From Fennellomyces sp. T-0311 (lineage: Eukaryota > Mucoromycota > Mucoromycetes > Mucorales > Lichtheimiaceae), in assembly GCA_025266875.1 (NCBI GenBank), contig JALLLT010000004.1, positions 1,483,820 to 1,547,819 on the forward strand: 64,000 nucleotides of DNA, in the 5' to 3' direction. Positions 1-64,000 of the stretch are shown here, in pieces. The notes under the pieces are model-generated. The model made no database searches. It was not told the origin of the DNA and worked only from the letters and a program-made list of their open reading frames with translations. The translations under genes were made by a program, and so were the position numbers. Numbering within the stretch: the stretch's first letter is position 1; every line of letters starts with the position of its first letter.

Positions 1-34
1 TATCAAAAGGGATCTTGGCTGTGTTGAACTTTCT

Positions 35-1353
35 GTGACGCACACCGAGCATATCCGAGTTGATTCGGAACGTCAAACACTGCGCGAGTCTGTTCCTCAG
101 GAAGTGATTGATTACATCACAGAAGAGAGCAATACTCTACATGCAGCGGACGTGTATCACAACGTTGTTACGCGTTTCCCAGCTCATGACATAACCTGTA
201 TGCAGGTTTACTACTGGTGGGGCGTGTCCTTCCAAGACCAATATCGGCTGCATGATGATCAAGTCGTTTCCTCGCGAATGCTCCTTGAACGACATCGCGA
301 AAATGGCTTCCATGAGGTATGTAGAAGAGCGTTTCTTACTAATGACAAGCCTTGTTTTTGCTTTACAAGCTAGAAATAGGCGTAGAATAGTGGTATAAAA
401 GTCTCATGCAATTATAATAAAATTAGGTGTATTGGAGACATGATTTTCATGCTGTTGCATTTGGTTTCATTACCCCGTTTTTTAACACTCTGGTTGGATG
501 CGAACATGTGGAAGAGTACTGTATTGATTCCACCTTCAAAACAAACTGCCTTGGATGCGAGCTCTATGGCATCATTGCCAACGTTAATGGTGTGGGATTT
601 CCGATCGGCTACCTTGTGTATACCTCGTTCACTGGACACCCTCCACTCACCAAGACCGACATGCTGAAAGGGTTCTTTCGCGCACTGAAGGCCCGCGGCT
701 TCAATCCGACGTTCATGTTTTCGGATAAGGACCAAGCCCAGATTAGCGCTATCACAGACATTCTGGAAGGAAGCCATCTACGATTGTGCCTTTGGCATTT
801 GCAACGCCAGATTGATCGTAAGCTGTCACAGCGAAGATCCAATTCGCTCTCAACGAGCTATGTTCCAAGTGTCGCGCGGGAAGAATTTCCTTTCATTGGC
901 GATGACTTCAATCCGTCCATCGGAGGCCGTGGCAATGGTGTGATCTGTCAGCAGCAATATCGCGATAGGATTGTTGCAATTGTGACTAAACACTATCAGA
1001 TGCATCCACTGATTCCAGATGGTATGGACATATTCGCCTTACGTGTTATGTATTCTTCGTTGCTAACATTCTCTAATATCACTCTATTTTTTTTTAAAAA
1101 AAAAACGACTAATATCACTTATATAGGAGCGCAACGACGTACATCTGAAGAAATCTTTCAGTATGCCGCAAGGGAAATGTACGATTATTGTCGTGAAAAC
1201 GGGTTGATCGATGCATGGGCCTACCTATACCACCAATGGTACACCAGAAGTCGCTGGAATCAATGGGCACGAAGCGTGATTCCTGACAGGATTCCTGCAG
1301 GAAAAACCACTATGTTCATTGAGGCACATTGAAAGGTATTGAAGCGCAACTAC
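35..1353 (+). pseudogene. MULE A transposase, N-terminal and DDE part
   Basis: The first exon (35 to about 320) aligns with the pre-catalytic exon of MULE B and C and ends HDDQVVS..., matching HDDQVTS in copy B. An intron ends at about 426. The next exon carries the MULE DDE core: first Asp in CIDSTFKTN, second Asp in MFSDKDQAQ followed by LCLWHLQ, and Glu in FIEAH. A second intron lies near 1043-1126. The codon after FIEAH is TGA at 1330-1332, where copies B and C have Trp, so the gene is dead. Reading continues through this stop as KVLKRNY and is cut at 1353. It resumes at 24431 as LYRRPNARLDML, giving the same order as copies B and C. Confidence 0.8.
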
Positions 1354-2536
1354 CACTGGGAGTAGCAAAGATAATGCTAAAGAAAGAAAGTAATGCATTA
1401 TCACGAGCGTTATTGATAATGCTCGTGATAATGCGTTATTTTTAAAAGTACAGCATTGTTTTAAGGAAAACTCAAACGTATCAATAATGCAGTACTTTCA
1501 AATAATGGGTTACTTTAGTGGGTCGCCGATCAGAGGATGTTTATTTTTACTGAAATCGGCATGTACAGAACCTTAATCGCTGTGTAATGAACCATTTCGT
1601 GAAGGTCAGAACAAAAGGTCCCTTGAAAACCTAAAAAGATGAAGATCGTGATACACTGATTATCAATATCGGAAAGAGCATCCCGAAGCAGATGGATTGG
1701 TATAGGATAGATTATCATTTTGTCAACGTAACAGCAAGGATAGATGGTAGCGATTGTAGGTTAAAATTGAATAGTATTTTATTATCAGAATCGAATTTAG
1801 TATAGTATAGTTTCTATATATCAATAAATATGGGCACTGCCAGTAATGCAAAGCAACTGGCGCAGGAAGTATAGATCCTTCCAAAGAAATGGTAAACGAG
1901 GTTGACTAGAACCGAAGAAGTTAGAAGAAAACGCATATAGCAGTATTAAAGTAAAAAGCTACCTTACGATTCTGAGAGTACTACGAGTGTAGCATCCATG
2001 TAGTCAAGTCCCATGAGCTTCGTGGCAATTGGATTTCATGAATTACGTACCTCTGTAGCTTGAGCCTATGAAAAGAAGTGCCGGTCGTAGTAAAGTAAAT
2101 GCTATTATGAAGTAAAAGCGTGAGAAGCAATGGGGCAGAATGTAAGCTTACTAAACGGACAGTTTTATGCTTTGGCTTTTAATAAGGTTGTGTTAAAAGA
2201 AGAACATATGGTTGTTGAGTAGCGCTGGTGATGTTGCGTTGATGAAAGGATTAGCGGTTATATAAGACGATGTGAAAAAAACTTACTGTATAGCCGATGT
2301 AGTGATGGTAAAGAAAGCGAAAGAGATGAAAATCGAGCTGTGTATTGAACGGTGGATTTTTATACTCATGGAAGTAGCGGTCACCATAAACTTTTGTAGT
2401 GACTAGCCGCTTTAAAGTACATAAAGTGTAAGAGAACTCGATAGTTCCGGTTCTTCAGTTACATTCCATTCTGACTTTTTAACTATCGTAATATTAGCAT
2501 TTCTATGGAAAGACATTGTACTTACTTGTACATTAG
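1354..2536. other. CACTA X left subterminal region
   Basis: No gene is supported here. The first 110 bp hold repeated ATAATGC words in both orientations, including a palindromic pair around 1405-1432 with ACGAGCGTTATTGATAATGC at its centre. Such subterminal repeats are typical binding sites for CACTA accessory proteins. The remainder is AT-rich and presumably the promoter region for the gene starting at 2537. Confidence 0.5.
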
Positions 2537-2545
2537 ATGTCCAGC

Positions 2546-2576
<31 letters not shown>

Positions 2577-3643
2577 GCTCCGACTTGCACGGGAGCCAGA
2601 TGCTTCGAGCTATGGCTAACATGAGCTCAGAGATTCAGCACCTCACGGATGAAAACCGGCAGCTGACTGCCACGCTGGTGGAACACGGGAGTTGCATCCG
2701 TGCGTTGAGCAGAGCTTCAGGCACCCAGCCAGTAGCCGATGAGCCTACGACTGCTGAACCAGCAGTTGTTGTGTCTGCACCACGTAGATACACCAAAGAA
2801 GAGGTTTTGGACATTTGCGTAAGAGAACAATTAAAGAAAACTTAGTTATCGCATATTTATACAGCATGTTAGAATCATGTCCATGCAAGGGTGAAGGAGT
2901 TGGCCACCTGTGTGGAAGAACTGTTGACGTTCAACTTTGATCTGGACTTTCGCCGCGGCGTCAATAAGGCGATCAAAGTGGACGTGATCGCATATGTACG
3001 AGAGCAGACGGGCGGCCAGGTGGACGATCCCAAATATGTGAAGGATGCGCTGCTCGCGTACTTCAACACGTTGAAGCGAGCTTACCACCTGCCTGCCGCT
3101 GGATACGAGGAAATGTTGCAGCGCAACAGACGCAGGGCGCGCGTGGCTATGGTTCGCATCATTTTCAACCGAGAGTGCAAAATAATATACTAACAACCTA
3201 TATTATGGTGTATAGAAAATTGAGGCACGCGAGGCAGCCTATGCTGACCACAAGATTGCGCTGGAGTTGGCGTACCCAGATGGGTTGAGCGTTCTTGTCC
3301 CGGAGTGCACTTCGGAAGAGGAGAGTGATAAGGAAGGTGATGCGGATATCTTGTGTATCCATATTCCTGGTTTCCGCAAGCCCAGCGTAATTATTTTTTA
3401 GTTGCATATGCGATTTGGAGTTAATTAAGCTGTTGCATATGTAGGTTACGGAGTACCTGACCAAGCTGGACGCGATGGTGAAGGCAAAGAGGCAGTGCCA
3501 TCGCTCCTCTGCTGTGGCCGGAAGCAGCAGCAGCACTGGTGGTGACCAGCAAGTTGTGGCAGCCGCTGGTGTAACCACAGTTGGTGGTCGTGGAAGAAGT
3601 GGCCGAGGCAGCCAGAGCGGCAAGCGGTTCGTCCGAAAGTATG
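2537..3643 (+). pseudogene. CACTA X accessory gene (TnpA-like), 5' part, cut by MULE F
   Basis: The spliced gene starts at the ATG at 2537 with a run of ten Asn from a CAA/AAC microsatellite. Exons I can follow are about 2537-2819, 2872-3149, 3217-3388 and 3445-3643. Exon 1 ends RRYTKEEVLDIC; exon 2 begins NHVHARVKELATCVEELL; exon 3 has KIEAREAAYADHKIALELAY; exon 4 has GGRGRSGRGSQSGKR. The protein has a helical, probably coiled-coil N-terminus and an Arg/Gly-rich C-terminus like a minor-groove binder. The exon stops at the 10-bp duplication flanking MULE F and continues at 20436. The DNA-binding role is inferred from composition and element type. No catalytic motif is seen. Confidence 0.6.
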
Positions 3644-3656
3644 CGAGGTCGTTATT

Positions 3657-3697
3657 CAACATCAAAAATTACATCAGAGCTTACTTTCCAGTCACAA
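3657..3697 (+). repeat. MULE F left terminal inverted repeat
   Basis: The 41-bp segment beginning CAACATCAAAAATTAC matches the reverse complement of 20373-20413 at nearly every position. It sits 13 bp inside the target-site duplication. The outermost bases of the element are less well conserved between the two ends. Confidence 0.8.
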
Positions 3698-3770
3698 TTT
3701 TTTCTTTTTTTTTTGAAGTTCCATCTGTCATATAGAGCCTTTCACGCGTTTTTCGTGTTATTTTATTGAC

Positions 3771-4325
3771 ATGGCCTCTGCATCTGAAGACTTTGGGTAC
3801 CTCATCCGCGTCCATCCAAACTACCCTTCCCTTGTATTTAGAAAAGAGTTTCAAACCATTGCCTTGTTTAATACTTGGGTTAAGGAGAACCCAAACCAAC
3901 ACGCCACCTTCATCACCAATCGTAAGTATGCGCCACCCAAGGCTTCAGATGTAAGCCAGACTCCTGGTACTCGTGGATCTGGCCGTCCCAAGACCCTCCT
4001 CAGTAGTACGACATATATTTGTGACCATGCAAGATGTGCTCCCCCTCGCAATCCAAATGGACCAAACAAAAAGCCTCGAACCTCAAAGAATACCATCAAA
4101 GTCAATTGCCCTGCTAAATATCTTGTCAAATACCTGCTGGATGGCAAGGTCAAAGTAAAATACCACTGGAAACATGAAAACCATGATCCTACCGAAATTA
4201 GCGATGCTGTCCGTTCTAAACTTCCTCCTACAACGCTTCAATGGATTCAAAATCATGTTGACAACCATCTGGACTGGGAAAAAATTCAAGAACATTTGCG
4301 ATTGACAGAGGAGGAACTTCAAGCA
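3771..4325 (+). pseudogene. MULE F FAR1-type transposase, N-terminal exon
   Basis: The ATG at 3771 opens an exon of about 185 residues ending TEEELQA at a GTAAGT donor. It has a zinc-binding/FAR1-like look: YICDHARCAPP, VNCPAKYLVKYLLDGKVKV and YHWKHENHDP, a CC...HxH arrangement seen in WRKY/FAR1-type domains of MULE transposases. The following intron is cut 9 bp in by the left end of CACTA Y. The DDE-core exons that should follow are absent. The gene resumes only at about 18890 with the post-DDE region, so the product cannot be active. Confidence 0.65.
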
Positions 4326-4334
4326 GTAAGTGTA

Positions 4335-4500
4335 CACTATGGGAAAAAATCGTGTTAAATCTTGTTAATTCGTGTTATGGCTTGTCAGATTTTTAACAAG
4401 CTCGTTAATTCTTGTTATTTCTTGTCGAGTAATTTTAGTGGAAAACTCAGCTTGTTATAGCTTGTTAACTCATGTTATTTCCTGTTATAAATGTATTACA
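4335..4500. repeat. CACTA Y left subterminal repeats
   Basis: About 165 bp carry roughly ten copies of a short word close to CTTGTTAA or CTTGTTAT in both orientations. The same words recur at the other end (12255-12400). Arrays like this normally bind the element's accessory protein and define the transposon end. Confidence 0.6.
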
Positions 4501-4547
4501 AATTATAAAATATGGTAATTTATATCAGGTAACGCAAATACTCAGCT

Positions 4548-5044
4548 TTATTCATTGAAGTTGTATACTAAGTGGTTTGCAGTGCTTCCAAGTTGCGTGC
4601 TGCCCAGATCCATACCTTTATACAGATAATAAACCCTATCCCCATAGATCGACGATCTAAGCATCCCAGCAAACCCTTCAATATACTGAACTTCCATAAT
4701 GTATCGTCTTGTACCATTCTGAGTCGTTCCATAAGGCGCCCCAACATCGTTCAGTTGCACGTTCTCAATAATGTTCACCAAACACAGCATCTTTTGCTCG
4801 CCTAAGGGCCAGAAGATATTAGGTGGATGAGCACCAATATGTGCACATGTACCTTCAAATTCGTGGACAAAAAAAAGTTCGATCTCACAGAAAAACCTTT
4901 TCCAGGCGTCCACACATTTCGCTCTTCGTCTTCTTGCATTGAGGTCGACTGGTAGCATTACTGTAACAAAATATGACGGCTTGGCGGAGCGATTGTTTTG
5001 AAACGCAAGCGAGTCGTAAGTATTGCCACCGAAAAACAGGGTTA
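4548..5044 (-). pseudogene. CACTA Y transposase, C-terminal remnant
   Basis: The minus-strand reading 4958 to 4548 encodes about 130 residues including AHPPNIFWPLGEQKML and NIIENVQLNDVGAPYGT, ending LVYNFNE. A further upstream stretch to 5044 appears coding in another frame. The position next to the CACTA end, downstream of the Tnp2-like N-terminal exon on the same strand, suggests it is the C-terminus of that gene. The DDE centre is absent, so this is a remnant. The family assignment rests on position, not on a recognised motif. Confidence 0.4.
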
Positions 5045-5306
5045 AAGTCCAAACTAGCGTCAGCCTTCAAAAAGTACAGTCACGCAGTCACAGTTATGGT
5101 CTGTCACGATCCTGAGGTGTATAATACTCGTTATATATATATGGCATGATGGTTAGAGCACGAGCTTTTCAATCATTTTGTCCTCGGTTCAAATCCCAGT
5201 AAAAGCTTTTTACTTTATTTTTTAAAATATTAACTAGTAGTCCAAATGCGATGTATTATATACCATTCGACGTCTTTTTTTACGCGCTATCTATTAAAAA
5301 TAATTT
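5045..5306 (+). repeat. Merlin left TIR
   Basis: This TIR matches the reverse complement of 9837-10099 over its whole length with scattered differences and small indels. It contains a TA-rich tract, a tRNA-like segment (5143-5210) and a conserved CCATTCGACGTC stretch near its inner end. Confidence 0.8.
5143..5210 (+). other. tRNA-like segment inside Merlin left TIR
   Basis: The segment begins GGCATGATGGTTAGAGCAC, close to a tRNA D-arm and A-box. It contains an exact B-box match GGTTCAAATCC, and a TTTTT run follows shortly after. In the opposite TIR copy the T-arm can pair perfectly (CTGGG / CCCAG around TTCAAAT); here one base breaks that stem. Acceptor and anticodon stems do not pair by eye, so I do not call a functional tRNA. 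Best description: a decayed tRNA-derived sequence that may keep an RNA polymerase III promoter. Confidence 0.55.
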
Positions 5307-5516
5307 CAAAGCGCTAGGGGAAGTAAAAAGGCAAGTATACTATAATCTTGATAAGTATTTCTTTTTTTTTTTTTTTTACTCAGAGTTCTGACTTGGGTCT
5401 AAATTTTTACTTTTATGTAACAGTCTATATTTTGAAATACAGCAGTATATAAAAGTATTGGCAGCTTAGTTTTTGCTCGGTTTGCTTCTTCTTCACTTAT
5501 TTTTTTACTATTACTA

Positions 5517-6696
5517 TGTCTACTTAGCAATTCATTCAAGATTTTTATGCTGAAAACCTAGTTCATGTGTGTAATGCCATGAAATCCAAGATGCCTTTGA
5601 CTCCTATGGAATTGGTGACCACGTTACAGCCGGCTCTGGACCATGAGAACACTGGTTTTACATCTAGTTCTGACTTTTTACCTTTCAACTCTGAACCTGT
5701 TGCCATCTTGTACTTATTTTCTGTTGGTGTTTTTTATGATGGTATTACTTGTAATACATCAACTTGCTCCAATCACGGTCATCCGCTCAAGTTGAACCTG
5801 GTTACGAAGTACTGGAGGTGCTCTACATGTGGCCATGGTAAATCTCTTTTGAGAGATACCATTTTTTTTCAACAAAACACACCAGTTCACAAGATTCTAA
5901 AGTGTTTTTATTACTTTTTACATAATGTGGAATGTCAAGCTATTGCTACCTTTGTGGAATTGGATCGCAAGACTGTATATACACTTACTAAAAAGTTTAA
6001 AAAACTAATCAAAAGTGATCTTTACTCTGCTACTGAAGGTATGTATTAGTACTACTTAATTATACTATATTAGATATTGACACTTTTATATAGATGTCCA
6101 GATTGGTGGTCCTGGTATTATTGTTGAGATTGATGAATCAAAATTTGGAAAACAAAAGTATAACAGAGGCCATCGTGTTGAAGGTAAATATTATATATTT
6201 ACCTTATGTACTGTATTTATTAATAATATAATAGGTGTCTGGGTTCTTGGTGGAGTTGAGCGCACACCAGAGCGTCGCATGTTTACTGCTACAGTTACTG
6301 ATCGTTCAGCAAATACCTTGCTTGATCTGATTGTTAAGCATGTTCATCCAGACTCAATTATTTTTACTGATTGTTGGGCTTCTTACAATCAGCTATCTGG
6401 AACACATGGCTTTGTTCATAGAACAGTTAACTATAGCCTTGGTTTTATTACTCCTGATGGTGAAGTTCACACCAATACAATTGAAGGTATGTTTTGTTTT
6501 TAAAATATAACTTATACTTACTTTTTTTTAGGCACTTGGAATGGTATCAAGCTTAGACTGTTTCCACGTTCTTATGCGAAGAATAGTATTGAGTATAGCT
6601 TGGCTTACTTTCAGTGGCGTCGGCTTTATAAGGAGAAGATGTGGATGCGTGCAATTCACTGTCTTAGAACAATTTATCTTATAGATGAGGATAGTA
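5517..6696 (+). pseudogene. Merlin/IS1595-type transposase, interrupted
   Basis: Four exons can be read (about 5517-6040, 6094-6184, 6236-6487 and 6533-6696) with three short introns. The zinc ribbon is visible (TCNTSTCSNHG, then YWRCSTCGHG). The DDE core follows: Asp in VEIDESKFGKQKYNRGH, Asp in FTDCWASYNQ, Glu in HTNTIEGTWNG, the IS1595/Merlin signature. The first ATG (5517) is followed by TAG at codon 4 (5526-5528). Either translation starts at a later Met (5567) or the gene carries a nonsense change. Harbinger-2 interrupts the last exon after DEDSRE. Confidence 0.85.
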
Positions 6697-6969
6697 GAGA
6701 GTTTTAGGACTTTGCAAAATTGAGATTTTACAAACTTCAATTGGAAACTGGTGTAACTTGAGTGGGGTGTCGCTGTGCGATTTTGCAAAACATTTTGAAA
6801 AATCGAGGTTCTGAAAAAGGATGATGGGTTATTTAACCGGTCCAATGAGAATGCCCCTTGTTATCTTGACAAACTACCTGACAGCTCAGCTCTTTTCTTG
6901 CACTACAAAAAAAAAGATGGTCCAGCCCTTCCTTCACTTGCATCTTTTACTTCTTTATCCCCGCGGAAA

Positions 6970-8094
6970 ATGAATCACAACTTCGAAATTATTGACGAAA
7001 CTGAACAATACGTTCACATGCAGCGTGCTAAAGATGCCACCGCAGAAGCAGCTGCACGTCAAACGCGCAACAGCGAGATCACGTCTGAAGTATGTCAAAT
7101 TTATGCAAAGTAAACGCAACTTGTTATTCACAAATTATTTTGTATTATACGTATAGGCTACTGCCCATATACAAGAATTTGTGCCTGTTGAAGACGATAC
7201 CGGATTTGACGAAGAGAGTGTGACCCCGGTTGCCCAAGCATATGCGAAAGTAACTAAGGGCAAGAAGCAGAACAAGAAGAAGGCGACCAAAAATGATGAG
7301 GCTAAGACAAATATAACTGCGTCCAAAGCACTCGATGATTTGATCTTAAACCATGTGCTTGACGTCCAGCCTTTTGTACAAAAGTACAGGGACGTAGGAC
7401 CAGCATGGCTTGAAGTGGCCGAAAGAGTCAACAAGGATGCAGTGAAGTACATAAAGAATGGACTCATCACTGAGAAGGAAATTACCGATGTATATTGCAA
7501 ACGCCGGTTCAATGCTTTGAAGAATAACAACACGCCTCATCTCAAACGCTTGGCTAGGTCCTCTGGACTTGGCGGTATTCAGCCTTCGCCTTTCGAAGAG
7601 AAGGTTATAAGTCTCATTCAAATAGTATGTATAGCATCAATAACGAGTGCATCTACGATATTTTACAAGCAAGAAGAAATAATACAATTGCATAGGTGAA
7701 CGATCAGAAGGCGAAGGTGGATTATGAGAAGGCAGTAAAGGAGAAAAAACAGGAGCGCAAACATCAGGCAGAGAAGGAGATGATAGCCGCCTCACTTATT
7801 CGTCGTCGGCAAGACTATGAAGAGGGTAGCAGCAGCAGCAATGCTAACTCTTCTGCTCTTAAAAAAAAGAAGGGCAGTCCAAGAAATATGGCTGATGGTG
7901 CCCTTGCAGAAGAAATCAAGGAGCTTGCCGAACTGTGCAAAACACACCGCCAACACGTTGAGAACGCAAAGGCAATGCAAGACAAGGTTGACAGCCTGGA
8001 AGCTGCAGTTGCACGCCTAGACAGCATTGTGGAAAGGCAAGATGAGGCAATCCAATACCTTTTCAACGCCTTGTACCCTCCACAACAACAATAG
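6970..8094 (+). CDS. Harbinger-2 Myb/SANT-like DNA-binding protein
   Basis: Three exons: about 6970-7089 (MNHNFEIIDE... to NSEITSE), 7158-7624 and 7696-8094. A Lys-rich stretch (KVTKGKKQNKKKATK) precedes a Myb/SANT-like trihelix: ALDDLILNHVLDVQPFVQKY, then VGPAWLEVAERVN, then VYCKRRFNALKN. The C-terminal exon is a long charged helix with DSLEAAVARLDSIVERQD, probably a coiled coil for oligomerisation, and ends in Gln. In PIF/Harbinger elements the Myb-like partner brings the transposase into the nucleus and binds the element ends. That role is inferred here from family. No stop or frameshift is seen. Confidence 0.75.
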
Positions 8095-8146
8095 TATATG
8101 TAAAAATAAAATCATAAATATGTTGAAATAACTATTCGTATTAGAA

Positions 8147-9552
8147 TTAATTATTACGTTGACGGAATGCTTGATTTGCCCCACTAAGATACTCTTCTAG
8201 AGTGGGAAGTTGGATACAGAAGTATTTTGCTGATTGCCCTCCTCCCAAGCATACGTTTATGTTCTTGAACAAGACGGCAATAGGATAGTACATCCCAACT
8301 GGGCTCAACAATATCTTTTGGTTCTTTGCGTAGTCAACAAATCCAAAAAGATTGAGTGTTCTTCCGAATTCCCATTCAACCGAGATTCTGATCTTTGACA
8401 TCTGTTGGTTCCGAATGGATTCAGGGCTAGTACGATCATCTACGGTGCTCGTTTAAGTATTGAACCATAATATGCTTATTATACATTTATAAAATTAAAT
8501 ACCTCGAGGAACACGGTGAGGCGAACCCAAGTTTGGGTGTTGACGGTATGCAAGATCACCATACACTATGTATCGCGATCCATTATCAAAATTCAATAAG
8601 CTCTCGAAGCGCTCAAGCAGACGAGATTCAGTTAGAAGATACCCATCATGGTGAGCACCACAAACTGGGCCATAAAGACATGCTGTTATACCATCAGGAC
8701 ATGCTGTTATACCATCAGGCGTGGTAAGAGCTTGAAATTTTAGCGCGTGCTTATGCTGTAAAATAAATTACATACGTATTCCGTTGTTAGCAACCTTATG
8801 CTGTATAAATATGGATGTCAGTTGCATGCTTACTTTGTGCCCATTGAACAATAACTCCTGATCCTCAATTGGCTTACAGATGCCTCTAACCGTACCGTCA
8901 AGAAAGCCAATGCAATTCTGAATTGGTGCTCCTTCAAAATATGAGCATCGGTTATTCATGTTCTATAATAGCCACTTCTCTTTATGTATATATAATTATA
9001 CCTTTGCCGTGGATAGCATTCGCGAATCGAGAAAGCTTCTGCGGTGTGAATTGGCTCTCGGCAAATTCCAACAATCCAGCGTACTTGTCGTAGAGGTAAT
9101 CGATAACGCCGTTGAAGATGATGCAAAGGGCAGTCTCTGACCGATCAAACAGGTCGTCCATGTCACAGTAACGTTGCGGATATGCTAGTCGACGCAGACA
9201 AATTGCCATTGCTTCTTCTGTTGGGACTTGAAAACGAGAATGGATGCTATCTTCATTGAAAATGAGAGATGGCGGTAGCTCCATTACTTCAATGATTTTT
9301 CTGATCTGTTGATCCACTCAGAAGTTAATATTTGAAGGAAGTTAACAACTTGAGAACTAGCTCAAGATTTCTGTTTTTACGTACCTGTGCCTTTGTAAAG
9401 CGAAACTTTTTGAGACACTTTTCGTCCGTAATGCTGTCTAAGTTGAATGCCTTTCTTGGTTCTCTCGCAGCGAACTGTCTATAAATACTGCGCGCCAACA
9501 GAGTTTCAAGATTGACAAGGTTCTGGTCAAGAATCTCAGTATAGGTGGACAT
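8147..9552 (-). CDS. Harbinger-2 transposase (DDE_Tnp_4 / PIF type)
   Basis: The gene starts MSTYTEILDQNL at 9552 and has five exons, with introns of about 40-75 bp. An N-terminal helical region (FQVPTEEAMAICLRRLAYP) precedes the catalytic core: first Asp in IGFLDGTVRGICKP, second Asp in YGDLAYRQHPNLG, Glu in ISVEWEFGRTLNLF. These match the LDGT, GDxxY and VEWxF motifs of PIF/Harbinger nucleases. Exon 4 contains an in-frame 21-bp tandem duplication, so DGITAC occurs twice (near 8677-8718). This could affect folding between the first two catalytic residues. Otherwise the gene is open. It ends 53 bp from the stop of the Myb-like gene. Confidence 0.8.
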
Positions 9553-9836
9553 GGTTGAATATATAAAAAATGGAAGAGAAAGAGGTGAAAAAAGTCAACT
9601 ACAATATGACAACTGCTATTGTGCTTTTAGTAGATAAGCCTCTTCTGTGCAACTGTTCTTTCTTTATTTGTAGCAGCAGAGCCTGCCTCTTTCAAATCCA
9701 GATAACACACCGTAAATGGCAGGTAACACATTAAAATTCAATTTTGCGAAGTCCTAAAACCCTCTAGTAATTCTGAAAATATTAGCAATGTTTAGAATTT
9801 TTGAGATAAAGTGGTTATTTTAGAACTTTTTAACGT

Positions 9837-10099
9837 AAAATAATTTTTAGTGAATAGAGTGTGAAAAATGACGTCGAATGGTATATAATACATCGCGTTT
9901 GGACTGTTAGTTAATATTTTAAAAAATAATGCAAAAATATTTTACTGGGATTTGAACCCAGGACAAAATGGTTGAAAGGCTCGCGCTCTAACTATCATGC
10001 CATATATATATAACAAATATTATATACCACAGGATTTTGACAGACCATAACTGTGACTGCGTGACTGTACTTTTTGACGGCTGACGCTAGTTTGGACTT
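9837..10099 (-). repeat. Merlin right TIR
   Basis: Reverse complement of 5045-5306 with scattered differences. The 70 bp between Harbinger-2 and this TIR (9770-9836) are the 3' tail of the Merlin element and hold no recognisable coding sequence. Confidence 0.8.
9935..10001 (-). other. tRNA-like segment inside Merlin right TIR
   Basis: On the minus strand this reads GGCATGATAGTTAGAGCGCG, then a B-box GGTTCAAATCC inside a perfectly pairing T-arm (CTGGG TTCAAAT CCCAG). It is the better preserved of the two copies. Acceptor ends do not pair, so a functional tRNA is unlikely. Confidence 0.55.
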
Positions 10100-10920
10100 G
10101 ATCCGCAACTGGTTTTGATGGATATCTGAAACTGTACTGGCTTTCATGGCAATGGTCACAAAAATGTTGATTATCTCGTTCAAACAGCATACAGCCATTC
10201 TTGCAAACATGATACAGTTCGCTCGAAACAGGAAACACGCTTAGCATTTTCTTGTCGGATAGGTATACAGAGTCAAGAAGGGATCCAGTGCCTTGTATAT
10301 ATATGTGGGTTAATATTCTTGAAATTCATCCATTGCGCAAGAGCTCACTTACGAAACTTACTATCATTTTTCCAGTCATTACAAAATTTTATCAACTCTT
10401 CATGGGCATCGCGGGATATACCATGTTTCTGTGCGATACTGCTAAGGCGAACGTTCCAATACTCATCATCTGATAGTGTCGGGAGAAAACGGAAGTCAAT
10501 GGTATCTCTAGGGATAGGGTTATTGAGGATCGGGAAATCATCAGCGCCATCGTCTTGGTTATCATTATCAAAATAATTTTCGAGTTCGCTTTCGTCAAAG
10601 ACACTCGACGATACTGATTCAGTGTCGTCTTTCGTACTGAAACATCGATATTGCCATGGTAGCAAAGTATCACCAAGCCTTTCACTAGTACAGCCATAAT
10701 CGTAATCGATGTGCATATCATGGTCAACGTGGCGTGTATGCGGCTGGTTGTTTTCCGGTTGTTGATGTGGCTCTTGCTCGCTAGGCTCTTCCCGGTGCCT
10801 ATGTGTATCGGAATTGTCTGATCGAATACTCCCATCGTCAGAGCCCAGAGACATGCAAAACTTATAATGCCAGTCGAGCCCGTCGGTAACTACGATCTTG
10901 CAGAATTCACAGGTAGGCAT
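10100..10920 (-). pseudogene. CACTA Y transposase, N-terminal exons (Tnp2-like)
   Basis: I start at the ATG at 10920 because MPTCEFCKIVVTDGLDWHYK opens with a Cys-Cys-His-Cys finger. Exon 1 is acidic (FDESELENYFDNDNQDDGAD) and ends near 10346-10360. After an intron, exon 2 (from about 10247) carries YHVCKNGCMLFERDNQHFC, then DHCHESQYSFRYP, the Cys4 zinc motif that precedes the DDE domain in Tnp2/CACTA transposases. Reading stops at the Merlin right end after PSKPVADQ. No DDE core follows on the far side of Merlin, so the gene is a fragment. Confidence 0.7.
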
Positions 10921-11059
10921 TGAGCTCTTGTCGCATAAACGAGGTCTGGCGAAAATCAAAGGCTATGTAGAATATGCGTATGCGAGTGTGACTGTGAAAA
11001 GAGCAAAGACAAAAAAATTTATAATAGAAAACTGCTTACTCTTTCCCATTTTACTGAAC
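10921..11059. promoter_or_regulatory. Bidirectional promoter of CACTA Y
   Basis: Only 139 bp separate the transposase start (10920, minus) from the accessory gene start (11060, plus). A shared promoter is inferred from this spacing. No clear TATA box or operator is identified. Confidence 0.5.
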
Positions 11060-12027
11060 ATGAGTGAACCAAACGGCGAGCTTACATTAACGAATCTTAC
11101 TGAAGATACTGCCCGGCTCATTCTCCAACGTCTGGATGAAATCCATGAACGTCTCCTCGCTAATGGTACTGCCGCACAGGTCACTAACAATGAGCGGGAA
11201 GATGGAAGACAACGAGTACTGGACAACCAAAGTGACCAGGGCAACAATTTTTTGATCCCCTGCCCCGATGGAAATTTAGTTGTGGAAGTCATACAACGAG
11301 TCCTAGTTGATAATTTCAACATTCCTCAAGGCCAAGCAAAAAGTGTGCAGAAGAGCATCACAGTTCATTTGCAGCGAGTCATCTGTCGCTACATATCAGA
11401 GAAGTTACGAGAAGCAGGGTTGCAGGATACAATTCCGTGGTTAAGCATCCCTGAAACGATATACAAATGCGCTGTCGAAAGATTCAATCAGAAAGCAAGA
11501 CGTGTTCTGAATATTGATTTGTCTCGCTGCCAAGGGGACTGGTTGGTTTACCACGCGTTGCACAGCGGTTGGAATAATAAAGGCAAAAACCGTAACGAAC
11601 GCCGGTGCAAGCGCCAACAAGCGCGTGAGCAGCTTGAAGAACAAAGGTTCCGCTTATCGCCGTCGCCTCCTCCAAGCGGAAATGATCAGTAGGTATGCGT
11701 TAAATGATTTGTTTCACTTATTAATCTTCTCCATCTAGAGAAAGCCAAGTAAGTCAGAGTCAGCGAAGAACTTCTGAAGAAAGAGGTAGGGAAGGACAAC
11801 CTCGACGTGGGCGAGGACAAGTTCGACGCGGACGAGGACAAGTTCGACTTGGCGGTGAAGAAGGGCGGCGTGAAGAAGGCTCTGGAGTTGAGCAATCTCC
11901 TGGCACTGAGCAACCCATCCAGCAAGCAACTAGACGAGGTCCAGGTCGACCACGCAGGCGCAGAAATGATGGTAATGAACAGCAAGGACCGGCTCGTTCT
12001 GTACGTCAACGACGTACGCTATCGTAG
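11060..12027 (+). CDS. CACTA Y accessory protein with AT-hook
   Basis: Two exons: 11060 to about 11688, then about 11740 to the TAG at 12025-12027. Exon 1 (MSEPNGELTLTNLTEDT...) is helical, with VEVIQRVLVDNFNIPQ and VQKSITVHLQRVICRYI, probably an oligomerisation and DNA-binding region. Basic clusters lie near its end (NKGKNRNERRCKRQQ). Exon 2, joined through a GTAGGT donor, reads QPRRGRGQVRRGRGQV and later RRGPGRPRRRRN, a textbook AT-hook. The protein probably binds the AT-rich subterminal repeats of CACTA Y. It lies divergent to the transposase. No defects are seen, so it could still be expressed although its transposase is broken. Confidence 0.7.
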
Positions 12028-12254
12028 TGAATGTAAGTTCCTTTAATACACTGTTTATAGTTAATGATTCTTCTTCCAGACATGTATTCTTGATCACTTT
12101 TCTTGAACGATGATGTACTTTTGTGGCGTCTCATTCATACCTGGATCACATTATGGCTATATAAATGATAAAATAAATGGAAATAAATGAATAGTTTATT
12201 ATACAAGACTATTAATTAAGCACTGGAAGCAGAAAATATACAGCTGAAACGCAT

Positions 12255-12400
12255 ATACAAAATTTTGTTATTTCATGTTAAGCCTTGTTATTTCATGTTC
12301 ACTTGTTACCTTGTTAAAATTTTAAGTAGCCACAAGAAATAACAATAACACGATCTAACATCTGGTAACAAGATCTAACAAGTTAAATTTTCCCACAGTG
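12255..12400. repeat. CACTA Y right subterminal repeats and TIR
   Basis: This array of TTGTTA/TAACAA words mirrors the one at 4335-4500 and ends in TTTTCCCACAGTG at 12400. The 12028-12254 interval before it is AT-rich with no gene seen. Confidence 0.6.
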
Positions 12401-12488
12401 ATATCTGAGATATATGGGATGTGCTGGCGGAAATAATTGATGAAGCCTAGGTAGGACATCACCTCTTTGGCAGTACGCGGTACTGGCC
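12401..12488 (-). pseudogene. Gypsy G1 pol, continuation beyond MULE B
   Basis: The reading KWPVPRTAKEVMSYLGFINY followed by FRQHIPYISDI is the conserved region between RT and RNase H of gypsy elements. It picks up exactly where 16018 leaves off (SWPVP), sharing the 9-bp duplication GTACTGGCC. Confidence 0.8.
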
Positions 12489-15400
12489 ACTTGGGCTACG
12501 CGTTTCAGAATTTTTACGGGTGAGCTACTCCAGATTCAGATTCCGAAAGCAAATTTTACGGGTGTGACTTCACAATTTAAATAGTTTTACGGATGATGGA
12601 CTTAGTGCATAAGGGATTTTACAGGTTACATACTCTATGGTCTCAAGAATGCAAGTTATTACTAACTTACATTAGATCTGCTTTAAATAGATATATATCT
12701 ATTTTTAAATAGCAGTCTATTGCAACTTACCTCCTTTTACCAAAGTTTAGAAGATGGTTTTCATACTATGAACGACAATAAAGGAGTATCAGGGAAGGTA
12801 AGAATGGTTGATGTTCAATAAGTCTATAGGGAAAAGTCATAAATAAAAATTGAAAAAGAAGATGAAGGAAGGAGACGTAAAGAGAAGAAAAAGATAAACA
12901 AGAAAAGCGCGAGCGAAGTAAGTCTATACTGGATAATATCGAGTGTATGGGTGATAGCCACTGCGGGTCATATTTGAGCGAATTCGTCTAGTACGATGTT
13001 GGCGAATAACTGTCAAGTATCGATCAGTATTGCCACGTTCAACTGCATCGTCAAATATTTGTCTTTGCGCCAGTGGTAGTATACAGCGATACGACTCGCG
13101 ATGCTGCTGAAGCTGCTGTGCTGCTTGTTGATACTGTTGGTATGCCTGCAGCAAGCGTTCTTCAGCTTCACCCAAATGGGTATATGGTGACGATTCATCA
13201 TCAACACCAACGCTGCCGAACTGATCAGCATTTTCAGCTGCTGCAGCAGGCTCTTCTATGTCGTTGTGGGTGGCCAGCCCTTCTTCTTCTGCTTCTTCAT
13301 CATCGGCCAACAAGCTTTCCTCGTCAGAAGCACCTTCTTGCACAGGAGGCAACTCGGCGTCTGATTCTACAAAAACAAATGTAGAGTCACGTTTAGCACT
13401 CTTGAACTTACTCTAATTCTACTCAATCAATGTACCTTCTTGGATATAAATATCTGTAATCAAGCGAGGCCGTGCAGAATCGTTGGGTCTTTGATTACCG
13501 GGCTGCCATGGTGGAGGAATTTCGATCAGTCTGAATGGATACTGTCTCCACTATATATGATAACTATAATTAGAAACAGCACTTATAATCCTTCTGTTAA
13601 AGCAAACATACATCATCGACAACTCTTATGTAAGGAATCGTATGTTTACGTTCGACGTAAGCGTCAAGCGCAGCAAAACAATTCCATCTTCCCCTCTGAT
13701 GATGATTGCAGTGTCTGATCAAATGTTTGCATAGCATAAATATGCAAGCGCGAAAGCATGGGCAACCACAAGTCCAAAATGTCAATGATGGGCGGTAAAG
13801 CTCCACCACGTCGGCACACTCGTCCCCTTCACTCCAAATTTCTTGGGTGTGGGTAAGCCACTTGTGTGCAAATTGTCGTTCCCACTCCAACGGTTCCCTT
13901 CGATTCTGAATCTTTAGTTCAAATTTTGCTCTTATGAGCGGAAGCTGTTGGGTCGTGATGATGTACACCAGCAAATCGAGCCTTGGCCGAGGGAGATTGC
14001 GCAGAAAGTCGATTTTCAATACTCTCCACTGAGCCTCAATCATCATCGTCGTCTTGGCCATGGGAATGTCGTCCGGGCGTGCACTGCGAGCCCAGCGAGA
14101 CCACCATTCTTCACTGTACCAGCGATTGTACATGTACACCCATACGTCAGGAAGGCCATTTTGAACGCAAAAGTTGTACATCTCACGGCCACAATGCTGA
14201 CGTATGGCATCTGCACTTCGATAGCCAACTAAACTCAATATCAAAAAACTGACCTTATATCTATATAAATTACACTTATAACGTACCGCCTGGAGTAGGG
14301 ATACGTGGATGTAAATGATAATGCTCCCCTATCATAGATAGGATCTGCTCTCGCATAGATAGATCAGGACAGAGCTTTCCACTACGATCCTCGTATGGCA
14401 CGAATTGGGTCGAAACAAAAGGGTACTCGCGACGTGCAGCATAAACATCATAATGAGGATCCCTAAGTTTATCCGCATTCAGTCTTAATCTTACAGAGTG
14501 TTCGAGGTGCCATAGGCACAGGCGCAACGATCTTCTACCAAAGACTCTCTCAATGGCATTAATCTGGCCACGATCTTTGTCTGAAAACATGTACGTTGGT
14601 CGTAAGCCATTGTTATGTAGACAGCGGAAGAATCTATGAATATAATCCATTCTCAAAGGTCTTCTAACCGCCTCTGTTACACGCGCATTGCTGGCTCCAA
14701 AAAGCATATATGCAATTGGAAAGCCACACCCATTGAAGTTTGCCACGACACCAAAAAGCTCATACCCCATTCGATTCGTCTTATATGTCGAATCGACATG
14801 AAACTCATGTACTAGTGGAGAGAGAGCGGCCGCATTGAAAAGCTCCGTAACAAACCCAACACCGGTAAAACCATCAGCAGAATAATGGAAAATCTGTTTA
14901 TTTTACTCACTGTAAATATATATACTATATCGTATCTACCATTAGTGTAGCATAGTGATCATCGCGTATACAGCTACCATTATGCACACATGGTTGTCTT
15001 TTACGTACCTTACGAATTCCATTGATTCCACTATCAATATGCATGATTGCAGAAGTAACTTGATCATCATGGAATCGGTAAAGGTGCTCAGTTGTTCGCG
15101 ACCATAACGCATATATCTATTGCAATGTCAACGTGCCAGCATCGATGTTGAGCCATGGTGCTTACCTGCGGTTGGGTTACAATCGAACGTGCAGCTGGAA
15201 ACCGATGGACCATGAGACGATACAAATCCTTAGCGGTATGGTCCTCTGCATTCTCTACAACAAAACGTCGAACGTCTTCTGGCATTTCCACACGAACATG
15301 TGGCATAGGTCTGGGTGGTGGATGTGCTAGGTTATGCACGATTTTCACGTAAACGTACCCATTACGCCTATCGATGTGGCCAGAGATCGTTCCATGACAA

Positions 15401-16017
15401 TCGTACGTGTTCATCCGCGGATGCAGGCGTCTACGAACAGCATCTGGCACTTGGTGCTGTGTAGTTGTATCCTGGCAGCAGACAAACTGAAACGAAATAG
15501 AGTGTCGCAACGCTGTATCACCGAAGGACCTGAGATAATACTTATATCCGTCGCGTTCCTCGATGCGACGAGCAATGTACATTACTATCGCGCAGTCATC
15601 AGTGAACTCCAGCAATGGACCTTCGATAGGGACATCACTTTCGTGAATATATTGTACTCCTTCTAAGCAAATTCAATGAGTTTTATTGAAGCTTCTTTTT
15701 AGTTTAAACGAATACCATCAACGGCTGCAGGAAGTTCTTCAATCAAATCGTCGATCCGGGTTGCAATCTCGGACATTTCGCGTCCTACGTTTCCCATTCG
15801 ACGGCGACATATCACGCAGGTCTTGTAGTCGCGTCGCCTGCCAACAAAGAGCTCAACTGGGCGGTATGTCTTGCAACACGAGCAGTAACGGATTGTTTCC
15901 ATGGTAAAGTGATAAAGTGAGTGGCTTATGCTGAGAAAAAAAAAACTTTTAATGTGCTTTCGGAATCTGAATCTGGAGTAGCTCACCCGTAAAAATTCTG
16001 AAACCCGTAGCCGTGCG
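12489..16017 (-). mobile_element. MULE B, apparently intact Mutator-like element
   Basis: The 9-bp duplication GTACTGGCC lies at 12480-12488 and 16018-16026. Terminal repeats share GCTACGCGTTTCAGAATTTTT (left) with the right-end reverse complement CTACGGGTTTCAGAATTTTT, and continue through CGGGTGAGCTACTCCAGATT. The 20 terminal bases align with those of MULE C at both ends. The 3.53-kb element contains one spliced transposase gene on minus with no stop or frameshift found. Confidence 0.85.
12924..15902 (-). CDS. MULE B transposase (zinc ribbon, MULE DDE, SWIM)
   Basis: Exon 1 starts at 15902 and encodes a CxxC...CxxC ribbon (RYCSCCKTYRP ... YKTCVICRRR). It splices in frame (near 15713 to 15666) to EGVQYIHESDVPIEGPLLEF. 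Exon 2 holds a WRKY/FAR1-like CC...H domain (FQFVCCQDTTTQHQ, then RMNTYDCHG). The DDE core has Asp in FHVDSTYKTNRMG, Asp in YMFSDKDRGQINAIE with LCLWHLEH, and Glu in TTMMIEAQWRVLK. The SWIM finger is WTCGCPCF...LCKHL. The last exon is acidic with a Gln-rich coiled coil (LQAYQQYQQAAQQLQQHRE) and ends GYHPYTRYYPV. Introns are 45-75 bp. This is the only MULE copy here with every domain intact, so it is the best candidate for an autonomous source. Confidence 0.85.
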
Positions 16018-18538
16018 GTACTGGCCAGCTCTGAGCATTGATAACGCGTCTTCTGTCCAAGGAATGACCATTCTGATCAATCCGGAATCCCAATAGATAT
16101 ACACTTTTCTGCATGAAGTAGCACTTCTTTGGCTGTAGGATTAAATTTGCAGCTGTTAAACGATCGATCACGGTCGACACGTGGTAAGCATACTCTCTAA
16201 TATTCTTTGAGTGTACCAGGATATCATCTACGAAGATCGTAACCCAGGGTAAGTCTCCCAAGATTTTGAACATCGTTCTCTGAAAGCGTGCACTCAGGAA
16301 TACCAATCCAAAACATGATCCACGGTGCATGTATCTCTTGGAATCTGGTCCTGTGAATGCGAGTTTGTGTCTGTGCTCCTTCTGAATCGGGAATCTTGTG
16401 AACGCGAGTGCTAAATCTAGCTTCGTAAAGACACTCGAACCCGCAAGTCTATCGAATATTTCCTGACAAGACGATATAGGGTACTTATCGTTCTTCTGGT
16501 ACTGATTGACTTGTCTAACGTCCAAGCAAATTCTAAATTTGGTAAAATTCCCGTCTTCATCGCGCTTCTTAGCAACAGTGAGTGGGTTGTTCCAACGATT
16601 GTCTTCCTCAGGAGGAATTTCGACGATGGTTTTATCTTCCAGCCATTTCTGAATCTGTTCTTGGACTGCTGGTTTCGCTTTTTCCGGAATGTTGTACTGC
16701 TTGCGATGACATACAACACCTTCTGGTGTTGGGATGGAAACGAGTGCTTCTGGCAACGGACAGAGCTCTGTTTTGTCAACAAGGGCGTTTTTCTCAAGAC
16801 TGGATTTGATTAATCTGAAAAATGTGGCTTGCTCTTGCTCAGTTCCCGCAGGTGACTCATTTGGAATGACGGAATCATCTATTTCTGGTTCTCTTTCTTC
16901 TTTCAACGCGTCTTTCCAAGTCGAAGCAAGTCCAGTATAGCCAATACCCAAATCATTAAACAGATCTTTTCCAATGCTCGCTGGGTGGCTTCTTGTTATT
17001 CTCATAACTTCGAATTGGTATTTGACACTTCTGTTGTTGTGCCATATCTCTAAAGGCTCTGTAATACCAATTCTTTTGCTCTTCTTATCTACACTTGCAA
17101 GCGAAATATGACCAGTTGTAGGCAACACACGAATATTCTCTTTATTACAAAAATTGTAATCTATTGCACTAAACGTAGCGCCTCCGTCTACCAGGGCAAC
17201 CAGGCGGCGACCTCCTATGGTAACGAAAGTTCGTGTTTCATCCTCTTGGTCAGTGATCTCATCTTTCTTCTCTGTAGTTTGCAACTTACAAGGCAAAATA
17301 TCTTCGGTAGACGTATCTACCACTCTGTGAGCTGCTCGGCTCGTTCTGTTGTTGCTGCTGTTTGCAGCGGGTGTAAGGGGCAAACCCTTCGCTCTCTTGT
17401 ACGCATCACAACGGTGACCCGGTTGTCTAGGACCACGGCAATACTTGCACGTATTCGGGTCATACTCTCGGCGCTGCTGGTTTGCAGGATTGTGCATAGA
17501 TGCGGCTGTGCCTGGGGCAAACACACGGGGACGACGATTGGCTGAGTGGCCATGCTCTTCTTCTCTCTGTCTCTTGCTGCTCTCGGGCGAGTTTAGCTGC
17601 AAACTTGCAACATAAGTCACCATGTCCTGCAAGGACACCTTCAGCAAATCTTTGCCGAACTTGGTAGAGGCCAGGGCATACACGTCGTTCTTGTTTTCCA
17701 GGGAGGACAGCAAAGCAACATTCATGATCTGGGGAAACTTGTCGAGACCAGACTCAATACAGCGTTGATGGAACTTACGCACGTACTGCGAAACCTTCTC
17801 GGTGCGTCGCTGGCGCATGTGCAACACGGATTCCATTGTCTTGAGCTGTTGCTCGGGCGTGTCGTACTGGTCAACAATCTTGGCACGGAGCTCTTCCCAG
17901 GTAATGTCCGGGTTTTCTTGTAGTTCACCATCCAACCAAATGGACTGAACGTCATTCAGGCACTTAGGCAACAATCTTGCCCACGTCTTTTCCACCTCGA
18001 AATTGGCAGATCGGACTTCGGCCTCAAACTTGTTCAAAAACCTTTCAGTCGAGATGTGCGTGGCCTTGCTTGGATGCCATGGTTCGGAACCAACGATCTG
18101 GAGTGCAGGGAGGTCCTTCGGCACAAAGTGGCTCAGGTTGTCAGCCTCAATCTTGGCATTGGCGGCATTGATGGCGGCGAGCTCTTGGTGAGTCATGAAC
18201 TCGTGGCACAGGGGAAACCTCTCTCTGCAGACACCTCGGTAATCCGCAACGTTCTTCTTGGCCAACATTAAGTCTTGGAGCAACTTGGCTTGGACATCGG
18301 CGGCCTTCTTCTCACCAACGGCTTCTTGATACGCGGCGTCGGCAGCTTCAAACGATTCTTGCAAACCACGGAAAGTAATAAGAGACTTCGCATGGGGTGC
18401 ATCTTGGAGGGACAGGTTCTCGATGTCGATATCCATTTGGTCGCCTTCTGCGATAACTTTCTTGGTTTCAGACTGGCTTCCGCTTGGATTCTGACGGTCT
18501 TCCTTGGTCATCTTCGTGGTCTTGTCGATGGGGCTCAT
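16018..18538 (-). pseudogene. Gypsy G1 gag-protease-RT polyprotein (interrupted)
   Basis: A single frame of about 840 residues starts MSPIDKTTKMTKEDRQ at 18538. The gag region includes FLNKFEAEVRSANFEVEKTW and a knuckle CKYCRGPRQPGHRC. The protease-like segment has LVALVDGGATFSAID, with DGG where DSG/DTG is usual. RT contains LTVAKKRDEDG, FRICLDVRQVNQ, the YxDD-type box FVDDILVHSK and the LQPKKCYF motif. The frame runs into MULE B after NAQSWPVP and finishes on transposon sequence. Gag, protease and RT are fused without a frameshift, unlike G3. Loss of integrase makes it inactive. Confidence 0.85.
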
Positions 18539-18579
18539 GGTAATAGGTAAGTTGTTGGCGTGAGTTCAAAGGAAAAAAA

Positions 18580-18855
18580 TGTGTTGTGGGGTTGATAAAT
18601 AGTAAGGTGAGGCAATAAAGATAAATCCTTTGAGACACAGATTTATTTCTGAAAATCAGAACAACTTGCTTTCTATTATTACGATGGTTCTTTTATACTC
18701 GATCGCTTCCTTCGATTCATATGACAGATTTGGATCATAAATTCTCTTAGTCTTTCTCTTAGTACCTCTTAGTACTTCTTAGTGTCTCTTAGTGTCTTTT
18801 AGTACGATCGAAGTAACGGAGTATTGACAGATCGACGCTAACAAATTTGGTAACA
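18580..18855 (-). repeat. Gypsy G1 5' LTR
   Basis: On minus it begins TGTTACCAAATTTG at 18855 and ends near 18580 (...CAACACA), followed by a T-rich tract where a primer-binding site is expected. It contains tandem CTTAGTR-type words around 18735-18805. The partner LTR is lost, so the inner edge is judged by analogy with G3. Confidence 0.55.
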
Positions 18856-18889
18856 CGTAGGTGACGTATTCTCGATTTGGACTTCTTTA

Positions 18890-20234
<1,345 letters not shown>

Positions 20235-20372
20235 GCGATAAAATAAATTTTCATCAAGGGCACTTGGCTTTTTTTTCATGATGGTACTCTGCAGGCAGTG
20301 GCACTTAGCCGATTTTTACAGTGAGCAGCACTTTGCCAATTTTTGCAGTGAGTGGAACTTAGCATCAAATTT

Positions 20373-20413
20373 TTGTGACTGGAAAATGAGCCCTGACGTA
20401 ATTTTTGATGTTG
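20373..20413 (-). repeat. MULE F right terminal inverted repeat
   Basis: Reverse complement partner of 3657-3697. The duplication CGAAAGTATG follows at 20426. Confidence 0.8.
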
Positions 20414-20435
20414 GATAGAGGCGGTCGAAAGTATG

Positions 20436-20503
20436 AAGTGGATGACAGTCGCGTTTTGGACCCGGCTGTGCTTGCCCGTTTGCCCCCTTGGGCTAAAAAT
20501 TAA
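20436..20503 (+). pseudogene. CACTA X accessory gene, 3' end
   Basis: After the duplicated CGAAAGTATG the frame continues EVDDSRVLDPAVLARLPPW and stops at TAA 20501-20503. It completes the exon broken at 3643. The stop lies 57 bp from the stop codon of the convergent transposase gene. Confidence 0.7.
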
Positions 20504-20560
20504 AAAAAAAACTCTCATCTCTTTTAAACACCAGTTTTTCATGTCAAGCAACTTTATTTT

Positions 20561-23500
20561 TCAAAATGTTATTCTTTTTGGCAAAGGGATTACAACCATC
20601 GAAGCCGTTGCAGGATCCCCTTGCGTCCCATGCGGAACGACCGCCACCTGGGAATGGATTCGGTGAACTGGAATTATGCACGTTTCATCTTCTTCCATGT
20701 ATTGCCAGTGCCACTCCTCAAGTGTTGCCGGTATGAATCGTTGCTGCTCGCTGGAACTGTACCAACGAACGAACGCAAGATAATGGGCAATCGGTCGACG
20801 ATTGATGACGACGGTGTGCTTGAAAAAGTACATTACGCGCCCAGGGTATGCACGACGTAGCCCTCGCCGCAAGTAGATTACTTGGATGTGTGAACCGCGG
20901 GACGATGACGCTGCTGCTGATCGGTATGTCTGCCCAAAGATCTCGATCGTTCGAAACTTCTCAACTCTTTCAGTAGCATATGCGCGGCCTGCAATATTGC
21001 CCCGAGGTGCCAAAACATCTATGCCGTACGTATCACTGTAGTACTGGAGCAAGAGGGCGTGGTGCTCTTCACTGAGGTTCGCAACAACGCCATTGTTCAT
21101 CGAGATCGTAAGGGATGGCGGCAATGGCTCGGCTCCAGTGATGTTCGAGGTTAGCCCGGGGTTCAACGAGTGGTCAAGGAATGCCTCATAGTCAAAAGCG
21201 TTGGGACCATGCTGTTGAACTCGACGAGTGGATTGGCCAGCAATACGTAACAGCATTTCGAGTTGATTGGCATAGTCCACGAAACGGGCAGCTTGACGTT
21301 GAACAAAGTCGGCGGCACCTGTCTTCTCGATGAAGCGCTTCATGAAGGTAACTTCAAAGCAATCCTTCTGGTTCGTTTCGGCATCTTTCATGAAGCCGTT
21401 GTATCTTTCAAAACTGAAGGCCCAGTATCCGTAGATCGGTCCATACAGCAGCAAGATATCCCGGAGATGGAGATGAAGGTGCATATTGAGAGTTACAGCA
21501 TCATCGCCATATAGCCTCGCGCAATTGGCTACGAATTCAACCAGCTTGTCGTGTGCTTCGCTGATTTTGGCAATGGTAATCCGGGTTTTCACTAGCAACC
21601 GGCAGGCATCGACGAAAAGGAGCCAATGCAGATAATGGTCGCGCGGCAATACAGTTTTTAGTACATACGGGGAGTACACCAAGATCCACACTCTCCAGTC
21701 ATCCGCCGTCATGAATCCAAACTTCCGTTGTATCTTGCGCTGAAGTGTGGGCATTCCGGGAGGCAGGATGATCCGATCTGCCTTCACCTGCATCTCGTTG
21801 AGCACCGATTCTGACAGGAAGCCCTCTGATTTCCATATTACAACCATCCGCTCCGCGGTACCAAGGAAAAGGTTATGCATGGGATCAATCACACACGCAC
21901 ATATAGCATCGTAGTATGGAAGTTGATGGAGCTGCGACCAGCGCGTCCCGTTCTGTCGCTCAAGTCGATATCGCGCAGCCTGGGTTGTTGCTGCTGACCA
22001 TGCTTCAGCCGCCAGGCGATTGTCCTCATTTCTTCGCAATGTGTCGTTGGGGATGTCAACGCCAGCGTAGATCATCTTGCCAGTTTCGAGGTCGGTCACA
22101 AACTCACGGTAGCACTTGTTACAAGCACGTGTGCTTGCATGAGATGTAAAGCCGCAGACTTTACGGCTTGCTGGGATATCGCAGACAACGTTGAAAAGCA
22201 CAGCACGCACTCGAGCAACTCCAGGTTCTCCAGCAATCTCCATGTTGACTCCGGTGTACAAGGCGCGAAGGTCAGTGACAAGAGGTGCCAAGTAATTGTT
22301 CATCTGGTAAGTGCTCGGTTCGCGTGGTCCAGGCATGACGCCAACAAGAATAACGTTCTCAATCTTGTAGCGCTCAGCACGAGGGAGGTTATTGACAATG
22401 AGATATATGGCGCCACAAGAATAACCAGAATCAAAGGGTGCGAACCAGTCAACACTCAGTGTGAGCATCAGGGATCGCCTATCACCAACGAAACTGTCTT
22501 GGCTATTTTCAGCCTTGATACTCTCCCACATAGCGCCATCTTGGATGTCTGAATAGGCGCCGTAAAATGGACGCCGTCTCCATTCCTGGATCTTTTCATC
22601 AAAACCGTTGCGTTTGAATAGCTTTTGCAAGCCTGCTCGAACCGGATAGTAAGGATACTGCTTGAGTGGGGTCCGGCGCCCTCTGTTTCGGCGGTTGGAG
22701 GATAACTTGAATAATGGGTTCGCGCATACGTTGCCATTCAAAGGAGCGGTCTCACAAAGGTTTGGTGCGGTGGGCAGCAGATAGATCGCGTGGCACTTCG
22801 AACAGGCAACGTACATGACGATCGGCTCTGTCAGTTCGTGGAATCCAATGTATTGGCAATTGTCGATATAGTAGCAGGGAAGTTGAAAGCTGGAACGTGC
22901 ATAAAAGAGACTAACATCATGGCGAAAGTGATCAAGGTAGTCCAGTGCGTTCAGAGAGATGATGCAGCTGGAAAAGGACAAGAAACATGAAGATGAAGAA
23001 CAGAGGCTGTGGGATCAAATCGCGAAAGTGACCAGCTGGAGCGGTAGGTTGTGGATCGGCATTCATGTCTGTAGCGTTTTTTGTTAACAGTTATATTCTA
23101 GTCTTGACGCACGTTTTTTCACCCACCTTCATCGTCATTGATCAACGGATCAAAACTCTCCATTGGTTCCTCGATCGGTGCATCTCCATCTTCTGTAACG
23201 GCGTCATCAAATGACTCTTGCGGCAAAAACTCGTGGCTCAATTCAGGCGACAGCTGCGCAGGTTCCGGTGAGTTATCCAATACGGATCCTATTTTTTCAT
23301 CAGCAAGCTAACTTCGAATAACATTTTTTTGACATACCATCACCATCAATAGACATCGGCTCATCGCTGCTTTGGCACTCGTTTTCCTCTGCATTTGCGG
23401 CTGCTTCATCATCTACATATCAACTCGGTCAATATAATATATCGTGCTTTACAGCATTCGGGCTTACCACTGGATTCCATTAGCCTTGCAGTAATATTAC

Positions 23501-23603
23501 GCTGGTAATGTGCATTGTACGTTGCTTCCGTTACAGCTATGCCATAAGGATTTCGGCGAGTGCAGGCGGCGCAAAAGCATTGGAATAATTCCTGACGGGA
23601 CAT
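20561..23603 (-). CDS. CACTA X transposase (Tnp2 type)
   Basis: I place the start at MSRQELFQCFCAACTRRNPY (23603), giving a Cys-rich N-terminus. Two small acidic exons follow (DDEAAANAEENECQSSDEP; then QLSPELSHEFLPQESFDD). The large exon (22981-20561, about 800 residues) carries Tnp2 hallmarks: LTLSVDWFAPFDSGYSCGA with YLIVNNLPRAERYKIENVIL, VGVMPGPREPST, CDIPASRKVCGFTSHAST with the CNKCYREF finger, and CVIDPMHNLFLGTAERMVV. The large exon has no internal stop. The junction just upstream of it, near 22985, is not resolved by eye and might hide a frameshift. The gene is convergent with the accessory gene. Confidence 0.85.
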
Positions 23604-24430
23604 TGGCAATGAGGTAAGTGCTGGTAGGAGAAGTATAGATGCCAATCTTTTGCAAGCATTTCCTGTCTCTATTTATACTCTTCTTTTTCTTTGCTTATGC
23701 CACTGTGCCATAATACTAAAACGTGGATATACACCGCTTATTAACACATTTGCTTGGCGACATGTCTCTCTCTTTGTCTATGTAAATTGCTTTCTTGGCA
23801 ACATTTGCTCTACGTGTTGCATTATCAAACGGCCACGTTTTTTCATGCAATTAATTTTCCCAATTTGGATTACAGTCTCCTTTCATAGTTGGCGGCATAA
23901 ATAAACTTGCATTTGTCAACGGTGCCTGGACGCTCGAAATTACACACAGTCTTGGCTTTTTAAGTACGGATAAGTTTATGCACACAATGAGCTACTACAT
24001 TGGACATGCATTCCCGCTGGCATCTTGTGGAATAGCCACACTACAGCATCTCTTTTTTTTTTGCTGCCGGAGTAGAAAATTGCGACAGTAGTTTAATAAA
24101 GTGCTCTCCTTTGAACTACATGGTTCATCTCAAACCAATGTAAAGATCGCCTGCCATTTCATCCTTACTCTGCTGACATTGCCAAATGGCATTGCTGCTT
24201 CACTGTTTCACACGTTCCAAATTAGGCTTAAATGCTTGTACTTCATTTATTTTCGCTGACACATGACATCGGAATACCATTGCCGTTGGCTATGTTCCTT
24301 TTTTTTCTTGCTGTGACACCATGTACCAATATCAAAATCGTGGGTCCCCGCAGTTTCTCACGTACCCCCACTCCAGTTAAGATAATGCGCAGCTTTTAAA
24401 AGCAGAGCATTATCTTACCACTGCGCAGTG
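23604..24430. other. CACTA X right subterminal region
   Basis: No gene is supported. The final 60 bp contain a hairpin TAAGATAATGCGC...GAGCATTATCTTA built on the ATAATGC word that is repeated at the left end. They end ...CTGCGCAGTG at 24430. Scattered TTGCC/TTGGC words occur through 23.7-24.3 kb. Confidence 0.5.
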
Positions 24431-24718
24431 TACCTATATCGCCGGCCCAATGCACGATTGGACATGCTGGTATATGTCATCGTTGCGAAGTATGTACCTA
24501 GCTTGTGCCATAAATTCATGAAGGACACCGTTCGCTCTCGTGAGGCCACTAGATGGGAGCGAAAGTTTGTCGCTGAATGGAAAAAGTGCTATAATGCACT
24601 TCGAACAACTGATCAGGATTACTGGGAGACATTCCAGACATCAGTTACGGGATGGACATGTGGCTGTAGAAGCTACTTATATAGCCCTTTCTTGCTATGC
24701 AAGCATCTCGTGAGAAAT
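24431..24718 (+). pseudogene. MULE A transposase, post-DDE and SWIM segment
   Basis: Begins at the duplicated TAC and reads LYRRPNARLDMLVYVIVAK, aligning with LPRPRLDLLVYIITTQQ of MULE B. It continues to a SWIM finger WTCGCRSYLYSPFLLCKHL. Reading is cut after CKHLVRNT at 24718 by MULE C and resumes at 32952. Confidence 0.85.
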
Positions 24719-27700
24719 ACAAACGCTACGCGTTTCAGAATTTTCACGGATCAGCATCCCCAGTTTCGTATTCCGATAAGTGAAAATGCTGAGTGTGGCT
24801 GGTTTAAGGATGGCTCACGGATACATAGGAGAACTCCGCAGTCAGGACTTGATGAAGACTTTATAGACGAATGGCTTTATGCATGCTGCCTGTTTGTTAA
24901 ACTTACCTTAAAACTGGTGTGCGGTATCTTTTTATATGATAGTCATCAACACATTACCTCCATTCTAATAAGGCTTGTCATATAATATATGTGCTATATG
25001 TTGCAATGAAGTGTATAAAAGTCTAGTTGAAGATAAAAAATATTTGATGCACGATAACGTCTATAAAGTCTATATATAATTAAGAAGGAAAAAAGAGAAA
25101 CAAAAAGAGAAAGAGAAATGTGTAATAAAAAGTGCATTTACGCTGGATAATAGCGAGTATATGGATGGTAGCCGTTGCGCGTTGTGTTTTGACGTCTTCG
25201 TACATTGCGATGCTGATGGATTACTCTCAAGTATCGATCGGTGTTGTTGCTTTGAAACGCATTGTCGAACACTTGTCGCTAGTTAGGGGGTAGCATATTT
25301 CTATATGCTTCCCGATCCTGCTGGAGTTGACGTAGCGAGCCTTGCAGTTCTTGAAGTGCTCGCTGATACTGCTGGTACGACTGGAGTAGACTCTCTTCAG
25401 CGTTTCCCATACGGGTAAACAAGTCATCTTCAGCTGCAACAGCTGGTTCCTCGTCATCGTCATCAATAACAATGACTTCACCGTCATTATCGTCAACTAC
25501 TTCGGTTTCTTCATCATCGTCCGAATTCTCGTCATCCCCATAGTCCACTAGCAAGAGCTGGTCATCATCTTCATCCTCATCAGCAAGGTCATTTTCTAAC
25601 GCAGGCTGATTGATTGATGGATCTAGAGGTTGGGTTGAAGCGGTGATCTTAGCACTGAAGCGCTCTACCTCCATAATGATATTGCATCCAGTTAACATAC
25701 CTTCCTGGATAAAGATATCCACAACGTCTGTAACTGGTAGATTTCTAGGGCGCTGATCGGAATGCTGGTTACGGGGTTGCCAGGGCGGGGGAAGTGCAAT
25801 CAACCGAAAGGGATACTGATTACTCTATATATATATGAGCTATAATCAGAACAACACAAATAATGTAAGCGTCCATATTGCAAACGTACAGGCTTAATTT
25901 GCACATAAGGTATAGTATGCGCACGATGAATGTAAACCTGACGAGCAGCAAAGAGTGCTGTTGATCGTCTATGCTCATTGTACCGGCTAACCAAGTGCTT
26001 ACACAGCATAAATTTGCTGGCAGCAAATGATGGGCAACCACATGTCCATTGTGCCAAAGATGGCATGTATACCTCATCTGCATCGTCACGTTCACCGACG
26101 TCTCGAAGTGTTTCGGTGTGAACCTGCCACGACTTCGCAAACTTCATCTCCCATTGCAATGCCTGGCGTCGATTTATAATCTTCAGCTCAAACTTTGCTC
26201 TTATGAGCGGAAGCTGCTGATTCGTGATTATATATACCAGCATATCGAGTCTTGGCCGAGGAAGGTTAAGGAGAAAATCCCTTTTCAGCACCCTCCACTG
26301 TGCCTCGATCATCATCGTTGTCTTGGCCATCGGGATGTCATCTTCACGAGAGCTGCGAGCCCATCGATTCCACCATAGCGCCTGGTACCAACGGTTGTAC
26401 ATATAAACCCATACGTCAGGAAGGTCGTTCCGAACGCAATAGTCGTACATCTCCCGGCCACACTGCTGCCATATGACGCTGGCCTGACGATAGCCAACTA
26501 ATCTCGATATCAGCAACACGTCTTATATCTACATAAACCACACTTATAACGTACCACCTGGAACAGGGATACGTGGATGCAGATGATAATGTTCCCGTAT
26601 CATAGACAGGATCTGCTCTCTCATGGACGCATCTGGGCAGAGCTTTCCACTACGATCTTCATATGGAACAAACTGGGTCGAAACAAAAGGGAATTCGCGA
26701 CGCGCAGCGTAAACATCATAATGAGGATCTCTGATCTTATTCTCATTCAGTCGCAACTTAACGGCATGATCAATATGCCATAGGCACAGGCGCAGTGATC
26801 TACGACCAAAGACTCTCTCAATGGCGTTGATCTGGCCTTGATCTTTATCCGAAAACACAAACTTTGGTCGTAAACCATTGTTGTGAAGACCCCGGAAGAA
26901 TCTATAGATAAAATCCATTCTAGAAGGTCTTCTCACTGCATCTGATACGCGCGCATTACTGGCTCCCAAAAGCATATATGCAATTGGGAAGCCACACCCA
27001 TTGAAGTTTGCAACGACACCAAAAAGCTCATACCCCATTCGATTCGTTTTATATGTCGAATCGACATGAAACTCGGTCGCATATGTAATAGGACCTGCCG
27101 CCACATTGAATAGTTCCGTGACGAATCCAACACCAGTAAAACCATCAGCAGAAAAATGTAAAATCTGTTTATTTTTATTCATTGTAAATATATATACTAT
27201 ATATTGTCTCTTCCATTAGTGTAGCATAGTGATCATCGCGTATATAGCTACCGTTATGCACACATGGTTGTCTTCTACGTACCTTTCGAATTCCATTGAT
27301 TCCACTATCAATATGCATAATTGCAGATGTAAGTTGATTGGGATGCAATTGGTGCCGATGCCGTGTTGTTCGAGACCACAGCGCATAGATCTATCAATAT
27401 GTCAACGTACCAATATCTTCGCTGAGCCATTGAACTTACCTGCGACTGGGTTACTGTTCCACCTGCAGCAGGAAACTCGCGCACCATGCGGCGATACAGT
27501 CGCTGAGGTGTATCGTTCTCCGCATTATCCACAACAAACTGCTGCACTTCCCTTGGTATTTCCACGCGAACGTGTTCCAGGGGTGCAGGAGGAGGGTGGA
27601 TGAAGTTATGTTTGATCAAAATGTAAACATATTGATTGCGTTGATCAATATAACCAATAATCTTCCCATTGCAATCGTATGTCGTCATCCGAGAATGCAG

Positions 27701-27811
27701 GCGAGCGCGATCCTCGTCTGGTACCTGACGCTGCGTACTGGTATTTTGACAACATACGCACTGGAACGCGACAGCATGACGCAACCGTGTATCGCCGAGA
27801 AACCTGAAGTA

Positions 27812-27981
27812 TTGGATTTTTTTTTGGATTTGGCGGACTTGATTTTTTCAATTTGGCAGAGTGTGAATTTCCAATTTGGCACAAGGTTATTTTAACTTGG
27901 CAGAGGTGATTTTAGTATTGGCATTCACAAAAACTTATTTGGCAGAAGGCTTTTTTTTCATTGGCACATTAAAATAACAGA
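27812..27981 (+). repeat. Tc1-like element left TIR with TTGGCA array
   Basis: About 170 bp matching the reverse complement of 32291-32459 almost perfectly. A WTTGGCR word recurs about eight times at 15-30-bp spacing, continuing just inside the TIR. This looks like a reiterated binding site. Confidence 0.85.
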
Positions 27982-28102
27982 TTTGGCACGTCATACAGAG
28001 CAAATGGTAACGTTAAGCAATTGGCAGAGACACTTTCAATATACATATCTAGATAAAATATGATGGGATACGTATGACAAAAATATAAGAGAAAAAAAGA
28101 GA

Positions 28103-29819
28103 CTACAAATCCTCCATGTTGATAGCCCTCTCAAAAAATGACGTAGAATGTTCGATCCATCCATAACAGTCCGTTGCAGTTACTAAATGTGACGATTTCA
28201 CAATACGATCTGTTAATGTATCCTCGGTGGTAAGGGTTTCGCGCTTGACACCAGCCTTCAATTTGGACCAAAACAGTTCGATCGGGTTAAAAACTGGAGA
28301 CCAAGGTGGCAAATACAAGACACTGTATCCCCGACTCAAAATTGCATCTTGAACTGCTTTTGTCTTGTGAATCGTCGCATTGTCGAGCACCAAAATTCTT
28401 TTCTGCATTCCGAGGCCATCGAGCACATCCATAAGTTCTTCCACAAAGGCTTGGAAGTGCTCCGATCGTGTTCCAACCTTACCAACGACTCTTGTTTCGC
28501 CATTAGCCGTCTTGGCTCTCTTTTGACCAGTAGCTTGTTGTGGCTTCCGCATGCCAAGATGAACCACTCCTTCACTTGTAATGGCACCCAGAATCGTAAT
28601 AGTGACACCTCGGTATTTCGGAATCATCGCCCTAGCAGGATGGCCTCGTCTGGATCGTCCAAAATTTCTCTTGATATGAAGGTTGAAACCGGCTTCGTCG
28701 ATGAAAACGCACTTGTGGTAGTCAATCTTGGTTGCGATGGTCCATTTAGCCCAGTCTGCTCGTTTCTCCTTGGTTTCAGGGCTATTACGTGCTGAAGAGT
28801 GCTTCTCGAGCTTCTTCATCGTGAGGCTGCATTTTTCGATCAGATGCTTGTGAAGACCACTGAGAGTAATCCACACGTCAAATTTTTCCTGTAGAGCCTG
28901 CCTGGCTTGCTTCAGAGTTGGAGTGGCATCCTCGTCGTAAAACGCCAGCAGGAATTGAGTGTGTTCCTCGGTAAGTATGGGCTTGGATCCCCCTTTCTTG
29001 TTCAGCTGACTCGGAAGATATGGTTCTCCACTTGTGAAACGTTCCCAATAACGGAGTGCTGTACGGTATGGGATTTCAATTTTCTTCATTTCTGCAGCTT
29101 TGCGAACATTGAGTGTGACATTCTGCACTGTCTCGAGAAACTTGACAATCAGTTTATCGTTGTATTTCTTGTAAGGCCCTAATTTGACTTATTAGATATT
29201 GAATTTGCAAGAAAGTTTTCAGATAACATACCTCTCGGGGTTTTTAACTTCTTTTGGGGGATTTTTGCGTGGTCTGCCTCTTCCTCGTTTTGGAGGAGCG
29301 GATACTTGGGACGACGAAGTAGACGACTGAGCTTGAGACGGAGTGGATCGTTTGCCTCGGTTTGAGGTAGATGCTTTGCCTGCAGAAGTACTGGCGACAG
29401 TACTTCCTGGATCCTGTTCTTACTATTAGCATAATAATTTTACCGAATAAATAGCAATGTACCTGATGAGCAAATGAAGTTTTCGTCATTGATACCAATC
29501 TCTGTACTCCGTCGGTACTATTCGCCTGGAGGTAATCATGCTCGATAAGGTGGAAGTGGTCATCAATATCGATTGGTTCTTCGTAATAGTCAACATCGTC
29601 TTTGTCAGGAACAAGAAGACCTTCTTCCGTAGTTTCTGCTTCCTCTTCTTGTTCTTCTTCCTCCACCTCCTCGTCGGAGTCATCATCCTCATCCTCATCA
29701 GAAGAGGGATAATTGAAGATATCGAGAACATCGGGACTCGGCAAAATGAAATCATACTCGACGCCTTCCATGGCATCGTAGTTACTGTGTTCGTTAGGAA
29801 TTAAAATAAAAGCGGACAT
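28103..29819 (-). CDS. Tc1/mariner DD34E transposase with acidic N-terminus and AT-hook
   Basis: Exon 1 (29819 to 29463) starts MSAFILIPNEHSNYDAMEG and is strongly acidic (EVEEEEQEEEAETTEEG). Exon 2 (from 29413) is Ser/Thr-rich and encodes an AT-hook, KRGRGRPRKNPPKE. Exon 3 (about 29178-28103) has paired helix-turn-helix regions (YRTALRYWERFTSG; LKQARQALQEKFDVWITL) and the catalytic core: Asp in CVFIDEAGFNLHI, Asp in LVLDNATIHKTKA, Glu in SPVFNPIELFWSKLK. Exactly 34 residues lie between the last two (DD34E). Exon 3 is open. The exon 2/3 junction leaves a one-base mismatch in my reading, so either a different splice is used or there is a frameshift. Confidence 0.8.
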
Positions 29820-30840
29820 TTTAAAGGGAACAATAAGTTTTATGAAGAGCTTTATCTTATTAACCTGGTCTTTTATATATTCGTATTCGGTAGTAGATCC
29901 ATCAAAGGTAATTACTCTTTCATTTGTAGTAGATCAAAGCTCTTCTTCAACGATGTCACAGTTTACCAAATACACTTTGCTGTCCTTACAATCGGTCATT
30001 TGCCCAAAAAAGATAATTATGTGCTTACAAGTTGTTCAGCCGACCTGAATTATCGGAACCAATAGCAGCTTTATATTTCGTTTTGTATTACCTTCATAAT
30101 TTGTTTTATACACTGTTCTTAACTACATACTCTGTGTTACTTATGCTTAATTGGGTAGCCTGTACTACGTGTTCCGTTCCATTCAAGCTTTATGACTGCG
30201 TTCCATTCCATTACATAAGCTTGTTCCGTTCCATTCACACTTTATGACTGTGTTCCGTTCCATTAGTTGTTACACTTTCTTCTGTTTTTGGGACTTTGCC
30301 AAGCATTACATCATAACTTTTCATATGGAAATGATGTTCCGTCATCCGTACTTGCAACTCTTTTCCCTTCGAAAATTCTCTTCCTCAGCTATTGCTTAGC
30401 ACTGGCATCCCGTTCACTTTCTTCATATTTTTTAAAACATTATATAAAAAATACAGATTAATTTTAAATTGCAGAATAAAATTCTTTTGTGTTAATGGCA
30501 AAATCAGGAGTAATGCCAATTGCCATGGCGGCATGTCACGTCATTGTCTTTTTCCTGGTGCACAGACAGCTTGTCATTACCAAAAGCAGCTGCTTCCCCT
30601 TAATGCTCAGCACTTTTTAATACCGTAAGTTAAAGTGCTTCTTCCTAAAATGATGCATTATCCGTCGTATTTTATCATCGTCATCGTCTTCGCCATCGCG
30701 CTCAATTTGACTTCCTTAAAAGTCATGTTCACCGTTGGTTACGATCTTATGCAATATTTCATGCTGCTAATAAAGAGACGCTCTTTCGTCGTTGCTATAT
30801 TCGTATCATTAACGAACACTTCGATTTCTCTAAATCCGCC
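29820..30840. other. Spacer between divergent genes of the Tc1-like element
   Basis: About 1 kb with no supported gene, presumably holding both promoters. Around 30165-30270 there is a short tandem array of GTTCCGTTCCATT units with TTTATGACTG spacers. Confidence 0.5.
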
Positions 30841-32082
30841 ATGAATGACACCACTTCTAACACAGAATCCACTTGTCCCTCTGCTTTCGCTACCACTCCC
30901 TCTATAACCTCAAGATTTATTAATCCTCGTACTGCCAACAGTGAAGAAATGATCGGGTATCTTCAATCTGTTTCGACCCCTCCGTCACCAACTTTGCCTC
31001 CAATTGCTCTTACCGACGATGATATACGAGACACTATTGGAGTTTCAGAAGATGAAGATCCACTTATCGGTAAGTTTTCAAGAAACACAGCAAGTACTGT
31101 TATATTCTAACAATATAGCATAGAGGAATTTATTAAAGTGCTTCACGCAAAGAGAGACGGAGTTGAATTCAAGTTTGATATTGAGCTTCCAGTTGTTGCT
31201 GAAATCAAGGAGCATATGGATTCACAACACGAACGCATCCGATTGCAAGATATAAAAATCAAACAACTACTCGAGCAACTTCAACTAATTCAACAAGGCG
31301 AAGAATCAAACCAGCATCACTATCTTCAGCAATTGCAACAGCTGCAGCACTCGTATCAGGCTGAACTCGAACAAGTTCAGCAATCACACCAGCACGAGTA
31401 TCTCGAGCAGCTACAACAGCTTCAACGATCATATCAGGCTGAACTCGAGCAAGCAAAGCATTCGCAACAGCAACAATATATTGAAGAAATCCGAAAGCTC
31501 GAACAATTGCATCATGTTCGTCTCCAACAAGTTCAAGAATCCCAACAGCAACAACATCGTGAACAACTTCAACAACTTCAGCATTCTCACCAGCTTGAGT
31601 TGCAGCAATCTCAGCAATCTGAACAGCATCGTACACAGCTTCAACACCTTCAGCATTCTCACCAGCTTGAGCTGCAACAAAGCCAACAAATGCAGCAGCT
31701 TCAATTGTTGCAGCTACTCCAAGAAGTTTATCAACCGCGCAAAACGCAAAAACGTGTAAGACGTGAGGAGGAAAAGTCAACATCAACAGAAGCTGCAGCA
31801 TCGTCAAGTGTAGCAACAAAAGTGGAAAAGAGAAAACGTGGAGCCGAAAATGATCCTAAGCAATGGTTAACTGCAATATATCAGTATGCAAACAAATTGA
31901 GAACAGCACGGGAGATAGAGGATAATTTAGGATTCCCGAAGGCAACACTGCAACGGAGAAAGGACTTGTACGTAAAGAGCACAAAATACCGACGATTTAT
32001 CAACAGGCTATACGAGGATCAACCAGATACTATAGATGAAGTGCTTGGCTCGCTCGAGCGATTGTATATGATGGAGGAATAA
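30841..32082 (+). CDS. Accessory coiled-coil/HTH-like protein of the Tc1-like element
   Basis: Two exons (30841 to about 31070; about 31129-32082) give about 390 residues. The N-terminus is Ser/Thr/Pro-rich and acidic (LTDDDIRDTIGVSEDEDPL). Then comes a long Gln-rich coiled coil made of degenerate tandem repeats of about 26-30 residues, with recurring HSYQAELEQVQQSHQ, HSHQLELQQSQQ and LQQLQ. A basic stretch (RKTQKRVRREEEK; VEKRKRGAEN) precedes a C-terminal helical domain, TAREIEDNLGFPKATLQRRK, resembling a helix-turn-helix. I do not recognise a named family. A role in end-binding or assembly with the transposase is inferred from its place inside the TIRs. No lesions are seen. Confidence 0.75.
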
Positions 32083-32290
32083 ACTTTTTTCCGAATTTGC
32101 GTTTTTTTACATTCTCCCATTTGGTTTTGCATGGTGTTCCGAAAGTAAAACAGGGTTATAATAAGAATATTCATAACCTTCCAAACTACATATCTAGCCT
32201 GCCAATTACGAGGAAAAATCAGGCATTAAGTAATAACCCTGCCAAATAATTTTATAACGTGAGCCATTCTGTTATTACGGTGTCGCCAAG

Positions 32291-32459
32291 TCTGTTATTT
32301 TAATGTGCCAATGAAAAAAAGCCTTCTGCCAAATAAGTTTTTGTGAATGCCAATACTAAAATCACCTTTGCCAAGTTTAAAATAACCTTGTGCCAAATTG
32401 GAAATTCACACTCTGCCAAATTGAAAAAATCAAGTCCGCCAAATCAAGAAAAAATCCAA
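32291..32459 (-). repeat. Tc1-like element right TIR
   Basis: Mirror of 27812-27981 with only a few substitutions and homopolymer-length differences. Confidence 0.85.
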
Positions 32460-32951
32460 TAGTATTTGTGGCCGACACGTGCTTCAATGCGACTGACAAT
32501 GTACTGAAGCAACGCACGATCCTCGGTAAGCTCCAACATTGGTCCCTCGATACGAACATCAGCTTCAAACACGTAGGGTTCCCCCTCTAACAAATTCATT
32601 GGCTTTAATTAGTACTTTATTTTGAAAGCAACCTTTCATTCAATAATCCACCTTCAGTACGTGCTGGAAGTCCTTCAATTACTTCGTCCAGGGTCAGGGC
32701 AAAGTCGGTCATAGGACGTCCCACGTTGCTCTGTCTCTGGCGGCACACCAAGCACGTCTTATAGCTATCTGCTTTTCCAGTAAAGAGGTCGACGGAGCGA
32801 TTGCATTTGCAATTGGAGCAGTATCGTAAAATTTCCATGGTAAAGAGGATGAAGAAGTGGCTTATTCCCGAAAAAATAACATTATTACCCTCTCGGTGAA
32901 TGAATTGTAGGGTGGCTGATCCGTGAAAATTCTGAAACTGGTAGATGTGCG

Positions 32952-33655
32952 GTGAGAAATGCAGGTTGGGGGAAATTTGCTGTTCGTCAACATTTTATTC
33001 AACGGAAGAGTACCCCTCCATTTCTTTTCATACACGATTCGGTAATGAGAAACATGGTATTGCTTGCTTACATTATTGATATTGAACACTTTTTCAACCT
33101 ACGCAGCTTGCTGAGAACGTTTTTCGTGGTATGAATGTGGCTGCAAACTTACAGCCTCCACCTCTCATTGCCAACAGAGCCGCGGTTGCCACCACCAATA
33201 ATGCCACCGAAACGGATATAAACACTGCTGCCGACCCCATCGTTATTGTCATCGATATCTCTGACGATGAAAACGAAAACCAAGAATATGACGACTTGCC
33301 GATTCCCTCAAATGCTGCCCCCACAAATCTCACCATCCTTTTGGACCAACAGCGTGAGCGTTTACAACTAGAACTACAGATGCAAGCTCATAGGGAACGG
33401 CAACGTCAGCTACAACGCCGAGAAGAGCAGTTGCAACAGCAACTACAAGAAGTATGACGACAAAGAGAGATTACAGATCGGCGGTTTAACACCGCAGTTG
33501 ATAACTATAGATTGCATATTACTGACAAGCAGAACGATCGCTTTCAACAAGCGATTGATCAAGATCGTGTTGACACTTTTCTCGCTGATGTGATCCGCCA
33601 CCGCCGTAGAAGAACTATGCCAACTACATATGGCGAAACCAATCATAATACGTGA
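32952..33655 (+). pseudogene. MULE A transposase, C-terminal part
   Basis: After the duplicated GTGAGAAAT the frame continues RNAGWGKFAVRQHFIQRKST, matching the post-SWIM segment of MULE B and C, to an intron near 33042-33110. The next exon starts near AENVFRGMNVAANLQ, has the acidic segment IVIVIDISDDENENQEYDD and a coiled coil (QLQRREEQLQQQLQEV). A TGA at 33455-33457 interrupts it. The frame continues RFQQAIDQDRVDTFLADVIR, the counterpart of the MULE B C-terminus, to a stop at 33653-33655. This is the second nonsense codon in MULE A. Confidence 0.8.
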
Positions 33656-34688
33656 CATGCATAGTTTTTTTTTAAAGTTTTTCGATATAGACCTTTTCTT
33701 TTTCTTACCTTTAAATTGTTATAAATATTATATACTTCTTCTTATTTCTTAAGCTTATGTGTCACAGAATATATTTTGAATTATATACTTATTTTTAAAA
33801 AATATCTATAGCTATCACTTACTTCCATTCATTTCACCGGGTAATATTTACCCTGATACGTAACTCTCTCAATTTTTCCCCGGGTAAATTATTTTCCGGG
33901 AATGGGATTCGTAAATTTTCAGCGGTCCCTATGGCACGTGCTACGATTGCATAACCAGTTTATACAAAATGGTATTCAAAACGTTTATTTTATTTTATTA
34001 CTATGGGTTATTCACCCCTACCATTGCCAATTCCTCCCCTTTACTCTGCCATTGCCCATTCACCTGTGGCTCAAGGTATACTTTCCATATCTAGCTGATC
34101 TTCATCTCAGCGACACGAAAATTATGCAATCTGAAGATTACACGCAAGATCAGAGAACGTGCGGTATCGTTGGCTGGCAATGAGAGCTTCAATTGTTGGA
34201 ATCCTGATTGAACCGATCGCATACCCCATTCGCTTTTTCTATCTGAAAAGGTCAATGATACAGTAAAAAGAAAAGCAATCTTTGTTGAACACAGTTAAAT
34301 GATAAAAAAGGAAAAAGAAGTCGATTCGGCCAAGACATCTAAAAGAAGAGTACACACACTGGCGCGCTCACTCGATACCAGTCCAGTACTTCTCACTTCA
34401 ATTACTAATCTATCGTTCTTCACTTTAATTACGATATGCTGAAATACTTAAGCTACTGTCCTTGTCAGTGTATCCACGGACGCAAAAGGTATATAAGCCA
34501 TACATTTGAACAGCGTAAATATTCAAGTACCATTCATCCATTTTTACTACTAAAACTTTCATGCTGCCCTTGTTCCATTAACCATGCTTGCCAAGTGGCT
34601 TGCGACACCGCAAATGCAACCACAGGCGGAAAGCAACCCTTTGGGATTGGGTGTAAGTACTTGAAGGAAAAAAAAGTGAAGAAACTTA
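33656..34688. other. MULE A tail and unassigned AT-rich DNA
   Basis: MULE A probably ends near 33940. From there to 34688 no gene, RNA or repeat can be supported. The last bases before Harbinger-1 are its target TTA (34686-34688). Confidence 0.4.
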
Positions 34689-35066
34689 GAGCATCTCCAG
34701 CGGATTCGCTAAATTTTTACTAAATTTGTTGAGCGCCAGTTTTAGTTTTGGCTAAAGGCAATATAGATTTCCAGCGGAATCGCTATTTGGGAATTTGGAT
34801 AGTTGGAATGCAGCAGCGGTTTCGCTACTTTTTGAGTTAAATGAATCTTGTCTACATGAGTTAAATTGCATTGTCTGTTGTACTGTATGCTGAGATATTG
34901 TCTGATGCTATAGCTCTATGATCGTTATCTGTGTTGGCTAAGGGGTTATTAATTGCTAAGCTCGTGAATATGGTGTGTATATAAGTATTGGGATATCGTT
35001 TATCTAAAAAACTTTGAAGCCACTTCATTACTTCACAGTATTCTTCTTTACAAACCTTTTGCTATT

Positions 35067-36437
35067 ATGGACTACTTTAACTTTTTCGAGCAATTTGATC
35101 CTTGCAACCTTGATGACGTTCTGATGCTTACGGTACTAGAAGAGGAGGATGACGATGACGAGTATCTTGGGCAATCAACAGCCAGCAAAGCACCACAGCA
35201 TGGAGGCTCGCACCCTGGCCGAAAAATTGTACCTCGAATGATTACTCAAGGCCATGACAACCTGATGAGAGATTACTTCAGTGATCATCCAGTATACGAC
35301 TCTGATACGTTCCGTCGCCGCTTCCGAATGCGCAAAGGCCTCTTTTTGCGGATAATGAATGCTGTCATCGAAAAGGATGACTACTTTCGTAGGAAGCGTG
35401 ATGCAGCAGGCAAACTCGGTCATTCGCCACATCAGAAAATGATGGCAGCATTGCGACAGTTAGCATATGGCATCAGCGCAGATGCTCTAGATGAATATCT
35501 TCGGATTGGAGAAAGTACTGCGCTGGAGTGCTTGCAGCGATTCTGCAAGGCAGTGATTGCTGTTTTTGAAGAAGAGTACCTTCGCCGGCCAACCTCCACG
35601 GATCTTGAACGACTGCTTGCTGTGAGCGAACTTCGTGGATTTTCTGGAATGATCGGTTCGCTGGACTGCATGCATTGGGAGTGGAAAAACTGTCCAGTCG
35701 CATGGGCTGGTCAGTACAAAGGCAAAGAGAAGAAGCCAACAGTTATTCTCGAAGCCGTTGCTTCCTATGACCTTTAGATTTGGCATGCGATGTTCGGCCT
35801 TCCGGATCATTAAACAACATCAATGTGCTACACCGATCCCATCTCTTAAGCCAACAGGCTGAGGGGCAGGCACCACTGGTGAACTTCCGCGTTGGCCACA
35901 ATGAGTACGACATGGGCTATTACCTTGTGGATGGTATATACCCAAACTGGGCAGTATTTGTCCACAGTATTCCGGTCTCGCAAGGCAGTAAAAACGAAGT
36001 GAGTAAGAGTGGGGTTGGGGCCTCTTTTAGTAGTGTGAGATTATTTAATTGATTACTTTACAACTATACAGACGTTTGCGAAAGCGCACGAAGCTGCACG
36101 CAAGGATGTCGAACGTGCATTTGGTGTACTGCAGTCTCGGTTCGCAATTGTCGCGCAACCAGCTAGGTCTTGGCGTATATCTGATTTGTCTGATATCATG
36201 ACGGCATGTATTATCATGCATAACATGATTATCGAAGATGAGCGTGATGAAGAGCTTTCTTGGGAAGGTGACGAAATGACACCTGAACCTCTAGCGATAC
36301 GCCGTGAACCTGCCTCCCTTCGTGAGTTCCTCCAAAAGCACAATCGTTTCTATGAGACGCAGTTGCACTCGCAGTTGAAACGGGATCTGATCGAACACAT
36401 ATGGTCTCTTGAAGGAGAAAAGAAAAAATCGCGTTAA
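35067..36437 (+). pseudogene. Harbinger-1 transposase with one nonsense codon
   Basis: Starts MDYFNFFEQFDPCNLDD with an acidic N-terminus, then FRRRFRMRKGLFLRIMNAV and LRQLAYGISADALDEYLRIG, typical of PIF transposases. The catalytic core has Asp in IGSLDCMHWEWKNCP, Asp in YYLVDGIYPNWA, Glu in RKDVERAFGVLQSRF. One intron lies at about 36000-36070. At 35775-35777 a TAG replaces the expected Trp in the conserved SYDLWIWH region; the frame on both sides is open. The tail ends REFLQKHNRFYET...EKKKSR. The single lesion suggests recent inactivation. Confidence 0.9.
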
Positions 36438-36598
36438 AACGGGAGAGGGCAAATGCACCTTTTTTTACTTGTTTGTTTTCTTTTTTTCTACTTGGTCACT
36501 TGCTGTTTGCTTGTTTATTTGCTTTTATATCATTTGATATACAATAAAAAAATTATAAAAAAAGCCTGCCACGACAACTCAATGGCTCCAACAAAAGT

Positions 36599-37497
36599 TT
36601 ATTCTCCTTGTTCTTCCTCATCATCTGTTATTTCATCGTCATCTTTACTCAACCTATCAATAATGCTATGTCTCAGCTTCTCAAAAAGCCGGCGAGACAC
36701 CTCATCCATCGTCGATGTATCCTTGGATAAAATAGCACAGTATGTTGCCGTCTCTATGGCAATGCACTTTCGTGTCAATGCCTTTGTACGCTTGCGCTCC
36801 TGGTCTATCAACTCTTCTTCAGAGCGGCGTTTGGCCGCCAAGCAATTCTTTCCTTGCTTACGACCAAGTGGCCGCTCGCTGGAGGCGTCATCGTTGGAAC
36901 TATTGCTGTTATCAGAAGAACCAGCACGTCTACGTTCACGCGCTCTTGTTGCTTCATCCCGTTGGATGATCGTATTACTCCACTTCGGCTGCTCTTTTAA
37001 GATCTTCCAACAATGCTCGAACATAAAAATTGATCCATGGGTAATGTTGAATAATTCCTTTGCATCGTCGATCTGTGTAAAGCATGAGTACTGATCTAAT
37101 GAAATTCTGCAAGTACAAGCACGATATTTACCCGATCCGAAGCTACAGTGCCGCTTTGATTGCGCCTGTCAATCTTAGCAAGACTGCCACAAAATGATGA
37201 GACGTTTGATTGAATGGTCGACCAGCGGTTGATCAGACTGATCGTATTGCGTTCGGTCCCTTCCATTTTCTCCTTAAAATCTGCGTGGATTCGCGCCCAA
37301 AGGGTGTCCGACCTCTGATCGGTACCGACAACCGGATCAACTGATGTATTCAGCCACGAGTAACACAGCTGCTTATCCTCGGCAATACTGAAGTTCTTTC
37401 CGCGTTTTGCTTTCGCTGGTGCAGCGGGACGAACTGTTGTTTGGGCAGGGGTGACAGCGGCGGCAGTGGTGTTTTCAGGAGTGTTTGGGGTGGACAT
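36599..37497 (-). CDS. Harbinger-1 Myb/SANT-like protein
   Basis: Exon 1 begins MSTPNTPENTTAAAVTP at 37497 and holds a Myb-like trihelix: GKNFSIAEDKQLCYSWLNTS, then TLWARIHADFKEKM, then SLINRWSTIQSNVSSF. A 59-bp intron joins exon 2 in frame (IDDAKELFNITHGSIFMFEH CWKIL). The C-terminal half is charged and helical (RSEEELIDQERKRTKALTRK) and ends in an acidic tail (DDDEITDDEEEQGE). In this superfamily the Myb-like protein is the required partner of the transposase. The gene looks intact and could act in trans for other copies. Confidence 0.85.
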
Positions 37498-37907
37498 TGT
37501 ATAGCGAAAGAAGTTGTAGGAAGAATACTAAAAACCAACTCAACTCAAAAGCTCATGCGTATTTATAAGAAGCAAATGACATTCTCTTTCTTCGAGTTGT
37601 GATGAAAAGAAACCAACTGATCTTAGTAACATTTAAAATGGTGTACAGTGTCAAAAGTATTTCACTACATTTAAAGAAAATACTCTTCTTTTGACACGAA
37701 CTGACAGCAAGTACGCATTGACAACAGGGCGATGTCGGACAAAAGTATAATTTAGCGATATGAACCTGCCTTTAGATATTTAGCGAGCAAAGCGTTTAAA
37801 ACGCCGAAAATTGTAGATTTGGCGTATGGGAAAGCGAGACCGCTGGAATGCCAGTCAGTCGCTATTTTTGTAAAAATTGTGATTTAGCGAATCCGCTGGA
37901 GATGCTC

Positions 37908-38415
37908 TTACGTGCATTTATAGAACTTGACGCTTCTTATATCGTTAGTTCAGAAACTCAACCACAAGGTAGATCGCCTAGGTGATGACATTTTGTCTTT
38001 GGACTCATCTTTCTCGCTTCTCTGTGAGGTGGTACTTCATTGTTAGTATTTAGTTTTTTTTTTCTCTGTATTTCACATATTTTTTTATGTTTATATAACA
38101 GGTGGAAATGGAGTACCCTCCCCCCACCCCATAAATTTTTTTGGTTATGATGAATAAACACTATGTTGTGGGCGGAGAAACAATGTTTATAGGACTTGAT
38201 TTTAGAGTTTATAGAGGGGGTAGTAAGGTTTATTTTCGTTCCAATTAGGAAACGTGGCACCGAGGCACCGTTTATTTTATTTTATTCAGGGCGAATAACG
38301 AATTTTGAATACCATCCACTATCACTACTACTGATCAAGCATTCGAGTAAGAAGAGATAAAATTACAATAGTACCGTAATAACTAATCAGCTTAATAGAT
38401 TTTTAAGACAACAGG
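37908..38415. other. Unassigned AT-rich DNA
   Basis: No gene or clear repeat is seen between Harbinger-1 and the Merlin-like remnant. Confidence 0.4.
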
Positions 38416-38879
38416 GTGCTTTTGCTACTGAAGTTCATTGTAGATATGGTACTGTTATGCAACCTTGGATTCGCCCATCCAAAAGGGTGCTTTACTGGCG
38501 CTGTACTAGTAGCTGTGGTTGTAGAAGATCTAGCAAGTCATCTACTACAACATCTTACTTTTACAATCGAAAGGCGGATATCCATGATATACTTTGGACT
38601 ATTCATGGGTTTATTGATCGTAGTAGCCTTCAGACATTATTACATATGACAAGGCTAAATCAGCGTACAATCTCTTCTATCATTTTTGACCTTTATTTGG
38701 TAATGCTTGAGGATATTACTGATGAAGATATTACTCTTGGTACAGTCATTCCAGTTCCAAATGAGAAAAATTTTCGAGGCAAAAAGGAAATTGGACAGCG
38801 TGGAGATTGGAAATCGTGTTGGAAACGACGTTTATTGGACGGGAGAATGATGATCCATAGAAAGCGTTGCACACAGTAA
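38416..38879 (+). pseudogene. Decayed Merlin-like transposase fragment
   Basis: The frame from 38457 reads RVLYWRCTSSCGCRRSSK, then YNRKADIHDILWTIHGFID and LNQRTISSIIFDLYLVMLE. This is the zinc-ribbon-plus-helix layout that precedes the DDE core in the Merlin gene at 5.8 kb (YWRCSTCGHG...). The DDE core cannot be followed, as the frame breaks down after DEDITLGTVIP. Assignment rests on this pattern and is moderate. Confidence 0.45.
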
Positions 38880-38990
38880 CCGTAAAAGGGTTGAAATATC
38901 GGGAAAAAGAGTCCTCAGTCCAAAAACAGTTTTTAACAATGCAAGAAAGCAAAGGAGCACATGTCATTTCCAGCGAACAATATTGGACTT

Positions 38991-40231
38991 TTATTCCTGT
39001 GGATGGTAATCCTCAAACATCATCATACATTCAGCTATCCAAGTCTGACAGTCACTGTGGCTGATTGAGCAAACCACCTGCTTTATGCGCTCCACAAGAT
39101 CGTCCTTAGGACTCCTGAATGGAGCTTTTCGCACCTCATTCTTCACCTTCTGCCAAAAGGCTATGCTGGGAATCAAAAAGGTTGATTTTGCAGGAACGAT
39201 CACTGGAGTATGGCCGGCCTTTACGATTGCTTCAATGACCTTCCGATCAGAGCTCCAGGAAAAATTCTCCATGACAAAGTAGAGTCCAGTTTGTTGACGT
39301 TCCTCGAGAATTCGAATCACCTCAGCAACAAACAGTCGAAAATGGTCAAGTCTTGTACCCTGAGCGGGTCCAACCATCTCAACATTCGGGCGCTTCTTCA
39401 TTGCCGGTGCTAGAAACGCTTCCTGCGAAAACCCGAGCACACTGTCAGCACAGAAGCACACAAAGCTGCCTAACGAGATAAAGGTGTCCTTTTTCTTTTT
39501 GCTTTCTTTGGTGGCAATCTTGACCTCGTCTTTGGATAGTTTGCATCCATCCAGGAAGACACAGTTTTTGCCGTAGTCCACTTGGTTATCCCGTAGGGCT
39601 CTCAGAAATTTCACCCGTTCTTCGTAGACCAAGGATCGATCTTCTTCTGGAATTTCTGGTTAGGACGCAATCTTGAGGACAAACGCATAGTTTTGCTTCA
39701 GGTAGGATTGGATCGTATTATTGGTAACTGGTTGTTCTAGACGTTCATCGAGTTACTGACATTGCCTGGATCAATAGATTATGACTTACCTCTGAAGTTC
39801 TTAATGAACGCACTTATTACCTCCTTTAAAACAACACGTGGACCGTAGCGCTCAACATATGCAGCAAGAAAGCTTTTTTGCTCAATGGAGAGCTCGATAG
39901 ATTGAACCTCATTTCGTGGCTTGAGTCCAGGAGTGACATCTGGATTCGCAATCATCATGTCCTTCAGTCTATAGGCGGTTGACTTGCCAATATGGCTCTT
40001 CTGGTATGCCTGATGGACGTTCTTGGCCTTTCCATTTTGTAGGCTGTCGACGAATTTTGCGACGGTATCTTGCTTATAACGAAGCGTCCAAACATATTCA
40101 TCTTCTTGCACAGCAGTCGATGAACTAGCCTGAAGGCCGGTACAATTGTCACGAACAACTTCTTCCATTTCGTTTGGCACTTCACGGTAGTACTTCTTGC
40201 CAGATTCGTAGTAGTAAAAATTGGGTTGCAT
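38991..40231 (-). pseudogene. Tc1-like transposase derivative lacking catalytic residues
   Basis: Exon 1 (40231-39779) starts MQPNFYYYESGKKYYREVPN and contains an HTH-like region (IGKSTAYRLKDMMIANPDV; LSIEQKSFLAAYVERYGPR). An intron of about 60 bp leads to VTNNTIQSYLKQNYAFVLK, then an in-frame stop, then a 213-residue open frame. That frame follows the Tc1 core layout: CVFLDGCKLS at the first Asp, FVMENFSWSSDRKVIEAI where LDNxxxH is expected, and FLIPSIAFWQKVKNEV where NPIExFW is expected. So the second Asp is Glu and the third acidic residue is Ala. It cannot be a normal nuclease. It may be a relic or an exapted DNA-binding protein. Confidence 0.6.
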
Positions 40232-40319
40232 GATAATTTTTAAAAAATAAAGTTTAAATGCTTTAGAACTGGCAAAAAAAAAGCTTTATTTAAATATTTT
40301 GTCGTTATACAAAGTACGT

Positions 40320-41525
40320 TGTTGTAAAAGGAAATTGTTTGTGTAAGGTAATTCTGTGTGAAACAGGGTCCACAAAGTAGGTTGAAATATAGAGAAATAG
40401 AAAAGGTGAGTTAACCAAATACAGATATAAGCTCCTGTCTTGGGCTTTGAAAGGTATGATCAAGATAATTGAGGTCAAGTTAACTGCTTTATTTCATTTG
40501 ATTCAACAAGGTTATTTATATGTTTCTGTGGATATATCGGGCTATGCCGGAGGTAAAAGGTGGGTTAGATAGGAATTACAACTAGCAACAGATCCGAGTG
40601 CGGAAGAAGATAAACGAAAGTGCAGATGCACCATATAATAGAATAGGTCGGTAGCTTGGGAAGATCAGAGAGAGGAAGAAGATACATCAATGTGCAGATG
40701 CACCATATAATAGAATGGATGACTTCCAAAACGTTTATACACTGCGTGATAAAATAAAATAAACGAGAATTGTTACACGGATTTCCTAATTCGACGATGG
40801 ATAAACCTTAATCACCCCTCGATAAACAGCATTGGGGGGACGGGGATAACTTTTTTTTACTTAGTGTTTATCCGCGATAAACTTGGATATACCCGACGGT
40901 CTATTGACCCCCTCTGACCCCCCTCAATAAACTTTTGCCATTTATTGATTTCCGACCTTGGCTTCCATCTTGCGCTCTAATTCGGCCAATCTGCTCCGGA
41001 TCTCCTCCAGCTGGATGCAGAGAGTGCTGTCCATGCCTCTCACCATCCTGTGCACATCCTGCATCATCGTATGGATCTACGTCTTCTGTAAAAAAAGATG
41101 TTGACATCCGATGAGCATCATCATAGACAAATCTTGCATGTATTGTTCAAATCACACAATTTCTGTGTGCCTGAGGTTGGTATCAGCCAGATACGCACTG
41201 TATTTTATGGTGTTTGGAGAGAAAGAAATAGAGGAAACTAAAGAAGTACGTCTATCATGGATAAACCGAGTTTTGGAAGTCTTCTTGGAAATAGAAAGCG
41301 AATAAACTTTATTCTACTTTGTATCACCCCATCTATTTATTCTGTATAAACGTTTTGGAAGTCATCCAATAGGTTGGTAGCTTGGGAAGATCAGAACGAG
41401 AAAAAGGAGATACATCAAGTGCAGATGCACCATATAGTTGAATGAAGGTCAATACAAAGGTCAAGTGCGAGCCAAACAAAAGGGGAAGGTAGCATAAACG
41501 AAGAGGGGCCGAGAAATTTCGTTAC
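40320..41525 (-). repeat. G2 3' LTR, carrying a 651-bp insertion
   Basis: Matches the 5' LTR on either side of 40717-41367. It has internal repeats of a GTGCAGATGCACCATATA unit followed by GGTAGCTTGGGAAGATCAG, also present two to three times in the 5' LTR. Confidence 0.85.
40717..41367. mobile_element. 651-bp small transposon in the G2 3' LTR
   Basis: Inverted ends GGATGACTTCCAAAACGTTT and a 3-bp duplication AAT (40714-40716 and 41368-41370). The empty site is visible in the 5' LTR. The interior holds no transposase. A minus-strand exon-like stretch reads VHRMVRGMDSTLCIQLEE and then RSRLAELERKMEAKVGNQ before a stop (about 40944-41075), a coiled-coil C-terminus. This looks like a deletion derivative of a larger element that kept the last exon of its accessory gene. 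Superfamily is not certain; Harbinger is possible. Confidence 0.7.
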
Positions 41526-41561
41526 AGCCTCCCCCGCTTACAAAAATGCAGTCTCTGCATT

Positions 41562-42272
41562 TCAATAGATCTGACCTTGTTTGCGGCCTTGTAGTCGTAG
41601 GCGCCTTTTTTTCTGACGACGAGTGAGACTTGCATTTTTAAGTGCGACTCTATCTGCGTTGTGAGCGCTGATAAATCGTTGAACAGCCCAGCGATTGTTA
41701 AATCCGCCCTTTAACATCCGACGAAGGATACGATCCTGGGTTTCCTGTGTTGGTTGTCTGTTCTGTGTAGCCGCGAGACTGTGAAATAAGTCGATCAAGT
41801 CATGCGCAAACCGGTCTCGTTCTTCTTGTGCCTTCTTTAAAATTCGTGCTTGTCGTTCTAGGTTCCTACGAAGCTCCTGGACTTCTTGTTCCTCCCAGAA
41901 ATCCATGGCAAGGCTCCTTCGAACAAGATTCATATTGTCGTCATTGCCGTTCATAGGGTCAAAGCAGTCTTCCATTTCCGTGCTAGAAGCTTCGGTCATT
42001 GATCTAACCACAGAAATCCATTCTGTTTCTTGAGGCTCTGGAGTCACTTGCTCCAGTCTGCTTGGTTGTTCCATTGAGTTCGCAAGGTAATTCCTGGAAA
42101 ATCCTTCGTCTTCTGATGCCATCCTCTCTTGTGACCTGGCTCTGTGATAGCCTACATCATATGGGGTTCCTTGGATGCTTGTTTCCTCACTTTGGGGTTC
42201 CGACTCTTGTAGTTCTTCATGTGCAAGAGTAAAATCTTCTTCATCGGAGATATAAATCACTTCTGGCTTCAT
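41562..42272 (-). CDS. Extra ORF of G2 between integrase and 3' LTR
   Basis: A 236-residue open frame in the sense orientation, starting MKPEVIYISDEEDFTLAHEE. It has an acidic N-terminal half, a central helix likely to form a coiled coil (VQELRRNLERQARILKKAQE), and a very basic end (LTRRQKKRRLRLQGRKQG). It stops 37 bp before the 3' LTR. It does not resemble gag, pol or an envelope protein; I see no signal peptide or membrane segment. Some plant and fungal LTR elements have additional ORFs here, but the function is unknown. The absence of stops while RT is broken is notable. Confidence 0.6.
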   Translation of the reverse strand: MKPEVIYISDEEDFTLAHEELQESEPQSEETSIQGTPYDVGYHRARSQERMASEDEGFSRNYLANSMEQPSRLEQVTPEPQETEWISVVRSMTEASSTEMEDCFDPMNGNDDNMNLVRRSLAMDFWEEQEVQELRRNLERQARILKKAQEERDRFAHDLIDLFHSLAATQNRQPTQETQDRILRRMLKGGFNNRWAVQRFISAHNADRVALKNASLTRRQKKRRLRLQGRKQGQIY

Positions 42273-42433
42273 TACTGTTGAGAGGGTTCTTGGTTGATTT
42301 CTTGAATGGTGGTCTGTGCGGGATCATCCATTTTTTTGGGATGTTTTTATATCTTCTTCTTTTTCCTTGCTCTTTTTTTTTGTTTTGTTTCGTCGCTATG
42401 TAATGCAGCCTTCGGGATGTCTTCTGGACAATC

Positions 42434-43912
42434 TCATCTTTGTCGGGTGCGAATACGGGTTTGCGACGCGTTTCTTTTGCTAAACTTCTTTGGGGGACGT
42501 CCTTTTCGCTTTGGTACATTGGCTACCGTTTTGGGTTTGGATCCATCTTCAACGTCGAACAATTCGAGGTGATCAGGTGGTACATTCAAAGTCATGACAT
42601 TTGTTGACGCATTTGCCGTAACCTGGCGATATTTGGTATTAGACAGTCGGTAAATGCGCATGAGGTTGCCATGTGTCGGCCTTGGGAAAAGCTTTCCTCG
42701 TGTATCTTTCAACTGATAAGATCCTTTTTTGAATTTCTTGTGAACAATGAATGGACCGTTCCATTGGTCGTTGATAGAGGCCAAATGTGAGGCATCTTGA
42801 GCCGATTGGAAAACTTCGACCATGTCTCCTATGTGGAAAGGGGGCTTCCATTCCTTCTGGCGTGATTCAATTTTTTCCTTGATCATTTTTCGTTGTCTTT
42901 CTTGGCTTTGAGCAATAAAGTCGCCAGCGACTTTTCTGATTTCTTGTAGGGCTGACACGTGATACTGCACCAATTTGTCCACTTGGCCAAATTCGTTGTC
43001 GCTGTCGTCATCCAACCATTCGTCTTCGTCTTGCATCTTCCGGTCGAAGGGCGTATGAGGCTCACGTCCGTATACGAGGAAAAATGGTGACTGCCGAGTC
43101 GTTGCTTGCTTGACTGAGTTATATGAATGTATGATGGCGCTGATATAAACATGCCAGTCTGGCTTTTGATCCGCAGGTAATTTTCTCAGGGCCGATAGTA
43201 TTGTTCTGTTTTGTCTTTCTACTAGACCATTGCTGGAAGGCGAGAACGGGCTTGTGACTGCATGACGAATCGAATACTGGTCACAGACCGCCTCCATCAA
43301 TTTGTTCACCAAGGGCTTTCCGTTATCTGTTATAATCTTGACTGGACATCCAAATTTGGTAATGATGTCCTCGTAAAGGAAGAGTGATACGTCGACACCT
43401 GTGATGGTTCGCAAGCATCTACATATCGCAAATTTGGTGAAATAACAGATGGCAATGATGAGATACCAAAATCCATATCTCGAACTGCTGACATGTTTGA
43501 TGTCTATGCCTAGCAGGGCAAAAGGCTGTTCTATGACTGGTACAGGATGCAATTGCTCTTGTCTGACTGGTCGGCCTTGCTTCTGGCAGCGATCGCATTG
43601 GAGTATGTAATTTCGTACATCTTTAACCATGCCATACCACCAGTATCGTCGTTTGAGTTTTTCCAACGTATTTTGCATTGCTTTGTGTCCTCCGAGTGGA
43701 TGTTCGTGCGCCATGTAGATTGCTTCGCCCACTTGATTTTTCTGGAGAACCAGTCTTGGTAGTGTCTTGGCTCTTCGATAAAGCTTGTCGTTGTTGACGA
43801 AAAATTTGGTATACTGTCCTTTGAGGCGTTTTCTGATTTCCGGTGTAATATTCTTCAGGTATTCGAGTGTTTCGATATAATATTTTAGTGCTTCGTAATA
43901 GTTGTTGTCCAT
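42434..43912 (-). CDS. G2 integrase region
   Basis: A frame of 492 residues with an HHCC zinc domain (HEHPLGGHKAMQNTLEKL, then LQCDRCQKQGRP). The core has Asp in LLGIDIKHVSSSRYG, Asp in VKIITDNGKPLVN and Glu in GLVERQNRTILSAL. A C-terminal SH3-like region follows (PPFHIGDMVEVFQSAQD; WNGPFIVHKKFKKGSYQLKD). The end is basic with an AT-hook-like KRKGRPPKKFSK and no chromodomain. The catalytic triad is intact. It was originally part of the polyprotein. Confidence 0.85.
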   Translation of the reverse strand: MDNNYYEALKYYIETLEYLKNITPEIRKRLKGQYTKFFVNNDKLYRRAKTLPRLVLQKNQVGEAIYMAHEHPLGGHKAMQNTLEKLKRRYWWYGMVKDVRNYILQCDRCQKQGRPVRQEQLHPVPVIEQPFALLGIDIKHVSSSRYGFWYLIIAICYFTKFAICRCLRTITGVDVSLFLYEDIITKFGCPVKIITDNGKPLVNKLMEAVCDQYSIRHAVTSPFSPSSNGLVERQNRTILSALRKLPADQKPDWHVYISAIIHSYNSVKQATTRQSPFFLVYGREPHTPFDRKMQDEDEWLDDDSDNEFGQVDKLVQYHVSALQEIRKVAGDFIAQSQERQRKMIKEKIESRQKEWKPPFHIGDMVEVFQSAQDASHLASINDQWNGPFIVHKKFKKGSYQLKDTRGKLFPRPTHGNLMRIYRLSNTKYRQVTANASTNVMTLNVPPDHLELFDVEDGSKPKTVANVPKRKGRPPKKFSKRNASQTRIRTRQR

Positions 43913-44002
43913 TTTTCTGATGGTATTGATTCTGGTACTGATAAGAAAATTGTATCGCGGTTGAGTTTAATGATGTTCCGTTGTGGTCAAATTGTTGGAA
44001 GT

Positions 44003-46016
44003 TCAGGTGTTGTAAGGAAATTGCTGCTGGTTGATGTCATTCGGTGAAGATTGATAATTCTGGACGGCGGTTGAGTTTAATGACTTCCCGTTATGGTCGA
44101 TTTGTTGGCTATTTCTCGATGAATCCGGGTAGCCTGGAAAGGTAATCGACATTCGTATGTCTCTTGCCACTTCGATGAACAATTTCGAAATCGAATTGCG
44201 TGAGATACATAACCCATCGGGCTTGTGCTCCGAATAGATGGTCGAGGAGGTAATGATTCCCTTGATTCCTGTATTGTCGACTTGAATGATAAACTTGCGT
44301 CCAAATAAAAGAGGTCGTAGTTTCTTGCAAGCCCAGTAAACACATAGTAGTTCCAATTTTACGGCTGAGTAACGGGTTTCGGCGGCTACCGTGGCTCTCG
44401 ATAGATACTCAATAACTCGTTCAAGTCCATTTTCGTCCTTTTGGCAGAGGATGCTACCCAGTCCTTTAATACTTGCATCGCATTGGACTATAAAAGGTTG
44501 GTCGCTGTCGAAATCCGGTAGGGCTAGGATAGGGGGGCTAACAAGGGCTTCTTTTAGCTTGTTGAATGCTTTAGTTGCTACAGAAGTCCAAGCCTTGGCA
44601 TTGTCCTTGGTTAAATCATGTAAAGGTCGTGCAATAGCAGCAAAGCTGGGTACGAAACGTCGATAATAAGAGGCTAATCCGAGGAAAGCCTTGATTTCGG
44701 TCGTGGTTCTTGGGATAGGGATTTCTTGTATCTTTTTTATCTTGCTGCTGTCCGGTTGGATACCTTCATCGTTGAATACATGGCCGAGAAATGAGATCGT
44801 CTTTTGGAAAAGTGTGTCTTGCTGGTGAAATCGTGAGTCCTCCAATTCGTAAGCATTGGCACATGCGTCGGATTGCTTGCAAATGCTGTTGCGCCGTTCG
44901 TGATGTTAGGTAGATGTCGTCGCAAAATACAAAACATGATCCGGCATCGATCAAGGTAAGAATACAAGATTGCATAGACGTTGCATTACTGCACTTGAGT
45001 TGGTGCAGCCCATGACCATTCGCGTATATTCATACAAAGCACCGTTGTGCGGGGATATAAAAGCCGTTTTTTCAATGCTGGATTCTTCATCGGGACTTGA
45101 TGGTAAGCCAGAACTACATCGGCTGTGATCGGTATTTAGCTCCTCCAAGGCGGCTAAATATACTCTCGCAAGTCGGTAAGGGGTATGCGTCGCGCTTGAC
45201 AAGTTTGTTGACTCGCCTAAAATCGTTGACACACCTCCAGGCTCCACTTTTCTTCTTCACTAACAATATAGGACTAGCCCAGGGTGATGTGGATGGACGG
45301 ATAATTCCAAGGCTAAGCAACTTGTCAATTTCTTCTTTGAAAGCTTGAGATTTAACTTGGGAAACTCGATATGGACGAGTTCGAACTGGCGCGGCATCTC
45401 CGGTGTCGATTTTGAAAGTAATCAATGAGGTACGGCCGATATTGGTACCATCCCAATTGAAGACATCTTGATAGTCGCGGATAATTTCATAAAATTCCTT
45501 GATAATGTCAGGGTCTTCAATTTCAGGCTTTGAAATCATCTGCTTCCGATCTTCCGATAACGGAATGGGGTCAATCTTGATCTGGATTTTGCTTGTTGAT
45601 AACTTTTCCATGGCTTCGTCCTCGGGCAAGTATGTACCGATAAGCATTGGGGGCGAAAGCATCAATTTGGTGTCAAGTCCATTGCTGATTGTTATGCGGA
45701 ATGTCGTTTGTCCTGGTTCAATATAGGTTCCGTGAAAACCATGATGAATTTCGTCCTTCAGATTTCCGTATTCCGGTACAAATTGTAATCGTTTCGTTGG
45801 GGGCACCACCAAACGGCCTGTTACAGATGTACTATCATTTGACGAGATAGCAACTACTTCCATAACTCGAACCTTGTAGTGATTTGTAGTGTGATCCTTT
45901 TGCAGGGGTGGTCCATCTCCAATATCCACTGAGGCGTGCATGAACATGAAATCCTGATCCTTGTTTTTTCTTTTTTTCGGAAAAAGGGGGGTTGATATCG
46001 TAGGCATGGCATTCAA
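44003..46016 (-). pseudogene. G2 reverse transcriptase and RNase H, frameshifted
   Basis: The frame from 46016 carries the start of RT (LGIIRPSTSPWASPILLVKK, WRCVNDFRRVNKL). It shifts near 45120 to a frame with KTAFISPHNGALYEYTRM and MGCTNSSAVMQRL, then to one with the active-site region FVFCDDIYLTS, then again to FLGHVFNDEGIQPDSSKI with YYRRFVPSFAAIARPL. RNase H begins FIVQCDASIKGLGSIL and shifts near 44250 to the DHLFGAQARWVMYLTQFDFE frame ending DYLSRLPGF. At least four shifts across 1.5 kb make pol inactive. Confidence 0.85.
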
Positions 46017-46332
46017 GGTAGTTTTTCGTCAACAAGTAATCGAGTGTATACGCGCCCAAAATTGTGCCTTTCTTGATGATTTTCTTGTCCGGTCTGTGGT
46101 TGAAAATGTTGATGGTAAACTTGGAATCACCGTAATAAATATCTGTTCCGTTGATATATTGCATTTGGTGCAGGGACAGGTAAAGAGCTGGTTCAAAAAT
46201 GAGGAAATCGTACGCTTGCTCTGGTAAAACACCGTGGATGCTGAAGGTCCCGGCATTCTCTGGAATAGAATCTCGTGAACAGTGGTTATGAGTATACTAA
46301 GGTTCCGTCAACCTCACAATCCTTTTCGATCT

Positions 46333-47448
46333 TTATGAGTTCGCGTTTGGGGATTTCGTCCTTGACAAGGTGGAAAAATTCGACTTCTTTGGTGCTTCGA
46401 TCGAGTTCTTCATCTGAGTTGGTTCTTGATTGCTGAAATCACTGTCATCCTGAGATAAGGTGTCGTCGTCTGAGGTGTCCTCATCCGTTGAATCTTCCGT
46501 GGATTCATCGCTAATTTCCTCGGAAGGAGCTTCACGAAGCTTGTACCAATTTGGAGGTAGAGGAGGCGGCATTACATGTTTGGCAGAATCCTGAATGAAA
46601 GTGAGAGGTGCCGTAGCAATCTTGGGTCCTTGATGAACTTCCAATAGTCCGGTCTTGAAGTTGATAGAAACATCCCCTTTGCTGAGCCAATTCGTTCCCA
46701 AAATCAGAGGTACGGGACATGTTGCTATGACTTCGACGTTTGTGGTGACTGATACCTCTCCGTTTACTTGAATCTTTAAGTCATGTACGGTGCCTAGTGC
46801 AGCTTGCTTGCTTCCGTTTCCAAGTGTAAAGACTATGTTCGAGGGTTCATTGATTCGTAACTTGAGTTGGTCGCAAAGTTCTTTTGACATGCATGATCGT
46901 GCGGCTCCTGAATCGATCAAAACATGGATAAGCTTTCCTTGTACAAATAGAGGGGCATAAGCTGCGGTTGAATCAATTTCTTTGCCGGTATCCAACACGT
47001 TGAGCTGTTGACGTTTCTTTCGAATTGATGTTGCCGAATGAAGTTCTCTTCGTAGTGCAGGTGAAATTTCAATAAGATCCTTGAAGCTGATGTTGGCAGT
47101 ACGAAGCATGGCATCCTGGATGATATTGTATTCAATGGCAGGTTTTTGGCGTTTTCTTCGAGCTGTTTTCGCCTTTTCCTTTCCCTTGGTTTTTGTTGCA
47201 CTGGCATCGATCATTTCAATGTCTGGGGAATAAGATGATGCGGCCACGTGGTCTGCTTCAGGTTGAAGAGTCTGGTTGTTGGACTCAGGCTGGAGCGTCA
47301 TGGGAGATTCACGTGTTGTTGTGACCGGTGCTGAAACAGAAGGGATTTCTTTGTGTATTGGCTCGTCAAAGTGTATTTTCTTGTTCTTTTTCGCTGTTTT
47401 TCTGGCTTCTTTATCGATTTTGCTGTACGGAACTGTTCGGGATCTCAA
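46333..47448 (-). CDS. G2 protease region
   Basis: The open frame contains a pepsin-like retroviral-type active site, IHVLIDSGAARSCMSKEL, and a downstream PLILGTNWLSKGDVSINF motif, as in gypsy aspartic proteases. The N-terminal part is basic and Ser/Pro-rich and links to gag. The C-terminal part is acidic (DESTEDSTDEDTSDDDTLS). It lies between gag and RT and was probably one polyprotein. Confidence 0.75.
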   Translation of the reverse strand: MRSRTVPYSKIDKEARKTAKKNKKIHFDEPIHKEIPSVSAPVTTTRESPMTLQPESNNQTLQPEADHVAASSYSPDIEMIDASATKTKGKEKAKTARRKRQKPAIEYNIIQDAMLRTANISFKDLIEISPALRRELHSATSIRKKRQQLNVLDTGKEIDSTAAYAPLFVQGKLIHVLIDSGAARSCMSKELCDQLKLRINEPSNIVFTLGNGSKQAALGTVHDLKIQVNGEVSVTTNVEVIATCPVPLILGTNWLSKGDVSINFKTGLLEVHQGPKIATAPLTFIQDSAKHVMPPPLPPNWYKLREAPSEEISDESTEDSTDEDTSDDDTLSQDDSDFSNQEPTQMKNSIEAPKKSNFSTLSRTKSPNANS

Positions 47449-47672
47449 CTGCTTGTCGAAACGATGAGGGCTATGTTGCTGAGCTGCAAATAACTCGTAG
47501 TTTGGTTGAGACGCGATATCTATTTCGTTAGTATCATCAAATCGATCATTGTGAAAACCTGAATACTGGTCAAAGTTGGATTCTTCATTGATAAGGTATG
47601 TGTTTAAGCTAGCGGGATTTTTTGGTGATGGGCGTATCGACTGACCGCTAAAATCGTTTTCAGTCGGCCCTA

Positions 47673-49079
47673 CTAGTTTTTTGCCGGCTCGGTAGGGTCA
47701 GTGGTCATGCTCTGATACACATTTTTGAACGTTCTGGGAGGTGTCCATTGGGGTGATTTTCTTCTCTGTTCTTCGAGTCTACGACCCGATTCGTTCATTG
47801 CTGCTTGATAGTCATATTCGATTTCACCAGATTCTTCATTGATCCTTGTAAAACGTTCATCAAGGAGGTAGGTCTTGTTGCGCCCGAACTGGTGTCTGCT
47901 TGAGTGATAGAATGGCTTTCCAGCCGGTGCCTTTCTGGGTAATGGTTTGTAGCCTTGCCTAACAGGGCCATTCGAGGGACCTGGTTCACCATCGTTTCGG
48001 TAGCCATTATAGTCTCTTTGGTAGTTGGTGTCGAACTCGAAACGAGGCTCTTGACGCTGTTCTTTGCGGTAATCCTGCTGGCGTCCACGTTGGTATTGCC
48101 TGTTGTTGATGTTCCTGTTTTCCCATGGTCTCTGTTGACGACCATTGTAATCGGGCCTAGGAGGGCGGTGTTCCGGATTGGGCCAATCCTCAAAGAACAT
48201 CTCTTCCAGGTTTCTTTTCGACATTTCCGCTGCCAAGGAACGGATAATATCCTTCGCTCTCGGGTTACTCTGGATCAAACGCAAGATTTCGTCGCCTTGG
48301 ACTTCGTTGTTGTCAAATCGTTGCTGGTGCAACTGGTTGAAGTTGTCGAGTTGGGTGGCCATCAATTCGATGCCGTTTTTGCTGTAAGCCTTTCGTCTTT
48401 CGCTTTCCTTGCGGTTCTTCTCACGTACAAACCAATAGCCGTCGCACGCCTGAAGGAGTTGTTCGTGGAGAAGAAAACCAGTCCTCATGCAACTGTCGGC
48501 TACTTCCAGAAGTAGTCCGTCTCGAAACTTCGCACGGATAGTCTCTTCGCTTCGGATATTCGCCCTGTCAGCTTGCTCGCGTAGGCGTCCTAAAAATTGG
48601 TGGGGAGGCTCATTTGGATTCTGGGACATATCGTAAAAGTCCTGTCGCATGCGGAGTAAGTCGTGCTCGGAAGCAAATTCAAACTCGAGGAGATCCATTA
48701 CTTCAGGGAGGGTTTGTACATCGGTGTCTTGAGTGTCCCGGTAACGAGGCAAAACGCGTCTCTCGAAAAATGCCAGAGCTGGACCACGCAAAACCGCATG
48801 CAAAATTTCAATTTGGCATGTCGTATCGTCTGCAATGCCGGCGAGCATCATGTGCTGTTTGAAATCTGTGCGGAAATCGATGAAGTTACTATTTTCATAA
48901 CCGGTGAAAAATAGGCTGGATGGAGGGTAGATGGGCTTTGACGCCAACACAGTAAGTTCGGTAGGACGGTGATCCCTGGGGGTAGTTGGTCCGGAGGAAA
49001 TGGCAGAGCTGTCGTTTTGGGAAACATTTGCCGAATCGACCTGGTTGTTATCAATGGTTCGTGGTTGTTGGTTGGACAT
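47673..49079 (-). CDS. G2 gag
   Basis: Starts MSNQQPRTIDNNQVDSANVS at 49079, 468 residues. The capsid-like core includes FFTGYENSNFIDFRTDFKQH, HAVLRGPALAFFERRVLPRY and MRQDFYDMSQNPNEPPHQFL with FLGRLREQADRANIR, the retrotransposon-gag pattern. The C-terminus is rich in Arg, Gln, Tyr and Asn (NRQYQRGRQQDYRKEQRQE) and has no CCHC knuckle, so nucleic-acid binding may rely on the basic tail. Confidence 0.8.
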   Translation of the reverse strand: MSNQQPRTIDNNQVDSANVSQNDSSAISSGPTTPRDHRPTELTVLASKPIYPPSSLFFTGYENSNFIDFRTDFKQHMMLAGIADDTTCQIEILHAVLRGPALAFFERRVLPRYRDTQDTDVQTLPEVMDLLEFEFASEHDLLRMRQDFYDMSQNPNEPPHQFLGRLREQADRANIRSEETIRAKFRDGLLLEVADSCMRTGFLLHEQLLQACDGYWFVREKNRKESERRKAYSKNGIELMATQLDNFNQLHQQRFDNNEVQGDEILRLIQSNPRAKDIIRSLAAEMSKRNLEEMFFEDWPNPEHRPPRPDYNGRQQRPWENRNINNRQYQRGRQQDYRKEQRQEPRFEFDTNYQRDYNGYRNDGEPGPSNGPVRQGYKPLPRKAPAGKPFYHSSRHQFGRNKTYLLDERFTRINEESGEIEYDYQAAMNESGRRLEEQRRKSPQWTPPRTFKNVYQSMTTDPTEPAKN

Positions 49080-49205
49080 TTATGAGCGAGTTACAAGAGA
49101 AGAATAAAGTTTGGGTTTAAAAAAAAAAAGGGTTTGACTGTTTGATAGATTGATATAGAAAAGTGTGGGGATCAGAAAGTATGTTCCCCTGTAGTGAGCA
49201 CCAAT

Positions 49206-49771
49206 TGTTGTAAAAGGAAATTGTTTGTGTAAGGTAATTCTGTGTGAAACAGGGTCCACAAAGTAGGTTGAGATATAGAGAAATAGAAAAGGTGAGTTAA
49301 CCAAATACAGATATAAGCTGCTGTCTTGGGCTTTGAAAGGTATGATCAAGATAATTGAGGTCAAGTTAACTGCTTTATTTCATTTGATTCAACAAGGGTA
49401 TTTATATGTTTCTGTGGATACGCTGACTGTGGATACATCGGGCTATGCCGGAGGTAAAAGGTGGGTTAGATAGGAATTACAACTAGCAAGAGATCCGAGT
49501 GCGGAAGAGGATAAATGATGGTGCAGATGCACCATATAATAGAATAGGTTGGTAGCTTGGGAAGATCAGAAAGATAAAAGAAGATACATCAATGTGCAGA
49601 TGCACTATATAATAGAATAGGTCGGTAGCTTGGGAAGATCAGAACGAGAAGAAGAAGATACATCAAGTGCAGATGCACCGTATAGTTGAATGAAGGTCAA
49701 TACAAAGGTCAAGTGCGTGCCAAAAAGGGAAAGGTAGCGTAAACGAAGAGGGGCCGAGAAATTTCGTTACA
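49206..49771 (-). repeat. G2 5' LTR
   Basis: 566 bp, same ends as the 3' LTR. Carries an extra ACGCTGACTGTGGAT-type segment near 49420 and an additional copy of the GTGCAGATGCA unit compared with the 3' LTR. Confidence 0.85.
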
Positions 49772-49819
49772 ACGTAATTGTCCAGCTGCAAAGCCAAAAG
49801 AAGATTTCGACTCTGGTTC

Positions 49820-50261
49820 CTATAAGCGTAAATCGTCAGCATCATATTTTTGATAAAAATAAACGTATCCGTCATACCATTTTCTTTTCACCACCTCCTG
49901 AAGCGCACTGTCTCCCCTATAATAACCACGATAGTATGATGCGAGAACATACTCATCGTCACTGTTTTCCTTCAGCGCCTCTATTACACTAAATTATTAT
50001 GATTAACACTTGGTTATGATGAAGTCGCATATATACAGGGGTACTTATAGATAACGGCGAAGGTCAGCCATCATCTCCTCAAATTCCTTCAGCTTTTTCG
50101 CGGCATTGCTGTTGACCAGCCAGTCGTCGTCCTCCTTCGGGAAGGTCTTTTGGACCTCCGCAATCTCATCCAGGATACTACATCAGAGTTAGTGGTGCTG
50201 TTAGTTTGATATGGATCATATAAAATTACTTGTCATTGTTCGTGCTTGCGTCGTAGCTCAT
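49820..50261 (-). CDS. Small predicted spliced gene, unknown function
   Basis: Exon 1 (from 50261) encodes MSYDASTNND and splices through a GTAATT donor to NILDEIAEVQKTFPKEDDDW with LVNSNAAKKLKEFEEMMADL. A third exon reads ALKENSDDEYVLASYYRGYY and GDSALQEVVKRKWYDGYVYF, ending DADDLRL at 49820. Joining exon 2 to exon 3 needs a non-standard GTTATC donor; otherwise the protein ends at LRRYL near 50048. About 50 or 104 residues. I recognise no family. It lies just outside the G2 5' LTR and could be the only host gene here or part of another element. Confidence 0.35.
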
Positions 50262-51369
50262 AATTTTGAAATTGAATGAGGATTATTCCACTGAACACAA
50301 TTCTAAACTCTTTAAATACGGTAACAACATCATAACCTTACTTGTCTGTTTTCATCGCACCAAAGAGAGAAGTCGTACATAACTTGTGCATCAGTACTTC
50401 GTCATAATCAGGAATCTAAATTGAAGATAATCCGAAGATTGCATCAGCAGTAATTCATTAATTATACCTTCAGGCAATGTTAGTATAAAAGATAACAGAG
50501 AGTACTCGTTTATGATTCAAGATGAACCTTTGGAACGGAAGGTGGTTAAAGGTGCAGTGCTGTGGTGTAACACTCTCGGTAACAAGCCGTCCGTTTCTCT
50601 AAAAATACCTTATTCCATATGGTGCTCTGTGACACACAACCGTATCTTTCTACTTGTGGACTTTTAGAGACATAAAGACCACTTTACAGCTTGCCAATAA
50701 TATGCTTCTGCAAATATATGCCGAGAACTTAAATTCTCGCACAATTCAGGTAGTCTGTACCAATAATAAGCACAAGTAGAAAGTATATATTTGTTATTTG
50801 TATCTGTATCAATATATATGCAGCTGAAGTAAGATTAATAAAACAAAATGAGGTGATGGGTGAAGTGTTTGAAAAAAAAGTACAATGAGTAAGTCGGTAA
50901 TGTTGTCTTTAATTTGGTACGTAATGACAACATGATGTAACAATGTAACCTCATGTAGCGTTAGTAACGGAGTCAAAAGCATTGCTATTAAAAAACCATA
51001 ATCCTTGTAAGTAAATTTGTATATCGTAGCAACTGTTTTCGCAGAGCGCATATTTCAGCATGCTGACAGTATGTCTGAAAGATTTCTGAAATATAACCTT
51101 TCAGACAAACATTTTAGAAGGCTGAAATAAGTCTGAAAGATGAATCTTTCAGCACATCTTTCAGCCACTGACAGATACTGAAAGATATCCTTTTTTGTAG
51201 TGCATGTACTGCAACCAACGTTTTTATTCAGTTTCAGACATGTGTAAGGTATGTGTACTACTACTGCTGTAAACGCGTTTGTATTCTGTCTGCCACAACT
51301 CTCTTTTCTGCCAGTACCGCTGTTCTCAAATTGTTTCCAAGCATTTTTAAAGCTGTTGCTATGGTTTTC

Positions 51370-51575
51370 ATGGTATACCTCTGAGTTGTGAGATTGTATA
51401 TATAACTAATGCAGTTTTTTCTTATAAAGACAACTTTTACACAAAAACCTGTTGCTACGGTTTCTTTTACGGTATGCTTTTTGGGCTGTGAGGTTGTATA
51501 GCTGGCTGACGCGTTTTTTTTTTTATAAAGACCTCTTTTACGCAAATTCTGTCACCTATAATATTGGTATGTATT
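51370..51575 (+). repeat. Degenerate tandem duplication, about 100-bp unit
   Basis: Two units share GGTATRC...TGTGAGRTTGTATA, then a T-rich tract, TATAAAGAC and CTTTTACRCAAA in the same order and spacing, with many substitutions. Confidence 0.55.
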
Positions 51576-52089
51576 TTTTCCACCATGATAAACAGATTCT
51601 TTTTCACTTCATTTTTTTTTACAGAGAACTTTTTGTATATAATCTTACGGTATACTTTTCTTTAACTACAGTACTTAAACATTTTATATTAGGCGTCCTC
51701 TTGTTACTTGATCGTTCAAACGGTATGTTGGCTTTTTTTTCTTTTATATGATACTAATTAGCTAGCTTTTCAATAGAATGGAAAACAAAAAACAAACCTC
51801 ACACTATCAAAGCATATGTAAGAATAGCACTTTTTTTTTACAAAGTAACACTTTATTATTGGAAAAAAGGTAAGCATTTATAGTTTTACAAATAGAAATA
51901 CTTTTTGTATATAGTTTTTTTATTATAAGCTTTTGAAGTAATATTATTTTATCAATAAAAACACTTCTTTAACGTTATATAAAAGGAAAAAAAAACTTTC
52001 TTTTTGCAAATGTGAACCAATTATTATTTAAGAAAAGAATAATAGTACGCTAATTTTAACCAATAAGATGTTAAAAAAAAGAGAGAATG

Positions 52090-52360
52090 TATGTTTTGAG
52101 CCAGGTTCAAAATCGCTCAAAGGCCACATTTGAGAAAATTAGCTGGCTCAAAGTCCACATTTGAGCAGAATGAGCTGGTTTAAAGGTGGTCATTGATCTG
52201 GCTCAAAATCGCTCAAATGTGGGATTTGAGCCAGCTCAAATCAGCTCAAAGTCGGCCTTTGAGCCCAATTTTAGCCAGGCTAAAAATCATTTTAAGTGCA
52301 GTGCCACTGCATTTAAAATGATTTTTAGCTTTTGAGCAGACTGCTCAAATATGGGCTCAG
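52090..52360. repeat. Inverted and direct GCTCAAA repeats with a near-perfect palindrome
   Basis: Many copies of GCTCAAA/TTTGAGC and CACATTTGAG in both orientations, followed by two 24-bp arms CTAAAAATCATTTTAAG... and its complement meeting at GCAGTGCCACTGC (about 52281-52330). This resembles a foldback element. Confidence 0.6.
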
Positions 52361-52750
52361 TAACAGTCTTTGGGGGTAGATTTAGCGAATCAAATCTTGA
52401 GATTGAGTGCACAAACTTCCTAATGCGATGTAGCTCACTTTCCGAATGCGATGTAATCTGTCCAAATGCGATGTAATCCGTCTGAATTTGGAATTTGATG
52501 TAGTCTGTATCACCTCGGCTCTTCGTACTTATAATGCACTTGTGCTTAGCATACCTCTTCAGCCCGCTTAGCAAAGCAGGATGTTCTTGTTCTCTGTTCT
52601 GTATATAATTAGTATGTTTTCGGCTGATGCTCAGCGTAAGCTCAGCAGAGGCTGAGGACAAGCATTGTAAATATAAATAGTGAGTTGAATTGTGAGTATT
52701 AAAGTCGTTCTACCTACCTTTTTAACTGTTACGTATATTGATCCGTTATT

Positions 52751-52875
52751 ATGACTGGAAATACCCCTATTAAGCAGCGCGCTGGCCAATCTGGATTGAG
52801 AAGAGGACCAGAAAGACCCCAGAAACAGAGCACCTTTCTCGCTGGCCAAACAAAATTGCCATCGTCGTATATTAC
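52751..52875 (+). pseudogene. Zinc-ribbon protein gene, 5' part, split by G3
   Basis: The ATG at 52751 opens MTGNTPIKQRAGQSGLRRGP, then TFLAGQTKLPSSYIT, running into the G3 target ATTAC. Reading continues in frame after the 3' LTR at 58495 (SNTPDTLASSSIDYAQ). The basic N-terminus could be a nuclear signal. Confidence 0.5.
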
Positions 52876-53054
52876 TGTCGTATCCAGTGGTATCGGGAGA
52901 CAAATGAGTTGTATCTGGTGTAACATGCGGTAGCTTAAGAATAGACTATTTTCAATTTGTGTTTCTCTCTCTCTTTTCCGGAATAAATCTCTCCTATAAA
53001 GAGTCTCACGAATTACTTCGTCCACACACACACATAACCACACCAAACACTTCA
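52876..53054 (+). repeat. G3 5' LTR
   Basis: 179 bp with CTATAAAG at about 52995 as a probable TATA box. One G/A difference from the 3' LTR (CCGGAATAAA versus CCAGAATAAA). Confidence 0.9.
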
Positions 53055-53095
53055 TTTTTTTTCGTGAATTCTCTCACCTCAACACCAATACCAAC

Positions 53096-54862
53096 ATGAA
53101 CGTCAACGATCTTGTCAACACTCCTGCCACCGCCAACACCAACAATGCCAACGGTTCCCACGCCAACGGCACCCCCAATCTGGTCGCCACCCCACTCGTT
53201 GTTGGGCAGTTTTCTCTCAACACTGCCTTGCCACCCATGGTACAGCAACCAATGTACTTTGGTGGGCAGCAGGCCACCCAGCAGCAGCAAGCCTCGCCGC
53301 AACCGTCGCCTCAACAGCAACCGTTGCAACAGCAAGCAGCTGACCCTCAAGTCGTCCATGACGTCTGGGAGCAGTTTGTGCAACAGCAGCTGCAACAGCA
53401 ACCCGCTTGGGAGCAGTTCGCCCAACAGCAGCTACAGCAGCAACAACAGCTCCAGCAGCAACAACAGCTCCAGCAGCAGCTCCAGCAGCTCCAGCAGCAA
53501 GCCAACCAGGCTACGACGGTTAGCAATTTGCGACCGTTGATGCAGAACCTGAACCTGAATGGGGATGGGGACGCTTTGAACATTGCCGTGAACGCAGCGC
53601 GCATTCCCCACGGTGCTGGACCCACCGTTACGACGCCAGTCCAAAACCATCAGGTTGCGGATACGGATGTCGATATGCCGCTTGCGCCCTTGAGTTCGTC
53701 TCTCCATTCAATTTATGCCGATCCAAAGGTATTGAAGGTCCAGAGTGTTAAGCGTCTCAGGGAGGAGCATGATGCTCTTACAACGCGCATTGCCCGATTG
53801 ACTGCACAGGGCACACCAACTTCTCTTGAGGAACGTACCTTGGTTGACGAACTCGTAAAAGAGTGCGATGCCATGCGCGGTAGACTTCTCTCCGTATGCT
53901 TAGGCTACCATATAGATCACCCCGATGAGCCTGAGTTCTGGACTCCTGAGATAAAGAATGAAAGAGCTCAAAAGATGGCAAAACGGGAGGCCGTACAGGC
54001 TAAAGCTGAGGTTATGGCACCCGTTCCTAGTGGGTTGCCTAAGTTAATCTTGAATACGTTGCCCTCGTCGCGTAACAACAGCAGGGACTCCAAGGAAAAA
54101 GGTTATCCTACCACCGTCCATTGGGCGAGAGTTTTTGAATCCTCTATCAAGGTTCATAACTTAGATGTAGAGAACCATTGGAAGAGATTGCTTTACTTCG
54201 CACTCGACCATTCCCAGCGTGAACGGTTGTCAACTTTTTTGAAGGACACCTACCCTTCGTCCGAGCCAACTTGGGCGCAAGCCAAAGAAGGCATCGCGAC
54301 CTTGTTCGACACCGTAGTGCAAAGACGTTACAACAATGAGCAGGTTCTTGAGTGCTATCAAAAGCATTCAGAAAGTCTCGCGGAGTACGTTGAGCGCTTC
54401 CTCGAACTTGTAGCAGCAAGTGAATATTCGCCTGCTAATCAAGTAGTGTTTGATACGTTCCTTGTTCATATGCAAGAGGATTCACGCCAGGAGGCCTATA
54501 AATGGCTTTCCAAGGAGTACAGCAACAACTGGCCCTCTGATATCAATGAGGTTGCTCCTCACATCATTGCGTTGAGTACCCCCAGGGCGAAAGACAGCAC
54601 CAGCATTCGTTCCGTAAGTCGCACAACCACCGTCATCATCCGTATGATAGGGAAAGTCGCCACGATCCTTCACGTGTGCAGGAACTGCACTCCGCTCCTG
54701 GGAACAGCAGTGGTGATACGAAGAAAGTCCGAGGCAACGGGCCAAAGTCCAACAAGGACAAGAAGCCTTGGCGCAGCTCTGCCAGCCGAGCATACTTCAA
54801 TCGCGCTGCCAAACAGGCAAAGAAAAATCGGGACCAGCAAAGGAAAGATGCTGAAGAGGTGA
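53096..54862 (+). CDS. G3 gag
   Basis: Starts MNVNDLVNTPATANTNNANG. A strongly Gln-rich segment (residues about 60-145) is followed by a capsid-like region: TTVHWARVFESSIKVHNLDV, YFALDHSQRERLSTFLKD, QKHSESLAEYVERFLELVAA. After about 54590, beside a CCCCC run, the natural continuation (RKSHNHRHHPYDRESRHDPS, then KDKKPWRSSASRAYFNRAAK) is in the next frame, so the annotated frame is shifted for its last 90 residues. No CCHC knuckle is visible. Confidence 0.75.
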   Translation: MNVNDLVNTPATANTNNANGSHANGTPNLVATPLVVGQFSLNTALPPMVQQPMYFGGQQATQQQQASPQPSPQQQPLQQQAADPQVVHDVWEQFVQQQLQQQPAWEQFAQQQLQQQQQLQQQQQLQQQLQQLQQQANQATTVSNLRPLMQNLNLNGDGDALNIAVNAARIPHGAGPTVTTPVQNHQVADTDVDMPLAPLSSSLHSIYADPKVLKVQSVKRLREEHDALTTRIARLTAQGTPTSLEERTLVDELVKECDAMRGRLLSVCLGYHIDHPDEPEFWTPEIKNERAQKMAKREAVQAKAEVMAPVPSGLPKLILNTLPSSRNNSRDSKEKGYPTTVHWARVFESSIKVHNLDVENHWKRLLYFALDHSQRERLSTFLKDTYPSSEPTWAQAKEGIATLFDTVVQRRYNNEQVLECYQKHSESLAEYVERFLELVAASEYSPANQVVFDTFLVHMQEDSRQEAYKWLSKEYSNNWPSDINEVAPHIIALSTPRAKDSTSIRSVSRTTTVIIRMIGKVATILHVCRNCTPLLGTAVVIRRKSEATGQSPTRTRSLGAALPAEHTSIALPNRQRKIGTSKGKMLKR

Positions 54863-54893
54863 ACCATCCTCTTCACCCTGTAAGTTTTCCCGA

Positions 54894-57800
54894 ATGGCCG
54901 GTTTTAGGAACACTACCAAAATCGGACCTTCCGTCATTCACGATGATGAGACACTAATTCCGGTCATCATACAGAATACCGAGGTCCACTGTCTACTAGA
55001 TCCAGGGGCTAATTTTTCGTCGTTGTTGCCCGAGTTCTGCAAAGAACAAGGAATCATCATAAATAAACCATCTAAGGATGCTGAACCAATCTATCTTGCA
55101 GACGGAACTATCGCAGATTGCAGAGCTGGTTACACACAGGAATTATTAGTGGAATACCAACAGGAAGTTTTCGTCAATTACAGCTTTGAGGTTATGCCCT
55201 TAGCTAGAGGTCATGCAGCTTCCATCGGCCATGATCTTATGAGAAAATTTGGTATTGGATTTACAAATCTTGCCACTAGCTTTGACAAACCTGATCGGTT
55301 TGAAGCACCGGACCCAGAACACGCTTTGCCACAGCCAAATGCTTACCTGCAGGCACACCTGCGGAGCACAAAGCTTTTATGGCGGCCATTCAACCATACT
55401 TGGATGAAAACGTGGCCATACCACCTAATGCTTTTTGTACCTTACCCGAAGCTAAAATATATCTTCCCACGCCTGAGGGTAAAGTTGTTTACCGTAAACA
55501 ATACCGCTTGGCGTATTATGATCGTCCTATTGTACAGCAAGCCATTGACAAATGGAAAGCTGATGGAATTATTGCCGAGGTTCCACGGAACGTACCTGGA
55601 CCAAAATGGAATAATCCTCTTACCGTAGCACCTAAGAAAGACGCTCTCGGAAGGAAAGTTGGGCACAGAATTTGCCTTGACGTGCGGGCTTTGAATTTAT
55701 TGCTCCCCGAGGACTATCATGGATTGCCGCTTATTTCTGATATCTATGATAAGATTGGCATGGCAAAAGCAAACGTGTATACAACGCTGGACATAACAGC
55801 CGCGTTTAACAAGATGCCTTTAGCATCATTTGAAGACGCAATCAAAACGTCTTTTCAGGCTCCGGATGGCAAAGCCTATTACCATATTGGTTCATGTTTT
55901 GGTATCAAATTTTTAAGTTCTGCGTTTCAACGCTGCATGGTTACCTTGACCCGCGATCTTCAAGATTTTACTGCTGTGTTTGTCGATGATCTGGTGATCT
56001 TTAGCTCCAATATGGAAGAACATCGAAAACATGTTATTGAAGTTCTAAAACGACTTACCGCAGTTAACTTGACTCTGCAACCCAAAAAATGCGCATTTGG
56101 CATGCGATCTATTTATTTACTGGGATTCCATATTGCGGAGCGTGGCATGAAAATTCCAGACGACCGAAAGGTAGCAAATGTCAGAGAATGGCCTGTACCA
56201 AGAACAGGAAAGGACATTGAGCGATTTCTGGGCGTGATCAATTACTTTCGGGAACACATTCCCAATGCATCACAGCTTACTGCACCCTTGGATGCACTTC
56301 GCAAATGCGGAGATCTCACCCCCATTTGGACCGAGACTCACATGCTGCTTTCAATAAGCTCAAATACGTTCTCACACAACGTCCCATTCTTTATGCACCT
56401 TCGTTTGAACATCGTTTTTGCATTGCCACTGACGCAAGCAATACCGGAATTGGTGCAGTGCTTTTTCAGAAGATCGATGGCAAGATCCGTCATATTGCTT
56501 TCCAAGCAAGAGCGCTCACCGCCGCTGAACGACGCTACTGTGTAACCAAGCGAGAACTTTTGTGTGTCATTTTTGCACTCAACCGCTTCCATGTTTACAT
56601 TTGGCAAAATTTCTTCCAACTGTACACTGATCACAAGAGCCTGATTTACATCCACAAACAGGAGAACTTAAATCATATGCTTCTCAAATGGTACGATCGT
56701 ATTGTCTCTTACGATTTTGAAGTCATCCATCTGCCAGGCATTCAAAATGTTTTGCCTGATCGTTTATCGCGCCTTTTCCCAGTGGATCAGCCGCTGGAGG
56801 GGGGTGAAACTGGTATGATTACCAAGAACGATTACCCTGACACCTATGACCTGCATCAACAGGATAGTTTAAACGTCAACCGGGCAGCAATTATAGACAC
56901 AGATGAGTTGCTTGTACCACCGAAAGCAGATCGCCAAGAGCTTCTGGAAACTTCACATTTGTTAGGACACTTCGGTGCAACCGCAATTGTGAAAGACTTA
57001 CACGCTCAAGGGATACACTGGCCTTCCTTAAAGGAAGAGGCTTTAAAGCTGGTAAAATCATGTGCACAGTGTCAAAAATTCAATATAGCTACCAAAGGCT
57101 ATCATCCCTTACGACCAATTTCCAGCGCTATCCAGGTGATCATTGGGCTATTGATACAGCTGGAAAATTTCCCACTTCAAAGTCTGGAAACTCCTATCTC
57201 CTTATTTTGGTTGACATTTGCACACGATTCTGCATTTTGAGACCATTGCCAGATAAGTCAGGCGCTACAATCGCTCAATGCTTAGTTCAAATCTTTTGCG
57301 ATTTTGGATTACCCCGCATTGTACAATCGGACAACGGTACCGAATTTGTCAATGACGTTATGAGCAGATTTGCAGATGCAGCAGGTTTTGAACAGCGCTT
57401 GATCACTGCTTATCATGCCAGTGCCAATGGTGCCGCAGAGCGCTGGGTACAATCATCTATACGTGGCATTAAAAAGGCTATGCAAGGAGCAACTACAGAC
57501 TGGGATGCCTTCGTACCAAGCGTACAGCTTAGTCTAAACAACAAAGTGTCTGAAAGGCACAATACCCGACCTTTCACACTGATGTTTGCCCGAACTCCGA
57601 ATAACTTTAAAGATTATCGGAAAGACATGCCGTTGGTTCCGCTCACCGATAAAGAAATCGATGATCATATCGACCATATTGCAAATATCGTTTTTCCAGC
57701 GATAAACGAAAAAACAGAGCAGATCAACAAAAAACGCAAAGAAAAGTTTGACAAAAGTCATCGTATGGTTGATTATCCTCCTAACAGTCATGTTATGGTA

Positions 57801-58232
57801 CGCAATCGCGAACGCCAGTCAAAGCTTGATCCCACCTGGGTTGGACCCTACAAAGTGGTCAGACGCACAGATGGAGATTCCTACATTCTCAGAGATCTTC
57901 AAGGAGATCTGGAATTGCGGGGTTATAAAGCTTATGAGCTGAAAGAAGCCATTTCCACAAGGAAAACGACTGGTAAGGATAGAGCCTATTTTGTGCATGC
58001 AATCGTAGCACACAGAAAAGGCAAGAACCAAACGTATGAATACAAAGTGCGTTGGAAAGGCTATGGTCCTCATGAAGACACATGGGAACCTCCACAGAGT
58101 TTTGATGATGTGCAAACTATCAGTGACTACTGGAAAAAGATTGGCCAAAAAGAGCCAACAGGCCCTAAAAAGGGAAAACGGAAACAACCTGCTAGACATG
58201 CAGCTTCCGTAAATAAGAAACGACGCTTATAA
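54894..58232 (+). pseudogene. G3 pol: protease, RT, RNase H, integrase, chromodomain (frameshifted)
   Basis: Protease: VHCLLDPGANFSSLLPEF (DPG rather than DSG). RT after a shift near 55340: WNNPLTVAPKKDALGRKV, RICLDVRALNLLLP, active site AVFVDDLVIFSS, LQPKKCAFGM. RNase H after a shift near 56335: FCIATDASNTGIGAVLF, TDHKSLIYIH, DRLSRLFPV. Integrase zinc domain HLLGHFGATAIV...KSCAQCQKF. After a shift near 57120, core residues WAIDTAGKFPTSKSG, IVQSDNGTEFVND, NGAAERWVQSSIRG. The C-terminus is a chromodomain: YEYKVRWKGYGPHEDTWEPP. Domains are complete but split over frames. Confidence 0.9.
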
Positions 58233-58310
58233 TAAGACCTACCCATTTCATAGATAATACCCCTCAAAGGATACTTTTATTATACCGGCGTCAAGCCTGG
58301 GGGAGGGTCA

Positions 58311-58489
58311 TGTCGTATCCAGTGGTATCGGGAGACAAATGAGTTGTATCTGGTGTAACATGCGGTAGCTTAAGAATAGACTATTTTCAATTTGTGTTTC
58401 TCTCTCTCTTTTCCAGAATAAATCTCTCCTATAAAGAGTCTCACGAATTACTTCGTCCACACACACACATAACCACACCAAACACTTCA
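58311..58489 (+). repeat. G3 3' LTR
   Basis: Partner of the 5' LTR with one mismatch in 179 bp. Confidence 0.9.
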
Positions 58490-58494
58490 ATTAC

Positions 58495-59309
58495 AAGCAA
58501 TACTCCAGACACATTGGCGAGCTCTTCAATCGATTATGCACAGGAAGTTACTGAATCCGATGAGGAGGTATATAAAAATATTGTACAAAATATAGGATAT
58601 TGGCTTATATATGAAATGATATTAAAGACTACAGTGAACCCTGCTCCCGCCGGCAATCAGACAAATGCTGACATTGGTGACGATGAAGACTATATTCAGG
58701 GATATAGTTCTATCGACTATGTGCTACCTGACTACCTTGCAGTGAATGAAGAAGATATGCTTGAAGACGAATTTGGCGGCGAAGATCTTGCGACCGCCAT
58801 TGATGATATCAATGCCGCAGAGATTGAGAATGATCCTGAATGCCCCAAAGACAGTGTTATTGAAGCCTACGTCAAGAAACATATCAAGTGCACTATGAAA
58901 AAAGGCCAACCGCCGCAGGAGTATGCTATGGGAACCTATTGGCACTATCCAAAGATGCCATCATTTGCACTTGATCAGGAAGCTGATACTACTCCTCTTT
59001 ACTATCCGCCTATCTTTCTTTGGTTTCCACATCATCGTGTTTCCATCAAGAGCCTCTGCTGCCCGGAATGCAAGTCATCAATTGAAATAAAGGAAATCAA
59101 CAGACCTCGACGCGTAATTGATGTCTCAAAGTATGTAAAATTATAATTCTCTACTTCTTAATGTACTAATCAACTTCACTTCATTAGTTGCTTTTGGCTA
59201 GTGACAACACGTTATGTATGCAAGCAGGACAGTAAAACGCCATGTAGAAACCAGGCATCATTTAATGGCACAGACACTGGTCTTTTTCATCAATTACCAC
59301 TGAGAATAT
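58495..59309 (+). pseudogene. Zinc-ribbon protein gene, 3' part, split by G3
   Basis: Continues from 52875 in frame: SNTPDTLASSSIDYAQEVTE, an intron (about 58568-58627), then an acidic region (LEDEFGGEDLATAIDDINAA) and a C-terminal module KMPSFALDQEADTTPLYYPP, FLWFPHHRVSIKSLCCPECK. A second intron (about 59130-59187) leads to NCFWLVTTRYVCKQDSKTPC and ends QLPLRI. The CPEC...C...C ribbon and W/F-rich module resemble DUF6729-type proteins found beside fungal transposases. That identification is tentative. Whether this is a host gene or a transposon gene is open. Confidence 0.5.
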
Positions 59310-59627
59310 AAGCAGACTTTCCTGTATACTTGACACACCCATCGGAAAAAATTTTCGGAGCTTCTTGACTTCACCAAGCTGAAGACGTCTTTACAGCATT
59401 AAAGATGTTGAGAATGCGGCGAACCTAAGTAGCCTTTAAATTAGAGCTAAAATAATCAAGACCTTTCAAAATTCGTAAGAAGGCGATGTAAGATTCGAAT
59501 GAGTATTAAGCAAAAAGTAAAGATGAAACTTCTTGTGCTCAAGGCATTCCAAGTTAATGGTATAAGTGTTGTTTATTACATGAGTACCTTGTTTCTATAG
59601 ATTTAACATATTTGAAGGCATAAACAA
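59310..59627. other. Intergenic DNA between convergent genes
   Basis: No gene, repeat or terminal repeat can be supported here. It separates the zinc-ribbon gene (plus) from the Plavaka-type gene (minus). Confidence 0.4.
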
Positions 59628-62600
59628 TCATATCCAAGGAATATATTCATCATCGTCTTCATCCGAGCTTTCGTATTCACTTTCACCATGCGCTACTGCA
59701 AGGGAATTCCTTTCCCAGCCAACCATGGATGTCAATACAGGCGTCCATCCTTTCCTATCCATCCACAAACTTCTATCGACGTCATGATTAAGAAGATATC
59801 GTTCGTAAACATCAGCACCGAGAACTGCCGAGAACGCACAAGCAGACGAAAAATCAGGAACAATTGAGATTGAACATTCAATCCGAGTGATAGGTGCGAT
59901 GAACAGACCGTTGTAATTGTAATGTAGTGCCGGCTTAAGTACCTCTAGACCGGTATTGTGCTCTTGGTTTTGAGATACGAACTCCCGTGCCAACACAAGA
60001 CATAGATCTTCTCCACGATATGTGCATCTGAACAGTAACAGCACTTGGCCATATTTGCTTTCGTCTTGTCCATATCTGAAACGTGCAAAACTCTTCTGTT
60101 CGCGACCGAAAAAGCTATCGTGGGTACGGATTTTGTCCTGGACAACACTCCCATCGCTTTCGTAATAGTCCCGTATTGTCAGTGTTTTGTAGATATCAAC
60201 TATTGCTGTATCAGGGAATGGCCATGTTCATAAGCTGGTTGATCCGACATTTTCTTCGATGTCAGAATCTAGAAATGCACGCAGTAAGGTATAAAACGAT
60301 GCAAACGATGTATCTCTTCCACAGATATCATGGATTGTATTCAATCCTGGTTCCAGAGAGCTGAGTGCCCATTCTGCGGTATTCTGGGTTTCTGTTACTT
60401 CCACCACCGTCCCCATAGCATGCTGATTCCAAATAGTAGCTGGCCTCATAACACCGACGTCAAAGAGCAAATCCTTTTTTTCAACAAAATGTGCCATTTG
60501 CAATAGTGAATCGAAACGACGATTTGTTTGTCGGGCTGGCTTCTTTGCTTCAAGAATATGCATATGTTCAGAATGCGTGGTGCTGTAATTGATTATGGTG
60601 CCTCTGCTACGAATATCATTTGCGTACTTCTGGAGCATGTGATTTTTAGGGAAAGTAAATCGAGACCTTGAATACTGCTGAAAAATCGGACTGTAGTCGT
60701 AGTAGCTTGCCAAATGTTCGTCAAGTTCAGCGAGGGATTCATCCGTGTGCTCCTTTGATGTGGCAAGCATGACAAAATTAATGAAACTTCATATACAAAG
60801 GCAAGCCTGCAGCGGAAGAAAGTCATGGCAACAAGGGAGTATCATCGTCATATGGCTACGCAATTCTGAATATGTGGTATTGGTAAGAGTCGACAAGAAA
60901 AATCCGCGATCAAAACGTTTGTGATCTCTGAATTGGGGTAGTGCAGCAGCACGATCGTTCACAGTCATTATTGCCGCTGTACCATGGACATTATGGATGT
61001 GCTTTTCCACAAAATCGAGCAAATGCCGATATACACCACCAATCTGATGGAGATCGTCAACAAGTAACGCACTGTAAATGTCGAAGTTTGGTTGTGGAAG
61101 GCGCCAGAAAGCATTCTATTAATACACTATCAGTCAGTGATCACCAAATATAAAAAACTTACCTCCAGTGGATGAAAAGAAAACATTTTACAAAGGTCCT
61201 TCGCATTTTTGCCTTGCCTACCAGCAATGTAGTCCTGTGCCTTACAAACGAGTCTTCCCATGTTCGATGCTGTACGGTCCATCGAATTTTGTAAGTTTCC
61301 ATTGAAATTGACCATGGTAGTAAGACAGCGCGGGCAACCACGATCCGTTCGGTTTCCATGTTTACATAGCGTCAATAAATGCCTTTGACGTGCTTAGTTT
61401 TGAAGTAATATTGGATGGATATATGTGAGTACTTACTGTTCCGGCATATCAGCAGAGTAGCTCGCCAGTGCTGGTATACAGTTATAAAGCTTTCCTTTTG
61501 GGCCTTGCAAAATATAGGACGATTCACCCTTAAACGGCGCCAATATACGAGAAAGACAGTGATGGAATATTGCCATCTTTGCTCTCCGAAACCATTCCTT
61601 TTTGCCGTAGGTCTTGCTTTCGATTACAGGGAAATACGCCAATAAGCGGTTACCATGGAGAGTATCCTTGTCACGGTATTTAGCTGGAGTGTTAGCTATA
61701 ACAAACGTATGAGCAAGGTTTAAGAGCGATAGTAAATATTTTACCAAGCTTCAAGTACAGAGGCCAAGCACTTTCACGGTGATTGCCGGTAATGACAGTT
61801 TTATCAGACGCCAGCATCAAACCAAGAACCATAGATCCACCTGAGCACTGTGACTTCTTCAACAATATTTGTTAGACAAGTGTACACCGAGACTACTCGG
61901 TTTCAAAGTTACAAACCTGCATGTTTATCCACCAATCGCCACTGAACAAGTCTTCATACACCCGGTCACCGTCAGAATCTCGTAAAATGGAGGGTTGGAT
62001 ATGGGTGACCTCTTCAAATATAGGATGGCTAAGCAACTTCTCTGACAGATGACGGATGTCTCGATAAATCAGCACTGGTTTCCCGATAATAGCAGTAAGT
62101 CTTTCCTTGTGATTTGCTAGCTCAGGTATATCATTAAGATTGATTTGTTCGACGGTGAATGGCTATCCACAAACAGCCGTTACTATAAATATATTGATAA
62201 TCTCACAGCATCTAAACTTACCAAAGTAACATGGGGTTCCTGGTTTTTTTTTATATTTTTGAACACACTTTCCATTGTAGTATACCATACTAATGCTTCT
62301 AATGGTGAGTTAATGGCAGCTTGCTGTGCAAGCATGACAATATCAACAAGGCTACATACCGATTAAGTATTAGAAACGGCATTAGAATTTAGGATACTAT
62401 ATCGACATACCGTCTATAGTTATCGTTCGAGATATTACAATCAAGTGCAAGTTCTGCTAGCATAAGATCAATGTCTGGAACGTCAACAGCTCGAGCCCTA
62501 CAGTCACTGGTTGCTGCTTCGTTCCATATGTCACCACCAACTTTTTCTGTACGACAAGTCATTGTTAATAATAGAATTCGAGCACGACGTCCTTTACCTT

Positions 62601-63024
62601 CACGGAATTCTTTGGAATTGCTTTGAAAAATCGGCTGATCATTCGTAAGATTCACAACAGGAACTTCTGAGTTGGCTGGAGGGGCTGTTTCCCGAGGTTG
62701 CTCATCACTGAATTCGAAAACAATATCGTCCAAATCAGCGTGTTCTTGAGTTGGCTGTATATTTCGATTCTGTTGTATATCTTGAGTCGACTCTAAGGCT
62801 TGAGTCCGCTGGATTTCTTGGGTTAGTTGAGCATGCTGAGTTTGCTGAACCGCTTGAACTTCAAGAGCACTTTGCAAACTAATTCGATTACGAACAATTG
62901 GTATGGTGGTACCCTTATGACTCGCGAGTATATGATGTCGAAGTGCAATATTGTCCGCAAACATGCGCTTTGACGAGCAAAATCGTCCCAACGGACAGGG
63001 AAAAGATTTCAGTTTTTTTTTCAT
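59628..63024 (-). CDS. Plavaka-type transposase (CACTA-related, fungal)
   Basis: I start at 63024 (MKKKLKSFPCPLGRFCSSKR) because it opens a C2H2-like finger (CPLGRFC...HHILASH) typical of Plavaka N-termini. A Gln/Thr-rich repeat follows (QTQHAQLTQEIQRTQALEST). Later exons give NDIPELANHKERLTAIIGKP with RHLSEKLLSHPIFEEV, then DLFSGDWWINMQ, VLGLMLASDKTVITGNHRES with AWPLYLKLG, ANTPAKYRDKDTLHGNRLLA, and RGCPRCLTTMVNF, in Plavaka order. The C-terminus is acidic (SEYESSDEDDDEYIPWI). About nine exons. A stop near 60790 needs an intron (about 60782-60738) that does not join cleanly, so a small frameshift there is possible. A second stop before TWPFPDTAIVDIYK may be an intron. Confidence 0.7.
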
Positions 63025-63124
63025 GTTAAACAAGCTAAGGTGGAATAGTCGCGTGTGAAGCAACGAGGGAGCAGGGAGGACTGCGAAAAAAAAATTCGTC
63101 CCGTCTAACCTTTTCCCATTCACA
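63025..63124. promoter_or_regulatory. Bidirectional promoter of the Plavaka-type element
   Basis: Exactly 100 bp separate the two start codons (63024 minus, 63125 plus). A shared promoter is inferred from spacing. No TATA box stands out. Confidence 0.45.
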
Positions 63125-64000
63125 ATGCGTCCAGCGAAGCGTGCTCGGCGCGGATCAAATGCTCAAGCTACGGTCCTCAGACAACCTAATACAAGATCGA
63201 TCGCCCAGAGAAATGCTGTGCAGTCAGCGGAAGCGGGATCAAGCACCCAACACAACGCAATGACTCCAGTTGGCAAGTTGACCTTTTAATCGATGTTGGA
63301 GGGTAGGATTGATCTCACAAACAGTGTAGGCCTTATTCAAAATGACGACGATCTGTTTTCTCTTGTTGATCAAGCCCTGCCACCCGTGCTGTCGCGTACG
63401 AACAGAAATTCAGGTGGAATGTATGTCTGGAGTATAATCTGCTTCTTTGCCCTTTACTTAATGTTACTAGTGCAAGTGCACCCATAGGTGAAGAAGATAC
63501 GGCAGCCACTGCATCATCTCGGCCTGCCACCACTGCACCACCCACAATACCATCGCGGCGTGGTACTGCTTCACAGCTTACAGTACCAGACAACTTTAAC
63601 GCACACGCTGTGGCACTGACACCACGTGTTACTGAGTAAGTTTTAGTGAGGGAAGCGATATATGATTATAACTAAATAATTATATCAACATTCGGTAGCC
63701 TTGGTCCTTATAAGTTTAACACAGACTCACCAATCTGGCCTCAATTTGAGATGGGTCTCTTCCGAACACTGGTGTTTGTCAACGCTTTCCCCTCTTTCGA
63801 AGAGGCAAACGAAGCAACCACGGAGATCGTCAGGAACATTTTCGGCACTGAATATACGGAAAATCGATCTGTTTCCACCAACCTGGTTCTCAATGTAAGA
63901 ATGATGTAGAGGTACCCCAATTTATTGATGATATCTTCACAGTATACACATTTTCTGGGCCACTGGCGAACGCAACTCCATAATTCCGTCAGATACTGGC
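63125..64000 (+). CDS. Second gene of the Plavaka-type element, partial
   Basis: Starts MRPAKRARRGSNAQATVLRQ, a basic N-terminus, then short exons: DLTNSVGLIQNDDDLFSLVD, then TAPPTIPSRRGTASQLTVPD, then FNTDSPIWPQFEMGLFRTLV with FPSFEEANEATTEIVRNIFG. An intron GTAAGA...CACAG (about 63894-63953) leads to YTHFLGHWRTQLHNSVRYW, open at the window edge. The frame joins naturally there, so the stop at 63907-63909 lies in an intron. I do not recognise a named family. Place and layout match the divergent partner genes of CACTA Y and the Tc1-like element. Confidence 0.55.

Follow-up and report, generated by a model that had tools for sequence, protein, structure and literature searches.

Does the pile of mobile elements at one locus of the Fennellomyces sp. 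T-0311 genome (45.6 Mb, 182 contigs) represent a genuine series of insertions, and how far can its history be read from it? The DNA we examined, called the window below, is the 64,000-nucleotide stretch C117:1483820-1547819, whose right end is the end of the contig. A first-pass annotation had described a six-level stack that can be peeled layer by layer through target-site duplications (TSDs), leading from MULE A via CACTA X, MULE F, CACTA Y/G1 and Merlin or MULE B to Harbinger-2, with a second branch from MULE A via MULE C to a Tc1-like element. Its order and depth stand, six of its steps being confirmed by empty sites in the same genome. Peeling by TSDs works for these six insertions, but not for CACTA Y, G1 and the Merlin-like element, which have no usable TSD. 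The stack is likewise real but not confined to positions 1 to 33940, as had been proposed: MULE A starts 802 bases before the window and ends at 33939. Because its left tip lies that far upstream, the nest measures 34,742 bases. It comprises ten elements, six deep, with nine insertions inside the outermost MULE A. Nine of the ten elements are DNA transposons. Taken as a whole, the locus is best explained, and we hold this with high confidence, by a genuine, recently built ten-element nest that has suffered two deletions, each with one breakpoint at an element tip. Directly observed are the six insertions together with their empty sites, as well as the DNA losses and their breakpoints.

Six insertions and their empty sites

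Queries built from the two flanks of seven insertions and a single TSD between them (for the Merlin-like element, from the flanks alone) were searched in the same genome. Among the best 40 of 74 candidates scored, uninterrupted paralogous sites were found for six of the seven, namely CACTA X, MULE F, MULE B, Harbinger-2, MULE C and the Tc1-like element, and no empty site was found for the Merlin-like element in CACTA Y. Identity between the joined flanks and these uninterrupted copies reaches 100% over 220 bases, and with 300-base flanks per side the alignments run unbroken across all six junctions. Base-by-base reading shows a single TSD copy in 30 of 30 locus-by-junction comparisons (CACTA X 4, MULE F 7, MULE B 7, Harbinger-2 4, MULE C 3, Tc1-like 5), with a one-base difference inside the TSD in three of them (L051, L052, L060). 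Since the joined flanks match uninterrupted paralogous sites, the repeats at these junctions are insertion sites rather than chance matches; those listed in the first pass (TAC, CGAAAGTATG, GTACTGGCC, GTGAGAAAT, TAGTA and TA) are all present. Moreover, all six joins lie in open reading frames that continue across them. This is so for MULE A where CACTA X and MULE C are taken out, for CACTA X without MULE F, for G1 without MULE B, for the Merlin-like element without Harbinger-2 and for MULE C without the Tc1-like element. This continuity had been reported for four junctions; it holds, but the count is six. In six families (MULE A, MULE B, MULE C, MULE F, CACTA X and Harbinger-2), independent copies show TSDs that differ from those in the window but have the length expected.

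MULE A (1-33939 in the window, plus strand, left tip at C117:1483017) is the outermost element, at level 1, and its own sequence in the window occupies 1-1353, 24431-24718 and 32952-33939. Without CACTA X, MULE C and their duplications, it is about 3.4 kb long. It matches PF10551 (1.3e-7), and its TSD, GATACGATTG on the left (outside the window) and GCTACGATTG at 33940-33949, is equal at nine of ten bases. MULE TSDs are 9-11 bp long, and the MULEs of the nest combine terminal inverted repeats (TIRs) with TSDs of 9 bp (MULE B and MULE C), 10 bp (MULE F) or nine equal bases out of ten (MULE A). Their independent copies have TSDs of 9 bp for MULE B, 10 bp for MULE C, 10 bp for MULE F and 9 bp for MULE A, the last being TTGCAGAAC in copy C65. 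The MULE A copies C65 and C112 match up to window positions 33939-33941, C41 to 33776 and C127 to 33801. Eight codons before the CACTA X join, the copy in the window has TGA where C65, C41 and C112 have TGG.

CACTA X (1354-24430, minus strand, level 2) lies in MULE A between TAC copies at 1351-1353 and 24431-24433, with empty sites at C65, C41, C112 and C127. CACTA elements are characterized by CACTA-type tips and a 3-bp TSD; CACTA X has the tips CACTG...CAGTG, a 3-bp TSD and a tnp2 transposase (20561-22981, minus strand; PF02992, 6.1e-18). The best match of this transposase is at 61%, with 49-51% for Circinella minor and 39-46% for Mucor saturninus among the 120 of 270 homologues listed. Copy C108 of the element has the TSD TAT; in copy C169 a TSD was looked for and none was found.

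The second branch in MULE A begins with MULE C (24719-32951, minus strand, level 2; TSD GTGAGAAAT at 24710-24718 and 32952-32960), which matches PF10551 (6.9e-12) and has empty sites at C65, C41 and C127. Its copy C150 shows the TSD GGTCAATCAC, and a search for one at copy C145 found none. Within MULE C, at level 3, sits the Tc1-like element (27812-32459, minus strand), flanked by TA at 27810-27811 and 32460-32461; base-by-base reading gave five empty MULE C sites for it. The TA target, TIRs and a DDE transposase (DDE_3 at 28103-29128; PF13358, 3.4e-25; DD34E spacing counted by eye) are those of Tc1/mariner elements. A second open reading frame (ORF) lies at 31138-32082 on the plus strand, and a second copy of the element, C62, is 99.0% similar over 4,626 bp.

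Inside CACTA X, MULE F (3644-20425, plus strand, level 3; own sequence 3644-4334 and 18915-20425) is bounded by CGAAAGTATG at 3634-3643 and 20426-20435, and its empty sites were found at seven loci. The copy C98:43792-48812 has the 10-bp TSD CACCTTCGTC. The core of MULE F is deleted, and the FAR1 match is weak (0.028). MULE B (12489-16017, minus strand, level 5) interrupts the reverse transcriptase region of G1 between copies of GTACTGGCC at 12480-12488 and 16018-16026, for which uninterrupted G1 sites exist in the same genome. A nearly identical copy, C105:498921-502447, carries the TSD GTAGGGGTT. MULE B DNA is about 73-76% identical to MULE C copies, and the sole MULE B ORF scanned (13597-14244) has no Pfam match.

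The innermost element, Harbinger-2 (6696-9765, recorded without strand, level 6), is of the PHIS, ANT type and lies in the transposase gene of the Merlin-like element, with four empty Merlin sites. Its TSD had been given as TAGTA; this repeat exists (6692-6696 and 9765-9769), but the duplication is the 3-bp AGT (5'-ANT-3') at 6693-6695 and 9766-9768, the element being taken to start with A and end with T. The 5-bp reading was rejected, since it leaves one mismatch in copy C123, to which the 3-bp reading applies exactly. TWA is the target duplication of PIF/Harbinger and 5'-ANT-3' that of the Pangu group of PHIS elements, according to PMC4482050, where paralogous empty sites were likewise used. 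All three copies seen here (AGT in the window, ATT in C16 and AAT in C123) carry the ANT duplication rather than the strict TWA, and Harbinger-2 shares with the Pangu group a DDE_Tnp_4-type match. Unlike in that group, however, the match of its transposase exon (6.3e-4) lies below the curated cut-off.

Two deletions beside transposon tips

CACTA Y (4335-12400, minus strand, level 4) follows immediately on GTA within what is predicted to be the first intron of MULE F. Its tips, CACTATGGG and CCCACAGTG, fit CACTA, and no TSD was found between its flanks GTA and ATA, one of which is deleted. The catalytic core is absent, and the C-terminal piece is without Pfam match. The stretch searched, 10100-12400, is single copy as DNA in the genome; since it has no relative at the DNA level, the insertion of CACTA Y and the Merlin step are without an empty site. 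A tblastn search of the genome returned clear protein relatives of CACTA Y, and BLAST of its pieces against the CACTA X protein and 120 of 270 homologues listed gave one match (E 0.42). Ty3/Gypsy elements have gag, protease and reverse transcriptase followed by RNase H and integrase, with an LTR at either end. G1 (12401-18914, minus strand), a Ty3/Gypsy-type retrotransposon in MULE F that is interrupted by MULE B, has reverse transcriptase and gag by Pfam (PF00078, 9.7e-19; PF03732, 4.6e-7) and a weak protease. It keeps one LTR, at about 18580-18914, and lacks 2,358 bp, including the other LTR, when compared with C85; two-LTR copies are C85:986-6323 and C161:420608-425938. RNase H and integrase were read by eye in C85.

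MULE F ends at 4334, in the first bases of its predicted intron, and resumes at 18915, past the G1 LTR, whereas the MULE F copy C98 continues beyond 4334 and matches again from 18915. About 0.7 kb of the middle of MULE F is missing relative to C98, after discounting the 2.03 kb insert of C98 itself. The joint in the window reads CCCACAGTG|ATATC where other G1 copies have GGACTAGTG|ATATC, and the deletion at the right tip of CACTA Y also removed one end of G1. The GTAGTA in C98 was considered as a footprint left by excision of CACTA Y. This reading was rejected, because C98 carries a tyrosine-recombinase insert of its own at that site and the uninterrupted relative L066 has a comparable GTAGT stretch (TATAGTAT).

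The first-pass annotation had treated CACTA Y/G1 as one nested layer; the two are better read as sister insertions in MULE F that were joined by a deletion. Provided that they are separate insertions, a single deletion between two AGTG copies explains both losses: it would link the CACTA Y right tip with the interior of G1 through four common bases (AGTG) and would remove the MULE F core and one G1 end. We regard it as probable that CACTA Y and G1 are such sisters, G1 most likely having inserted separately. Alternatively, G1 may have come first, inserting into MULE F, and CACTA Y may then have entered G1 at a target ATA; with a later deletion on the left side of CACTA Y, the result would be a strictly linear chain. 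It would fit that the right flank of CACTA Y, ATA, is native G1 sequence and that the left flank, GTA, has TA in common with it. The chain nevertheless leaves the AGTG match between the CACTA tip and native G1 to chance, about 1 in 256, whereas sister insertions leave just the TA match, about 1 in 16, in our own likelihood comparison, and we consider the chain doubtful. Its left deletion, with a 2-bp TA microhomology, would have removed the left G1 end together with the middle part of MULE F.

The second loss lies inside CACTA Y. The Merlin-like element (5040-10104, plus strand, level 5) sits between the two halves of CACTA Y. Its transposase matches PF12762 (9.6e-13; ISXO2-like, DDE_Tnp_IS1595), and its 267-bp TIRs have a terminal GG, as in the Merlin superfamily, whose TIRs span 24-462 bp and which is reported from Mucoromycota (PMC8101967). 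It differs from that superfamily in its flanks, as no 8-9 bp TSD above chance was found in any of the three two-ended copies (window, C180 and C139). We therefore name it Merlin-like; the flanks of these copies may be rearranged. The tips GGTTAAAG and GGATCAAG are common to other copies, and the idea that the left tip had been set 5 bases short was rejected, since C180, C139 and a second C180 copy also show GGTTAAAG. Stretches on C130 and C59, each matching only one Merlin TIR, were dropped as a TSD test.

Peeling this element by a TSD, as originally proposed, fails: there is no 8-9 bp duplication, and CACTA Y relatives carry about 1.89 kb more at this place. The parts that flank the element in the window are 1,887-1,888 bp apart in four relatives (C117, C46, C95 and C109) and about 1.89-1.94 kb apart in five more (C13, C96, C157, C103 and C135), all of them distant (31-50% in these tblastn alignments). 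About 1.9 kb of the CACTA Y transposase is thus missing at the Merlin-like element. One alignment at C139 (residues 191-301, 33%) spans the joint; because the same locus also has the distant second part, we read it as overextended. This second deletion cost CACTA Y its catalytic core.

The sequence left of the C180 copy matches 12 other places in the genome as far as the Merlin tip itself and a further two that stop one base short of it, and on the right two other places match from the tip on; no place with both flanks was seen among the best 40 of 133 candidates. By eye, the left flank looks Tc1-like and the right one MULE-like. At C139, another repeat with inverted ends adjoins the Merlin tip. 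The sites of all three two-ended copies are thus rearranged or crowded; a TSD may once have existed and been lost, or may never have formed.

Building of the nest and its chronology

The verified steps are ordinary insertions of one element into the coding region of another, CACTA X into MULE A and MULE F into CACTA X, with further such layers formed by MULE B in G1, Harbinger-2 in the Merlin-like element, and MULE C in MULE A followed by the Tc1-like element in MULE C. MULE F also took up CACTA Y and, most likely as a separate event, G1, and the Merlin-like element lies within CACTA Y.

A misassembly that put all or part of the nest together from unrelated repeats is extremely improbable. Every element except CACTA Y is repetitive and the right end of the window is a contig end, both of which would favour it, but about 30 kb of the 1.55-Mb contig lie beyond the nest, exact TSDs stand beside element tips at six junctions, an assembler would not produce duplications whose length is right, and uninterrupted copies match the joined flanks, perfectly so in the best case. 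At the sequence level, the case against an assembly error consists only of the exact TSDs and the paralogous sites. The hosts might instead have moved with their cargo, MULE F for example with CACTA Y already inside, so that the nesting order would not be the order of arrival at the locus. Cut-and-paste elements can indeed carry cargo, yet the part of CACTA Y that was searched is present a single time in the genome, and the joined-flank search returned no second filled junction among the best 40 of 74 candidates, a result that bears only on moves leaving a copy; we consider such transport unlikely. In addition, no half-match ended at a junction among 48 junction-search rows, the window itself excepted, which gives no sign of the nest having been copied as a block.

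For a genuine nest built in place, nesting order gives a relative chronology, an established method (PMC2672092, PMC5657132). Similarity to the nearest copy, taken as the best locus per stretch compared (for MULE F in stretches without its CAA array), is 98.0-98.9% for MULE A, 98.0-99.3% for CACTA X, 98.1-100% for MULE F, 99.3-99.4% for G1, 99.2-99.4% for the Merlin-like element, 99.0-99.7% for MULE C and 99.0% for the Tc1-like element; rounded search-table values are 99% for Harbinger-2 and 100% for MULE B. CACTA Y is without a copy for such a comparison; the other elements of the nest are recent. As an age scale these similarities were rejected, since they do not follow depth: the inner Tc1-like element resembles its nearest copy no more closely than MULE C, its host, resembles its own. 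The first-pass annotation had read the stack as a relative clock of superfamily activity. The insertion events at this one locus are ordered, but no ranking of family activity follows; the claim was too strong because MULE insertions are spread over levels 1, 2, 3 and 5 and similarity does not track depth.

Known nests and the possible meaning of the tip deletions

Classical maize nests are dominated by LTR elements. As in the nested clusters treated by REANNOTATE (PMC2672092), TRANScendence (PMC5657132) and TEnest, the elements here are split by younger ones and their order is taken from the nesting. PMC2672092 reports nesting across eukaryotes, and the "truncated nesting" described there fits CACTA Y/G1. 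In contrast to these systems, nine of the ten elements are DNA transposons here, and for six steps a single genome supplies the paralogous empty sites. The nest is a clean example, ordinary in kind, and such stacks are already well known; in the part of the literature covered, which is a weak basis, no paper on such a nest in Mucorales was noticed. This nest in a mucoralean fungus is an unusually clean case, with six of nine insertions inside MULE A backed by empty sites from a single genome. Its chronology is a worked example and not a new principle; the part worth following is the tip deletions.

Both deletions may stem from breaks at transposon ends, as in failed excision, followed by microhomology repair. 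A bolder reading, which we offer tentatively and think rather unlikely, is that transposon ends here cut away adjacent DNA: the Merlin-like element would insert without a TSD, or its ends would later attack the flank, and the CACTA Y tip would have acted likewise on MULE F and G1. The observations cited for it are the loss of about 1.9 kb of CACTA Y in the window and the C180 flanks, each of which matches a different set of loci as far as the Merlin tip. If it were true, nests would shrink by deletions aimed at tips, erasing the very duplications that are used to read their history. The two deletions flush with transposon tips at this one locus provide a concrete test of transposase targeting.

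Inserts and tandem repeats in MULE F

A second copy of MULE F, on contig C98 of the same genome (43792-48812), carries inside it an insert of 2.03 kb at about 44486-46517 (locus L081/L062), which is Crypton-like and encodes a tyrosine recombinase (PF00589, 7.8e-8; PF12012, 7.3e-7). This insert and CACTA Y in the window occupy the same short predicted MULE F intron, and their sites lie close together. In the window, a MULE F reading frame contains an array of CAA followed by CAG, which spans more than 200 bases (19742-20003). This array is longer than its counterpart in the C98 copy.

Copy number and neighbouring repeats

No DNA-level relatives of the CACTA Y stretch at window positions 10100-12400 were found in the genome, whereas the rest of the nest consists of multicopy elements. 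On contig C139, a Merlin copy is adjoined at its left tip by a repeat (C139:1330826-1332802) whose inverted ends measure about 333 bases; this repeat occurs many times, and related ends are found near Merlin on contigs C7 and C180. Outside the nest, the window holds a Plant_tran ORF (35067-35777; PF04827, 4.5e-29) and, as read by eye, retrotransposon gag- and pol-like ORFs (42434-58232).

Split copies elsewhere in the genome

Harbinger-2 and MULE B have further copies that are in turn broken into several pieces (C99:642611-648985, C152:60439-70832 and C13:1008542-1016355). Since these copies are split, nesting of transposons may be widespread across the genome.
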